Assembly (NCBI GenBank): GCA_021399435.1
Contig: JAJTUP010000059.1
Coordinates: 186,001 to 250,000, forward strand
Length of the DNA stretch: 64,000 nt
Source of the DNA: Diaporthe sp. PMI_573
Lineage: Eukaryota; Ascomycota; Sordariomycetes; Diaporthales; Diaporthaceae
Reading direction: 5' to 3'
Shown here one piece after another: positions 1-64,000 of the stretch. Made by a program: the position numbers and the translations under genes. How positions within the stretch are numbered: the first letter of the stretch is position 1; every line of letters starts with the position of its first letter. The notes below the pieces were generated by a model. That model did not search any database, had not been told where the DNA came from, and saw only the letters and a program-made list of their open reading frames with translations.

Positions 1-413
1 TCTTGTTGGATCTATCTATACGACAGTTGGTAAAATTGTACAAGGCCAAGACTAAGGCTTTGGGAAGTAGCAAGATCTAACTGACCTACATGCCATACCT
101 GTACGCAGAGGCTGTAGAAGGGCGCAAAACCGGGGCGAGTTCAGACCATGGGAGCAAGGTTCCTCGCGTGTGACAAAAGAGGACAGTATATTATCGAGCA
201 AGCCAGCAGCCGGTACTTTGATGCGATATTGCCCCTTTTAAGTCCTGGAGTCTCCTCCTGGAGTCTCCCCGTCTCAGATCCCCTAGGGCTCAATGGATAG
301 ATCCACCTGCCCAAAATGTCCCAAACGCCTGCTATGCCGGGCCCAGTAGGCCCCGAGAAAAGCTCAAAGAGAGCAATGAGATGAAAGGTCTTGGGTATAA
401 GTATTGCAACAGC
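1..413. other. Left edge, no gene seen
   Basis: I see no supported gene here. The stretch lies downstream of the minus-strand UstYa-like gene and probably contains its 3' UTR. Confidence 0.5.
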
Positions 414-1307
414 TCAAATCCAGACCTCATTGTCAGCCCGGTTCTCCTCCAGGTGCCTGTAGATAGCGTCGTAGTCCTTGCACACGTGCTTGGCGTCCCA
501 GCCGTCGCTGCCTATAAATCCCTCGGGAAAACTGGTCTGCTGGCCCTCGAGGGCCGTATCGCCGCAGCACATAATGGTCTGACGCAAATACTCGAAGCAG
601 TGGGGCAGGTGTCCTTGCATTTGCTCGGGTATCAGACTGGGGTCCGAGATGAGCCCCGAGTAGACCTGGGCGATGTTGTAGAGGCAGTGGAGCTGGTGAG
701 TGACGCTGGTAGTATAGACCGTGTTGGTGATGCTCGGACCCTCGAGCGGACGCGGCGGCATGTTGTCGTAGTTGGAAGGGTGGTGGACCTCGACGTAGCC
801 CAGACCTTTCGGTACGATGCCGAGCCACTTCTGCCTCACCTCTTCCGTGAAGAACTCTGTCCCGTTCTCCGGAACGAACCCAAGGTCAGGCACGAAGGTT
901 TTGATTTGCTGGGACACTAATCACCATGTCAGTAATGGGTGTGGTTGTAGAGCTGCGACCGTGAGGAGCAATGCGCCCAAGTGGTCACACTTACCTCGAG
1001 GCGCGAATCCGGATATATCACCGTTGCCCTCGAAATGACCGTACTTCTCCTTGTGGTATCGCCGGTCGAGGAGTAGGCCAAGAATTATGACTAGGAGGAG
1101 GGTGTTGAGCAGGCCCTGGCACGAGAACACAGCGGCTCGACCTCGTTGCCACCTGCTCTGTCTTGGGCGGCCGGCTTCACGAAGCTCATCCCAGCTCTTC
1201 TCTCCGTGGCCCATCAATGACTCGCTGGCATCAGTGCTCGCGTCGTCTCGCACATTATCGTGAATGGGACCCCCGATGTTGGAGTACTCTGGTTGCTTTG
1301 CCGCCAT
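414..1307 (-). CDS. UstYa-like (DUF3328) membrane protein
   Basis: The gene has two exons, 1307-995 and 916-414, joined across a 78-bp intron (donor GTAAG, acceptor TTAG), giving 271 aa. The N-terminal 80 residues are polar and precede one membrane segment (NTLLLVIILGLLLD). The C-terminal half carries the two HxxHC motifs typical of the UstYa/DUF3328 family (HQLHC and HLPHC, the second followed by FEYLRQTIMC). Family members are oxidases or cyclases of ribosomally made peptides such as ustiloxins, and some act on other secondary metabolites. I see no precursor peptide with repeated cores and no other biosynthetic gene nearby, so this copy looks like an orphan, or its cluster lies to the left of the window. 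The start is the ATG that gives a full cytosolic tail. The family call is firm; the substrate is unknown. Confidence 0.85.
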
Positions 1308-3297
1308 GGTCGGGCAGCGGCCGGCAACTCTGCCTTGGCTAAGTCCTGGGGATTGGAGAGGCAATGCTAACAAGGGATAGAAGAGCCCTTGAGACAAGTA
1401 GAGATTGTTGTATATAGGGCGAGAAGGGATGATTCGTCTGAAGAAAGGTTCTTGGTTCGCGGTTCGTTGTCTAAATGCCACTCTCCCAGGACCGCGTGGC
1501 GGGAGGCGGTTTCAAGTCGAACGCTGACGTGTGTTTCCCGCAGATAGCAAAACAACTCACTGTGGTTGGGCAGGAGATGAACGAGAGCTCGCAGGTTCAG
1601 GTTGAATCCAAAGAATATTCACGCTGGGGGTCGGGGGTCCTGCAAACTGAATAGCAGGGCTTCGCTCTGGTTTGGGGTGAGCCATGGGGCTGAAACGCAG
1701 AGCGTTTTGTTCGTCGCTGACCCGGGCCCGGGCCCGAAACAGACGGGCGACTCCCACAAGACGACTGACTGCAGGCACACAACAGAGTCGTCATGCTTGC
1801 CAGAAGCTGACTTGTGTACTGCGCGCTCCATAATTCGACCATGCAGTCCAGGCAAGCAAGCACGCCAAGATGGGGAGTTGCGAATCGTGTCACAGCAAGG
1901 GGTGTTCTGTGTTACAGTCGAAAAGCCGTTGTTCTATAGGAGGCTGTCCTATGAGTAAAGAGACTACGGCGCTTGTCGAACACACGAGGAAGCAATTCGA
2001 AGCGAAAAGGGGAAAGGAAACAGAAGTATAACAAGAGGAAAGGAGACAAGCACTTGGGTATCACCTCGTCTGGAGCGATTGAATAGCTTGACAGAGACAT
2101 TGCTTTGGATTGAGGAAATACCCGAAGCTCTGCACCGTCGACGCACTCGCGCAGTGTCACGGCGCGATGACGCGTCAATTGGGGGGGGGGTTTCTCCCCG
2201 CGGTGAGGCAGCACGGAAGTCCGTTGTCAACAGACCGTTCAGGTGTTTGCCGGGCAGACGGACGGCATTTGCGGATCCACATCTGTTGACCCGAGAAGAG
2301 CCGGTCTTGGGTGACCCAGAGCGGCGGGATCGGAAGCGAGGCGGGGTGAACCAACGAGGTGGGTATGATGTTTCGATTGCCTCCAGCAGTCTCGATTCAG
2401 CCTCGCCCGAGGTGGTTGACGGGTGTTGGGCGGTGGGGTCGTCGTTGGGGTGGGACCAGAGATAGTAGAGATAGTACCTACCTAGGAACCTAGCGTACCT
2501 AGATGGTGTACAGTAGGGGGGCACCCCACGGCGTCTCCTAGTTCCATTGCAACCACACAGGACGCACTCATCTATAGTCTAATTGATCTTGAGCTGCATC
2601 AGCAACAAGGCAGTAGCCCCACCTGCCCACCTCTGGACCGAGAGCCTGCCGTCCAACCAGAGAGGTGCTGTCATCGCCTGTCCCGAGATTGGCCGACGGG
2701 CCCTTGGCCAAGAAGTCCCGGAGGCCCGATCCCCCCCAGTGCCCCGCCCCAGTGTGCCCCAGACTGTTGCTAAGACGCCCACGGCTCCCAGATGGCCGCT
2801 TATTAGTTTACTACTACGTCAACATGCGCTCCTCCGCTCTCCTCTGTGCCCCACGACTCACCCTGCCTGTGTTCGTTCGTTCGTCCCTCTGCGAACCGAT
2901 CGGAGATCAGAGTAACCTCAGCCATACTCCCCTTCCTTGGCCCGACCATTTGTCCCCCCGCGGACGGCCACTCTGAGCGGCATTTCTACCTGCAGCCTGC
3001 CTGCCGATGACTGCTTTGTGTTCTCCTGTCTCAGGGGAAGCCACCACCCGCACCGCAGTCACAAGCCAGACGACACACCCGTCATAGTCTCTCGCACGAC
3101 TCGCACGAGGCCTCAACCACCCCTGCAGCCCTCCAGTTCTTCCCGCATCCGACCGACAATCTGGGCCCACGACCACAACAGCTGCTCATCACAGCCTGTC
3201 GTCCTGCGACTTTGCGGCCACCTGCCCGCGCCTCGAGACATCTACCGTCGGATCGCCGGGGCGAAGCATCACCCAAATCCCGCATCACCAACCCACC
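1308..3297. other. Long intergenic region, pyrimidine-rich near its right end
   Basis: Two kilobases without a supported gene. Short ORFs on both strands have poor composition and no recognisable domain. There is a ten-G run at 2181-2190 and a GC-rich palindromic patch near 1722-1740. The C/T-rich stretch from about 2800 to 3297 looks like the promoter and 5' UTR of the gene starting at 3298. Confidence 0.5.
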
Positions 3298-3741
3298 ATG
3301 TCTCCCCAGCGACCCTTCCTCTCCAGCTTCTTCGCCGCCTTCCGCCAACAGCCTCCGTCCTCGATGCCACAGTCCTCCGCGCAAGCGTCCTCGGCAAACA
3401 AACAGCCAACCTCATCCACCACCACAACATCCTACTCCGTGTCCACCACGGCGCCTTCCACATCACGCGGCATAGCAGCGCAGGCGGCGGCGGCCGCCGC
3501 CGCCCAGTCCCAGTCCGCCGCCGCCCGGGGCGTCACATCGCCGCGCGGCATCCCCATCCCTCAGCAACCACGGCGCCGCGGCAGTGACAGCTCCACCGAG
3601 GGCTTCCGCGAGGTGCTCGGCGCCGACAAGATGTACATTGGTGGGAAGACGGCCGCCGGCGAGGAGAAGTACTTCAAGCTGGGCATGGTGAGGAGGGTGC
3701 GGAGCGGGGACAGGCTCAGCATCGACCGTTTGAGTTTATGA
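3298..3741 (+). CDS. Conserved small Ser/Ala-rich protein, function unknown
   Basis: Single-exon ORF of 147 aa. Residues 1-95 are low complexity (Ser, Thr, Gln, an Ala tract). The C-terminal 50 residues look constrained: an RRRGSDSS motif, then EGFREVLGADK, YIGGKT and EEKYFKLG, ending in the repeated LSIDRLSL. From memory, related C-termini occur in small uncharacterised proteins of many ascomycetes, and the RRRGS/DRLS elements resemble kinase target sites. No signal peptide or membrane segment is visible. The start is preceded by CCACC, a good fungal context. The ORF is well supported; the function is not known. Confidence 0.7.
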   Translation: MSPQRPFLSSFFAAFRQQPPSSMPQSSAQASSANKQPTSSTTTTSYSVSTTAPSTSRGIAAQAAAAAAAQSQSAAARGVTSPRGIPIPQQPRRRGSDSSTEGFREVLGADKMYIGGKTAAGEEKYFKLGMVRRVRSGDRLSIDRLSL

Positions 3742-4660
3742 ATCATGGCCGAGAACAACGACATGCAAAAAAGCGCAGGACCTAGATACGACCCCCCGGG
3801 ACACAACTCGCTCGTAGGGTGGACACTCGTGTGACAGAAGATGCCAGACAAGGGGGCGGGAAAAGAGAAATGGTCGATTACACGGCGGTTGTTTGCTGTT
3901 AACCCGGTGAAAACGTTGCATAACATCGCGGCATTCTGGTTTTACGAGTACTGGGCGTTACGGAAATGGAAGGGACAGGAAGGAAAGGGATTTGTTCGGG
4001 GCTCATCGCGAGGGCAAACAATCAGTGAACCGCTGTTGCGGCTTCCGGGACGGTCTACAGGACATCTCTTCATGTCCCTCAAGCAGGTCTCACAGACCAC
4101 ACCTCTGGTATGGTAGAGTGATAGGCGGAGACACATCGTCGATTCAACAAAAGCATACATGGTTTTTTTTTTTATGATATGCCCTACCTTTGCTGATTGA
4201 CTTGAATCCCCATTCTAGTCGGGATGTAACCATGCGTTCGGATCCAGGAACGACTCGGAGATACCACTAGGCCTCCTGCTTCAAGACAACCACTTCAGCT
4301 CCTTCTCTCAGATCCTGGCTACTCAAGATCGCCGCAAGAGTCGAGGGGCATGACACATAGGCGGAAGTGCTTAAGACGACTGGCACATGAGCTGATGCAG
4401 TAACGACCGAAACTATGTGACAGACACGAGTTTGTTCGTCACGTCCATGATGAGGGCTTCAACTAAAAACCACTCAGAAGTGCCAGCCTCTTGGTAGGTC
4501 GATGGCCCTACTATAAATACCTAACACATATCACGGGCTCTTGGAGCTTCCGAGACTGTTGTATCAATCCAATCCGATACGAAAGCACAGAAGCTTCCCA
4601 AATCTACCATTCGATACCGAACAACTGCCAAAGTTAAGAGCTCGACAACGCAATACCAAC
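3742..4660. other. Intergenic, 3' UTR and effector promoter
   Basis: No gene is supported. The right end holds the TATA element and presumed 5' leader of the secreted Hce2-like gene. Confidence 0.5.
4512..4519 (+). promoter_or_regulatory. TATA box of Hce2-like gene
   Basis: TATAAATA lies 142 bp upstream of the ATG at 4661, a normal distance for a fungal gene with a leader of about 100 nt. Confidence 0.45.
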
Positions 4661-5372
4661 ATGAAGCTAACAAACACATTCTTCACCTTTCTTACCATCG
4701 CATTCGGCGCCCTGGCTCAGAACAAATCCATCACGCCACTCAGCCAGACCCCAGACGCACTCAATCTCACAAAAGCACTCAATTTCACCGAGGCAGAGGC
4801 GCTCGCCAGGTCGCTGACCTGGTATCATTTAGACCAAGAGGACGACCAAGAGCTATGTGGCAATACAGATACACACCCAAGCGGGAAGGAGGACATTTTA
4901 AAAAAGGACTGCCAGGAACTCGTGGATTTCGTGAAGGCCAGGCCAGGCTACTGGAAGGTCAACGGCTACAACAAGCAGGGCGTCGGGTTCGCTGACCTGG
5001 TCACCCGCGGGACATGCGAATTCACTGTTACCCGTGAGGATGCACTGAATACGTATTTTGAGTAAGACCCACGCCACCCTAACCTTGCATAGTACTTACA
5101 CCGTGTTGCTCCAAGCACTCAAGCTAACCATTTTTGTTTCTAGAATCGGCAATCTCGACGTGATAGATTTTGTCGAGGCGGCCATGCGGACGACGAATGA
5201 CCCTACCCGGATGGCCCCAGTTCATGGATCCGTCAGTTGTGCTGGGGACTTCAACCCCTTGGTAATGTGGAGTGTGGATTTCCCCCTGTCTGGTGCTTTG
5301 CCTTCCGTGCGCATGAGCACTGCCGGCTGGGCAATGGTGGGCACGTCTGTAGCAGCCTTCACATTCTTGTAA
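4661..5372 (+). CDS. Secreted Hce2/Ecp2-like effector candidate
   Basis: Two exons, 4661-5061 and 5144-5372, give 209 aa. The 82-bp intron has donor GTAAG, branch GCTAAC and acceptor TTCTAG. The first about 20 residues form a clean signal peptide ending near ALAQ. The mature part fits the Hce2 (homologue of Cladosporium fulvum Ecp2) layout: LCGNTD, then KKDCQELVDF, a Trp/Gly-containing middle, RGTCEFTV, and IGNLDVIDFVEAAM, followed by HGSVSCAG. The last about 18 residues are hydrophobic after a small-residue stretch, so GPI anchoring is possible. Hce2 proteins are secreted and several promote plant cell death; that role here is inference. The first ATG in the longer frame (4541) would bury the signal peptide, so 4661 was preferred. 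Confidence 0.7.
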
Positions 5373-5974
5373 GTTGTAGAGAAGAGGGGAGGGGTTGGGG
5401 CGGATCGCGGATCGCGGATCGCGGATCATACTTCAAAGAACACTTCACACAATACGTAGAGTTGATAGAAATGGACAGTAGCAGGCAAAAGAAGTCGAAT
5501 AGTGGCATTTTAATTTAATGCAGATTGCTTTGGTGTTTCCTACAATGCGGAGATGGCCGATGCCAGTGAATCTGTCCGATCCTAAGCCAAGTCCCGTCGA
5601 TAAGCAGAGCAGATCTTGATGATGAAAGGGTCCGAGACTGAGACTATCAGGCATCATGAAACGGTGTATTCCTGGAATCTATTGCCTGCCAACATTTGAG
5701 GAAGGCACTTGTGAGATCAGTCCATTGTGTTTCTTTTTTCTGGAGATGCTGAGTACTCTGGCTACATGCGATCTCGTTGTAGGACTTGACGCTTCAAATT
5801 CCGAACCACGAGTGCGACGACAAGCCTTTTTGGTCTTCTGTGATCAGCTGGGTTAGTGATGACAGATTGGCTGTCACGGACATGCATTAAATATACATGT
5901 TCATGGTACTATGTACGAGACAGAACGGTTTATACCTGACGACAAGCTGGCTAGGCTTGCACCTTGGCAGCCGC
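5373..5974. other. Convergent 3' regions of effector and ALG10
   Basis: No gene is seen. The stretch separates two convergent genes and contains a short GCGGATC repeat array. Confidence 0.5.
5400..5427. repeat. GCGGATC x4 tandem repeat
   Basis: Four perfect copies of a 7-bp unit, 28 bp after the stop codon of the Hce2-like gene, probably in its 3' UTR. Confidence 0.8.
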
Positions 5975-8175
5975 CTACCACATAAACCTTTGAAGGCGGC
6001 CCCCATCGAGAAGCGAGCCATCTTCAGATCTCCAGTAGTACGGCCTGGCGATGAACATGTACGCCGTGGCCAAGTGAATCGCCAGGAACCATGCCGTCTC
6101 CGCGAACAGACGTGGATCGAATCTCTGGCCAATAGACAGAATCGATGCCACCAAATCACCCGGGCCACGGGCCTCGCTTCTCCTTAATAACACCAAGGGC
6201 GTGTAGGCAGGCCAGGCGGGCGCAAGGAGCCGCCAGAATACCCACGGCATGATGAAATACCTCGGTTCCACGAGCGGCGCGGTGATGAGAGAAAGTGTTG
6301 TAGCGAGCAGCCAGAGGAGAGCGGTCGAGAGAGTTGGGGAATCGACAGAGAGAGCGGCTTCCGTGTGCGACTCTTTGACCTTGACACTTCTCGTGCCGGA
6401 ATTTTTGCCCTCAGTTCCCTGCTGTTGTTGGTCCTCCCTGCCGGAATCTAAGGCATCGTGCGTTGCCTGACGCCCTCCAAGTGTTTTCCAACAAATGCTC
6501 CAACATAGGACGTAAGCCGGGGTGAGGGCATAGCGCACCCACTGCCCGCGAAGGATGGTGTAGCGGAACACGTAAAACATGTAATGTCTGTTGTCCGCCA
6601 GCGTGAAAGGGTGAACGATAGTGTTGAGGTGCACAATGGCCAGGAAGGCTAAGGTTAGGGAGGCGTAGCCTGCAATGCTCAAGTATGAGGCGTACCAATT
6701 CTGCGGCTTCTGAGTCTCCGGCCGCTTTTGGACGCTTGCTGATGTGCTGGGTCCGGGCTGGAGGGCGGATGGCCAGGGCAAGAAGGGAAGGAGAAGAGGC
6801 GCAGAGAAGAAAGCGAACAGTGGCCAGATATAGAGCATCTGAGGAAGGTGAATTGTCGCAACATGGTTTGTCTTGTCTCCTGCCTAGCTGTCAGATAGAT
6901 ATAAGGGGCCTAGCGTATCATGGCGGACGTACCGAGCACAACACTACCGTTCCAGAGCACAAATGCCGCGAAGAGACCCATCACTGCAACGTGAGCCCAT
7001 ATCTTCCTTGCGACCGGGAGTGGGTTACAGATGACTGCAATGGCGATGCTGACAACGCAATAAAGCGCATCTACACAAAAAGGAGGGTTAGAGGTGAATC
7101 AACGACCAGGAATTGCCGCAACGGAGAGCTTTGCGACAGTAACTGACCATCCAGAGAAGCCTGATTCAACGCAGGATCATAAACCTCTCCAAGTGAGGAT
7201 CTCCAAGCGAAGAATTTAATGTTCGCCATGAGGTCACCCTGAATCGGTGGTTGAGGCATAACAGCAGGCACAGCCTTGGCAGCCTCCACAGCTTCTAGGC
7301 CACCCATGAGTACAACGACCCAGAAAACGTTGGTCTGCCTCATGAAGAGAGAAGCAACGCCGAGGGAAATGACGAAGAAATCATTCCGCCACGGCTTTTC
7401 TTTCGTGCCGACCCGGTCCAAGTGATTTTGGAAGGCGAAAAGTACCATCAACGTGGAGAAGACATCGGTGTAGTACAATGCCGAGAAGAAAAACAAGAGC
7501 GGGAACAGGCCAATGTTCATGCCGGTGTGGACTGCATGGAAGCTGAGGGAGGACGGCTGGGGTCGGCCCTCGCGCCGTTCGGCAAGCCTCGTCTCGATCA
7601 GCCGACGGCAATCGACCGCAGTAAAGATGAGGACGATGATTGCGACCCAGTTGGTCATCCGCAGGCTGCTCTCGGAGCAAGCACCATCCATGAACCAAAG
7701 AGCTCTGTGAATCAGCAAGCTGATGGCATACCTAAAAAAGGCGTCAACAAAGCCAACGGCACCAACGTCGGGGCGAGAAGGGGGCAGAAGGGAAGGGGTG
7801 GGGGGACGAGTCACATACAACCCAGGGGGCGTTGTGATCTTATCGTCCCACTCGAGCCATTTCGACTCGCAGTATTTCCGCGCCTGGGGAATATGGAAGA
7901 CTTCGTCCTGGTGCACATCAGTGACGAGGTCACGGAGGATCCGGACTAGCGACCGTGCTTACTAGATAGGGCTCCGGGACATTTGTGGCGACGGCTGCTT
8001 GCCACGCAAGGCCAGTGACAGCCGGTGCGGCCAGGAGGGCGACCTTGACGGCTGGTCGATCCCACCCGTACTTTGACCAGTGGTGGATGAGGAAGAGGTA
8101 GCAACATATGAGGCTGTAAACGGTCGGGCGGATTGCAAGAACCACAAAATTCCGGAATGACACCAGGGTGTCCAT
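5975..8175 (-). CDS. ALG10: Dol-P-Glc:Glc2Man9GlcNAc2-PP-Dol alpha-1,2-glucosyltransferase
   Basis: Five exons (8175-7963, 7907-7819, 7731-7148, 7070-6933, 6879-5975) give 642 aa with every junction in phase. ALG10 adds the third and last glucose to the lipid-linked oligosaccharide in the ER before transfer to protein. Family signatures read across the splices: EPYLDEVFHIPQA, KITTPPGLYAIS, CSESSLRMTN, RQTNVFWV, FVLWNGSVVLGDKTNHVAT, LPQMLYIWP, LADNRHYMFYVFR, and the C-terminal RLQRFMW. The protein is multi-pass, with the acidic DE near the N-terminus conserved in this glycosyltransferase family. Intron 2 uses a GTATGT donor, and the adjacent GT two bases on would break the frame. Nothing suggests damage. 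Confidence 0.95.
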
Positions 8176-8685
8176 ATCGCATGGAACCCGGAAGGAGTGA
8201 CGATGGTTGGGAGAACTTCAACAATGATGTCGTGGGAGCGTTGACGCGTGGCTCACTTGAGAGTCAGCATACTGTGCGAGGACAGCATCGAGGTGGGCCG
8301 TGCATTGACCCGAGCTTTAGCCGCTACAGTACAAGTGTGCCCCCTGAACCTGAACGGAAAACTGGGCGATGATGCACAGAGGATCGATGAAGGCAGATTT
8401 CCCAACCGGGTCGGTCAGATTGGCTCATGAGAAATGGGTCAAGCCTCGAGGTTGGTTGGAGGAGGTGCCACAAGCTGTCTACGCCTTTAAAAGCTCAGTG
8501 GCCGTGGCCGTGCAAAGATCATCAGCGCTTGGAATTGATTCTCGTCAACAGGCTGGTAAGGGACGTCTCAAAAGGGCTCTTTGTGTCTTGACTCTATTGC
8601 AAATGCTCTTTTTTACACCAGGCCTGCAAGGCCATTTTTCTATGACTGCTCCTCTGACGTCTCCACGACTCCTCTCAATTTCAAA
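8176..8685. other. Intergenic between ALG10 start and QCR10 end
   Basis: This is the promoter side of ALG10 and the 3' side of QCR10. I see no gene in it. Confidence 0.5.
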
Positions 8686-9459
8686 TTAGAAGGGCTATCT
8701 GCTGTCAGTAACTGATACAGAAACATTTCGTGATGATTTTGAGATCACTTACGTTGTCCTCTGGGGGGATCTCGTTGATGAAGTAGCTGCCAATGAAAGG
8801 CACCCTCTATGAGCTTGTTAGCAAAGCCACCTGATTTGATGCTCGGAGGTCTTCCATACCTGGAGGATATCACGCTGTACCCTGGGGATGCCGGAAGCGT
8901 AGAAGATGACTGCGAACAGAGCAACACCGCCGAGTCCTGCAGCCTTGGTGCCACTGTACATATCGTGTTAATTCCGACTGCATGGTACGACGGGTCTCTC
9001 CCAAGAAAGCCCGAGCCCAGGTCCTACAGGCCAGAGAGATTCGAAGCGCCCACAGATCCAAGATCTCGAGCTCAGCCTCGCAACTCAGCGGGCCAGCGGG
9101 CCAGGGGGTCGTTTTCAGATCTCGGCATCCTCGAGCACGTCGGCCGCATTCTCTCCGGCCCTGGCTCGAGCTGGGAAAACAAGGGCGGCATCTGCTTACA
9201 GAGAGATGGCCTGCTTTCCGGTCACACCCGCAACGTGAGGCTGGAATCCGTATCTAATCGCCACAATCATCTATTAGCCGCCATTTCTCTTCCAAGTGCT
9301 GGGACGTCTTCTCGATATCGGCGGCCTTTCGTAGCTAGGTTCAATGCGATATTCTGTCGCGAACGCATCGCCGGGTCGAGCGAGGGCGTCTTACTTGGGG
9401 CCATAGGGGCTCCTGTACTGAGGGTAGGGGTCTGCCCGGCGGATCTGAGTCTGCATCAT
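8686..9459 (-). CDS. QCR10: Cytochrome b-c1 complex subunit 10
   Basis: Five short exons (9459-9395, 9253-9200, 8953-8860, 8806-8753, 8694-8686) assemble into a 91-aa protein, the normal size for fungal QCR10. It reads MMQTQIRRADPYPQYRSPYG, then KYGFQPHVAG, a single membrane helix (GLGGVALFAVIFYASG), IPRVQRDIL, VPFIGSYF and the family C-terminus EIPPEDNPF. QCR10 is a small accessory subunit of respiratory complex III in the inner mitochondrial membrane. The last exon is only nine bases (Pro-Phe-stop), set by the acceptor at 8695-8696. The gene is divergent from MED4. It has no single long ORF, so ORF-length-based callers could easily miss it. Confidence 0.88.
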
Positions 9460-9976
9460 CGTGGGTCGTCAGTAAGAGGATTGTGGGACACGGATCGCGG
9501 GCTTGACTGCTTCAATGGAGCGGTCGAGGGTGAATTGATGGTGCGGGACCTACAGGGAACATCTTTTGTGCGTTGTGTCACGAGGTGTAGAGTGTGTCTG
9601 CTCTGCCTGCGAAGTGTCGTCGACGAGGTTGGAAATGTCGCGACGGCTACTGGATGCCGGTGATGCGCGCGAGTCCTCCAAACCGGGTCAAGCCGGGAAT
9701 TGGGGTTTTCATGCCTGAGGCGCCAATTCACAGCCGGCCACTCTAGCGTCATCCCCGTCTCTGGGCCCAAGCTGCCCTGCAGTAGACCCGTGCTTGCAGG
9801 GGGTGGGAGGTGTGGGGCCCGGGCGGCAGGTTGCTCGCGGGAACGCGATTCACAAGAGAGCTCCAGCTCCGGCCCAGCTTCCTTCTCTCCACGACAGGCT
9901 GCAACCTTTATCCCACGAGCTGCCTCGAGGAAGTCGCATGAACACCGTGTGGGGCACTCGAGGCGCACACATAACA
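9460..9976. other. Divergent promoter between QCR10 and MED4
   Basis: A 517-bp head-to-head spacer. No ORF in it is convincing, and it presumably drives both housekeeping genes. Confidence 0.5.
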
Positions 9977-11069
9977 ATGGACAAGATTGTCGACGTTCGC
10001 TTCGAGCGGGTCGAGAAGGCTCTTGCGACGCTGGTCGAGTCGATCACAAAATACAACCCCCAGGCTTCACAGGCTCTCGAGCTTGCAAATGCCGACAATG
10101 AATTGGGCCAAGGGCTGAAACAATGTGTGCCCTCCACTTTACCTACCGTCCTCGCTCTCAAGCCTCCACATAGCTGACGCCTCTGCCCTCCTTGCAGTGG
10201 AAACCCACCAGAACAACCACCGCCGCCTAGAGTTACTCAAAGCATCCTCCTCAGCCCTCGACGCCCAGATCCGCGACACCATACGCAGCCTGTGGAACAT
10301 GCGCAAGGACATCACCAGCACCAGCACGACCGCCGCGCCCGAAGGGCCGCAGTACGATGTCAACTACGAGGAGCTGCTCAGCTACGCGCGCAGGATCAGC
10401 AAGATGACGCTGCCCCCAGCGAGCATACTCTCCCGCCTGGAAGCCGCCAACGCCGAAAGCGGGACATCGACCGGTGAGGCGGCCAACACACCAAACACCA
10501 CAGCAGCCCCGACGCCCATCGCAGGCGGCTCGACCCCGAATCCCAACGCCATGTCCAACGGGGCCCCGACGCCCGCGGCCCAGTCGCAGTCCCAGGGCCA
10601 GCAGGGCACCCAGACGACAGCCAACTCGGGCGCGACGGCGCTGCCGGAGGAGTGGACGCAGTTCCTCGACCCGCTCACTGGCCACGTGTTTGTCCCCTGG
10701 GCGACAGAGGACAAGATCCGCGTCGGCGCTCTCGCGTCGATCCAAAACCTCGTCGAGGAGGGCATCGACCCCCGCGGCTACGACCCGGCGGAGGAGGAGG
10801 CCCGGCGGCAGAAGGAGGAGCAGGAGCGCCGTGAGCAGGAGGAGAGGGAGGCGCTGGAGCGGGAGGAGAACCTCCGGAAGATGAGGGAGGAACAGGCGCG
10901 CATCGGGCGCGAGAGGCAGCGGGAGAGGGAGCGCCTGCAGGAAGAGGCGCTGCGGAGGGGGAGCACCGGTGGTGGCGGGCCGTCGCCCGGCGCCGGCGGT
11001 GCTTCGAACGAGCCGCAGAAGAAGCAGTTCCAGTTCATGGGGGACCTAGATGACGACGATGACGACTGA
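9977..11069 (+). CDS. MED4: Mediator of RNA polymerase II transcription subunit 4
   Basis: Two exons, 9977-10124 and 10198-11069, give 339 aa. The 73-bp intron ends CTTGCAG and has a GCTGAC branch site. The N-terminal half matches the Med4 coiled-coil region (MDKIVDVRFERVEKALATL, ETHQNN, then YARRISKMTLPPAS). A Thr/Ala/Pro/Gln-rich linker follows, then the conserved PEEWTQFLDP and PWATEDKIRVGALASIQNL block. The tail is a long Glu/Arg helix of about 90 residues ending in a run of Asp, as in other filamentous fungi. MED4 is part of the Mediator middle module linking activators to Pol II. Confidence 0.92.
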
Positions 11070-11485
11070 GTACCTAGGTAGGCCGGTCTGTGCCGGGTGG
11101 CTTGGCCTCGCGGCTGACAACTTATCTCGATCCAATCTAATGGAAGCTCAAATACAGCCCGGTAGTCGCAGCAGAACAACACTATCAGAGCCCAATGGCA
11201 TCGTTGCCGTCGCTTAGAAGTGAAGGGTCACCTGGTCATTCGCCACCGAGGCCGATGTCATGTCTACCAAGCTTGGATTGCTATGAAGAAAGATATACGA
11301 CCTTGACGCCAAGCTATTGTTGTCGTGACCGCACCCTCATGTCATTCCGCCCGAGGCCAATGGCGTTGTGGGCAGGCGCCTACGCATTCCTTCGCAGTGT
11401 TGGTACAGTCTACAAGTACTATACAAATGATACCTATCTTTGGGTCGCCCAAACGCTGACGAAGTAACGAAAACCTCTGGAGTTC
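11070..11485. other. Convergent 3' regions of MED4 and TM9 gene
   Basis: No gene is seen; this is presumably the two 3' UTRs. Confidence 0.5.
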
Positions 11486-13476
11486 TTAGTCGATCTTGAT
11501 AGAGGAGTAGATCTTCCGCGTGAACCACCAACTGGAGAAGAATCCAATTGTGCCTGCAGACTGTTAGCAATTTGAAACGAACCAAGGGTGAAACGTTTGG
11601 ACTCACCAGTCAGAATGAAGAATAGAAATGAGATCAACCCGCTGTACCCAATGTAGAGCATGCTGCCCACGAAGCCACCCAAGCTGAGCTTGGTGATCCA
11701 GTATATCATCGCATTGAGGAAGATGTAACCTGCGCTCGTGCCCGCTGCCAGGAAGGACCTCCACTGCCAGTTGTAGTTCTCAGCACACAGAAGGAAGTAT
11801 ACCATCAGCACGGTGACTGCGGCGCACGTGATAATCATCAGACCGTAGCACAGGAACAGGAAACCGAACATGTAGTAGATCTTGCTGAACCAGATACTAC
11901 TCATGATAAAGTAGAGCTCGACGAAAATGGCCCCGAATGGCAAAATGCCGACGAGGAGCATGCTGGGGATGGGCTTAAGGTAGGTGGTAGCTGGAGGGAT
12001 CTGCCGAGGGATCTGGTTTGTGCGGACTGGGGACTCAATTGGGGCGGACTTGAATCCCAACCAGGAACCAGTGCAGGAGAGCGGGACTGAAATGATGAAC
12101 CAGATCAGAACGATGACAAGCATTGTCGTGAATGGCACGGCACCGGCCGATTGCTTCGCCCAAAGGAGAAGGTTGAGGACGAAGAACATAGAGAACACTA
12201 TTCCGGGGACGAGCAGTGGCGTGAGGCCGATGTTGAGCTTCCATTTTTCGCCGTCGAGCGACTTGTACACCCTCGCGGACACATAGCCTCCGACAAAGCC
12301 CAGGATGGTGTAAAGCAGGACCAGGATGGTGCCAAGCGAGCCGCGGTTCGATGGCGACAGGAATCCGAGCAGCGCGAAGCATATGGTGAAGCCAGTCATG
12401 ACGAAAAGTTGCGCACCGTTTCCGAGGAGTACCGAGAGCAGGAGAGGGTGGGACGGTGTGCGGAAGACATCGCCATGAACCAGTTTCCACCCCGAGTCCT
12501 CCTGCACTCCGTCCTCGACCACGGATGTGCCGTTCAGGTCGTCCAGGTTGATTGAGTCGAGGCGGTTGTACCTCGCGATGTCCTTGCGCAGGGTGCGGAC
12601 AAGCACAGACATGACGGTCATGACCAGGAAGACCACGATAATCGCCGAGTTTATGAGCGAGAACCAGTGAATCTTGGGGTCGAAGACGTGAAGATACTTG
12701 TCCCACCGAGTGGCCCAAGCCGTGGGGGACTTGATCCAGAAGACACCATAAGAGAACTTGACGTTGGTCTGACCGTCAGCAGACAGCACGACTGGCTCGT
12801 ATTTCTCCATGGCGCAGTCGGGCTCCTTGTCGCCGTAGTTGAGAGAACGAGGCTGGACGATAACGCCGACCACCCGCAGCTGGTTCGGGTTTCCGCCCAC
12901 TTCGTGATACTCAACGATGATGTCGTAGTGGTTGTTAAATGCAGGCTTGTTATTCGAAACCTCGCCCATCAAGAAGCCGGGGCTGTAGAAATCCGTGTGG
13001 GTAAGCTCGTCGGTGATGTCCTGGCCAGCCGGGAGTCCGTCCACCAGCCAATTCAAGCTGTAGCCCAACTCGATCTTCTCGTTGACGAATTTCGCTGCAG
13101 CTTGGGTGTACTTGACGTCGCAGAGGGCTTTGCACGTCTCATTGGTCGCCATCTTGAGCTCGAAGGGCGACGTCATGATCCTGTCGCCGAACAATATGCT
13201 TCCCAGACTCTCGCCCACAGATTGCGGCCCCCCTTCCGGTTGGCAGAACTTGAATATGGGAAGATAGTAGTCGTACGCCACCACCGAGTGTAGCATCGTG
13301 TCTCCTGGGGGGGCAATCGGCTTTATTGTGTTGACATACAGAGGCACGACATCGCCCTTTTTGTATGTGGTTGGGGCCACGCCGGGCAGATAGAAGGCAG
13401 ACGCGATTTGTGGCAGGGCGACAAGGGAGAGCAGCGCCGCCGCCGCCGGGGACGACGTGAGGTTCGGTATTTGCAT
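11486..13476 (-). CDS. Transmembrane 9 superfamily (EMP70) protein
   Basis: Two exons, 13476-11607 and 11553-11486, give 645 aa, the usual TM9SF length. An N-terminal signal peptide is followed by the start of the EMP70 lumenal domain (FYLPGVAPTTYKKGDVV, then PLYVN). The cytosolic-side motif DLNGTSVVEDGVQEDSGWKL and the HGDVFRTP block follow, and then nine membrane helices. The short second exon completes the last helix (GFFSSWWFTRKIYSSIKID). The C-terminal KID fits the KxD/E COPI-binding Golgi-retention signal of this family. Such proteins act in Golgi/endosomal sorting and adhesion (yeast Tmn1-3). Which yeast orthologue it matches I cannot say. An upstream ATG in the same frame at 13557 seems too far out. 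Confidence 0.92.
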
Positions 13477-14107
13477 CTTGGGCGCTCTGTGTCCTTGATG
13501 GTAACGTAGGTCAGCCTCCTGTGCTCGTCGAGAGATGCAAAGCAGGCAATGCGCCAAGGCGTAGAAGAGCTATGGGTGGATGTGGAACGTGCCTCTTCGA
13601 GTGGGTGGATCTCTCTTTCTCAGATAGCTCGAGGGAAGGGGGCGCAACGCTCAGAGCTGTGTGTCGCCGAGCATGCCAGCGTATTCAATGCTGGAAAGAT
13701 CTGATGACTTGTATGGCTGTGGCGGACATACATATGACCTGCCGTCGTGAGATGCAGCGGCCCAGTCAGCGCAAGCGTTGATGAAGTTTTGCTGAAATCT
13801 TCTCGTTCAGCCAGTTGTCAACTTCTCACCATAACACTGACTGCACAGCGCCGCCAGGCGTTTCGATCGATAACAGCTGTAGCGACCCGACACCCCCTGT
13901 CGGCTCAGCCTTAGATGGCTTAGTCAGGGCTGGGGTACCACTCACCTGGCTGCGCCGTTGCCAGAAGCGCGCACCCGGGCGGCACTACGAGTGGGCAGGC
14001 AGGCAAGCTAGGTACTGTACGGGTACAGAAATCTTGTCGCTCAAAAAAAAAAAAAAAAGGTTTGGGAAGCTGGTGATCTCTACACAACAATTCCACACTT
14101 TAGCAGC
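13477..14107. other. Divergent promoter of TM9 and LCP5 genes
   Basis: A head-to-head spacer holding a 16-A run at 14043-14058, about 50 bp before the LCP5 start. Poly(dA:dT) tracts in such positions commonly keep nucleosomes off promoters. Confidence 0.5.
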
Positions 14108-15220
14108 ATGGCGGCAGCAACAACCCTGCCTGTCCTCTTGGACTCTTTGACGCAATCCCTCTCCTCGGTTTTCGAAGCGACCTCCAAGATATCGTCGGTC
14201 GAAGCGCCCAAAGATGGCATTTCCTTGCTCGACGTCAAGAACGAGCTCCTGCTCTCGTACCTGCAAAACCTCATCTTCCTCATCCTTGTCAAGCTGCGCA
14301 GGTCAAAGCATGGCAATTCAAACGATGAGGACAATCATGCCGACGACGGTGAGGTTGTGAAGAAGCTGGTCGAGCTACGCCTTTACCTGGAGAAAGGAGT
14401 CCGGCCACTGGAGGAAAAGCTGCGTTACCAGATTGAAAGACTCCTGCGCGCTGCCGACAATGCAGAGCGCAGTGAGAAAGCCGCGCAGGCAGCAGCAGTC
14501 TCCAGCTCCGATTCGCAGTCTAGCGACGAGGATTCTCGACAGGAGGATCAGAGCGAAGAAGACTCTGCACCTGCCCCGAACATGGCTGGCATCCAAGCCC
14601 GCCCCCTCTTCGGCGCCATGGCCCGGCGCCCTGCCGCCGACGCAGCCGGAAAGCACGGCAAAGAGAACGACGGCATCTATCGACCTCCCAAAGTCGCCCC
14701 TACAGTCATGCCCACCTTCGATAAGCGTGAGAAGAGGGAACGTGGCCCGGTCAAATCCGCAACCATGGACGAGTTTGTCGCCGACGAGCTATCCACGGCG
14801 CCAGTTGCACAGCCAAGTATCGGTACGAATATTGCTCAATTCGGCAGAAGACTCAAGACTGCGTCGGAGCGCAAGGAAGAAGACGAGCGTCGCGAATACG
14901 AGGAGCGGAACTTCACGCGGTTGCCAAACGAGAGCAAGAAAGAGCGGGCTCAGAAGGCTGCGCGTGATGGACGCAGTGGCCGCATGGACTACGGCGGCGA
15001 GGAGTGGCGGGATCTTGGTATGGGCGTCGATCGAATCAACAGGATGACAAACAGGAAGGACGGTGGTCGGGGCACAAAGGCCTTGTTGGAGAAGAGTCGC
15101 AAGAGAGGTCGTGATACCGTGGACGGTCCCAGAGGCAGTGGAGAAGCAGGCGAGAGTTACCAAAAGCGGCTCAAAGTCCTCGAGTCTGGTCGGCGGGATA
15201 GAGGAGGGAAGAGGAGATGA
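14108..15220 (+). CDS. LCP5: Lcp5/neuroguidin family U3 snoRNP protein
   Basis: Single-exon ORF of 370 aa. Residues 1-110 form the Sas10/Utp3/C1D-type helical domain (LLDVKNELLLSYLQNL, then LVELRLYLEKGVRPLEEKLR). An acidic Ser-rich linker follows. The C-terminal half has the neuroguidin/Lcp5 motifs: GIYRPPKVAPTVMP, a basic region, FTRLP, and DLGMGVDRINRM, then a lysine/arginine-rich tail ending RGGKRR. Lcp5 associates with the U3 small nucleolar ribonucleoprotein and is needed for 18S rRNA processing in yeast. Length, motif order and basic tail all fit; nothing is odd. Confidence 0.88.
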   Translation: MAAATTLPVLLDSLTQSLSSVFEATSKISSVEAPKDGISLLDVKNELLLSYLQNLIFLILVKLRRSKHGNSNDEDNHADDGEVVKKLVELRLYLEKGVRPLEEKLRYQIERLLRAADNAERSEKAAQAAAVSSSDSQSSDEDSRQEDQSEEDSAPAPNMAGIQARPLFGAMARRPAADAAGKHGKENDGIYRPPKVAPTVMPTFDKREKRERGPVKSATMDEFVADELSTAPVAQPSIGTNIAQFGRRLKTASERKEEDERREYEERNFTRLPNESKKERAQKAARDGRSGRMDYGGEEWRDLGMGVDRINRMTNRKDGGRGTKALLEKSRKRGRDTVDGPRGSGEAGESYQKRLKVLESGRRDRGGKRR

Positions 15221-16127
15221 ATGGAATCAATATCGGATTCCTGTGCCAGAGGCATCTCGCCGGCCAAAGGCTACTGCAGTTGCATCTGACCCTCCATGTT
15301 GAACCGGGATTGGGTGGCACAAATAGTAGGAAATCGCAAAGGCTCACGATTATTACCACCAACAGACCGCTTCGAATTATAACCTTGTAAGGAGACTGAC
15401 TCCTCGTTCCACGTCGCCGGAGTCGACACTGGGGAATGCCATTGACGCTCCGTTAGCGGCGAGACAAGCTCGCTTGCTGCTTGCCTATGCCTCGGGGCAC
15501 GAAACCGGCGCCGTCTTCTCGATTCTAGTCTAGGAGTTGCGCTTGGACCCTGTTGACGCTCGGCCGACGAGATTTGCCGTCTCCAGGCCGAGGAACAGAG
15601 GCAAGGGCGCTTGTAACATGCACCAAGGACGACTGCAACAGAAGCGGGTGTTATGGGACCACAAGAAATGTGGTCGACAGATTTGAGTTGCCGCCTCGTG
15701 CAGTGCAATGCACAGCGTTGCATCGACTGGGTCGATCTCCCGCCGGTCGGCCAGTCGGACTGCCGGACAGGTGAGCATGGTGAGACTCTTTTCACATGCC
15801 AGAGAATTGACCTGGGCCGGTTGCATCAGACACCCATCAAGCCCCACGACAAATGACGTCGTGCGTTCGGATCGAAATTCCAAGATTGGTAGCGCAACCA
15901 CGTTAGCCAGGTCGAGAGCTTAGCTGCAGCTGTCGGTGTTTGGAATGGTCAGACAAATCACAAGCCAATGTTGACGTTCAATGGTGATGGCTAATTGACG
16001 GCATGGGCTGGAGCTCCAAAGTATAGGCAGCGGTATAAAAGCCTCGTGGACGGTGACGAGTTCTAGCCCAACTGCTCCTTTGTTCCCCAACTTGAGCTTG
16101 GAATTTGAAACCCCTGAAGACCTCAAA
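15221..16127. other. Intergenic upstream of flavin monooxygenase
   Basis: No gene is supported. Overlapping short ORFs on both strands lack family signatures. The right end carries the monooxygenase promoter. Confidence 0.5.
16034..16040 (+). promoter_or_regulatory. TATA box of flavin monooxygenase
   Basis: TATAAAA lies 94 bp before the ATG at 16128, a good position for a core promoter element. Confidence 0.45.
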
Positions 16128-17920
16128 ATGCCTTCCGAGTCGAGGGTCGAGAACCCCTTGTTCCATCCCTTCCTGTTCTGGTTCCAAGTTTTCCAGTACT
16201 TGACAGATAAGATTTTGTCACCAGCACCCCCGGACAGGAGCAAACCTCTGCGCAGACCAAAGGTAGCCATCATTGGGGCTGGTATCACTGGTGTTACGTC
16301 CGCAGCTCATTGTGTCGGCCATGGTTTCGATGTCACTATATTCGAGGCTGGAGGGGAGGATAACCTGGGCGGCATCTGGAGTGTGAGTGCCCCCCTCAAA
16401 CACCTGCGTGAATGCCGACTGTGACCGACCGCTGACGGCATTCAGAGGGTCAACAACACCTCGAGTCTCCAGATCCACTCGTTGATGTATCGGTTTCACC
16501 CCTCGGTAAAGTGGGAACGGGGTTACCCTGACCGTCAGCAGATTTTGAGCCAGGTTAGGCAGCTGTGGAAGAGGTACAACCTGGATGAGAAGACAGTGTT
16601 CAACTTCAAGGCCGATAAAGTCTACCAAGATGAGAAGGGTTGTTGGGTGATCAATAATACCTCCAATGGAAGATTTGACGGTCTTATTGCGGCCGTTGGC
16701 ACTTGTGGCGATCCCAAGCGTAAGTCGACAGCCACGACTTCAGACAGAGCGACCATTTGCTAAAAAAAAAAAAAAAATTGTCTTTTTATAGGACCTCATA
16801 TTCCAGGCATAGAAAAGTATCGCGGGCCCATCTACCATTCCAGCCAATTAACTGGCAAGAGCGCCAAGGGCAAGACCATGGTGGTCATCGGCGGCGGAGC
16901 GAGCGCAGTAGAAGCTCTGGAGTATGCAGCCGACGAAGATGCTGCCAAGGTTTATATCCTCGCCAGATCCGACAAGTGGATAATTCCGCGCAACCCAATC
17001 GTCAACATGCTTCTCGCGTTCAACATCTTCGGCCAAGAAACAATGCTGTCCTGGATCCCCGAGATGTTCCTCAAGAAGCTGTTCTACCGCGACCTGCAAG
17101 ACATTGCCCCTTACAACAAGGGAATCTTTATGGACACGCCGATGGTCAACACAGACGTCATGGACAGGATTCGCTCGGGACAGGCCGAATGGGTAAGGTG
17201 CGACATCGAAGGGTTCGAGGAGGGTGGGGTCAAGGTGAACCGCAGGGCAAGGGGCGTTCCCGCCGGTGGGCCAGGACGCGAGGACATAATCGAAGCCGAC
17301 ATGATCGTCCTCGCCACTGGCTTCCAGCGCCCTTCCCTTTCATTCCTCCCCAAAGACAGCTTTGAGGAGCCCTACGGCGCGCCGAATTGGTATCTTCAGA
17401 CCTTCCCGCCAAACCACCCCTCCATTTCCGCCATCAACTGCACTTACCTCTCAGCGATCGGTACGGTAGGCAATTGGCACATTGGGATCTACACCCGTGA
17501 GTGTCACTTTTCTCTTGCAACGGATCCTCGACTTTCATGCTTTGGAATGTTCTAGAATGCAACACTTTAGGATCCGTAGCAGGACTAACGTCACCATTAG
17601 GGATCCTGCTCATGTTTCTCATCGACCCCCTTACCCGTCCGAGCCCATTCTGGATGGAACGATGGATCGATATGACCAAGATACTGAAAGCTCGCAGCCC
17701 TACAGGGGCGTTTGACTTCTTCACGTACCTGGAGTTGCTATGGTGGTTCACATTCTCTGTTGCTTTCAACCCGTTCAGGTGGAAGTGGGCGGTCTTTGTA
17801 TTCTTCGGCATCGGTTTTGCGCTGCCAAGGAGACTGGTGCAGGTTGAAGATGCCATCAGGAACGGCCTTGGTCGCCCGTCTAGTGAGCAGGTGAACAGGG
17901 ACCAAGGTGCGAGCATCTGA
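16128..17920 (+). CDS. FAD-dependent (FMO/BVMO-like) monooxygenase, membrane-tailed
   Basis: Four exons (16128-16382, 16446-16719, 16792-17496, 17601-17920) give 517 aa with all phases consistent. The FAD fold is marked by VAIIGAGITGV and an acidic end (IFEAGG). The FMO/BVMO-type motif is YRGPIYHSS, the NADPH fold is VVIGGGASAVEAL, and LATGF completes the set. The C-terminus has a hydrophobic stretch (LLWWFTFSVAFNPFRW and FVFFGIGFAL), so membrane attachment is likely. Such enzymes hydroxylate or insert oxygen using NADPH and O2; the substrate is unknown. Intron 2 contains a 15-A run. Intron 3 is a 104-bp introner-like element shared with two other genes in this window. The ATG at 16128 was preferred to an upstream one because the latter adds a residue block lacking family character. 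Confidence 0.85.
17497..17600 (+). repeat. Introner-like element, family A, copy 1
   Basis: A 104-bp phase-1 intron of the flavin monooxygenase. By manual alignment it matches the 104-bp intron at 24146-24249 at about 81 of 104 positions without gaps. It shares the branch-site block GCAGGACTAACGT and a central ATG(C/T)TTTG(G/T)AATG block. A 9-bp perfect inverted repeat (ACGGATCCT / AGGATCCGT) could fold most of the intron into one stem. Confidence 0.85.
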
Positions 17921-18284
17921 TCTGACAGGATGATGGTGCTATGTAGGAAATAGTTGAAACCCCTGGAAGAAGTCTCACGTTTGTGTGTCGATGGTTCTGT
18001 TGCCTGGTAGGTTGTAGGTAAGTTGAAGAATTGGCATGTGGTTCAAACTGCTGGTGACCAAGTCACGTCCGCATTTGTCTTTTACAGTATGTCGCGTATG
18101 TCATGAGAATTCAAAGGCCTTGTTTTCATTGATGTATCTGCCACCTAAGCAGTCCGTTCGAGATCTGGTGCTTGTCGCCGTGGATGTCATGATTTTGCCC
18201 TATGAGGGGGCTTGTCTCAAACGCGAGGCAGGCATCATCTTCTCTTCCTCGCCCCCTTTCTGCCCTCATGGCAGCTACGGATGC
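17921..18284. other. Convergent intergenic region
   Basis: Presumably the 3' UTRs of the monooxygenase and the small secreted protein gene. No gene is seen. Confidence 0.5.
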
Positions 18285-18770
18285 TTACTCGCACTTGAAC
18301 GCACGGTATTCGTAGTAGACAGGTAACGGTGTCTCGAATGTCCAGCCCTCCTGGTAGTGGTCGCTGCCGAACCAGAACTCGTCGGTGCCACCAGTAACAT
18401 CGTGGACAAGGACGTCTCCAGAGTGCTGGTTGCCGGAGCCATCGGTCCAGCTGATGGTGTATTTCGATTCAGTGAGGACTTCATTGGTGCTGGCGTAGAC
18501 GTTGCCTAAGACCGATGGAAACCAAGGTTAGACACATAAGTACAAACATATCACCGTGATTGGCAGCGGATAATTACAGTTCTTGTCAAAGATGTAAACA
18601 TCGATCTCTTGAGTGTCGAAGTCGTCGTGAACGCCGACGGTACAGAACCCATCGTCTTGGTTAGTGCACCAGAGGAGGCCACCGCCAATAGGAGGAGGAG
18701 CGGAGGAGGCCATGACGGTGATTGCCATGTTGGCAATGATGGCCATCAGGACGAAGAAGAGGTTCTGCAT
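18285..18770 (-). CDS. Small secreted cysteine-containing protein
   Basis: Two exons, 18770-18578 and 18505-18285, give 137 aa, joined at Cys (DKNC|NVYAS). The first about 21 residues are a strong signal peptide (NLFFVLMAIIANMAITVMA). The mature protein is short, acidic and aromatic, with four cysteines (WCTN, FCTVG, KNCN and the terminal FKCE), enough for two disulphides. Repeated beta-strand-like patterns (YTISWTDGSGNQHSGDV, then EFWFGSDHY) suggest a small beta fold. I do not recognise a family. Small size, secretion signal and paired cysteines make it an effector-type candidate, but that is inference. A stop soon after exon 1 in the unspliced frame supports the intron. Confidence 0.75.
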
Positions 18771-19749
18771 GATGAAAGACTTGAGAGAAGCTTTTCTTGT
18801 TCAGAAAGATGTGTTTGGTGTTTGGTGTTTTGTACGGTAACGTGTAGGCAGCCCAGAGGAGGGTGGATGGCCGTGTTGGAAATGGAAGAGGTGGTTGAAA
18901 GTGGAAGGTTGAAAGACTTGGGGATGAGAGACAAGAGAAGAAACGAGACAATACAGGGGCAAAATTAGGTGTTGGCAAGTGAGTGATTCACTGGAGTGCT
19001 TCACCGAGGTGCTTCACAGGCAGCAGACTCTACTGGAAGTGAACGATCCCAGGTCCGAGGGATGCGACAGATGACTTTTCGAGCCTTGGAAAGCAGGAGC
19101 TTCCCAATGTATTCGATGTGGGATGGATTTACTGTTGAAATGCAATTAGGAGGCCATGAGAAGACGCTTTCTGCAAAACAATCCTTGAGTGTTTCCGCAG
19201 CTTGGTAATTATGGGCATTCAACTGTCAAGGCAGTCATGTCTTCTTGCCTTCACACAGAAACTGCTTTGCTCTGCTAAGCTTTCCTGGAAATGACATGTC
19301 TCTCCCTTGGACTCGTCGTCACCTGTGTCGCCACCAAGTATAGGGAAGCGGTTTCCTGCCTTGGGATTCTGAAAGAGCTAGTTCTAGTCAGGCAAGTGCA
19401 CACAACAGAACCTCCGAGCACTCGGCGACGGCTTCAAATTGAAAAGTTCGACAGTACATCGGCAGTCACTTATATATCATATTCTATCACGCTCTGGGAT
19501 ACTTGTCGCTGGGTTGTATGGGATTACTTGCAAGCACCTGCATCTAATTTGTGCCAAAGTGGAAACAGCGACAAGCCAACGGAAGGATCACTCCTGATAT
19601 CGTGGGCGGATGAACCTTCTCACAATTCCGGTCAGTGAAGAAAGAAAACGCAGAGAAGTGTTGGGATATATTCTTCTAAAGCTATGCCGGAGTCTAGAGT
19701 TTATCTATGAATGCGCGGTATTACAATCTGCTACAATCAAGGGGACAGG
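18771..19749. other. Intergenic region
   Basis: The promoter of the small secreted protein gene and the 3' flank of SNO. ORFs here are short and lack domain signatures. Confidence 0.5.
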
Positions 19750-20688
19750 CTAATCGTGGTTTGACGTTCTCGGCTTTCTCCCTTGCCGTGTGGCATCAAC
19801 GCCAGCAAAAACAGTCTTGAGGACTTGCTCCAGCCACCAAACATGAATACGGATGTCGTCAGTCAGTTCGGGGTGGAAGCTGGTGCCCATGATGTTGCCC
19901 TGTCTGACAGCAACGATGTCGTTGAGCTCGCCGCCGCGGACCTCGGTGGTGCTATCCACCGCGCTGCCCTTCACCTTGTTCTTTCTGTCTGGCAAGACGG
20001 CCAGAATCTCAACCTCTGCCTTCTCTGGGTTTCCATTACGGACCGTAACTCCCGGCTCCACCGAATGCACAGTCGCGCCGGGTGCCAGCAGCTGCTCGAC
20101 AATGGGCGCCCGGATGAAGACGCCGGGGAACGGGGCCGCGGAGTCCGAGCCCGTCAGCAGGTCCGACTGCGCCAGGAACGGCAAATCGACATCTGCCACG
20201 AAGCTCTCGATCTGACGGCCAAAGTGGTTGCGGTGCACCTTGACGTCCAGGCCGCCTATGAGCTCCTGCCCACCCTTCTTGGCGGCGTTCGCGGCCTCAG
20301 CCAGGAGGATAAGACCTGCGCATGTGCCCCAGGTGGGCTTTTTAGCGGTTCTGAGGCGTCGTCAGTCCGGACCGCCTTCCCAGGGCCTGGCGAATGGGAG
20401 GGGGGGGGTGGCTGACGTGGGCAAGGCAACTCACTTGACGAAATCCCTCAGTGGCTCCAGAAGCCCCGACTGTGCTGCTATGAGGGCGATGGTGGTGCTC
20501 TCACCTCCTGGGATGATGAGGGCATCGCATCGTGACAAGTCGTCAGGGTTCCGGACTTCGAGGAAATCAAAGGACGGGCTCCCGTTGAGCGAGGACGTGC
20601 TGGTGAGATGCTGTGCGGATTTCTGGAGGAGTGAGAGGTGCTCGAGGAAGCCTCCCTGGAGGGCCAGGACGCCGACAGTAGCTGCCAT
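19750..20688 (-). CDS. SNO1: Pyridoxal 5'-phosphate synthase glutaminase subunit
   Basis: Two exons, 20688-20435 and 20350-19750, give 284 aa. The protein is a class-I glutaminase: VGVLALQGGFLEHL at the N-terminus, the oxyanion strand IIPGGESTTIAL, the nucleophile Cys in TWGTCAGLILLAE, and the His-Glu pair in SFHPELTDD. It releases ammonia from glutamine and passes it to the PDX1/SNZ dodecamer for vitamin B6 synthesis. It is longer than bacterial PdxT because of insertions around the middle (the ATVHSVEPGVTV to NKVKGSAVDS region), as is common in fungi. It lies head to head with PDX1, the arrangement often seen for SNO/SNZ, which suggests shared control. Confidence 0.93.
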
Positions 20689-21735
20689 TGCTTCGTGGGG
20701 CCGTCCAACCGAGGCCAGACGAGAATCAGACTTGATTGTGGTCAGGAGGGCCAAATTGGGTGCCCCCCCAGAGGACTCCCAAGAGGGACAGGTTCTTATG
20801 GGCGGCCCTGAACCTTGTGGGAAGGACCGACGGCTGACGGTGGGTTGACACGGCTCGGGCTCCCTCATTCGATGATGACGGCGGCAGATGAGTCGTGACG
20901 GGCGGCGATGTTGTTTTGGTTCGTCGCCAATGAGCATGAGCTGGTGACTTATCGGTGGCTCGGGACGGGCTGGGGGCTAGCCAAGTGTTGCTGGGGGCCG
21001 TCCTGCCGTTTTTTTATCGGGGCCAACTGGGCCATTGGCGCCACTGCCGTAGATCTGAACTCTATATCAAGGGTAGGCACGGATCGATGGTCCTGGGCGC
21101 CCTGCACCTGCCCTGCACCTGGCCCATTTCGTCCCGACATCGGGCGGTTTGTTGGTCATTTGTCACTTCCAAGTCTCTGAGTCATCAGCAGCCATTGAAC
21201 CAGGTCTGACTGTGCTGAGGCGTCGTCTGGCTGTTCAACTATATTATCATATGCGTTTGTCCGCGTGGAGGGCGTCTCGAGCGGTGTCACCCAGCCTCAC
21301 CTTGCATGCCGACCGACAACTCAGTGCTCGCTGCTGCAACCTCCTGAATCGTGCGGACCCTTGTGTATCCTGAGCCTCAGTCGTCGACTGGCCAGCCACC
21401 CGTCGCCCGTCGCCCGTGACTGCCCAAACTTCAAGGACGCTGCTTCCTCGCCGCACGGTGGCGAATTGGCCTGCAACGTCCAAGGGCACTCGAACGCAGA
21501 GGGTCGCATCCTTGGCACTCCAATTGCGACCGAAGACTTCTAGAAGATCAGACTGCAGTCTACTACTAGTCATTGTCTCCACACCCACTCGTCCGACTTC
21601 AAACCACACGCTCACAATAAGAACTGCTCCCCTTCTCCTGCAGCCACACATCACGCCCCAGATCTGGTCCCCAGTCCGTGCCGCAGCTCCTCGCAACAAT
21701 CCATCCCCCACACTCATACCCTTCCTCAGTCCACA
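20689..21735. promoter_or_regulatory. Bidirectional promoter region of the vitamin B6 pair
   Basis: This 1047-bp head-to-head spacer contains no supported gene and must hold the promoters of both SNO and PDX1. The right 150 bp are C/T-rich leader-like sequence ending in CCACA before the PDX1 ATG. Specific operator motifs could not be identified. Confidence 0.5.
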
Positions 21736-22707
21736 ATGGCAACCTCAAACGGAACCGCCAACACCACCACCGTCAACCTGGCCGCCCCGGCTACCAACGG
21801 CAGTGCCAATGGCGCTAACAAAAACTCCTTCGCCGTCAAGGCCGGCCTCGCTCAGATGCTCAAGGGCGGAGTCATCATGGACGTCGTGAACGCCCAGCAA
21901 GCCCGCATCGCTGAGGAGGCCGGCGCCTGTGCCGTCATGGCCCTCGAGCGTGTCCCCGCCGACATCCGCAAGGACGGCGGTGTCGCACGCATGAGCGACC
22001 CGTCCATGATCAAGGAGATCCAGGACGCCGTTACCATCCCGGTCATGGCCAAGGCCCGCATCGGCCACTTTGTGGAGTGCCAGATCCTCGAGGCCCTCGG
22101 TGTGGACTACATTGACGAGTCCGAGGTTCTCACCCCTGCGGACGTTGCCTACCACGTCGAGAAGAACAACTTCAGTGTGCCCTTCGTGTGCGGTTGCCGG
22201 AACCTGGGTGAGGCCCTCAGACGCATCACCGAGGGAGCCGCCATGATCCGCACCAAGGGAGAGGCCGGCACGGGAGACGTCGTCGAGGCCGTGAGACACA
22301 TGCGACAGGTCAATGCCGACATCGCCCGGGCCCAGGCGGCGCTGGCCAAGGAGGGCGAGCTCGGCATCCGAGCCCTCGCCAGGGAGCTGGGCTGTGACAC
22401 CACCCTTCTGAAGCAGACTGCGGAGCTGGGCCGTTTGCCCGTCGTGAACTTCGCCGCTGGAGGAGTTGCAACGCCAGCGGACGCCGCCCTGATGATGCAG
22501 CTCGGATGCGACGGTGTCTTTGTCGGTAGCGGTATCTTCAAGTCAGGAGACGCGGCAAAGAGGGCCAAGGCCATCGTCAAGGCCACAACCCATTTCAAGG
22601 ACCCCAAGGTGCTGGCTGAGTGCAGCACTGGCCTCGGTGAGGCCATGGTCGGCATCAACTGCGGCAACATGAGAGCGGACGAGAAGCTGGCCGGCAGGGG
22701 ATGGTAA
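21736..22707 (+). CDS. PDX1: Pyridoxal 5'-phosphate synthase subunit PDX1 (SNZ family)
   Basis: Single-exon ORF of 323 aa, a normal length with a 30-residue Asn/Thr/Ala-rich N-terminal extension. It builds PLP from ribose 5-phosphate, glyceraldehyde 3-phosphate and ammonia supplied by the glutaminase. Core motifs are intact: [27 protein letters not shown], the first active-site lysine in [37 protein letters not shown], the second lysine in [10 protein letters not shown], and the phosphate-binding [15 protein letters not shown] and [10 protein letters not shown] diverged 56-bp copy of its 3' end sits 35 bp past this block. Confidence 0.97.
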
Positions 22708-22967
22708 ATTTGGCAGTCTTGGGGCACACTTAGTCTTAGTTGGCATCAACTGCCGCAACTGGAGAGCGGACGAAAAGTTGGCCAGCAGAGGATGGATGGC
22801 AGCGTGAGTAGTTTTGGACCACTTTGCTATGGTCACATCTTGGCGTCAAAGACAACCAGCAGCAGCTTGTTTCGGTGTGGCAAGGACTCTATTTGAAGGC
22901 AGCCTTATTGCATGACCCCCGGGCTTTGTAACGCTCAATTATGTACTTGGGAGGAAAAGTTTATCGC
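22708..22967. other. 3' flank of PDX1 and of the GH3 relic
   Basis: This contains the short duplicated piece of PDX1; otherwise no gene is seen. Confidence 0.5.
22740..22795 (+). repeat. Tandem partial duplicate of the PDX1 3' end
   Basis: 56 bp matching 22649-22704 with 8 mismatches by manual alignment, offset by 91 bp. It would encode GINCRNWRADEKLASRGW against the genuine [18 protein letters not shown]. It lies after the stop codon and is not expressed as part of PDX1. Confidence 0.9.
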
Positions 22968-24400
22968 TTACGAAACGGTCAGAGTGGCCGTTGCTTTGAA
23001 GTCCCGACCGCTAGCTCCAACATAGAGTACATATTCACCCTTTACGACCTCCCACTCTTGCCCCGCCACGCTCCAAACGCTCAGGTCTCTGCGGCGTAGA
23101 TTGAACGTGACATCCACACTTTCGCCGGCCTGAATCATAGTCTTGTTGAACCGACGAAGTTGCCTAACGGGCTCACCAGCAGCAGCGGGGAAGGAAATGT
23201 ACAGTTGCGCAACCTCAGCCCCTGCCACGCTGCCGGCGTTGCTGATGGATGTTTTGGCGGTGGCGACAATGTCCCAGAGATCCTCTCGTCCACCGACAGC
23301 CTTGTCCCCAGTCGCGTACCCAGACTTGAGATTGCCGGACTCGACAGAGACGCTCGACGAATATTTAAAAGTGGTGTAGCTAAGTCCGTAACCGTATTCA
23401 AAGCGCGGTGTGATGTTGTACTGGTCGAAGTACTTGTAGTCGACGTAGTTACCGTCGGTGAAGTTCTCGCCGTCGTAAACAGCCAGGGCCGTGTTGGCTC
23501 CGACGTACCGCGGGGCAGCGTGGGTTCCGAAAATACTAATGCTGGTCTTATCCTTGAGAGGAAGTGCGTTCCTTGGTGTTCTTCAGGAGAACGATCGACT
23601 CGGATGCGTATTTTCTCGCGAGGACGCTGTGATTACCCCTGACGTCGCGGCGTTCTGTCTTGTCGGCCAGAGTAGGATAGCCTTGGTCCTGGGCGAGGTG
23701 GTAATAGCCAATCAGGTTCCTGATAGCCATGTCGTCTAAACGTGCGGACGTGAAGCTGCCGTTTGTGAGTCCAGTCCCCAGCGTGTCATTCGACCAATAC
23801 GAGCTGGAGGAGAGGTCCATGCCCGCGTTCGCGGCTTTGATTCCCGTCTTCTGTGCCGACACATCTGCGTGCACGATTCCTGGGAAGCCAAGCTCGACCT
23901 TGAGGTACCTCGCGAGCAGGTCCTGGCTCTCGCAGCTGTAGGTCCCGTTCACCTTATTCATACCGCATATTGCGCCTCCCATCCCGTTCTTGACCGTGTC
24001 GTAAAAGGGGGCGAGGTAAGTTTCGTGGAACGCCTTGTCACTGATCTGGACGCTGTAGGATCCGGAGTCGTCAGAAGAAGAGGAGGAGGTGCACCACCGC
24101 CGCCACCTCCACCCATGCGATTGGTCTCCTGCTCGTTCAAAATGTCTACGTATTACGTTAGTCCTGCTACGGGTCCTGGAGTGATGCGTTCTGGAGCATT
24201 ACAAAACATGAAAGACGGGGATCCGTAGAAGGAGAAGAATGATACTAACAGTGCTTGGCCGACGGGACAACTCCTGCGGCGGACATGCCCTTAACCACCG
24301 CGCCCGCAATGAGGCCCGCGTGGTAACTATCGAGACCATACGACTCTCCTGTGCGGCCTAAGGGCTGGAGGGTCAGCCCATAGGCAAGGTTTAATGCTCA
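22968..24400 (-). pseudogene. GH3 beta-glucosidase, frameshifted and 5'-truncated
   Basis: The minus strand reads as a fungal GH3 beta-glucosidase in pieces. Upstream, LGRTGESYGLDSYHAGLIAG leads to SAAGVVPSAKHY. An in-phase intron (24249-24146) follows, then ILNEQETNRM. A Gly-rich stretch (about 24080-24112) loses the frame, which resumes with FHETYLAPFYDTVK and GFPGIVHADVSAQ (the Asp is the expected nucleophile). An extra G at 23571-23572 shifts the frame after LLKNTK. The final frame gives RFEYGYGLSYTTF and the fibronectin-III-like C-terminus to the stop at 22968. The N-terminal third is missing where Gypsy-like sequence begins near 24400. Two frameshifts plus the truncation make it a pseudogene unless sequencing errors explain the shifts. 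Its intron is an introner-like element. Confidence 0.85.
24146..24249 (-). repeat. Introner-like element, family A, copy 2
   Basis: A 104-bp phase-1 intron (donor GTTAGT, acceptor GTAG) inside the GH3 relic, between AKH and ILNEQ. It differs from the AAA-gene copy at 57398-57501 at about 15 of 104 positions and from the monooxygenase copy at about 23, with no gaps. A CTACGGATCC / GGACCCGTAG pair can form a 10-bp stem with one mismatch. Confidence 0.88.
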
Positions 24401-24406
24401 TTTTCG

Positions 24407-24870
24407 TGACGCTTCGGCGTTTTTCCCCGCATATATGGGGGCGGCCTGAGAAAAAGTCGCTGCCGTATATATAAGAGTTATATACCTAAAGGCGTGTAAC
24501 GTTTAGCTTATATTACAGCTAAGATGAAATTGCGAGACGTTAATAGAGTGATTTATGGAGCGAAAGCCATAGAGTTAAATTTTGTAATGAGGGGGACTGC
24601 GTGACTGGTTACCTGGCTGAGGACGTTGACCAGTATCTATAGCTGCGACCGGAAGAGCGATGACTGGTCAGAGGCTGTATAGCGCCGCCTTGGGAGGGCT
24701 GTGACTAGTCTCAACGGGAAGAGCCATGACTGGTCAGCCAGTATATTTGTCCCTGTTTTATATCAAACAATCCTCTGTTGATACTTCGAAATCTATAGGC
24801 AGTTCAGGGCTGTGACAGCACCCCCTCCTCTAGAACCGAGCTCCCTGAGGTCGATTCAGGGGCCAGGCTT
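24407..24870 (-). mobile_element. Gypsy-type LTR retrotransposon 3' end, truncated
   Basis: On the minus strand a polypurine tract (GAGGAGGGGG) is followed within 3 bases by TGTCACAGCCCTGAAC, a normal 3' LTR start. The sequence before it (about 24818-24870) reads IDLRELGSRGGGAVT, as at the C-terminal end of many fungal Gypsy polyproteins. The LTR is AT-rich with TATA-like TATATAA motifs around 24464, and a candidate end (TGAC on plus) is near 24407. The LTR extent and its far end are uncertain, and no pol domain remains. It abuts and truncates the GH3 gene. Confidence 0.55.
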
Positions 24871-25073
24871 ATACAGGTATCTCCTGTAGAAGTTACACAC
24901 AATTAAGGATCTTCCGGGAGATGGATCAAGCATACATCACGAGCGGTTTCCCGTTGCACGCTACCGATAATTATTGTCTCGTACGATTACGCCGTTTCTT
25001 GAAAGCTCCTCATTGTTTATGCGTAGAGTACACGCGTCCATCGTTTCCTACCCGGAGAGTTCAATGTGGCACG

Positions 25074-25745
25074 TCAGTTGAACATAAAGTACTCTTCGTC
25101 CCACTCCAGGTGCTCAAACCTGTTGACCACCTGAGTTAGAATCGCTTTCGTGGAAATTTGTGGGTTGCTCTCCATCTTCTGTAAATAATCGAACGTGAAG
25201 CCGAACCTCATGGCGGTCAGTATCTTCCCCTTGTTAAATGCGTCCAGCTTGATGTTCATAGACGGAAACGCACTGGCGACGCTGATCCTAGTCTCTCATA
25301 TGTTCCAAGGCAATTGCCGGAATTGAGTGGTGCTATTAGCCATTATATTCGGTGAAGGATATACATATCCCACACAATCACCGTCAACTCCAAGGACAAT
25401 ACGGCCATTGAAGTGCCCGGTTTCGGGGTTGATGATAGCTAAGCCCAAGTCTCCCTCCCTCAAACTTTTTGAGAACAAAACAGTGAGCAAATCCTGGAAG
25501 GGGCATGATGCACGAGTCTTGAATGACACAGAATCTGATACAATGTTTCCGTGAATTGCTCCCCGAGAGGTAATCGCCAAGACATTGGTAACGTCAGTCC
25601 TGACGCTTGCGGTGTCGTCAACTTCGATCTTCCGGGTGTTGATTGCCTCATCAACTGTAATCTGGTTGGCTTCCGATGCCAAACAAGGGGCCTCTGCTAG
25701 TTGGATCATGAGACAGGCGAGCTCACCACCATAGCTGTGTGGCAC
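25074..25745 (-). pseudogene. Unrecognised ORF fragments
   Basis: Two adjacent minus-strand ORFs (25745-25296, 149 aa, and 25259-25074, 61 aa) have protein-like composition, for example INPETGHFNGRIVLGVDGDC and QVVNRFEHLEWDEEYFMF. Only 36 bp and one stop codon separate them, so they may be one decayed gene. I do not recognise a family. Context (between transposon remnants) suggests a relic. Confidence 0.3.
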
Positions 25746-26390
25746 TGTGAATGAGCCTAGAAGACTAGATTGGTCCCATTCATTATGTCCCTGTTCCGTA
25801 TCTGCTGCTTTGGGAGATATCCGTGTCGCTCTGATTTCCTTGCGCTCAGGAATTTGCGTGCCTGGTATTTCATGTTGGTGAATTGCACGTGACTACAAAG
25901 ACAACCATAGCATTGCGAGGGATTTTGCTTTGATCACCAAACTTCTTCCAGACATCAATCTAGTTTTTCGACGAGTTCGACGCATGATTGGGTGCTCCGT
26001 AGGTCATTACGCCTGCCACGGCTTGCGTTCGATAGGCAGTACAAGTGATGAATTCACGTTGACCAACAGAGTCTGCGAAGAAGGTGCTGCCCGGTTGTGT
26101 AACCTCACCCCCAGCCCCAGAGTTCACAGCAACCAATGCCTCAGTCTGGACCCAGCCCATTGACTTAACCTTGTGGGAAATATGATACATAGAATAACCC
26201 CTTGCAGGATAATCCCAGACAGGATGACCTGTGGGAACACCTCCTGTGGGATAACATCCTATAGAAAAACCAGGTGGATGGTAAAGAGCTCATAGGGGCT
26301 TCGCAACCTTGATCTTGAATTTTCTGAAGATATACCGTAATGATATATGTGACGAGCGGTGGACGGCAGCATGGGTCAAGTTGACAGAGC
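25746..26390. other. Intergenic, with degenerate short repeats
   Basis: No gene is seen. The right part contains the repeat block listed at 26170-26280. Confidence 0.45.
26170..26280 (-). repeat. Degenerate minisatellite-like block, copy 1
   Basis: On the minus strand it reads as variants of a 15-18 bp unit such as CCTATAGGATGTTATC, CCCACAGGAGGTGTTC and CCTGCAAGGGGTTATT. The same kind of unit recurs at 62755-62965. Confidence 0.6.
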
Positions 26391-26393
26391 ACA

Positions 26394-26705
26394 CGCTCAG
26401 GTGACAGGTCCCAGGAGAAACGCCGTGCTGAAGAAGACCCGGATAAAGAGCTCAAATCAGCCAAAGACGTGCCCACATCTGGGCGAGATATCATGGACTT
26501 GGCTGGCCCAGAAGCTACGGCATCAGAACGACTGAAGTACAGGAAGATAGGCATGGAATTCGATGCCAAAGATGCCGAGTTGGCCCTTGCAAACGAGAGA
26601 ATTCGGGAACTTGAGGCTCAAGTTGAGCGTATGAAGGCCAAGAAGCGAAGAGCCATCCCCAACCCGAACCAGAAGTTCATACAACTAGGAGACTTTTTGG
26701 GCGGC
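26394..26705 (+). mobile_element. Pogo/Fot-type (Tc1-mariner) transposase C-terminal relic
   Basis: The frame runs from about 26394 through 26786 without an ATG at the front. It reads KRRAEEDPDKELKSAKDV, then TSGRDIMDL, a helical LALANERIRELEAQVERMK, and KKRRAIPNPNQKFIQLGDF. This layout (DDE-domain tail with TSxDI, coiled coil, KKKR and an NPN-FI end) is typical of the C-termini of fungal pogo/Fot/Pot2 transposases. The DNA-binding and catalytic domains are absent, so it is a dead fragment. Confidence 0.65.
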
Positions 26706-26919
26706 AATAGGAAGCCACCCGTGAGTCCACCAAGGATTGTTTCGAACAACAGGTACCACTGCGTCCCATATCTTGCAGCTGTGTAATATCCCGAGCCGGC
26801 GAGAGTGATCATATATCCGGCGGCGTAACTAAGCGCGTTGGCGAGGCCTCCAAGGTAAGGAGATGACAAACCTCCTCCGCCCAGGTTCGATTTAGCCAGG
26901 AACAGCGCTACTGGGTACG

Positions 26920-27170
26920 TGTGATGTTTGATACCAGCATGGCCCAAAGACGTGACATGATAAACTTACCAATGCGCAATACGGTGCCCGTACTAGAGCT
27001 CATAAGGCTCGGAACGGGTAGCGACGCTGCCGCCATTGTACTGTGTGTTGTACTCATTGTCAATAATGGGACCTCGGCCCTGGGAGGTGCTGTGGCCATG
27101 AGCAGGCAGGGATATGCATTTGCCCGAGTCTTTCGAGCGACGCAAATTCACCTGTTGAACATGGTCTTCG
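26920..27170 (+). pseudogene. Possible amino-acid permease fragment
   Basis: The plus frame reads PVLELIRLGTGSDAAAIVL, then a hydrophobic helix and AVAMSRQGYAFARVF. This resembles the eighth-helix region of fungal APC/GABA-type permeases (GTGS...AI followed by SR...FAR). No further permease segments join it in frame. The call is tentative, and the minus strand here also has hydrophobic frames. Confidence 0.3.
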
Positions 27171-27576
27171 CGATGGTGTCTGAGTTTGATTTGACAAAGT
27201 ACTCTTTGCCTTTGCCGCCTGGCAGCGTCGTGCTCAGCCGCCTGGTTTCCGTCCATCCAGATTCTGACCAGGGAACCACATCCGCGAGGCGGAATTCTCT
27301 GGTACCATGCTTCCATAAAAATGACATCCATCGCCTGCTGCTGAATTTGGAAGGTGTCTAACAGTACAGCCAGCTCATGCGATGTATCAAGCCTGCGAAT
27401 GGGAGTAGGGAGGACTCCATCAAGCACGCAGAGCTTATAGCAATGGACTATTTAACTACCATGAGGACGAAGATGGTATTGGCGCATTACACATTGTCAA
27501 CTTAGCAAGCTACCTAAAGAGGTGATTCCGCCATACTTCCCACATCGCAGTTGCCTCATTGCCACCTCGTAAAACA
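27171..27576. other. Intergenic, nothing recognised
   Basis: No gene is supported between the permease-like fragment and the stop codon of the DUF7924 gene. Confidence 0.45.
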
Positions 27577-29172
27577 TCAGTTTTCATCTGTGTCAACGCG
27601 CTTCCTCTTCGCTGATGGGGCTTGAGACGGAATCTGCGAGTTCCTTCTCCGCTTGATACCAGCCCTGCTGCCCTGTGTTGTGGCCGTAGCGCCCTCTTCA
27701 GCAGCCGCGGCGCCTTGTTGGTATCTGAAGTTTGCGTCCTGGATGAAGGTATCCCGGTGCTGCTTTGCCAAATCCCGCAGATTCCTAAAGGCTGTGACTC
27801 CTGCAATGAATGATTGAACATTACCAGTCGTGGCCCACGCACCAAGTTGTGTCATGTGGTACTCCGGCCGTCCTCCGCGAGTGGTCTCTTCAGCAGCCGC
27901 GGCGCCTTGTTGGTATCTGAAGTTTGCGTCCTGGATGAAGGTATCCCGGTGCTGCTTTGCCAAATCACGCAAATTTCTAAACGCAGTCACCCCTTGAACA
28001 AATGGCCCAGGTGTGTCTGTCAGACCGAACGTTCTAAGTTGTGTCATGTGGTACTCCGGCCGTCCTCCGCGAGTGGTTGGCGCAGTAAGGTGGTGAGCGT
28101 ACAGTTTGAGTGTCCCGTCATGATAGGTTGAGCTGAACGCATATGATTTGCCATCGTAGACTGGCTCTTCCTGTCCGTAGTTTTGCAGTTCATGCATGGC
28201 GCGGGCTCCAATAGCTCCATCATAGCAAGCTTGCACAGTTTTGACAGCTGCAGAACCTTTTGGCCCTTTAACTTCTAAGAAGAAGTTAGGCACAAGAGGT
28301 ACATCCGGCCCAGGAGCAATGAAGCGGCCCAGCTTGGTACAGACGGCTGGATGAAGCTGTTCAGAGAGTGCACCATAGGAAAAATCTGGTTTTGCCGATG
28401 GTATGGTGTCATCTGTAAGTGGCTCAAGATGGTTGAAAAGTGTGTTCCTTGCTATCGGCCAATTTGCATCTTGTGTACCGAGAATAGTTGGAACGACATC
28501 TGCTACAATATCGGCCTCATTTCTGGCCCGCAAGTTGCTCTTGAGAAAAGTCTCAAATACATCAGCAGAGAGGTAGGAGGGTGATAATGATTGCCTTCGC
28601 GCCGGTAGTGCTTCAAAGACAGTCACTAGGTCTGGCTTCTGTGAACGCCAAATGGGATGAATGTTGTTTGCTGCCAAATGCTGTTCAAAGTTGGCATCGT
28701 GTGTTGAGGAAATGGGGCGCTGTGTTGTTGCCTTTGTTGGATTGATAGACTGGGTCGGTAGGCTTTTCAAAAAGGGTCTCATGGTGCCAGCTGCTGGTTG
28801 ATATCCTCGGAGGTCACACAGGCATGGGCCGCCGTGGCGTGCAAATTGAAGTAGTGTTTTGGTCTCTTTCAGTGTCGGATCATGAGCTGGTGTTGTGGGA
28901 GGTGATGGAAAGTAAGGCCGGTTGGAGCCCCTGTTTCGCCGGTCGAGTTCTTCCAAGGCGGAACGGGTCAGTGAGATTGTGGGTAGTCTGTCCCAGAACT
29001 CGGGCGGATAACGCCAATGTTTGCGCCGTTCGACTGTCGAATTGATGCTTTCAGCGCGAGAGCCGCCTCTTGCTTTCTGCTCCCGGTGTGGATTCTGGGG
29101 TGGCGGTTTTAGGGGGATCTCGTCTGGTGCAGCTTGCTGGGCTTGATTTTGTACCTTTGGGTTGAACGACAT
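27577..29172 (-). CDS. DUF7924 protein with PD-(D/E)XK nuclease-like core
   Basis: Intact single-exon ORF of 531 aa. Residues 1-110 are basic and Pro-rich (YPPEFWDRLPTISLTRSALE). The core at about 160-365 reads FEQHLAANNIHPI, KPDFSYGALSEQ (Asp263), FFLEVKGPKG (Glu300-Val-Lys302), and AIGARAMHELQNYG, then a beta-rich YAFSSTYHDGTLKLYAHH. The Asp followed by Glu-x-Lys fits the PD-(D/E)XK fold, as proposed for this large fungal family; catalysis is inference. Residues 367-429 and 430-493 are a near-perfect tandem copy. The tail has two nuclear-localisation-like clusters (IKRRR, KRKR). It lies upstream of, and in the same orientation as, the SNF2-like gene in an island full of transposon pieces. 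Confidence 0.8.
   Translation of the reverse strand: MSFNPKVQNQAQQAAPDEIPLKPPPQNPHREQKARGGSRAESINSTVERRKHWRYPPEFWDRLPTISLTRSALEELDRRNRGSNRPYFPSPPTTPAHDPTLKETKTLLQFARHGGPCLCDLRGYQPAAGTMRPFLKSLPTQSINPTKATTQRPISSTHDANFEQHLAANNIHPIWRSQKPDLVTVFEALPARRQSLSPSYLSADVFETFLKSNLRARNEADIVADVVPTILGTQDANWPIARNTLFNHLEPLTDDTIPSAKPDFSYGALSEQLHPAVCTKLGRFIAPGPDVPLVPNFFLEVKGPKGSAAVKTVQACYDGAIGARAMHELQNYGQEEPVYDGKSYAFSSTYHDGTLKLYAHHLTAPTTRGGRPEYHMTQLRTFGLTDTPGPFVQGVTAFRNLRDLAKQHRDTFIQDANFRYQQGAAAAEETTRGGRPEYHMTQLGAWATTGNVQSFIAGVTAFRNLRDLAKQHRDTFIQDANFRYQQGAAAAEEGATATTQGSRAGIKRRRNSQIPSQAPSAKRKRVDTDEN
27694..28074 (-). repeat. In-frame tandem duplication inside the DUF7924 gene
   Basis: Two adjacent units, 28074-27886 and 27885-27694 (63 and 64 codons). 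Both start TTRGGRPEYHMTQL and end FRYQQGAAAAEE. The last about 40 codons are almost identical at the DNA level; the central linker differs (RTFGLTDTPGPFVQ against GAWATTGNVQSFIA). Confidence 0.93.
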
Positions 29173-31042
29173 TTTGAAAGTTTGACTTTATGTTTCGAAA
29201 ATGTGCTGTTGATTGGCAAGTTAGATGAGGAAGGGGCAAAGCTTTGTATTTAGAATTTGTGTTTTGGGTGCCTTATTATAGCAACAAGGCGCAACAAAAG
29301 ACGTATTGGGCAGTTCCGGACCGTCAAGGTTCGTATGAGACCGACATGTCTTCACCTTCAAAGGACGAAAGGGACACAAAGAAAACCAGGAAGCATGCTG
29401 GAGCTAAAACCCAGCCTTCCGGGGTGGCATAGCTCTTAGTGCGGACCTGCCTTTGTGTCGCATCAGGAGCTCTTGAAACCCCTATGGCTGGGTCCCACGG
29501 AGGCTCTGGATTTGGTGTGTATACAGACGATTCAGTGGGAGATTCGGAGCCAACTAGTCCGGCATCAGAAGTACCAGAGTACATGTATCTGGCGCAAGGG
29601 AAGCGGCCCAGCTACTTCATATTTTGAAGGAGGGCTCTCAATATAAGTCCGAAACGATTGGTACGGATGGATTACGCTGGCATCATTCAGCAAGGAAGAA
29701 TTTGGGGAATGATGAGGATTGATCGGGTAGCAGGATTCGGTGACGTGTGGGTCAATGAGTATTATAGAGGTAATTATCGACGAGAACAGTACATAGACGC
29801 AATGAACGACATGTTCATGTGTAAGGGCTGCCACAGAAAGAAACAGGTTCGAGGGAAAAACGTCCAGGCCGCGCCTATTAATCTTTCGTCTTCACGGACC
29901 TGATGTAAGTGAGCGATCGCCGTCCAACATGCAGGACACGTGTCATACCTGCTCGAACGGGGCAACGAGATCTGTAAGAGAATCGTCAGACAAGGCTCTT
30001 ATCGTGGCAGAAAAACCATGTGTACCTCTTGGACACGTCTGACTGCTGCGCCGAGATTGTGGTTTCTGAGTGGCTGTCGCTTCCCCCAGTCTCGCCATAA
30101 GTGACCACGACGGTCTCTTCAATGTCCAATAGACCATTCCCTGGGGGAACGCGCCAGCGAATGGTTTCTGCTGTCATGTTGTAGGGAACTGCAGCTGAGA
30201 TGGTTGATGAAAGTACCACTTGGAGGCAACATTTTGGTGTTACACAGCGAGGAATCCGGTCCAAGACTGCTTTGTTAAAACCTCGCTGCGATGAAAGCTG
30301 CTCCACTCACTGGAAATAGCCCTGCAATTTGTTTCCAGCATCCATCCCCTGACTTACCGATTCTCGGGGCGCCCAGGCCTACCCAGCTTCCTGCCTTCGC
30401 CTGCCTAGGTACTCAGCTCTTTCTGGCCGCACGGCGAGTACATGCGATGCGTCTAGAGGTCTGTGTTGGTAACATCGGTCACGATGGTCTTGTCAGGCGA
30501 GCTCGGGCAAGAAACAAAATACGAGCTGAATATAGTTTGACAATATGAAGTAAACTCAAACTAGAGGCGGGCTGCTTCACGTAAAGAGGTTCTGAAGTTT
30601 GTCCATTAAGTCTATCAGGCATACCTCTTATTAGACGTCAGAGCACATGAGATCTGGCAAGCGACGCTGCAGGGCGCGTCATCTTTTCCAAGTGTTATTT
30701 GAAAGTCAATTTAGCGGACCGTAGCGGACTGCTGGTTTTGCCTCAATGGAAGTTAACGAATCAACTACCAACATAAAGCCCGCTCCCAACACAAAGCAGA
30801 GGTGGAACTATAACATAGCCAACCACTGAATAACTTGGCCCGGACCGTCAGCAGCATAAACTGGGTCATAATTTCTCCCATACCATGCATCGGAACAGCG
30901 ATCTGCATTATCGCAGATCTGGAACAAACTGCGGGTAAACATTGCTGTGTACTACCTGGGTGATTAGGCCCCTCCGTGATGAGCGTTAGCTGTCGTTCCC
31001 GGATGTATTCCAGGTACAGTTCCGTATCCAACGCCGTGAGAA
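29173..31042. other. Intergenic within the accessory island
   Basis: I could not assemble a gene with confidence. The plus frames at 29346-29627 (ending LAQGKRPSYFIF) and 29658-29903 (containing CKGCHRKKQ) have some coding character and might be exons of a small protein, but no consistent splice set emerged. A CPAC motif appears on the minus strand at 29774-29965. Confidence 0.35.
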
Positions 31043-34000
31043 TTACTCAGACCAAACCACCTTGACATTGTAGAGCCGATCCGCCAACTCCCTCTTGCTT
31101 TTCATCGCGTTGAAAGCATACTTGTCCAGTAGGTTGAGCTTGTCGTACATCTTGACGATCTTGACTCTACTCTTCTGCTTGGTACGATGAGCACGCCCAA
31201 TGGCCTGGTGGAGTTTAGTCAGCGTGTTGGGAAGCTCGATGAACCACACGTTGTTCACTCTCTGGAGATTGAAACCCTCAGCTGCAATTTCGGTGACAGC
31301 GATGAGAATCTTGCATCGCGATTCTGGGGTGCACGGTTGGCCCATGTAATTGACCCACTGCCTTCTCTTCGGCATTGGCATGGATGACGTGAGGAGAATC
31401 GGCTCGATGTCTTTGCAGAGCTCGGCATTCGTCACCAGTAAGTAGTATATCAGGATAGCAGTGATATTGTGCGTGGCGAAGACAATAGCATGACGTTTGC
31501 CAGATTTGTCCTCCGGAGCGGTTCGCGAGTCGATGTCTTTGAGGAGGTCCTCGATCAACTGCAACAGGAGTTGGAATTTCGGGCTGTTGTCGAAAAGCTG
31601 GTGTCTGCATTTGTGGAAGTCCCAGTCGGCAAATTCTTTCAGCAGTGAGCTGTGGCTTATCTCCTTGTTACCCTCTATCAACTTCTGAACGTCGACAGCG
31701 ATTTTCTGACACTCAGTGGATCCCAGCTCAGCCCTCGTGATTGTGCCACTTTTCTGGAGGACTGCGATGTAGGGGAATGTGGACATGCGTGTCAGGTCGA
31801 GGTATCCAGCATTCTTGTCGTGTCCGCCTGCGGCACGTTGGGCGATATCAAAGTATGTCGGCTCTGGTTGATGGAATGGTTCTCCTTTGGACTCTGCGAA
31901 CTCCTTGTCTTTCTTCCATTCCTTCGTGCAACGTTTAAGTTCCTTCTTGATGAGTGTCCGGACGTGGGAAATGTAGTGTTGCCTGGCGCTAGTTGTCTCA
32001 GTGTCGAGCTCAGTGTCGATCGCGATGTCATTCTCGATGCATGGCGGCAGCTGATTGAGTATCTCTCGACGCCAGACCTGGGACTTTCGGAGAGCAAAGA
32101 CAAGTATAGACAGGTATGGCCGGATTTTGTCAGTAGTCTTCTTGAATTCATCCTCCATCAATGCGCCCTCCGCGAGTCTCTTGACCAGATCCTTGTGGAC
32201 TTTCCGAATGAAGTCTGTCTGCTTGAGGATTTTCTCTGGATCAAAGTTGATAGCTTTGAGGGGGTGGTCTCCGAGGCTCGGTTCTCCAGGCGCCGCTGGC
32301 TTTCCCCACATTTGCCACTGTCCGAGGTAATGCTCCGCCGGGGCTCGCCATGTACTGGGGCCTTCCTCGACCGTGGTTCCACACAGAGGAAACAAGGTAA
32401 CTGGAAAACCGGCTTTCTCAGCGATTTTACCCATCACCTCAAAAGGAATCGTATCGTCGGTGCTGCCCTTGTACCTATGGAACTCGTCCATAAAGATGAC
32501 GCCCGCGGCGAGAAGTGTCGTCTTGCCTTCTTGGTAAAGCTTGGACAACTGCTTCATTACCTTCTCGCTGACAAGGAAGACATCTCGGGCACGCCCACGG
32601 CCTTTTTGAATGGTCTCAACCGCTTCCTCTTCAAGTATATCCACCTCTACCATACCTCTAGTCCGACGCACACGTTTAGCCCTGTCTTGGGCCTTGGCAT
32701 TTATAGAGAGATCGTTCCCAGCGGTCTTGTCGGAGAAGTAGTAGTAAAAGCGCAGGTACTGCTGGTCCGTTCCGAAGTCTTTGAAGAACTCCTTGATCTC
32801 TTTGCGCCAGACATCTTTCAAGTGCGGTGGGATGACGATGAGTGCTGGAACGTCTTCGAGATAGCCTGAGACGCAAATCGCTCTGGTGTCTGAGCGGTAA
32901 ACACATGGACACTGTACCACCTTGTCACCTTGGGATGGGCAACATTTGGTTGCGTCTCGGTTCCCTTTTGGGAGATGGCGATCCGCTTTGCCTGTCTTCC
33001 ACTCTGCCTGCACCTCGGCCCAAAGGTCAACGATGACAGCCCTGGCGTGAATATAGAAGAGAGCCAGGATTGTTTTTCCGAAGCCGACGTCGAGTCCTAT
33101 GCAGAATCCATTCATGCCTTTGGTGATGGGCGCCATGAACATCTCGTACGCGGTGTACACCTGCCAGAAGAAGGCAAAGCGGTCGAGAGCCGGCAGGGGA
33201 CACTTGTTTTCACCGCCCAATGTGGTGTTGAAAAACATCAGGGCCTTCTTGAATTTTGTAGCGTCGATTCTGAAGAGCCGGTGGTCTGCCTCTAGCCCGT
33301 CTTGTTCAGCTGCGGTAAGCCTTGGGTCATTGGGGCTCGTGGCTTCCCGTATGAGGTCAAAGAACTCGGGGGCGGTAAGCACTTGTGGCTCTGCGGGAGG
33401 AACGGTCTTGTCAGGTGTGGCGTCGGGGTCGTCTGGTAGCAACTCCGGCTCACTGTCACTCTTATCGAGCTCGATAACTTCGGGTTCTGGCTTCTCGGCC
33501 TCCGGTTCTGGAGGTGTAGCTTCCTTTTCCTTGGTTGCGGGTGGCGGAGGCTCAATCGTGAGAGGCCCGAGAGGCACGGGATCGTCGGCTGGTGCATTGG
33601 CGAGTTCGTGAAGTTGCCGCGCACGGAGAATCGCGTTCAAATCACTTGCTGACATCTGTTCGAGAATGAAGACGTTCCCCCATTTATCATCTGCGAAAGG
33701 CCAAACAGTCCCTGTGCAGAGCTTGACCAGAGTAGCGTAGAAGTCGCCTATCGGTGCCAAGTCCATCGCGACTTTCTCCTCAGAGGCTCCATGAACGATG
33801 GTGGATACGGCTTCGTCAATTGGGATGCCGCCGCTCTCCAGGAGCCAGCTTCTGAACCTGTCATAGCTGTAGTGCCTCGGGCGGAGACCGTAGAGCACAT
33901 CTCTGTCGGAGAAGTAGTCCAGCGGAGCTTGGTAGACCTGGTTTTCTTTGGTATGAACGATGATTATGGCTCCGATATCTATCGGATTGTTTGCGAGACT

Positions 34001-34150
34001 GCTTGTGGAGTTGGTGAGGTGTCTCTTCGGCGGCGCGGTTCTTGACGGTAGCTCTGCGTCTGCCTCGCTCCGCTTGGTGGATCGTGAGTTGGACGAGAGT
34101 GCGGCCGTGGTAGTCTTTGCGGTGATGTCACCGCCGCTTGAGCTTGCCAT
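31043..34150 (-). CDS. SNF2-like DEAD/H helicase of accessory island
   Basis: Intact single-exon ORF of 1035 aa. Residues 1-290 are disordered and acidic/Pro-rich with a small globular start (YSYDRFRSWLLESG). The ATPase begins at motif I, IGLDVGFGKTILALF (about 351-365). Motif II is VIFMDEFHRYKG (about 551-562, DEFH), and the C-terminal RecA lobe has AVTEIAAEGFNLQRVNN and motif VI HQAIGRAHRTKQKSRVKIV. The order and the long spacing fit SNF2 family ATPases that translocate on DNA. A Cys cluster (KCCPSQGDKVVQCPC, about 402-416) sits between motif I and motif II and could bind zinc. Neighbours are the DUF7924 nuclease-like gene downstream and Cys-rich genes upstream. The specific function is unknown. 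Confidence 0.85.
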   Translation of the reverse strand: MASSSGGDITAKTTTAALSSNSRSTKRSEADAELPSRTAPPKRHLTNSTSSLANNPIDIGAIIIVHTKENQVYQAPLDYFSDRDVLYGLRPRHYSYDRFRSWLLESGGIPIDEAVSTIVHGASEEKVAMDLAPIGDFYATLVKLCTGTVWPFADDKWGNVFILEQMSASDLNAILRARQLHELANAPADDPVPLGPLTIEPPPPATKEKEATPPEPEAEKPEPEVIELDKSDSEPELLPDDPDATPDKTVPPAEPQVLTAPEFFDLIREATSPNDPRLTAAEQDGLEADHRLFRIDATKFKKALMFFNTTLGGENKCPLPALDRFAFFWQVYTAYEMFMAPITKGMNGFCIGLDVGFGKTILALFYIHARAVIVDLWAEVQAEWKTGKADRHLPKGNRDATKCCPSQGDKVVQCPCVYRSDTRAICVSGYLEDVPALIVIPPHLKDVWRKEIKEFFKDFGTDQQYLRFYYYFSDKTAGNDLSINAKAQDRAKRVRRTRGMVEVDILEEEAVETIQKGRGRARDVFLVSEKVMKQLSKLYQEGKTTLLAAGVIFMDEFHRYKGSTDDTIPFEVMGKIAEKAGFPVTLFPLCGTTVEEGPSTWRAPAEHYLGQWQMWGKPAAPGEPSLGDHPLKAINFDPEKILKQTDFIRKVHKDLVKRLAEGALMEDEFKKTTDKIRPYLSILVFALRKSQVWRREILNQLPPCIENDIAIDTELDTETTSARQHYISHVRTLIKKELKRCTKEWKKDKEFAESKGEPFHQPEPTYFDIAQRAAGGHDKNAGYLDLTRMSTFPYIAVLQKSGTITRAELGSTECQKIAVDVQKLIEGNKEISHSSLLKEFADWDFHKCRHQLFDNSPKFQLLLQLIEDLLKDIDSRTAPEDKSGKRHAIVFATHNITAILIYYLLVTNAELCKDIEPILLTSSMPMPKRRQWVNYMGQPCTPESRCKILIAVTEIAAEGFNLQRVNNVWFIELPNTLTKLHQAIGRAHRTKQKSRVKIVKMYDKLNLLDKYAFNAMKSKRELADRLYNVKVVWSE

Positions 34151-34746
34151 GCTGGGCGGAGCGACTGCTTTTACGAATCAGCTTCAGGGCTCGGAAGGCC
34201 GGTACTTGTATCGGCGTGAGGAAGTTGGTCGTGGACAGGAAGTTGGCTTTGGGAGCCGGGTGATGCTTGTGAGGTGGCTGCCTCTGTCAGTAGGAATGGA
34301 ACTTACGATTTGTCTTTCGCAAGTGGGCTGTTAGTAGAGGTTGAGCGACGAGGGTTGAGGTAGGCCTCGCTGAGTGCGTTGGTGGACAACGACGACTGGA
34401 TTGCTGTTGGCAACAAGTTGGTGGAAGTAAAGTGTGTTGGTGGATCGTGTATCAATCCAGGTAGCTAACAAGTTTCTTTAAAGCAGGACGTTTTTACAGA
34501 GAGCGAAATGTCTTTCCCTACGACCTCGGGCTTTCATTACAAATGACAGTCATTTTGGTCTGTTAACTCCCGAGAGTGCTATAAAAATCGCGATCCGTTC
34601 AATTCTGTGGGGCTTATGTGCTGCACAACAACTGTGTCTGAAATTTGGACAGTTCCATGTGCAGCCTCGACATGTCCACCTGTGAAGAAACAACACACTT
34701 CTCGACTTCGCCCGCCCTGGTTCTTCATCTCTAGGCGGTTAGCCTG
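34151..34746. other. Intergenic upstream of the SNF2-like gene
   Basis: The likely promoter of the helicase gene; no coding signal that I trust. Confidence 0.45.
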
Positions 34747-36592
34747 TCATCGTCTCCGTAGTAGTACCACTTTCTCTATGGCCCCCCTGATGTTCCGTGC
34801 ACGCTGGGCGGCCAGCAAAACTCGGCTTGTGATCGCATATAAGTTTTGCTGTTGTGCCTTTTCTGCTGCTTGGCGTGTGACCGGTCGTGCGAGGTGCAGC
34901 TGTTCTTTGAGCCTCTTGATCGTCTTTTGCGAAGATGAACGGAACGATCTCTGATGTTCCAAAGCTCCATGGCAGCCTTCTCAAGTGTTTTGGGTATTGG
35001 TTGGCACGATTTCTTCTTTTTGCACAGCCTTCACAAGCAATCTTTTCTGGACTTTTGTTACTGGTCGAAATGCGAGTACAAATTGCTTGGGTACTCCGAA
35101 CCACTTACTGCCTATTGACCGTGTCGCGGGTCCGCTGCAGGTCACTTTGCCATCCTTCACGCATGCCATGAGGCAGCGAAGACATGGTTGTGGCTTGAGG
35201 GGTGGATCGTTTAGTGAGCCCGGTGGAGAACAAGGATCGAGTTGGGGTGTGGGTGCGCCGTGGCCCAAGGATCTCTGCGCGGCTCTTGTTGCATACCTCG
35301 GGGGGACAGAGTGCGGCCCTTGCCCATTAGCCTTACTCATGCTACCTTCGCCTTGTTTCGTTTGAGCTGTGAGGGTAATGCTGGCATCTGGGCTTTCGTT
35401 CCTGGTACTGGATGCGGATGTGCGACTTGTGTCGAAGGTGTCATCGATGCCCATAGTCGGCCTTTGGAGGTTGGTGGTCATTCCATCTTCCTCAGTTGGT
35501 TGGCCGCATATTGCGTCGAGCGTGCCATCGGTGCCCGCGGCCGATCTCTGGAAGTTCGCAGCTACTCTTTTTCTTCGAGTGGCTGCGCCACGTCTTGTGT
35601 CCTTGACACCACGTGTGTTGGATGGAGTGTTGTTGCTCAAATTCGGCCGTGGCGTTCTGCTCGTAGTTTGAGAATGCTTGTTAAGGCTTTTGCTGCCCCT
35701 TGTTGACTCGGATATGTTTGCAATGCGAGTTGAGTGTCTGGGCGGCTGACTTGCGATAGATGGCTGATGGTCTGCGGGCTTGGCTGGATTGAGCTGTTTT
35801 GTTGGTGATCCTGGGTCTGAGGATAAGGGGGACGAATTATGAACTCCTGCTGCTGCTGTTGAGTTTGCGTCAGCTTGGTCTGCAGTAAAGGGCTGCTCAC
35901 GGGTGGAGTCAAAACAATGCGGTTCCTGTGCCTCTGCCTGTTTACGGAAAGCTGAAGCTGATTGGACGTTGTCTTGTTCCGATGTTGATGAGGCGGCCGG
36001 GCCTGAGAAGAAGGTATCGTTGCTGCCGGTTTCTCCTGAGCGTTCTGGTCTGGGCAGCGCATGGATGCCGTCGCTATTGCTTTCTGTCTCGCCTCGCGTA
36101 CCTTGACCTATGTGAGACTCTAGTCCGGTGGCGTTTGTCTCTGCTAGTCCGTTAACTGAGGCCGGGAAGTGTGGGCTGGTGGAGCGAGAGCCGAAGGCCT
36201 AAAGTCTGGTTAGTAAGGCTTCAGACTTGCGGCAGATGCTTGGCCAGGCTCACCGAAGGAGCTGCCTGAACAGTGGAGAGCGCGTTGGCTTGTATGGGTA
36301 GTAGCCTAGGCGGTCGCACATAAGCTGACGCTGTTGATTCAGCCTCGGGAGGTGTGACACATAGCACAGGACGGGACCTGGCGGCGCCAGATAGTTGTAG
36401 ATAGGGACTGGCGGGCGTAGTGATGCTAGGCTGCGATAGCTTTCTTCGTTTCGCAGAAGCAGAAAGGAGGGCCACGACCGTGTCGCTTTGCTTGGGTGTG
36501 CTTAGAGCTGGAAGCGGTCGCTGCGGCGAGGCCCGGTGCGTCCCGCTTCTAGGTGAGTTGCCCTCTGTGTCTTTGAGAGGCGGAGAGGACAT
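34747..36592 (-). pseudogene. Cys-rich, Ser/Pro-rich island protein with frameshifted C-terminus
   Basis: Exon 1 is 36592-36254 (MSSPPLKDTEGNSP...). A 55-bp intron with a CTAAC branch leads in phase to exon 2 from 36198. Exon 2 stays open to a stop at 34981, giving up to 518 aa. The body is low complexity. Near the end, PCLRCLMACVKDGKVTC begins a C-x2-C zinc-type pattern. The expected partner appears in shifted frames: ACEGCAKRR, then in the next frame KKKSCQPIPKTLEKAAMELW, then in the third a clean helical QKTIKRLKEQLHLARPVTRQ ending at 34747. One missing A in an A-run near 35018 and another single-base shift near 34960 would explain this. Alternatively, an intron I failed to resolve removes the shifts. 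Confidence 0.5.
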
Positions 36593-36837
36593 TGTCGGAG
36601 GACGTCGCGTGGGAGTTCTCAGCGCCGTGGAAGGCGAGGCGGGATGGGATTTGTGGTTGGAGGTTAGAGGCACAAGAAACGAGAAACTGCCAGAAGTTGT
36701 TGTCAAAGGTTTCTTGGTGGGGAAAGACGGTAACTGCAGAGGCCTGCCTACTTGCTGAGGTACTCCTTCTGCGTACAGCACTCCCCGTTTGCATTTTTGA
36801 GCCTTAACAAAACCCCCTCCTGGCTTCACGAGACAAC

Positions 36838-37620
36838 ATGGCAGACTCCGGCACGTCTGACGCTGCCGAAAACAGGCCAAAATGGAAGACATCTGCGAAG
36901 ACGCCGTATCAGAAAGGTGGCCAGTGACAGACTCCATGCAAGCAATGTGTTGAGAACCAGCTCAAGCATTTTGAAGAGGATAAATGGAACGATAGCTGCT
37001 GCGACCAACAGAGTAAGTGGGTCGATCAGCTTCGGACTTGATTCACACTGACCGCCCTCAGCAAAGAAAAACATCAGCAAGAACTGCTACCGCTGCCGCG
37101 AACTGAAAAAGAAGGCATGCGAGTCGCTTGACGCCAGCAACGCCGCAGTCCGCGAGTGGGCCGCGGTCCAGCTCAACCCGGAGAACTACGATTTCCAAGA
37201 CCGATTACATGCGGCAGCCAACATTATGGAGTATTTGGCACAGCAGTCAACACATCTTTCCAGCAGCCAACAGAGTCACTACGATGCCGTGGAAGCGAGC
37301 GCACAAACAGCTGCCACCGCAGTGGCACTCCTTGAAGATGTCTATGTTTGTGAAATCTGGAAATTTGTGGTAGCCTTTGTGTACATATATCGTTAACATC
37401 GGATTAGCAGATGCGATTCGGTGGTCTCCCCGGCCACGACTCAGATGGCGCCTCAAAAAGCCCAGGTCCAAAGACTCTGACCGACCCGGCCAACCAAGCG
37501 AAGCTCGACAGCCTTCGTGAATGCCGCAAGCTCGACGATGCGCTGCGTCTCGCAACAGAGGTGACTAGCGCTGCTGCTGCCGAGGTCAGGGAGGCCATGG
37601 ATGCTATGCGAGTGAGGTGA
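36838..37620 (+). pseudogene. Cys-rich island protein with in-frame stop
   Basis: Exons 36838-37012, 37062-37339 and 37411-37620 join in phase; the acceptor could also be at 37407. The product reads MADSGTSDAAENRP, then codon 30 is TGA (36925-36927), followed by TPCKQCVENQLKHFEEDKW, SCCDQQ, KNCYRCRELKKKACESLD and a helical C-terminus (KLDDALRLATEVTSAAAAEV). The C-x2-C ... CC ... C-x2-C ... C spacing suggests a zinc-binding domain like that of the divergent neighbour. The only barrier is the early TGA, so it is either a broken gene, a sequencing error, or read from a different first exon. It is head to head with the other Cys-rich gene, with 245 bp between starts. Confidence 0.5.
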
Positions 37621-38668
37621 ATGCTCATGCTAAATTAGGAATCTATGGCAGAGTCGGTGGTGAGCCCGATAGTCCCTACATTACCCACTCCTTCTAAGCA
37701 TTTGGCCGTAAGGATTCCTTTCCTCACAACACCACAAATCAACGATAAAATCTATGCCCGATATCCCAGAATATGAGACACTCGCCGACCAACGGATCAG
37801 GGTGGCCGCAGCGACAAGGAGCCGACGATCCATGTTCCCCCATCCCGCGCGCCACTGGCCACGCGGCTCTCACTTCCACAAATTTTGGTGTTCGTCTGAT
37901 TCCACTTTCGCTAAGCCTCTGGAATAGTGCCCTGAGATCCAATTGGCAGATCAATTAAGAAGTATGGATGCTTAAACAACGTCCCGGCGCCTTACAACAG
38001 CTTTGTATGTGGGTGTACGCCAAAAGCCTTGTGAGGCAAGGTCTGTCACCTTACGATGGAGGGAGTCGGGGCTTTGTAGACGACACAGCGCAAATTAGAA
38101 TCGTTCCCTCTGAGAAAGACTGGTTGAGTAGATCAGGCCAGAAAGTTTTCCCACAGGGGCGTCCATGGATGGTGACGACGTCTTTCTTATCCTCTCATTC
38201 AAAAATGGGTCCCGCCCCGGCAAAACATCGGCCAAGTCCGCACTTATCATCAATTCAGGACACAAAATTAAAGCATGATCACTATGCTTTACTTCACCAA
38301 AAGCTCATTCGGGCTTGGAGATAAGTGGAGGCGGTTATGGTCAGGGGCATCTCGGGCGTGTGTGATTGTCAGATCAAGGAATACTTGTGCTCAAGAAAAG
38401 GAACGCGAGTCTCATTGGTCGAAAGCTGCTCTATGCTCTTCACCCAATGATTTCCAGAGCCAAGGGCCTACTCCAATCAGAGTCGATGGACCCTGACGCT
38501 CCTTCCATCATCATGCTTCATGATTTATCCCTGGCTGGCTGTTCCAGAGCAGCGATGTCGAAAGAGCATGGGAGCCTCAAGCATTTCTTTGGTCAGAAGC
38601 TCCTCGGAAATTGCTTGTCTCTCCTGGCAAGGTACTCAAGAGCTGCGAAGATGGCCGATTTGGCTCAA
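37621..38668. other. Intergenic, right edge of accessory island
   Basis: No gene is supported. The long plus-strand ORF that continues from here to 38971 is antisense to the spliced gene on the minus strand and has no family signature. Confidence 0.45.
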
Positions 38669-39548
38669 TCAAGCCTCCCGACCATCTTCCTCCTTGACAG
38701 CGTCGCTGCTGTCCTCGTCGGCAGAGTCGACAGCAAGCTTCCGCTTCTTCGAGACAGGACCCTGGCGAGCCTTGATGTTGGACTTGAGACCAATGGGGGC
38801 TTTCGCGGTCTTGTCATTCTTGTCATTCTCAGCACCGCTAGTATCGTTGCTGGCGCCAACGGTGGCATCTGGAGCCTGGCTGCCGGACTGAGTGATCTTG
38901 CCACCTTTGTACTCAAATCCGTACGGGCCGACGATGCTGTTGAGCTTTCGAGGCCTGCATGGCGTGGATAATATCAGTCCATCAAGAACAGTCGAGCAGC
39001 AATCTGAGGAAGAGACATGTGCAAGGAAAGCGGGTTGTGACGTGTGCTGTGGTGGGCTTTACTTACACATTCTTGCCATGGGACACGCCGAGAACTAAGG
39101 ACTGTCAGCAAGATCCATCCGTTCATTAGGACAACAAACGACAAGGTGTTCGAGGTGGAAGATATGCTGTTGGAGTAACATTTCGGTTGAAAGGCAAGCG
39201 GAACTGATGCTGCTGCAGTGTGACGTGCCCACCTTTGTCGAGGGCCAGGACAGGCAAGTACCATTTGAGGGGCACTTACCTGGAGCGAGCTTGTTGTTGT
39301 CGACCTTGAAGTCGTCGCAGTTCATGATCATGTGGCACTGTAAGACGACACCAAGGTCAGTAATCGGTTGTTGAACGAAGCCAACTGTGTGGCATATCAA
39401 GCACGCGCTCATCTCGCTGGGTTGAGTATTGTAGAAGAGCCTTCAGGAACAGGTAGATACTTGGAGGACTCACGAGGGCAGCAACTGCTCCAGTCGGGGT
39501 ACCATGGCCGCCTTCGGCTGTAGCGTTTGCATTCTTCTTGGGAGGCAT
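38669..39548 (-). CDS. Small conserved nuclear-type protein, function unknown
   Basis: Four exons (39548-39474, 39337-39280, 39094-39067, 38954-38669) give 148 aa, all phases consistent. It reads MPPKKNANATAEGGHG, AALCHMIMNCDDFKVDNN, KLAPVLGVSHGKNVPRKL and NSIVGPYGFEYKGGKIT, then a polar tail with a nuclear-localisation-like SKKRKLAV and an acidic Ser-rich end. The folded part is only about 75 residues. Small MPPK-starting proteins with a helical domain of this kind are common in ascomycetes and often resemble Myb/SANT-like modules, but I cannot assign one. Because the exons are tiny, no single ORF shows the gene. Confidence 0.75.
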
Positions 39549-42500
39549 CTTGATGTCGGGGCGTACTGGACTGAGGGTTGATGGAGGGTTGATGTTATGC
39601 AATGTTGGATTGCCGATGATTGGGGATTGACTGTGTGCTGTGAGTTTGTGGTCGGTGACGCGCGACTGAAAGGCCCTGATCGAAAACTGGACGAAGGGCA
39701 GAGGTGGACCAGAGGGGTCAGTGGTGCCAATGTTGGTTGCCAGGATACCAAAAACACGTGGGCTGTTGAAGCTCCTGCAGCATTTTTGCCTTTCCGAATT
39801 CACAGCCCAAGCCTCTAAACCCTCACGAAAGATTTCCAGTCATAGGCTCCGGTATGAGTTATCATTGCATTAATCTCGAGCTGCCTACCCTATCCTCGAT
39901 TCTGAAAAGACATTGTAAACACGTCATTCAACCATTTCTGGACTTGTTGATTATGAAGTGCTGCCTCCATCATCTGCTTGCTCAGATCAACCTTTTGTGG
40001 GATTGAAGCATTTGAGCCCTCCCGGAATCAAGTTGTGGACTGGGTAATTAGAAACCGGCCTCCCATCGCTTGAAGCTATGCTCCCTCTCATACAGGGAGA
40101 TCTTGTTGGAATCTCATAGGCAGCTTTGTGTGGGAAGGGCAGTGGAAATTCGCATCGTAAGTCCCGGTGATCAGGCTGTCTAGTGCATGAATGAACAAGA
40201 AACTGAACTAACTGGGTGCGACTGTAGGTAGAGCAACTGCTAATAAAGCCAAGACGATGTTGTAGGGCCTGCAGAGGCCCCAATTGCCACAGCGGAAGGG
40301 ATGAGCCAGTAGTAACATTGGCCACCCCCTGACACCATTCCGCATGGGTCACGGATGAGAGGACAAAGTGTGAGCTCCATCCCATCATCCTGGAAATTGT
40401 TGTTCTCAGTCAGCATTCAACATCCGTCTTGGTTGATACAGAATGTGGCGTAGACTGATGCCGTCTATCAAGCTTGGAATACGAACGTTGAAGCCACATC
40501 CTTTGCTCCATCGTGTCACAAAGTTTAACTTGTACGCATGTCATCCTCACCGACGTACACGCTACGTTCCCCCTGTATCTTCGTTGTCTGTGGCAATGAC
40601 AAATCGACAACTCCACGCGCATCTGATCTTCAGCAGGCGCAGTCCTGTCCCAAATCACTCAAGATAGCGACACTCTGTGTATTCTTGTGACCGTCTGGAA
40701 AGGAACAGGACCTGCTAGACTTAGCCGTTGTCACATCTGTTGGCTGAAAGTCTGTCGTAATGCGCTGTGGGTTGGTAAGGTTGGGCTCTGGCAAGGGATA
40801 TCTGCTCGGAGATACCAGCTGAAAGGATGGATCGTTGGAATTACATGAGTTATCAGTTTCCCTCTCAAGAGATAACCGCGGAGACATTGTCGATGAGTTC
40901 CACCGGCCGGTGAGGCCAGTCAAGGTTGTTTGACGCGTGTGTTTTTCCTCGCAGCAAGGCAGCTGCGAGAGATTTTGGCAGAACGCCTGGAGCATGCAAG
41001 CTCGCAGGGGGGCTCCCTGGCAGGAAGGGTAGGCGGTCAACGTCAGGTGGAGCTCCGGGACGGTCTACACCCCCAAGGCGGCAGGCGGTCAGAAGCCGTC
41101 CGCACCTGCGGCAGAATCCTTCGCCGTGGAATATTTAAACCCTCGCCCCCCTCCCTCCTTTGCTTGTTTTCCTCTTTTCTTCTTCAGCTCTCTTTGCCTT
41201 TTGGCTTAGATCAAGTGTAGTATCTGTTCTTTTCAGTTTAATCTCTGAAAGTACTCTACGGAGTACAATCGTGATTATTCTAATTTTTGTCTCTGGGAGG
41301 ACGGCCCTCTGGGCTTGCCCATGGCCGACCTCCACAGTGTCCTCGGTATCACACTGCCTCCGAGTGACGCGAACCCTCCTTTTCATTGCTGTCTCAGGCT
41401 TGCCTAGGACGTGAGGAAGAAGATTGCCACGCGGGTCGTTTCTTGGCTTGCCCTTGCCCTCCAAATGCTGCGTCACCGCCCACCTGCTCCCGCGCCGGCC
41501 GCTGTTGACTCGACCGAGCTGTCCATCGAATCCATGCCTGGCCCCGCCCCTCGAGCAGAACGCCAGCCACTCGAACGACATCACAACAGGACAGCTGCCA
41601 CCAGTGTTGATTCACCACGACTCCGAATGCGCCCAAGCGAACACAGCTCCGTTTTCGCTTCCCTTTCCGCCATCTGCGGGCCTCGCAGAGACGACTCAGC
41701 ACTGCCGAGCGCGTCCGATTTCCATACAGGCTGCGAGGAGATGCATCGAATCCTCGTTCCTCCGCCACCTTGACCTCATCTCGAATGCCACGCCAGTTCT
41801 GTTCCATGCCTGGCCCCATAAAACGTTCGCTTGTTTGTGAGCCTTGGGCGCAGGTCACTCACCAACACGCTCGCCTGCTCTCAATTGCGTGGCCCACAGG
41901 AACGTGACGTGCAGCTCTAACTTTGAGTGAAAGGGCATAGAGAGGCTGTCCTTGATCCTTTAGGCCCGAGACTACGACTTATGGACGCCTGGGAGCCTCC
42001 AATTCACAGGCATCTCTGCACTCCCATGAGCGGCGGGAACCACGTCCAAATTGTCGAGAGCCAAGCTTGCTCCCACCTGCCAAACCTCATAACTTTGTCA
42101 CAATACAGTGCCCATGCATTGTTGGCCACCAGTGAGGAGATGCGTGCGTTTCCTTCAGCTCCAAATGCCACGCTGAGCTTGCGACAGTAGTGACCCGTTC
42201 CGAGCTTGCCGGTTTCGTAGCTCATACAAGCTGGGCTGCTCCAGGCAGTTTTTGGCCACGGCTGCCTTGCCCCTACGGTGGAATGCCACGACCCAACTTG
42301 AGACAACATGGTCATGAACCAGACTCCATCCACCCTTGGAGACTAGGACTGATCTGGGTCCCGCGCCTCTTCTTTCCTCTTAAGTTCAACACAGTGAGCA
42401 CCGGATGCCCGATGTCACTGGCCTCTGGAGGTCTGCTTGGCGTGATCCCAGTTGCTTTCCGACATCACTCGATAACCCTCGCACCCTCCACGCTTTGGTA

Positions 42501-43572
42501 CGCTGTCGAACTGCCCAACAGCAGCCAGTCAGCATTGGCTGCTTTTTTTTTTCTTTTTTTTTTTTCATTTGAGGGGCAAGAATTCAATTTGTGACGAAAA
42601 AAAATCAGCTGCTCTCTCCTAACCTGACGCCTGGCCAGTTCGTGCGACCCCTAATCACTACCTCCGAAGACATATACGACAGAAATTCATCCGCATTTTT
42701 GTTCCGCCTCGCCTCCAAAGCAATGGCTGAGCAACGCGTTACCATACCTGGAGACATTGGCACCGGAATGGGTGACTCGACACGGAGGCTTGGTTGCTGG
42801 GCACACGTGGATGAACAGCAACTCATTGATGGGGAGTCAACCAATCGCGCCGTCCATGTTCCCAGAATGAGGAATTTGCCAGAATGCCATGTAATGACAT
42901 TCCAACGGCTAGCCAATACAAAGAGCTCGAGGTAGGAGGAACTACTCGTGAACGCACTGAATGATGTGCACACCATTCCGCAAGCACTGCCCATGGTGCT
43001 CTTTCTTGTGCGCCTCGTACATGACAAATGCCAGCTTCCAATCAGTGCCCTGGGCAAGCGAAGTATTGCTCAGCACCAATGTGTTTACAACGTGAGGGTT
43101 CAATATCGGAACGATCATGTGGCTTGTGAATCCGGCACGAACCATTGTGCAGTCAAAAATTCGCAAAATTCGTTCCAGTATCCGCCAGAGGGGGGGGGGG
43201 GTTTTGAATGGGGTTGTCTGAGCTTTTTATAAAACATAATCGCATATCGACCACTCTATCCCACCGCCTCGCAAATTGTAGTCTGCAGCACATTGGTTTT
43301 CTTAATGGCACACAGACTTTAGTACAATGACTACGGTTGCATTTGGCTAGTATCGGCGAGTTCTCGGATACTTCTGACTTCACCGCTTATAGATCGGCAC
43401 CGGTGCCAAGCGGAAGGTCGGACGTAACGGACTAAGCATAAAGAGAAGAGACCGATGTTTCACTGTCCCAGTAGCCCCAGGACTCTTCAACCCCCTTGCC
43501 TCCCGTCAAAAAGTCGGACCAGGGGTGCGGGAGAAAACACATCTTCAGCTTGCATTCAGCTCAGCCGCGGCA
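39549..43572. other. 4-kb stretch without a supported gene
   Basis: ORFs on both strands up to 154 codons overlap each other and lack signatures. A TATTTAAA followed by C/T-rich sequence near 41132-41200 looks like a fungal core promoter, but no clear coding sequence follows. T-runs lie at 42542-42566 and a G-run near 43188-43201. An unannotated non-coding transcript is possible but not shown. Confidence 0.45.
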
Positions 43573-44111
43573 ATGCCGTCACCACCGTTCCCACCTCCAA
43601 CTGGAGAGTATTCAGACCACAAGGCCAATTGCCATTGTGGCGCGGTCAGGTTCACCTTCTTCATCTCACCGCCTCTCGACAATTATCCCGTTGTTGAATG
43701 CAACTGCTCCATCTGTCAGCGCAACGGGTACCTACTCGTGTACCCAGTCAAGGAGAACCTCAAGCTTGGGGAAGGTTCAGGAGAGGCTATGGGATCGTAT
43801 TGCTTCGGAAACAACAATGTCAAGCACAACTTCTGCAAACAATGCGGCAGCAGTCTTTTCTTTGAAGTCCTGAGCCCACCACATGATGCGGCGGCTGAAG
43901 CAGAGAGGAGAGGAGAGAAATTACCTGTCATCATGGGAGTCAATGCGAGTAGCCAGACATTTCCTACATTTACATCCTATCCAAGTTCATTGACGAATTT
44001 GAAACACTAACGTATATTCAGCTAAGGATGGTTACCGGGCTGGAGGTGGACAAATTGATCATCAAGAAAGTCGACGGAGAAGGGCGCGAGCCGAAGTATG
44101 CAGTGCGATAA
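43573..44111 (+). CDS. GFA/CENP-V-type zinc protein
   Basis: Exons 43573-43944 and 44022-44111 give 153 aa. The zinc ligands of the glutathione-dependent formaldehyde-activating (GFA) fold are in place: NCHCGAVRFTF, CNCSICQRNGYL and FCKQCGSSLFFEV. The exon junction restores the family motif VNLRM. To join in frame the intron must begin with GC (GCGAGT) and end TTCAG, with a CACTAAC branch site, a GC-AG intron. Members bind glutathione adducts or simply zinc, and most fungal paralogues have no tested activity. Without the splice, the ORF would end soon after GVNASSQTF. Confidence 0.85.
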
Positions 44112-47100
44112 GTGTCATGTGAACTCGGCACAAGGTCCAAACAGCTTCCCGTTGTATCTTGGGACCTCAGAGGGTCAATTTTCACCTATGTAGTAATTGA
44201 GATGATCAGCTCACACCCAATTATTGTGCACTAGCAGACTTATCGTGTTTCTTGCGTTGTTGTGACCAAGGAGATATGAAGCAATGATGAGAAATTTTGT
44301 ACCCTGCTTGAGTAGACGCGTATAGCTTCTAACTGTGCATCGATTACTCCTTTGGGGGCTTTCATAACGTCAGTGAAAGTAGAGTTTCCGATAGACTAGC
44401 TCGACGCACATGGATCTGGGGGCGATGCTCGTGTGACTCCAATATCAACGGCGTAGTATTCACCTTTACGTTCTGTCAAGCAACTCATACTCGTCTTACT
44501 CAGAGTCTGAGACTTTCTTCAACAAAGTCCAAATCATTTGAGAAGACATTCAAATCAATGGACAGTTTCTTGTGTGTGTCGCATGCTGTCTCCTTAGGGT
44601 GGCACAACACACCATTCAACCACTGCGGTGTATACGTTCTTGGTGTCAAGTATTGGCGGGAGGCCTCTCACTGCGACGGAAAGATGGGTTTACTCAGAAC
44701 CAAGATCTCCTGGCCTGGTTGAATCTGGTCCATATCGTGTCAGCTCACACGAGAACAATTCCATGTGTCGTTTCTCTCGGCATGAGAAAAGCCATGCCAA
44801 ACCTGTTCCAGTGACTTGTTTGCAGAAAGTCTGGCCGCATTTGAGCAGCTGAGACAACAGTCTCTGTCTCATTCTGACCAATGTTAATGCCGAACATTGC
44901 ATTTTGACCCATCTCCTGTGGACACATGCAAGTGTACAATTGTTTCGCTTGAGGCCTCAGGGTTTGAAGATGCCCCTAGAAATTTCACTTGCAACAATGA
45001 ACCACGTGCTCCGGACTCTGTAGTCTTTACAATCAACGATACATACGCGTGTGTGCACGCATGGGTCAGTGAACAAGCCGACACGGTCGCAGCAGAACGG
45101 TAGGACCGGATCAAACGAGCAGGTCAAGCAGACGCAAATCTTTCGCCCCGGCTTATTCTCTGTGATGAACTGAGCCGAGGAGCGCCCCGTCGGCCATCCC
45201 AGGGGCAGTCTTTGTCCAACCCGTTCGAGGAGCGCGGCGCGCTTGCTCTGGGCCTGGTTCAATTTGATGCAATCGACCACGTGGGCACACACCTTGCTGC
45301 TAGAGGTTATCACGTGGCCGATTCTTTTTTGGGCACGTCAAGCATTGTTCATGACTCCTTACTTTAATAAGACCGGGAAGCAAATCTGATCACCCGGGGA
45401 TGAGTGACAGGGTCATAGACCTCGTCGTGGCGGCAAGGGGCGGGATGATGGACCCGCATGGGACGGTCATACTTTTGTCCCAGCAGCTGGGCGAAAGCAT
45501 GCGAGCCTGATTCCGGGCTGGGAATATTCCAGAAGGATGGATCTAGAACCTGTAGTGTAGGCCTCGTTGTTGACGCGTAGCCTGGGCAATTGCAACCGGG
45601 CATCCAGTGTTCGTCGTTCTCGGAACGACGTGCTCCACGCCGAGGTCGGCTTCTTTTCTCTTGTTCGGCGGGCTGACGACTCGCCGTCCGGCCCGCGTGA
45701 GCGCGCGTGCCCCCCCCCCCTGCGATGGGAGGTATCGTGAAGCTGGCGTACCGACCAGAAGGTGTGCCGCGTTGCAAGGGCAGACTAAACGGTGGGTGTT
45801 ACACCTTGCCAAAGGCTTGTAGACGCCAATGTCGACATCACGCCACTTTTCCCACGGAGGTATTGCGGAAGGTCCTAACAAAGCTTCTATGGAGTTGAGT
45901 AGTTTCATGAAATAGGCGACAAGCAATCAGGGTGTGATGTGGCAGAGCCTGGGCGTCTAGGCGGAAGCCCTTGTCCTTCCGCGCTTGGCGATAACTCCTT
46001 GGAGCGTGGAGTTTGTGACACACGCACCCGCTTGGCCCCCTGGACCAAGATCCGGAGCACAAAAGACTGTGGATTACGATACGCGAGCACTCAAAGCTCC
46101 CAGTGCTATTGCTTGTGCTCGACAAGGCGCGGCGAAGCGGAAACTGTATCTCCGGGCTGCTAACCCGGAGGCATCGAGATTATCTTGCGAGTGCGAGAGC
46201 AGAACATGGCAAGACACGTGAGGAAAAACGGTGTTGGCATGACCCCTAGACGACGACGGCCGCGCTGAATAGTAATCACAACTAATAATAACCGTCGGCA
46301 GCAAGATAGCACACGAGCACGTGGTCGATCCAACAGCATTCCCATGAGGAAGAAAAATTGGCCAAGAAAACACCAGTGGAGTCCCAAGGCCACAAAAGTC
46401 AAAAATCGCACGCGTCAATCAGAATGAGAAGATTGGCGAGGCAGAGGGGTGGGCGCCCATGACCAACTTCTGCGGGTCTGTCTTGCGCGTACTGTTATAT
46501 GCTTGGCATCATATACAGCCAACTGATACTTGAGCCAACAGTGGGAAGGGGGAAAAAAGGGGAGTTGATGATTGTCTCGGACTAGTACCGCCTTGGCTTT
46601 GTATGAGAGCCTTGCATGAACCCCCCAAGCAAACCCTCTGGGGCAGGCTGGAGAGCCCCAAGCCTCCACACGAAGATTTCCCACCTCTGCCCCACCATGG
46701 ACAACTAGTATGCCCAATGATACTTAGACCAAAGTCAATATGGAATGCCGAGGTGAGTCGAGTAAGAACACATGTGGCTCAGGTGCCAAGTGGCAGGGCA
46801 GATTGGCAGAGGGGAACGATCAAGCAGGCTGCAGGCGACATTGAGGCCTGTACAGATGGTGCGTGATAATAAGCGAGCAGTCGGGAAGGACTGAGTATCA
46901 TTTCTTGTTGTGCGGTCCTGGGCTCCAGCCGTTTGACAAGGTGGTATCGCAGCCGCAGTCTGTGCTCGAACTGGGTGAGGCGCCCCGGAGGTGAGTGCTA
47001 CGCGGGACCAGGTGGTTGGTAGCGACAGGTCTCGTCGGCACGTGGCGCGGGCTGAAACAGCTTCAGTGTGCTGACTGCCCAGGCCGGGTTTGATTGCGGC

Positions 47101-48166
47101 GGCGCCCCATACCGTGCAGATTGATTGATTGCAATCCAGACACCCTGCGCAGGGCGAGGGCGAGGGCGAAGGAAGGGGTCATGGCAAGCGAGTCAAGACC
47201 GCACAAACCTCTGTCGCTTTCGCATCGAGCGCCAGCCAAGGTGAGGTGGTGGACTTGCTGCTTCTTGTTAGATTGATCGCTGTTGTCAGCCTGCTTGGCC
47301 AAGAGGAACGACGCCTAATGCCGCGAGGGATTGTGAGGGAGCTCGTCGCGGCAGAGGTCGTTTGTCAGGTGGCCAAGAGTTGGCAAAGCCTTAGAAGGCA
47401 GCCCCCTCAGGATTAAACGGCGGCTCAGTCAATTCTTGCCGGGTTTTAGGGAACCGCCAGACAGTCTGGGGGGAAGAGGGAGAGCTTGGCAGGGGAGCTT
47501 ACAGGCCGCCCCAATGGTCATGCTGGTAGATCCGACGTGTGGTCCAACTAGAAACCCGCCCCCCTGCCTGCCCTGCCCGCCCTGGGTTCCCTGGCTCCCT
47601 GGTGTGCACCCGCCCGTCCTAGTGCTAGTGCTGCCGTCCCAATCAACTCCTAGCCTGGACTTTCAAGCCAAAGGGCGGCCGACAAAACACCACAGAACAC
47701 CAGGCGGGCGAAACACGCGATGATCATGAGATTGGCGCTCACGTTGGAGATAGCAGCTTATTTGTTGACTCGGCTTGGCTGGCGCTGCTTCCATGTAAAG
47801 AACCCGCCGCACTCATCTATCTAGTTCTCCCAAAGGTCGTCTGAAGTCTGAAACTGTTTGCTTTGGCGGTGGGTTCTATATCCATCCCGAACCTAAAGCA
47901 GTGGACCGCCCAGGCCTCGATCTCCGCGAGCTCACTCACCCACTGGTGCGTGCACCACCCAGGAACCACCATTCCAGCCTGGCGGGTGCAAGTGTGCATC
48001 GCAAGTGGGCGGCGCAAGCAGGCCCAGCAGGCCCAGATCTCGTCCAATGCCTCGCTGACTAGGGAATAATCTGTTGGTGGCGCTGGGGCTTGGCGACATG
48101 GTGATTGTTTCCATATTGGTGCAATTACTGTTACCTCGCCTGTCATCCGCCGCTCTCGACTATCTT

Positions 48167-48218
48167 CCCCATCCCCATCCCCATCCCCAGCCCCAGCCCC
48201 AGCCCCAGCCCCAGCCCC
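48167..48218. repeat. CCCCAT/CCCCAG hexanucleotide microsatellite
   Basis: About three CCCCAT units run into about six CCCCAG units without interruption. It is G-rich on the minus strand and could form G-quadruplexes. Confidence 0.85.
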
Positions 48219-48605
48219 TGGTCATGCCGTGCTGGCAGGCGTGGAGTGCATCTGCATGGCAGTTCCGATCTCGTCCGTAGCGCGGCCGACTTGGATGGGG
48301 CCTTCACGACCTCGTGCCAACCGATAATCAGCACGACGTCAGCGCCAGCACTTGGCGACAACTTGTCATGTAGACTAGGAGATCCATAAACAAAATGTTT
48401 ACCTGCTGGATGCGAAATGTGGTCCGATTCCAAGCCGGATGGGGTATCGAGTAACGGTCTCTTGTGTGGGTTCCGGGGGCTGCCAAGCACCCAGCCTGTG
48501 TCGTCCCCCTCAGGGCCTCCCTCCAGATTCTCCCCCTCGGAACCGCCAGACCACATACACTCCCCGGTGAGACCACTTGCCGCACCCCTTCCATCTCTCG
48601 GCGTC

Positions 48606-48612
48606 TATAAAG
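48606..48612 (+). promoter_or_regulatory. Candidate TATA box of carbonic anhydrase
   Basis: TATAAAG lies 253 bp upstream of the ATG at 48859, followed by a pyrimidine-rich leader. Confidence 0.3.
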
Positions 48613-48785
48613 AATAATAAGATTCCCCGATCCTGAATGCCAATATGCGTCTATCTCGCTCCTCCATCTCACCCACCCGACCAGCCTGAGCCGGGCACAG
48701 GTAGCCAATCACTCTCTTCCGCTTACAAGAAGTGTCTCTCTTTAAGCTATTTTGTGCTTACCCCGTCAAAAAAACACCCTTGCTC

Positions 48786-48823
<38 letters not shown>

Positions 48824-48824
48824 G
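48786..48824. repeat. TTG x13 microsatellite
   Basis: Thirteen TTG units, 34 bp before the carbonic anhydrase start, probably in its 5' UTR. Confidence 0.9.
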
Positions 48825-48858
48825 CGCCGCACACTTCCTGCCGCGATATATATACCCA

Positions 48859-50072
48859 ATGGCCATGCTACGCACTGCGCTTGTTGCGGCCTTCGCCGCA
48901 ACTGAGGTCGCTGCTTCATGCGCCTATGGCACTCACCTGATGCCTCGTGCCGAGGAGGGAGAAGTCCCTATCAATACTTTTGGCTATAGTGGTGCTATTG
49001 TATGCTACACGTCACCCATCATCCCCTTGGCTCCTCAACAGGGTTTTTGAATATTCACTCATGCTACTTCACATTAGGGACCTGCAAGCTGGCACTTGTT
49101 GAACACTACTACCAACGGCGCCTGCGCAACCGGGACAAACCAGTCCCCCATCGACATGACCGATGGTACCTTCACCGAGGTGCCCGGCTCTCAGCTCGCC
49201 GTCAACATCCCGGACTTCGCTGCCGGTGCTACCTTCGAGAACCTGGGGACGACCGTTGAGATTGTCGGCGAGGGCGGCACCATGACCATGGCCAGCAGCA
49301 ACCAGACCTTCGAGTTCCAGCAGTTCCACTTCCACCTGCCAAGTGAGCATCTCGACAACGGTACCAGCATGGCTATGGAGATGCACATGGTCTTCTCCAG
49401 CGCCGACGCCCAGATTGCCGTCATGGGTGTCTACCTCGACATCAACAATGCCGCCGCCGCCCCCGTTGCCGCCGTTGCCGCACCTGGTGCTAAGAAGACT
49501 AAGCGTCAAGCCGGTAAGAACACCCAAGTCCGCAGCGGGAAGACGAGTGGCAAGAAGTGTGCCGGAGCGCGCGCGTCATCACCCTCCCAGACCCTTGAAG
49601 TGATCGATGTGGATGCTGAGCCTGCCACCAATCCAGCCGAAGTCGCATCAGAGATGATCGAGACCGTCCTTGGGGCCGTCGGTGACATCTCAAACCCCGG
49701 AACCGCCACCAAGACACCGGCTTTTGCCATGTCCGGCCTCGTTGCCATGCTCGCCGGCACCACCTTCCAGAGGTAAGTCTAGACTACTAATAATAAGGAT
49801 GAGACACACAAAGGCTAACATGAGTCTCCCCCAGCTACTCCGGATCTCTGACCACTCCCCCATGCTCCGAGGGCGTCAACTGGTTCGTCGCTACTGAGCC
49901 GCTGTCCGTGACCCTCGACTCCTACAAGGCCGCTCGAAGCGTCATTGGCCAGAACGCTCGCTTTTCTCAGAACGCTCCCGGTCAGGAGAACGTCCTGTCC
50001 TTGTCTGCGCAGGGTATGAGCTCCCTGGGCGGTGCCGGTGCTGCCGCTCCCGCCGCTCCCGCGAAACACTGA
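48859..50072 (+). CDS. Secreted alpha-carbonic anhydrase
   Basis: Exons 48859-48999, 49078-49772 and 49835-50072 give 357 aa. A signal peptide (MLRTALVAAFAATEVAAS) precedes the alpha-class fold. The fold shows NQSPIDM, the zinc ligands in FHFHLPSEH (His131, His133) and EMHMVF (His150), and the late signature YSGSLTTPPCSEGVNWFV. The enzyme hydrates CO2 outside the cell or in the wall. Between about residues 172 and 232 lies a low-complexity insert (Ala-rich, then KKTKRQ, KTSGKK and a Ser/Pro stretch) not present in the core fold. KR sites in it may be cut by a Kex2-like protease. The C-terminus is Ala/Pro-rich. Confidence 0.9.
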
Positions 50073-52019
50073 TGCGGTGGCGCGAAGTGTTGGACGATGA
50101 GGCGGGGGTCGGTCGGAAAGATGATGACACGATCGTGAGCTTTTGCATATCATTGGGAATAGATACAGCGACATGGGGTCGGGACTGGGAGACGATTGCA
50201 TCGCTGTTCCATGTAATTGATGTTATAACTACTTGATGTAGATTTCGATTCGGTTGGCTGGATGAAAATGCATATTACCAACTACTATTGCAAAGCTAAG
50301 CTTCCTCGGCATGAACTCCTCCTGCATTCGCTTCACTTTGTTTCGTCAGGACTTGTCTCGGAGTGCTGGCATTGACATGGAATTCTCTTTTGACGCGTGC
50401 TCTGACGAGGGATTCCGTTGGAACCTCCTTGAAACACACACCGAGCGCTCTGCACTCACCGCCCCAGAGAATGGTTAGTGGCCGGAGGCTTTAGCCTCTC
50501 TTGAAGTCGGTCCCGTATTGAATCCACCCAGAGAGAGGTTGTTCCCCATTACGGATATTCATGCTCCACAATTTGTGAATGTTGCGGAAAAGCACAGCCC
50601 TCGGAGCTCGGTGGTACACAGTAAAAACTAGCGACTCTGCTGTCTACGGCGAGGGACCAATGCTCAACCAACGCTGATTGCAGAGAAGCAACTATCTACT
50701 GATTTTGAGATTGGTGGCATCGCTTCTGAAGTATCGAGATTAGTAGATCTCATCCGAAGCGGGCCCTCGACACGTTATCCGACGACACACTGATTTCGTC
50801 CGGAGGCCCTCATTTATCCGAAAACGAGGGAATGGCAATCTCCCATCGGGCGATAGGCGGCGCATCAACGATCTCGCGCCTCCTGCCAAGAACGGGCGAC
50901 CCAGAAGTCGCCGAGTCAGTCCCGGACTCACCCAGGCCTTGCCGCCTCGCACGTGGGCATGAACACGCGTATAACACCCATATCTGAATTAAGATACTGA
51001 CCGACTCGGTCGCCGGGTTGTGTTGGGGGCGGAGGGTTTCGGGGGACCCGAGCAGAGCGGCCAGAGCCCAATCAGCTTGGCAGCCCATCCGAACCGTGGG
51101 AGGTTCCGAAACGGTGACGTGCAGTGGTGGCTAAAAAAAACAGTGTCAAGTGCCCCGGAAACAGAGTGAATGGTAGAGGCTGATTTGCGCCAGGGATTGA
51201 CAGGTGTTTAATATATCTAAATGAAGATTATCGCGGGAAACTTTATGCGCCACTGGTATGGCATGGGTCTCCATCTTTATTCTATTATCGCTCTAAGCCA
51301 ATGATAAGAGTGAACGTCGGTGTTCGTACCGGAATGACAGCAAGTATGGCTGGTTGCATGGAGTGTTTGGAATGATATTTGGAGATCCAATTAGATAGTC
51401 GCACCTCAACTCCTGTCCAGCTTGGATGATGATGAATGTGCAATCACGTCCGTCATTCTAGTCTACGAGCTCAACCAGGCCGTGTGTTCCTGAGACCAGA
51501 CACCTCAGAGCCTGACTGCATGTGCGATATGTGCTTCGCATCTATGACACTCGCAAGAATTTGTTGTGGTGTAATTACCTCAATGGACTTGGGGGTCGAT
51601 GTCGTAGGAATCTCATCTGATTCATGCCAGTCGAAAGCTGGGCCTCATAAGAAGCCATGATGCCATATTACTTCGCACTATACCAGGCAAACAAACAGCA
51701 TTATGGAAGAGATGTTGTTACATGCCGGTGTAGTATGTCTCCAAGGTGGGTTTTCAACGCCAGAGCCGGGACAATTGCCCGACGGAACCACCGCGGGCAG
51801 TTTAGGCAATTTATCGGCCAGTCCGCGTTTTGACACTTTCGCTAAGGACGACTTGCACTACTCCACAGTACTAGTTCTTGTGTACTACCGGTAATACCAT
51901 ATTGTCTTGTAGACCCATTCTCACAATATATGTTGGCCCCACCATTGAATTGATATGATCCTCTTCGTGTTTTTGAGACAGTGTTCCAGGGTATTAGGGT
52001 ACACTTGCTGAGTGGTCTC
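50073..52019. other. Intergenic, no gene recognised
   Basis: ORFs below 93 codons without signatures. Confidence 0.45.
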
Positions 52020-53511
52020 ACACGGAAACAATTTGTTGCTTATTACCTATATTTTATATTAGAGAATAAATAAATATAAACTAATTTTAAACTCATTTTA
52101 AAAACTTTATTTATAAAATATAGATATGGGTGGGGACACCAGTTTACTGAAAAAGAGAAAACACGAAAAAATTGGTAGCTTCTCTTTGATTGAGCGTGTC
52201 ATCCTTAGTGCAGGGGCCATGCTACTACATTGACGTTAGCAGGAGTCGAACTCGGGACTTTCGCGTTTCAACTCACATCTTCTCTCCCTTGTGCAGCGTA
52301 AACAGGACAACAACACCGTCACCTACATCACATCCCACAGCCGAAGGGCACGCCGCCCAGGAGCCAACTGGACACCACACGTTATGGCTGCTTCAGCTAC
52401 TGGAGACAGCCAATGTCGGCATCCCCAAACCTTGGATCTAGGAAGCGTACTGCACAACTGGGTCAGAGCGCACAATGGCCGTCTTTGGCAAACGCCGGAT
52501 GAAACGAGCTCTGTCATAGAGCAAACAGATTGCAAACAGACACAAATCAAGAATTGGTTTAATCACTAGCGGAGGAAAGCAAAGCTTGCATTAGAACGCG
52601 CCCTAGAGATACCTGAAGCGTTTATATCGGGATACAATTCTGACACAGCTAGAACTCTCCAGCATTTCTTTGCAACTATTGCAGATAATAAATACCTAAC
52701 TGGGGCAGGCAAAGTATCAATTGCCGAATCGACAGGGCTTAGTAATAAAGCGATTATTGATTTTTTTAACAAATATCGAAACAAGCCTTATTTTACTCGC
52801 GTAGCTGCTATTATTACAAATATAAAACTGCCAGATCTAAGTACAAGAGTAGATATTACTATGCAACCTACTAATATTTTCATTACATAGTATTTGCCCA
52901 TATTACCACTTTCTAGTTTAAGAGCCATAGCACTAATACAAGTTTTATAGTCTTTACAAACATTATTACCCTTATACGTTAAGCATATTATTAGTTTAAT
53001 TTCTACTACTACCCCTATAGAGATAATATTGTCTACTACTATGCAATCTTTAAATAAACAGAAATGTATTAAAATGACCTTACAAGATGGTAATCTAATA
53101 TTTGGGTAGCATTAAGAATGCCAGATTAATTTTATAACCGGGGTCGAGCCGTTATTATACAATTTTCCTGGTGTCTAAAATAATATATATCTCTATTAGA
53201 AATAGAAACTAATTAAATTTGTTACGCCTAATACTATTTCGCCAAGTTATCTCTAATAGTAGCTATAATACCAGTATAAAGTCAAGCCCTAGGTAATTCT
53301 AGATTAGGTCTTCGCACTTAATGAAATCCCGTTGCATGTAAATGGAACTGTCGACTTTATAGCTCTAAGGACAGTAGCAGAGCAGCTTTGCTCTCATAAA
53401 TCCTAGGCGCCGAGAGATTTCGGTTGTCTTTACTACAATATAAACTATTTATATTTTTAAGTTTCTCTACTAAGCTGAAATAATAATAAGTATTCTAAGA
53501 ATAAGGGATAA
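52020..53511. repeat. AT-rich, RIP-like degenerate block
   Basis: The sequence shifts abruptly to AT-rich with many TA steps and stop codons in all frames, as expected for repeats mutated by repeat-induced point mutation. An inverted pair CTATATTTTATA / TATAAAATATAG lies near 52049-52122. A homeodomain relic lies inside. Confidence 0.6.
52291..52890 (+). pseudogene. TALE-type homeodomain gene relic
   Basis: One frame runs from 52291 to 52890 with a single TAG at 52567-52569. It reads LGSVLHNWVRAHNGRLWQTP, then QTQIKNWFNH, stop, RRKAKLALERALEIPEAF, then TGAGKVSIAESTGLSNKAI. The first part with RRK after the stop matches the KN/TALE homeodomain, including the WF.N..RR recognition helix. The stop would be CAG (Gln) before a C-to-T change, the RIP direction. 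After 52890 the sequence decays. Confidence 0.6.
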
Positions 53512-53697
53512 TGTGGATTCGGCACATTCACTTGAGGTCACATGCTTAGTCATGTGACCACCCAGATAGCTACTTAAGGCCAAAGGGTGCAGCCATTTGG
53601 CTGCAATCTTTGTACAAGCAGACAACCACGAATGATACCCATCCTACACTACGAATGACCCCTTTCTATCGTATACGTATACGAAGGCCGACCAACA
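53512..53697 (+). mobile_element. Solo LTR with 5-bp target site duplication
   Basis: The 186-bp element begins TGTGGATTCGGC and ends GCCGACCAACA, so its ends are imperfect inverted copies starting TGT and ending ACA. It is flanked on both sides by GATAA (53507-53511 and 53698-53702), a perfect 5-bp target duplication. Short length and end sequence resemble Copia-type LTRs. No internal region is present, so it is a solo LTR left by recombination. Strand is nominal. Confidence 0.85.
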
Positions 53698-54536
53698 GAT
53701 AATATAGTTTATAGTGCTTCATCCTTCAATGCGGGGCTGCTGAGGATTTGGTAAAAGTACGACCCCGTGGCGCCAGAAAAGCAAAATGCACCGGCCGCCT
53801 TCTGACCACGTCTCATCCTGGGCGAGGAACTGATACCCAGCCACTTTTCACGTGCGCACGGCATACTAGTTATTGTCTGGTGGTAGCGGGCGCCCAGATT
53901 CGCTTAGACGAACCAACAGTTTTAGACCCAGCCAGCCCAGCCTCGGGTTCTGCCTGCGTCGCTTGCGCCAAAAAGACAGGCCGCCAGCGAGGTCGACTTA
54001 AGGCAGCAACGGCTGCATTACATCGGCCACCTGGAGCGGCGCAGTAGGCCCGTGGACTCGTGACACATTGGCCTAGCTGCCTGCACGAGTGTGAATGGAT
54101 GCCTCAATGCCTGGAAGCGTACGAATCGTCCCGGATGAGGCTCTTCGTCGGTGCCGGGCCGCCGGTACTAATAGGCTGCCGTTCCCGTTGCCCCTGATTG
54201 AAGACGAGGCGGAAGATGCACTTTTGCCCCAGATCTCTGCATTTCTATTTCGATCGTCTGACTTCTTGCGTCACCCAACTGTCATTTCCAAATGGCGGTT
54301 GCTAGAGAATCTGTGCATCAGAGTCCAGGACAAGGCCAATATGCATTGAGCACATGCGTCGAGGTAGTCTGCGAGAATCACAAGAACACGAGAGCTGTCC
54401 TCAAGCTATCCGGCAACTTTTCCATCGAGTACAGCCAGGATGCGGGACTCACGCAGAGGCAAGTGGCCAAAAGAGGCATCTCTTCCGCCCTGAACCATGT
54501 CCACTCTGGCGCGGTAGTTGGGCGTAAAAAGCTCTA
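53698..54536. other. Region upstream of the AAA ATPase
   Basis: Two plus-strand ORFs (54095-54349 and 54292-54543) could hold a first exon of the AAA gene, since the long frame has no good ATG at its front. I could not find a splice that I trust. Confidence 0.4.
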
Positions 54537-57500
54537 TTGTTGACACCCAAACTTAGGGACGCCCTGAAGGCTTGTGAGGCAGCGGGCTGCACTTTGCAGA
54601 CAACCGATGCGCAAAACGGCTCGGCGCCTCAAACCAATGCCACGGCTTTACAAAATGCGCTTATCAAGAGCGCCATATGGAAACTCGGTTCAGAGCTCGA
54701 GCAGAATAAGACGCAACATCCCTCCCATTGCTCTTCGACATCTGATGCAAGTCAAACCGCAAGTGACGACACTGTTTCCACTTCGGATTCAAAAGACGGC
54801 TCCAGCGATGCCAGTTCGGTGGCGAGTTCGAACAGTGCAGACGACCCGGTTGAAAAGTCCAAAGATGACGTGTCAGAAACACGAAACAGTGCTGAGGGAG
54901 GGTGCCAAGCTACCACCCCGAAGCCAAGCCTTCCGATCACATCTGAGGAGGAGAAAGGTGAAGACGGCACAGAAACCCCTGCAAGAGACTCTCCACCAGC
55001 CGTGGCCCCAGGCACCGGCGACGCCAAACCGGTCGAGGTCGCGACCGAAAAAGCTCCCAAGGTTGCTAAGCCATCCGCAGAGCCCGGACTAGACTTTAGC
55101 CGAGTATCTGAATCAGCATCGCATCCCGGGGCAAAGGATGAGGCTTCAACGAGTGGCGTAGCCAAGAAGCTAAGCAAAGATGCAAAGGCTGAGCGGGCCG
55201 CAGCACTCAAGAAGAGAAGAGAAGAAAAGAAGAAGGAGCATGAAGAGCAGGTTGAGGACCTGATCGAGGAGATTGCTCATCAACGCGAAGTCCTCCGGTC
55301 GCGTCGAGACCAGAAGACGCAGAAGCAGAAGCTACAGGCACTTCAGAAACGACTGGAGCGTCTGTGCCAGAAGGAACTCGACGACGACGACGAGTACGTG
55401 ACAAGTGATGACGAGGACGCAGATGACTATGCGTCGCCAGAGAAGGAATCACCACCTGCAAAAACAGACGACAAAGATGCAGAAGGCGACGATGGCGATC
55501 CGGCAAAAGACGAACCCGATTCATCAGCGGCTAAAGAGGACAAGACAAGCGAGGCCGAGGACACCAACGCCTGGCCTACTGTCAGCTCCAAGGCGAAGCA
55601 GGAATGGGAGGAGAGGAAAAAGTCGAGAGATGAAGAGAACGTTCATCTGGACGGGATCATGGACTTCATCGGCCTCGAGTCCGTCAAGTCAAAGATGCTC
55701 GAGATCAAGACTCTAGTCGACACTGCCCGTCGCCAGGATGTCAATCTCACCAGGGAGAGATTCAACACCGCCTTGGTGGGAAACTCTGGGACCGGAAAGA
55801 CAACTCTGGCTAAGCTTTACGCCAAGTTCCTCTCCTCACTCGACCTCGCCGACGACATGGTCGTGACCAGTTCCGGTTCGAAACTCGTGTATGAGGGGAT
55901 TAACGAACTCAAGAACGTTATCAGCATGGTCGATGAAAGGGGCGTTATCCTTATAGATGATGTCCATATCATCCGTCCTGATATCAGTAGTACAGGTCGC
56001 AAAGTGCTCGATTATCTCGTGACTGAGATGGACAGGCTACAAGGCAACGTTATATTCATCTTTACTGGATCTGGAAAGGACATGGAAACGTTTTTGACCC
56101 ACAATCGGAGCCTGCAGAGCCGAGTGCCGTTTACAATTAGTTTCGAGGACTATCAGGATGCTGAACTACTTCAGATCCTCGAGAAGCAGCTTCACGACAA
56201 GTTTAATGGCAAATTGAAGGTGGAAAAGGGCGTCAATGGTGTTTATATGCGCATTGTGGCGCGACGCATCGGCAGATGTCGGGGGCCATCCAACTTTGGA
56301 AATGCACGGGAAGTCGAAAACACACTAATGCGGATATTGTTCAGACAGGCTGTCCGACTGGAAGAGGCCCGCAAAGCGGACAAGGATGTTGACGACCTTT
56401 TCCTCGCCATGGAGGACATTGTTGGCCCACCCCCATCGACTGCCCTGGAAAACAGCAAGGCCTGGAAAAGCCTTCAGGGCATGGTCGGGCTCAAGTCCGT
56501 GAAGGAATCCCTGAAGGCAATAGTGCATCAGCTCCAAATTAGCTACGACCGTGAGCTCGCTGAGAAGCCCGTTGTCGACTGCCCACTGAACAGGATCTTC
56601 CTCGGAAACCCTGGAACTGGCAAGACCACCGTTGCCAAGTACTACGGACAAATCATGGTTGACATTGGGCTGCTTACTGACGGGGAGGTTGTCGTGAAAA
56701 GCCCGGCCGACTTTATCGGAGAGTACCTCGGCGAGTCTGAGAATATCACTAAGAGAATTCTCGCATCGACGAGAGGCAAAGTTCTCATTATCGATGAGGC
56801 CTATGGACTCAATGACAGCAGCGATGAGGCGAACGAGCACGGATGTGGAAATATCTACAAGACCGCCATCATTGACACTCTGGTTGCGAACATCCAGGGC
56901 GCGCCCAACGAGTGCATCCTGTTGCTTGGTTATAGGGACAGAATGGAGCGAATGTTCCAAGCCTCAAACCCTGGTCTGGCTCGCAGGTTCCCAATGTCAT
57001 CCGCGTTCGAATTTGACGACTTCACAGACGAGGAACTGCGCGAGATTCTTGACCTGAAGCTTAAAGAGCAAACCTACACAGCACCTGATGACGCCAAGAA
57101 TGTCGCGATGGAGGTTCTCGCCAGGGCAAGGAATCACCGTCACTTCGGCAATGCCGGGGAGGTCGACGTTCTCCTCAGCAGGGCTAAAGAGTTGCAACAA
57201 GCGCGGCTCGCGGCATGCACCGAAGAGTATGACCCGTTCTTGCTGGAGTCTCAGGACTTCGATGCCGACTTCGAGAGACCCAGCCACGCGGAAGTTCGCA
57301 TCCGAGACCTGTTCAAGGACTTTGTGGGTGCCGACGACCTTGTTGAGAAGCTAGTAGGCTACTCACGGATGGTACAAAATGCTAAGGCTCTGGAAATGTC
57401 AGTATCGTTCTTCTCCTTCTCCGGATCCCCGTCTTCTATGTTTTGGAATGTTTCAGAACACATCACTTGAGGACCCATGGCAGGACTAACGTAATATGCA

Positions 57501-58475
57501 GGGACCCACGCTCACAAATCCCATTTAACTACCTCTTCAGAGGGCCCCCAGGTAAGCAGTTCACCCACTTGAAGCAAGATTCAGAAACTTATAAATCGTG
57601 CAGGCACGGGCAAAACGACAACAGCTCGGAGAATCGGGCAGGTTTTCTATGACATGGGACTGTTGGCCACCAACCAAGTGTACGATTGTTCAACTACAGA
57701 CCTCATCGGCGAGTTTCGCGGGCAGACAGGGCCCAAGACACAGAAAGTCTTCCAGCGGGCTCTCGGTAAGGTTCTCTTCATCGTAAGCAGCTTTTGGATA
57801 CATTCTTTACCCCTTCAAGATCAACCATACCCCATATTTAGCCTGTACCACACAGGCTACAGGGTTTGAAACAGGCTATGGCTACCTTGTGGCTCACTCC
57901 TCACTGTATTGACATGAAGCTACTTCTTTGACAGCTAACTCTAAATGCTATAGGATGAGGCCTATCGGCTCAATGATGACGACCATTTCGGAAAAGAAGC
58001 CCTCGTCGAGATGCTGAACCTCCTGACCAAGGAAGCATACAAGGATAAGCTCGTGGTAATCCTCGCTGGATACAACGACGACATCAACAAACTCCTGCAG
58101 GTGAATGCCGGGCTGGGCAGTCGGTTCCCAGAAGTGATCCAGTTCGAGAGCCTCAAACCAAAAGACTGCGTCCAGCTCTTCGTCCAACGCCTCGAGGAGC
58201 AGAAGCTGGATGTCACCGACGTTAAGCCCGCACCAGTCAAGGCCAAACTGCAGAGCTCCTTCGAGAGGTTATCTGCGCTACCAGACTGGGGCAATGCCAG
58301 AGACGTCGACGCACTGGCGAAGGCAGTCTTTGGCAGGATGTTGAAGGGCTCCAGCGCTGGAAAGCCTGAGATGGTGGCCAAGGTCGGCGAGGTTTCCGCC
58401 GAGGTCGATGAGATGATTGCGGAAAGGGAGAAGCGGAATGGAGACTCATGCCCCGTGACTCATCTTTATCTATAG
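54537..58475 (+). CDS. Triple-AAA (CbbX/SpoVK-like) ATPase
   Basis: Exons 54537-57397, 57502-57551, 57604-57782 and 57954-58475 give at least 1203 aa. The true start is unresolved: the first codons are not ATG, so an upstream exon is likely. Residues 1-200 are polar, and 205-290 are a charged coiled coil (KKRREEKKKEHEEQVEDL). Three CbbX-type AAA modules follow. Module 1: Walker A GNSGTGKTT at about 414-422, degenerate Walker B LIDDVHII. Module 2: GNPGTGKTT at about 689-697, LIIDEAYGL. Module 3: GPPGTGKTT at about 968-976, LFIDEAYRL, then AGYNDDINKLL. Fungal proteins with this layout have unknown remodelling roles. Of its three introns, the first is a family-A and the third a family-B introner-like element; the third splits Walker B of module 3 between Ile and Asp. 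Confidence 0.85.
57398..57501 (+). repeat. Introner-like element, family A, copy 3
   Basis: A 104-bp phase-2 intron of the AAA gene (donor GTCAGT, acceptor TGCAG). It has about 89 of 104 positions identical to the GH3-relic intron and exactly the same length. Shared blocks include TTCTTCTCCTTCT, CGGATCCCCGTCTT and GCAGGACTAACGTAATA. Confidence 0.88.
57783..57953 (+). repeat. Introner-like element, family B, copy 1
   Basis: A 171-bp phase-0 intron of the AAA gene. Blocks shared with 61172-61360, in the same order: GTAAGCAGCTT.TGGATACA, CCCCTTCAAG, TTTGA.ACAGGCTATGG, and TTTGA.AGCT.ACTCT.AATGCT before the acceptor. An internal AGCCTGT / ACAGGCT pair can form a hairpin. Confidence 0.85.
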
Positions 58476-60353
58476 ACTGATACCACGCTGTATGTAAACA
58501 TTGCTTGGAGGGGTTCGGAAATGGACCGTACTTGGTATATCATGAATGATGTTTTCAATAGATATTGAACGGTAATTTGGGTAGATTGATACAGATCATA
58601 CAGACTAACCCGAAGAGCCATGAACACTCGTAAACACAATTGTGAGCACCCATTCGCATGGCTTGGAATCACGGCCTGAATATCTGCAGGTGGAGGACAT
58701 CCGGAAGGACTTGCCTACTACGGCCGCGCAATCTCAAAGGCCTGCCCCAAGTGAGAGGTCGAACCGTTGACCGGAAAAACCTAGTTTTTCAAACTAGAAG
58801 AGTGAATTTGCCCAGTTAGGAAGCTTAACACGAAGTGCATTGACCAACGTCATATACCAGTCCTTTGCCCAAAGTATATCTCTCTGCTCCGCCTGGGCAG
58901 TTGACCTGATTATGGGTGTGTATGTATCTCTCGCCTCTTCTGACGCTATGTTCTCGTCGAAGATTGGGATGTTGGCTTTGGAGAAGACGGTTTTCGCCTC
59001 CGGCTGCTTGCTTGCCCTGCATTCCGCATGCGTGCTGCTGCCAAGCTATCCTCCTCGCGTTCGTGTTGGAAGATGCAACACTAGGCAAACGTAACGCAGA
59101 TTTGCCTCACAGGATCCTACCGTTGCTTATTCCTCGAGTGACATCATTGGGAAGCATTGATAAAGTTACGATTTTCGTGAACCACTCATGAGAGGTGGCC
59201 CTTTAGTATCCCATTTCCGGCCGTTACGACGGCCGAAGACTGTTTCAATATGCAAATCAGTGGAGTTCTACCAACGAACCGCATGCTCCTTGAAGGATAT
59301 CTGCTCTGTGTGAGGGTGACTCACAGAGGACCAAAGCAGCAGCCCCACGCCTTCCACCTACGTTCGAGGCCAACAGAGTTTCAATCATGAACAGAGTGCG
59401 AAGCGACTCCGTGGTCTAGACCTCGGTTCTCAAAGAGTGCTTCGCACGGGCTGATCACCTTCTCTCCAACTTACCATTATGACGGCGGGATGACCTCGAG
59501 GTGGTTGAATCTGCTTTGACACCATCCGTAAAACAAAGTATCATGAACCCAAATTCTACTTTCCCAATGCGCTAGGGACCCGAGGTGCCTGAGTTCCTCA
59601 CCGACAGTAAGGTTTTGGGGGCGGTTCATGTCTCCTGACCTATTGTTATAAACATACCCGGATATGAACCTTAAATTCTGACGGCTGCAACCCGCCAGGG
59701 TCGCTGCTACCGGGTACAGCCACTCGTATCTCTGAACATGTTGCCGTTCACACTGCTGTCCGAACCGGCCGAGTCAGACGCTGACTCGCAATGCCGGGGT
59801 GAAGTCATCGCTGGGATGATTAGCTTTCAGACTACGTCAGAGGCAAATAACTTGGAATGGATATGATCTTGCCCGCATCTGCTTCCCTTTAAAGTTTGGA
59901 ACCCTTGACGACCAGGCCTCTACAAATTCTCCCCTTGGGTGAAGAATTGACGATCACCTGGCCCTCGTGCGTCGCTTATCTTGATGTCAGTTGGAATGTC
60001 AACTGCCCAGAGAAGAAGCCTTCATATCCAAGTGCGCCTTCCGATGATGATCTACAAGCCAATTCCCTTCTCCAGCACATGGAAGACAAAATGATTTGAT
60101 CCTTCTATTTGGCTGGGCCCATAAGTCTGAGCCGCACCAGGAGTTGTTTTGGAAGCGAAAGTTTATCTCACCCTCCTTGAACCCCACTTCGCCCTGCGAG
60201 AAAGCCCACTGTGACGCAACGTAAAACAATCGTAGTTCCCGAACCGTTGGCATGGGTTTGCTCATAAGTGCCTACCGACCCGTTCGCTTCTCTTCGTTCT
60301 CCAGAAGGTGATGGAATCACGGCAGAGTACTCCATTATATACGTGTGGAGTAC
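58476..60353. other. Intergenic, no gene recognised
   Basis: About 1.9 kb with short ORFs only and no domain signature. Confidence 0.45.
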
Positions 60354-62196
60354 ATGCCATTGACTCACTGCACTAATGCCATCAGCATGAATGGGCTTCT
60401 CATTCCTTCTTGGTACAAGCAAGAACCAACGCCTCAATCGTCTCTGGCTCTGATCACATTTCTCTTTGGATTCTCCTCGGCATGCGCCGTCTTTACGGCC
60501 ATCACAATCGTTGCTCAAGCATACCGGATCCTATATCGCTCAAAGCGACTGTTTACTTTTCATCCCTATGTCTTGATGATAACAGCCGTGTGGCTGGCCA
60601 GCGTCGTTTATTCTCTCATTTCCTACCTATATGTCCAAAACGTGATCCCCCCAAGGTACCTATCGTCCTGCCCGTCACAAGCCGGTCGACATCAACAATG
60701 CGCTGACTCTCAAGCCTGCTGCAGTTTCTGGCTGTTCTTCGCCATCCGTGAGTACACTGAACATATTACCAATATGGGTTCAAAGTCCATGCTGAATATC
60801 AAAATCTCTCCCTTAGTTGCCCTATGGACAATACAGGTCAGTCCTCCGCCCTCGGCTGTGAAACGTGAAATCTCAAGTTCTGAATGAGTGGTGATAGACA
60901 CAGTGTCTTATGCACATCATCATCAACCGTATCGCCCTTATCATGTACGATGGGCGTAAAGTGATTCGCCTGAAATGGGCTGTCGCATTAATTCTCGGAA
61001 TGGTTAATGTCAGCGTTTTCATTGTCTGGATGCCTGCACGCCTGCAGATCAGTCCAGCTTGGATCCACTTCAATGAGATATGGGACCGAGTTGAGAAGGG
61101 CATCTTTGCACTGATAGATCTCGGCCTCAACCTCTATTTCATCTACCTGGTTCGATCAGAGCTTGTTGCTCGTAAGCAGCTTCTGGATACAATTTCAACC
61201 CCTTCAAGAAGCACGTTCTACCAAATGTGGCCAGTGCCTCAAAGAACTTATCACACTGCTGGTTTTGAGACAGGCTATGGTCACATTGTGACCCTCTCCT
61301 CCCCCAATTTGTATGAAACTACTACCTTGGTCCTTTGATAGCTGACTCTGAATGCTGCAGATGGGCTGACCAAGTACGAAATACTGTACAAATTCAATCT
61401 GGTAATGATCTTTTGTTCTTTATCACTAGATGTAAGCCAGACCAAGCGCTGCTGTTGGAGAAATATCAGGAATTAGCTGACGTGTTACTTAGGTCATACT
61501 TATTGGCATCATGTCTCTCCCCGACGGTTTCGTGTAAGACAATCTTTCTAGTCTCAGTAGAGAATGAATCTCCCACCTCGTGCGAGCATACATACACTAC
61601 AAGACGACTGTTTTGGACATTTTCTAAATGCGCATTGTCCAACAGTGTCTATAGCTACATTCAATTCCATCCTCTGATGTATCTTATCAAGCTCGCGATT
61701 GAGAGTAAGTATTCCAGGCCGACCCGGACAAATTGACCAATCTCATTGCTCGGGAATGGAAGCTAATATGCACTTTTTTTTAGTGAACATGGCCGAACTT
61801 ATCATCAAAATTGTCAAGAGCACATCTGCACTCCACGAGAACCACTACGTGACATCGCTCCGAGCACCACCTCATCCAACACCCGAAAGCTCTGGTAATT
61901 CCAATCTTACCGCAGTAGCAAATAGCAGCGATCAGTCAGCAGACCAGAGTCCCGTTTCGGACCCGGCACCTGGCGAGATCTTCCGGGTGAGGCCAATGCC
62001 GCCCTCGTTCGACGCTGGCGATGTTGTAAATCGAAAGGCAAGTGTAGCCGAGGCATCAACATTTGGACAACTTCTGGACCCAAACCAGGGAAGACCAAGG
62101 CTTATGAGGAATGCCAGCGAGATGACTACCTTAGAAATAACAGCCGGATACTTAAATAGGGCGAGAGTGATATCTGCAGAGAAATCATCATGTTAA
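60354..62196 (+). CDS. Seven-helix integral membrane protein, function unknown
   Basis: Eight exons (60354-60655, 60725-60747, 60817-60836, 60904-61171, 61361-61431, 61493-61533, 61646-61704, 61784-62196) give 398 aa in phase. Two exons are only 23 and 20 nt. Seven hydrophobic segments can be drawn: ALITFLFGFSSACAVF, YVLMITAVWLASVVYSLISY, FWLFFAILALWTIQCL, WAVALILGMVNVSVFIVW, GIFALIDLGLNLYFIYL, FNLVMIFCSLSLDVILIGIM and YIQFHPLMYLIKLAIEMNMA. The tail of about 110 residues is polar and cytosolic-like. The ...TKYEILYKFNLVM... and QFHPL.YL.K..IEMNMA motifs recur, from memory, in uncharacterised fungal membrane proteins with a receptor-like layout. The start could instead be the ATG at 60387. Its fourth intron is a family-B introner-like element. 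Confidence 0.72.
61172..61360 (+). repeat. Introner-like element, family B, copy 2
   Basis: A 189-bp phase-1 intron of the membrane protein gene. It shares the ordered blocks of the AAA-gene intron at 57783-57953 from its first base to its last 40 bases, with an 18-bp length difference in the middle. Confidence 0.85.
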
Positions 62197-62397
62197 AAAT
62201 GCTCCTTCCACAAATGTCTGCCATTGTCGCCAGTGTTCAATTGTGTTCTAAAGTTCAATGTGGCAGCACAACTCGGGGACGACTGACTTCGGCTGAGGCT
62301 CAAAACGGCGGAGGTAGATTGGACAGTCCAAAGTCTAACCTACAGTTTTGCTCTTAGGACTGCACACCAAATTTCCAACGTACTAGAGCTTCATAAC

Positions 62398-62418
62398 CAT
62401 GCCATGCCATGCCATGCC
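62398..62418. repeat. CATGC x4 short tandem repeat
   Basis: Four consecutive CATGC units of 5 bp, nearly perfect. Confidence 0.8.
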
Positions 62419-62754
62419 TTGGTGGCTTTGCAGCAGCTCAGCGTGACATAAACACAGGACTAAAAGCTAGTCTGCGAAATAAGTCCCCTGGTATGTTATA
62501 CGATTTAGGAAGCTATTTGCAGTGAGGCGAAACAGCAGAAAGACAAAGCATGTGCGCATGCAAAATCAATATTTGCAACCAGGACCTAGGTATGTATAGT
62601 GATAGTTGCAACGAAGGACAAGGATCATCGACTGTCGGCTTACATTCACTCGTCACACACATTATTATCGTGACACAGCTACATTCAGAAAATATAAAAA
62701 AAACATTATTGCAGAGCTCCTACAGTTTGCTTACCTTCTGTCTGTGTCCTATAG

Positions 62755-62965
62755 GTAAATATTGCTCAGAAGGTTTTCCTATAGGAGGTTATCTTAAGGG
62801 AGGCTATTCTAAAGGAGGTTATCCTACAAGAGGATAGGAGGGTCTTTTCTAGGAGAGTGTCCTATGGAGGGTAGGAGGGCATCCCACAAGAGAGTGTCCC
62901 ATAAGAGGTTGTCCTACAGGAGGTTGTTCAACATGGGTTTATTTAGTAAGAGGTTTATCCCACAG
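62755..62965 (+). repeat. Degenerate minisatellite-like block, copy 2
   Basis: About 200 bp built from variants of a 15-18 bp unit: CCTATAGGAGGTTATC, CTAAAGGAGGTTATC, CCTACAAGAGGATAGG, CCCATAAGAGGTTGTC, CCTACAGGAGGTTGTT. Each unit is partly palindromic (CCTATAGG). It matches the block at 26170-26280 in inverse orientation. Confidence 0.7.
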
Positions 62966-63084
62966 GACGTTTGGTAGTGAGTGCTGCCCAGGTGATCTAC
63001 TATAGATGCTGTGGCCGCGTACTTAGTGGACACCAGAGCAAGGCTCGTATCATAGGACAATGCAAGGCCAATCACTTTTGATAG

Positions 63085-63700
63085 TCATTCACAGTTAGTT
63101 TAAAGAGCAGCAAATGATCATCAACCTTCAATAAAACGTCATTAGTATTACTGTGTGTCAACGGTGAGGAAGTAAAGTCATGGATAAGCAGCCCATTGAA
63201 AACGCCGAAGCGCTGCCCGGTAAGATCATCCTCGGTCATATCAAATTTTACAATCGCACGGCTCCGGAATCAATCCAGTGGAGGAAGGAATGAGGATATA
63301 TGTGGCCTACCTTCTGCCGAGCGAGAGGAGCCGGCAGCAGGGTATGTCGAGAGCAATTTCGTCCAAAAGCCTATCGCATTCTGCAGGCCTATGGTTGTCA
63401 GGAGGTCTTTCCACCCCTTGATCTTGCCGAACGCCTCGTACGTCTCGTCGAAGGAGGGTTGCCCAGGCTCACCAAGACCTTTTGCAGCGATCATCAACGG
63501 CCCATGATACCCAGGGTGAAGCTGATGTCCTGCTCCATTCTGAAGTGGCAGCTCTGGATCATAGTGCTTTCTGATGAGAATCGTGTCTCTTTGCCGGCCC
63601 TTGTTCTGCTAGTATGACACCATAACAATAGTATCTTCTCAAGCTTCTGGAGAAGTGAGCGGCTGTTTCATATCATAGTCGGCTTCAACTACCAGGTTCA
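63085..63700 (-). pseudogene. Partial or decayed gene of unknown family
   Basis: Three minus-strand coding-like stretches occur in order: HEYNHLNLVVEADYDMKQPL (about 63700-63640), then DTILIRKHYDPELPLQNG to LLSTYPAAGSSRSAE (about 63590-63325), then KFDMTEDDLTGQRFGVFNGL to the stop near 63085. They read like exons of one conserved protein, but the junctions I tried leave a frame conflict between the second and third stretch. It may be a gene with introns I misplaced, or a relic. Confidence 0.35.
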
Positions 63701-64000
63701 AGTGATTGTACTCGTGCCGTTGGCCGTAACCCAAGGCAGGAGCAATTAAGGGAGACCGTGCATCTGAAGACGCCCACGACTGTCCCACCTGGGCAGTGCG
63801 CAGCGTCGGAGCTTAAAGACATGGAGTTTCTGGAGGTGCTCAAATACGGGAATTGCCTTGGAAAATCAGGGTAGCATCGCCACTGGCGTAGCAAAGGCCT
63901 GGCGGTGGCGTCGCTGAGCGGCCGTGGGAGACGAGGCGTTTAAGATGATTTGGCGCACGATTGAGCACGGCAACAAAGCGGGAAATAACTCAACGGAGAA
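63701..64000. other. Right edge, upstream of the partial gene
   Basis: No supported gene. This may contain the 5' part of the minus-strand gene ending near 63085. Confidence 0.4.

Follow-up and report, generated by a model that had tools for sequence, protein, structure and literature searches.

How do introns in three unrelated genes of one fungus come to share a sequence? The question is raised by a 64,000-nucleotide stretch of the genome of Diaporthe sp. PMI_573 (positions 186001 to 250000 of contig C173 in an 83.7-Mb assembly of 217 contigs; hereafter the window), in which a first-pass annotation had described three resembling introns and taken them for members of an introner-like family.

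Three look-alike introns and their sites in relatives

Checking the letters of the window confirmed to the base that three introns of 104 bp each, lying in three unrelated genes, align with one another without gaps. Copy 1 (17497..17600, plus strand) interrupts a flavin monooxygenase gene (PF00743), between an open exon stretch at 16764..17496 and a second exon stretch at 17601..17908 (both plus strand). Copy 2 (24146..24249, minus strand) lies in the relic of a GH3 glycosidase gene, and copy 3 (57398..57501, plus strand) follows an open exon stretch (56496..57397, plus strand) of an AAA+ ATPase gene (PF00004/PF17866). We counted 15 mismatches between copies 2 and 3 and 23 between copies 1 and 2, in agreement with the approximate figures annotated, and 29 between copies 1 and 3. 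All three introns start with GT, end with AG and carry an internal GGACTAACGT upstream of the acceptor. Their annotated insertion phases, 1, 1 and 2, were borne out by frames that stay open across the spliced junctions, that of copy 2 resting on a relic with just 49 and 62 open codons.

Introns of a second kind, which we call family B (family A comprising copies 1 to 3), occur twice in the window. One, of 171 nt and thus below the length of most B copies, lies at 57783..57953 (plus strand) in the same AAA+ ATPase gene as copy 3; the other, of 189 nt, lies at 61172..61360 (plus strand), downstream of the copies in the AAA+ ATPase gene, where the frame test was inconsistent. Both copy 3 and the B copy at 57783-57953 are excised exactly in P0121, a public gene model of Diaporthe sp. 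PMI_573. When these two and an ordinary short intron were taken out of the AAA+ gene, the resulting protein was 100% identical to P0121 over 540 amino acids, and its spliced B junction reads GKVLFI^DEAYRL (the caret marks the junction).

Some further features of the window were recorded. The GH3 relic has a frame shift just after copy 2, within a glycine- and proline-rich stretch (24020-24145, minus strand), and a full-length gene for U2 spliceosomal RNA (41184-41378, plus strand, 157 bits) is located between copies 2 and 3. A tandem duplication of 192 bases, 91 to 94% alike, occupies 27694-28077, and a 57-base unit is repeated at 22648-22795 with a spacing of 91 bases and 86% likeness.

The sites of the introns were then compared with those of related proteins. 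The copy 1 site was continuous in all 10 of the flavin monooxygenase relatives examined out of 120 listed matches. P0001, which is 94% identical, reads through the site; it carries upstream an 18-residue insert that is missing in P0002 and P0003 and that stands at the point where the window frame also breaks, which marks P0001 as a reading of unspliced DNA. The first residues of P0005 and P0010, immediately ahead of the insert point, are unrelated sequence, as expected if an intron had been read. These three proteins therefore indicate that the copy 1 site is empty in their genomes, while the other seven relatives, among them the annotated Cytospora protein P0003, are compatible with a spliced or an unspliced reading.

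For the AAA+ ATPase, 12 relatives were examined out of 120 listed. Apart from P0121 and P0125, which are annotated in this same fungus, all ten had a continuous copy 3 site. P0122 (89% identical) reads through the copy 3 site and terminates inside the next ordinary intron, and P0137 (52%) reads the ordinary intron after that site through in frame; the other eight could be spliced or unspliced there. Eight of the 10 also extend over the position of the B copy (57783-57953), without a break there. At the copy 2 site, 7 of the 10 GH3 relatives examined read through, their spliced or unspliced state not being evident, and P0244, P0246 and P0247, at 72 to 78% the most similar ones examined, start at or after the site and do not cover it. 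Absence of the introns from relatives, in the kind of comparison that the first-pass annotation had proposed, was found for copies 1 and 3; for copy 2 it may hold in the less similar relatives.

Copies, families and hosts across the genome

A 13-base core, GCAGGACTAACGT, occurs 111 times in the genome (65 + 46), against 0 times for the control, the same pattern read backwards, thus ruling out a chance likeness of the three introns. A DNA search with copy 3 returned at least 44 matches, with 40 of 201 candidates scored, and one for family B at least 40, with 40 of 74 scored. Allowing up to three mismatches, two longer patterns were found at 59 and 138 places, their controls at 1 and 0. Profile searches of 100 loci and the window delimited 157 distinct matches, of which family A accounts for 94 and family B for 63, and 152 elements (93 A and 59 B) were clean at both ends. 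Because the loci were picked from search matches, these copy counts are lower bounds drawn from a non-random sample. The whole-genome search called for by the first-pass annotation has thus yielded further copies, and of the hundreds to thousands that it projected, the copies shown exceed one hundred, as a lower bound, but do not reach thousands.

By their end motifs, the A copies form five subfamilies, A1 to A5. Copy 3 belongs to A1 (GTCAGT...ATGTAG), and copy 2, with the donor GTTAGT, adjoins in the tree A2, which has the donor GTTCGT. Copy 1 is placed in a different subfamily from both, A3, which ends in ...CACCATTAG; A4 is defined by GTAAGC...ACTTAG. Family B, of about 187 nt, reads GTAAGC...CTGACTCTGAATGCTGTAG. 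The two families gave three weak blastn matches with each other, the best covering 34 nt (E 2e-4). Median identity to the nearest neighbor was 93% among 87 A copies and 90% among 57 B copies.

Donors varied within these groups. Twenty A3 copies with near-identical bodies, among them C124:508565, C35:446734, C196:1444732 and C35:424124, carry four different donors (GTCAGT in 9, GTGAGT in 5, GTTCGT in 4 and GTTAGT in 2), three of which are also found on A1- or A2-like bodies, as if swapped between subfamilies. Two B copies have no GT donor, C161:148914 and C185:1332787 (ATAAGC and GCAAGT instead), and two B matches at C138:282429-282555 probably represent a single copy that has suffered a deletion.

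The core places were spread unevenly. Among the 100 listed of the 111, 23 fell on C35 (1.9 expected), 10 on C173 (0.5 expected) and 2 on the 4.1-Mb contig C1 (5.5 expected), and introner density was more than fiftyfold apart between contigs, with 26.6 cores per Mb on C173 and 0.3 on C112. Poverty in genes as the cause was unsupported, since 13 one-kb samples of C1, C112 and C141 also contained open frames, of 83 to 333 codons. Local hopping was likewise unsupported: nearest neighbors shared a contig in 8 of 87 cases for family A and 4 of 57 for family B, against 8.7 and 3.2 in shuffles. An assembly of two subgenomes was rejected on the one gene tried, the monooxygenase region matching just its own two exons. 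Clusters do occur, at C174:1006591-1009190 and C173:324038-325757, where five and six introner matches lie within 1.7 to 2.6 kb.

The elements have the marks of introns. Spliceosomal splice sites and a branch site are present in the introner copies, and of the 152 elements subjected to a frame test, 90 were decisive, that is, had a clear open frame on both sides (62 undecided). Exact removal restored the frame in 66 of these 90 (P 1e-14 versus an expectation of 1/3), and leaving the element in place broke it in 89; the 24 copies that were out of frame after removal are likely explained by other introns nearby. Orientation was sense in 83 of 86 clear cases. Over all 152 elements, the longer frame was the sense one in 127 and the antisense one in 22, the two being equal in 3; 6 elements had no sense frame of 60 codons.

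Since look-alike introns could also be ordinary introns whose host genes or segments were duplicated or converted, we compared hosts and flanks. With two overlapping frames left out, 64 of the 66 host frames were scanned, and these match 45 Pfam families between them (E 1e-4), the commonest being sugar transporters with 4 of 64. Comparison of 304 flanks, with elements masked, gave 12 alike pairs, one of them beyond 3 kb of itself. Duplication could draw on the stretches that hold several copies and on the lone alike flank pair from two contigs (46 nt, 78%), but the flanks are otherwise unlike, the hosts are as diverse as stated, and the monooxygenase region has no match in the genome besides its two exons. 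For copy 1 duplication is refuted outright, as this intron is identical in 104 of 104 nt to the intron C35:446734-446836, whose host is a GH3 gene unrelated to the monooxygenase and located on a different contig. We therefore give this explanation hardly any credence. The first-pass annotation was right to exclude gene duplication, and its assignment to an introner-like family is supported by the multiple copies, the unrelated hosts, the mostly sense and frame-restoring insertions and the identical pair.

Target preference and copies at donors

Likeness among the copies extends to both splice sites, and neither the scan for end repeats nor the copy edges revealed a target duplication supplying one splice site. 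In family A no target duplication was found, the best setting of all those scanned giving 5 of 93 copies versus 1.5 expected. In family B, AGT...AGT ends were present in 26 of 59 copies versus 15.6 expected. A target duplication of AGT was nevertheless rejected, since a duplicated AGT would imply the loss of a base on splicing, whereas the interrupted sites continue as ATG codons; the repeated AGT follows from the exon context, CA^TG. CA before and TG after the insertion were found in 17 of the 59 B copies, while CATG makes up 0.48% of the positions in the same flanks (P 9e-26), and allowing CA or TA before TG raised the number to 22. Only 1 of 93 A copies lies in CA^TG. As judged by eye, the preference is present in two B clades and lacking in one.

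Where the phase of CA^TG B copies was decided, it was phase 1 in 7 of 9, meaning that the interrupted codon is ATG. In a wider set of B junctions, for instance, a P-type ATPase reads GFS^MGI and an amino acid permease reads FVT^MVGGNP; the methionines of both are taken to be conserved. A group II-like pairing of family B with its target was tried and rejected, the value for a copy's own junction being 5.02, versus 5.15 for the junctions of other copies and 5.05 for shifted windows. The CA^TG preference of family B is new with respect to the literature examined, where no such target word is described for a fungal introner and where fungal twin introns are without it.

At five places, one introner copy is located at the donor of another, giving rise to stwintrons or to exons of a single nucleotide. 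At C160:334177, an A1 copy splits a B donor as G^TAAGC, which corresponds to a [D1,2] stwintron. Stepwise removal leaves 166 and 151 open codons before and after the junction, against 166 and 123 for removal in one step, and the oligopeptide transporter (OPT) domain scores 317.5 bits across the junction when splicing is stepwise but 176.3 bits, stopping near the junction, when it is not. At C35:424124, an A3 copy splits a B donor as GT^AAGC, the [D2,3] form; here the frame gives no decision (149 and 17 codons stepwise versus 149 and 25 in one step). At C138:818906, C138:713499 and C145:359687, two introns lie one base apart. Counting that single base as an exon leaves 150/131, 150/47 and 54/103 codons, respectively, versus 150/56, 150/15 and 54/34 if both introns leave in one step and the upstream frame is kept. 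At C138:713499, stepwise removal yields 137.7 bits for the amino acid permease domain and one-step removal 113.2; no Pfam domain matched the stepwise proteins at C138:818906 and C145:359687.

Stepwise splicing hence fits the frame in four of the five pairs, and the domain spans the junction in both pairs that match one. We predict that at all five the first intron is removed and then the second. The pairs could instead be long single introns, or damaged sequence, and not nested insertions; removal of a stwintron in one step has been observed (PMC12403724), the frame at C35:424124 favors neither, and the one-step frame at C160:334177, with its 123 codons, is open too. Against this stand the longer stepwise frames in four of five pairs and the higher stepwise domain scores at C160:334177 and C138:713499, and we regard such a reading as rather improbable.

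The pairs also bear on where introners land. Among same-strand neighbors within 60 nt, 5 of 11 were at the donor (P 1e-5 to 3e-4, simple binomial), in a test devised after the pairs had been seen and with the C35 pair joined to ten others, its locus having been chosen because the pair had already been noticed; opposite-strand neighbors within 60 nt were not found. Three strict pattern searches of the genome for more donor-side pairs brought back three of those already known and added none. No two of the five are made up alike and each occurs once, which argues that they arose separately. A tentative idea, which we put forward as possible though doubtful, is that introners home on donors: insertion would be coupled to the splicing machinery and tend to fall no more than two bases from a donor already present, so that stwintrons and one-nucleotide exons arise, with family B guided in addition by CA^TG, a target word of its own that is in many cases a methionine codon in frame.

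Route of spread and relation to known introners

Taken together, these data make it probable that the three introns belong to an introner family of many copies, which likely spread as excised intron RNA reinserted at new gene positions, that family B is alike except for its preference for CA^TG, and that the donor-side pairs are removed stepwise, as predicted. An introner would be spliced out as RNA, and the excised RNA would re-enter the genome, by reverse splicing or by capture at a DNA break, so seamlessly that no exon bases are lost or gained; a second introner landing on the donor of a first would then produce a stwintron or a one-nucleotide exon. Of the routes considered, we hold spread by intron RNA to be the most likely and infer the RNA intermediate from the edges at splice sites, the sense orientation, the seamless insertion and the lack of target duplication. 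The same re-entry of excised intron RNA has been argued for other fungal introners in the literature examined.

Some features are less readily accounted for. The CA^TG preference of family B points to a step of choosing or cutting that plain reverse splicing does not predict, and the symmetry of family A, which is partly its own reverse complement, is what one would expect of a DNA element with inverted ends and so counts against the RNA route. Mean symmetry z was 1.8 to 4.5 by subfamily in family A, highest in A3, and 0.6 to 1.2 in family B, which is hardly symmetrical, showing that symmetry is not needed for both families. The fold of copy 1 is a single long hairpin (z -3.9), and the values for copies 2 and 3 are -3.0 and -0.3; on average family A has a stable fold, and copy 3 and family B do not. 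A consensus fold of 31 A copies comprised 21 pairs, none of them changed on both sides, and no known RNA family was detected in six loci with composites.

Short inverted-repeat DNA transposons have been proposed for algal introners and for most introner families. By analogy, the introners studied here could have moved as DNA, as short non-autonomous inverted-repeat transposons carrying splice sites. The symmetry of family A, the hairpin of copy 1 and the target preference of family B would suit such elements, but family A has no target duplication that we could find, the AGT repeats of family B stem from CA^TG and, if duplicated, would leave the spliced message one base short, family B is not symmetrical, the likeness of the copies reaches both splice sites, and nearly all clear copies are in sense. 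We consider movement as DNA unlikely and retain spread by intron RNA.

The origin of new introns is an old open question that fungi with fresh copies allow to be tested, and this genome offers identical introns in unrelated genes, two families together and empty sites in relatives. The donor-side composites look like snapshots of an intron landing on the donor of another and, if they did form in this way, stwintrons need no special route. The target word of family B, if true, would provide a handle on the site-choosing step of a fungal introner.

Introner-like elements (ILEs) of Dothideomycetes were reportedly described by van der Burgt in 2012. They are look-alike spliceosomal introns in unrelated genes, with several families per genome (Collemare 2015, PMC4457414). 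The introns studied here resemble ILEs in their unrelated hosts, several families, new sites and near-identical recent copies, and differ from them in the CA^TG preference of family B and in the copies located at donors of other copies. The host, moreover, belongs to the Diaporthales (Sordariomycetes) and is not a dothideomycete; in the open-access papers searched, we found no report of introners in Diaporthales.

DNA-transposon introners of algae were reportedly described by Huff in 2016. They share with the present introns their shortness, their many copies and their action as introns, whereas here no target duplication was found, no splice site is borrowed from the flank and the clear copies are nearly all in sense. 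Ascomycete introners have been described as outliers that lack TIRs and TSDs (PMC9860276).

The sister stwintrons and cropped sister introns of Hypoxylaceae and Xylariaceae (PMC8469720, PMC12403724) offer a further comparison. Like the family A introns, they are symmetrical canonical introns of about 100 nt that multiply, and as in the present stwintrons their donors are split by an inner intron and insertion is seamless, with no target duplication. The center of copy 1 reads TTCTAGAA, which also occurs in the 10-nt palindrome of those sister introns, a correspondence that we record as likeness only. The sister stwintrons of Xylariales multiply as one [D1,2] unit, while the five pairs described here are single and their parts multiply separately; a multi-copy twin intron as in Hypoxylaceae was not encountered, the five pairs being unlike each other and three strict searches adding none. 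Finally, no exon bias is reported for the twin introns (PMC12403724, PMC8469720), whereas family B has a strong one.
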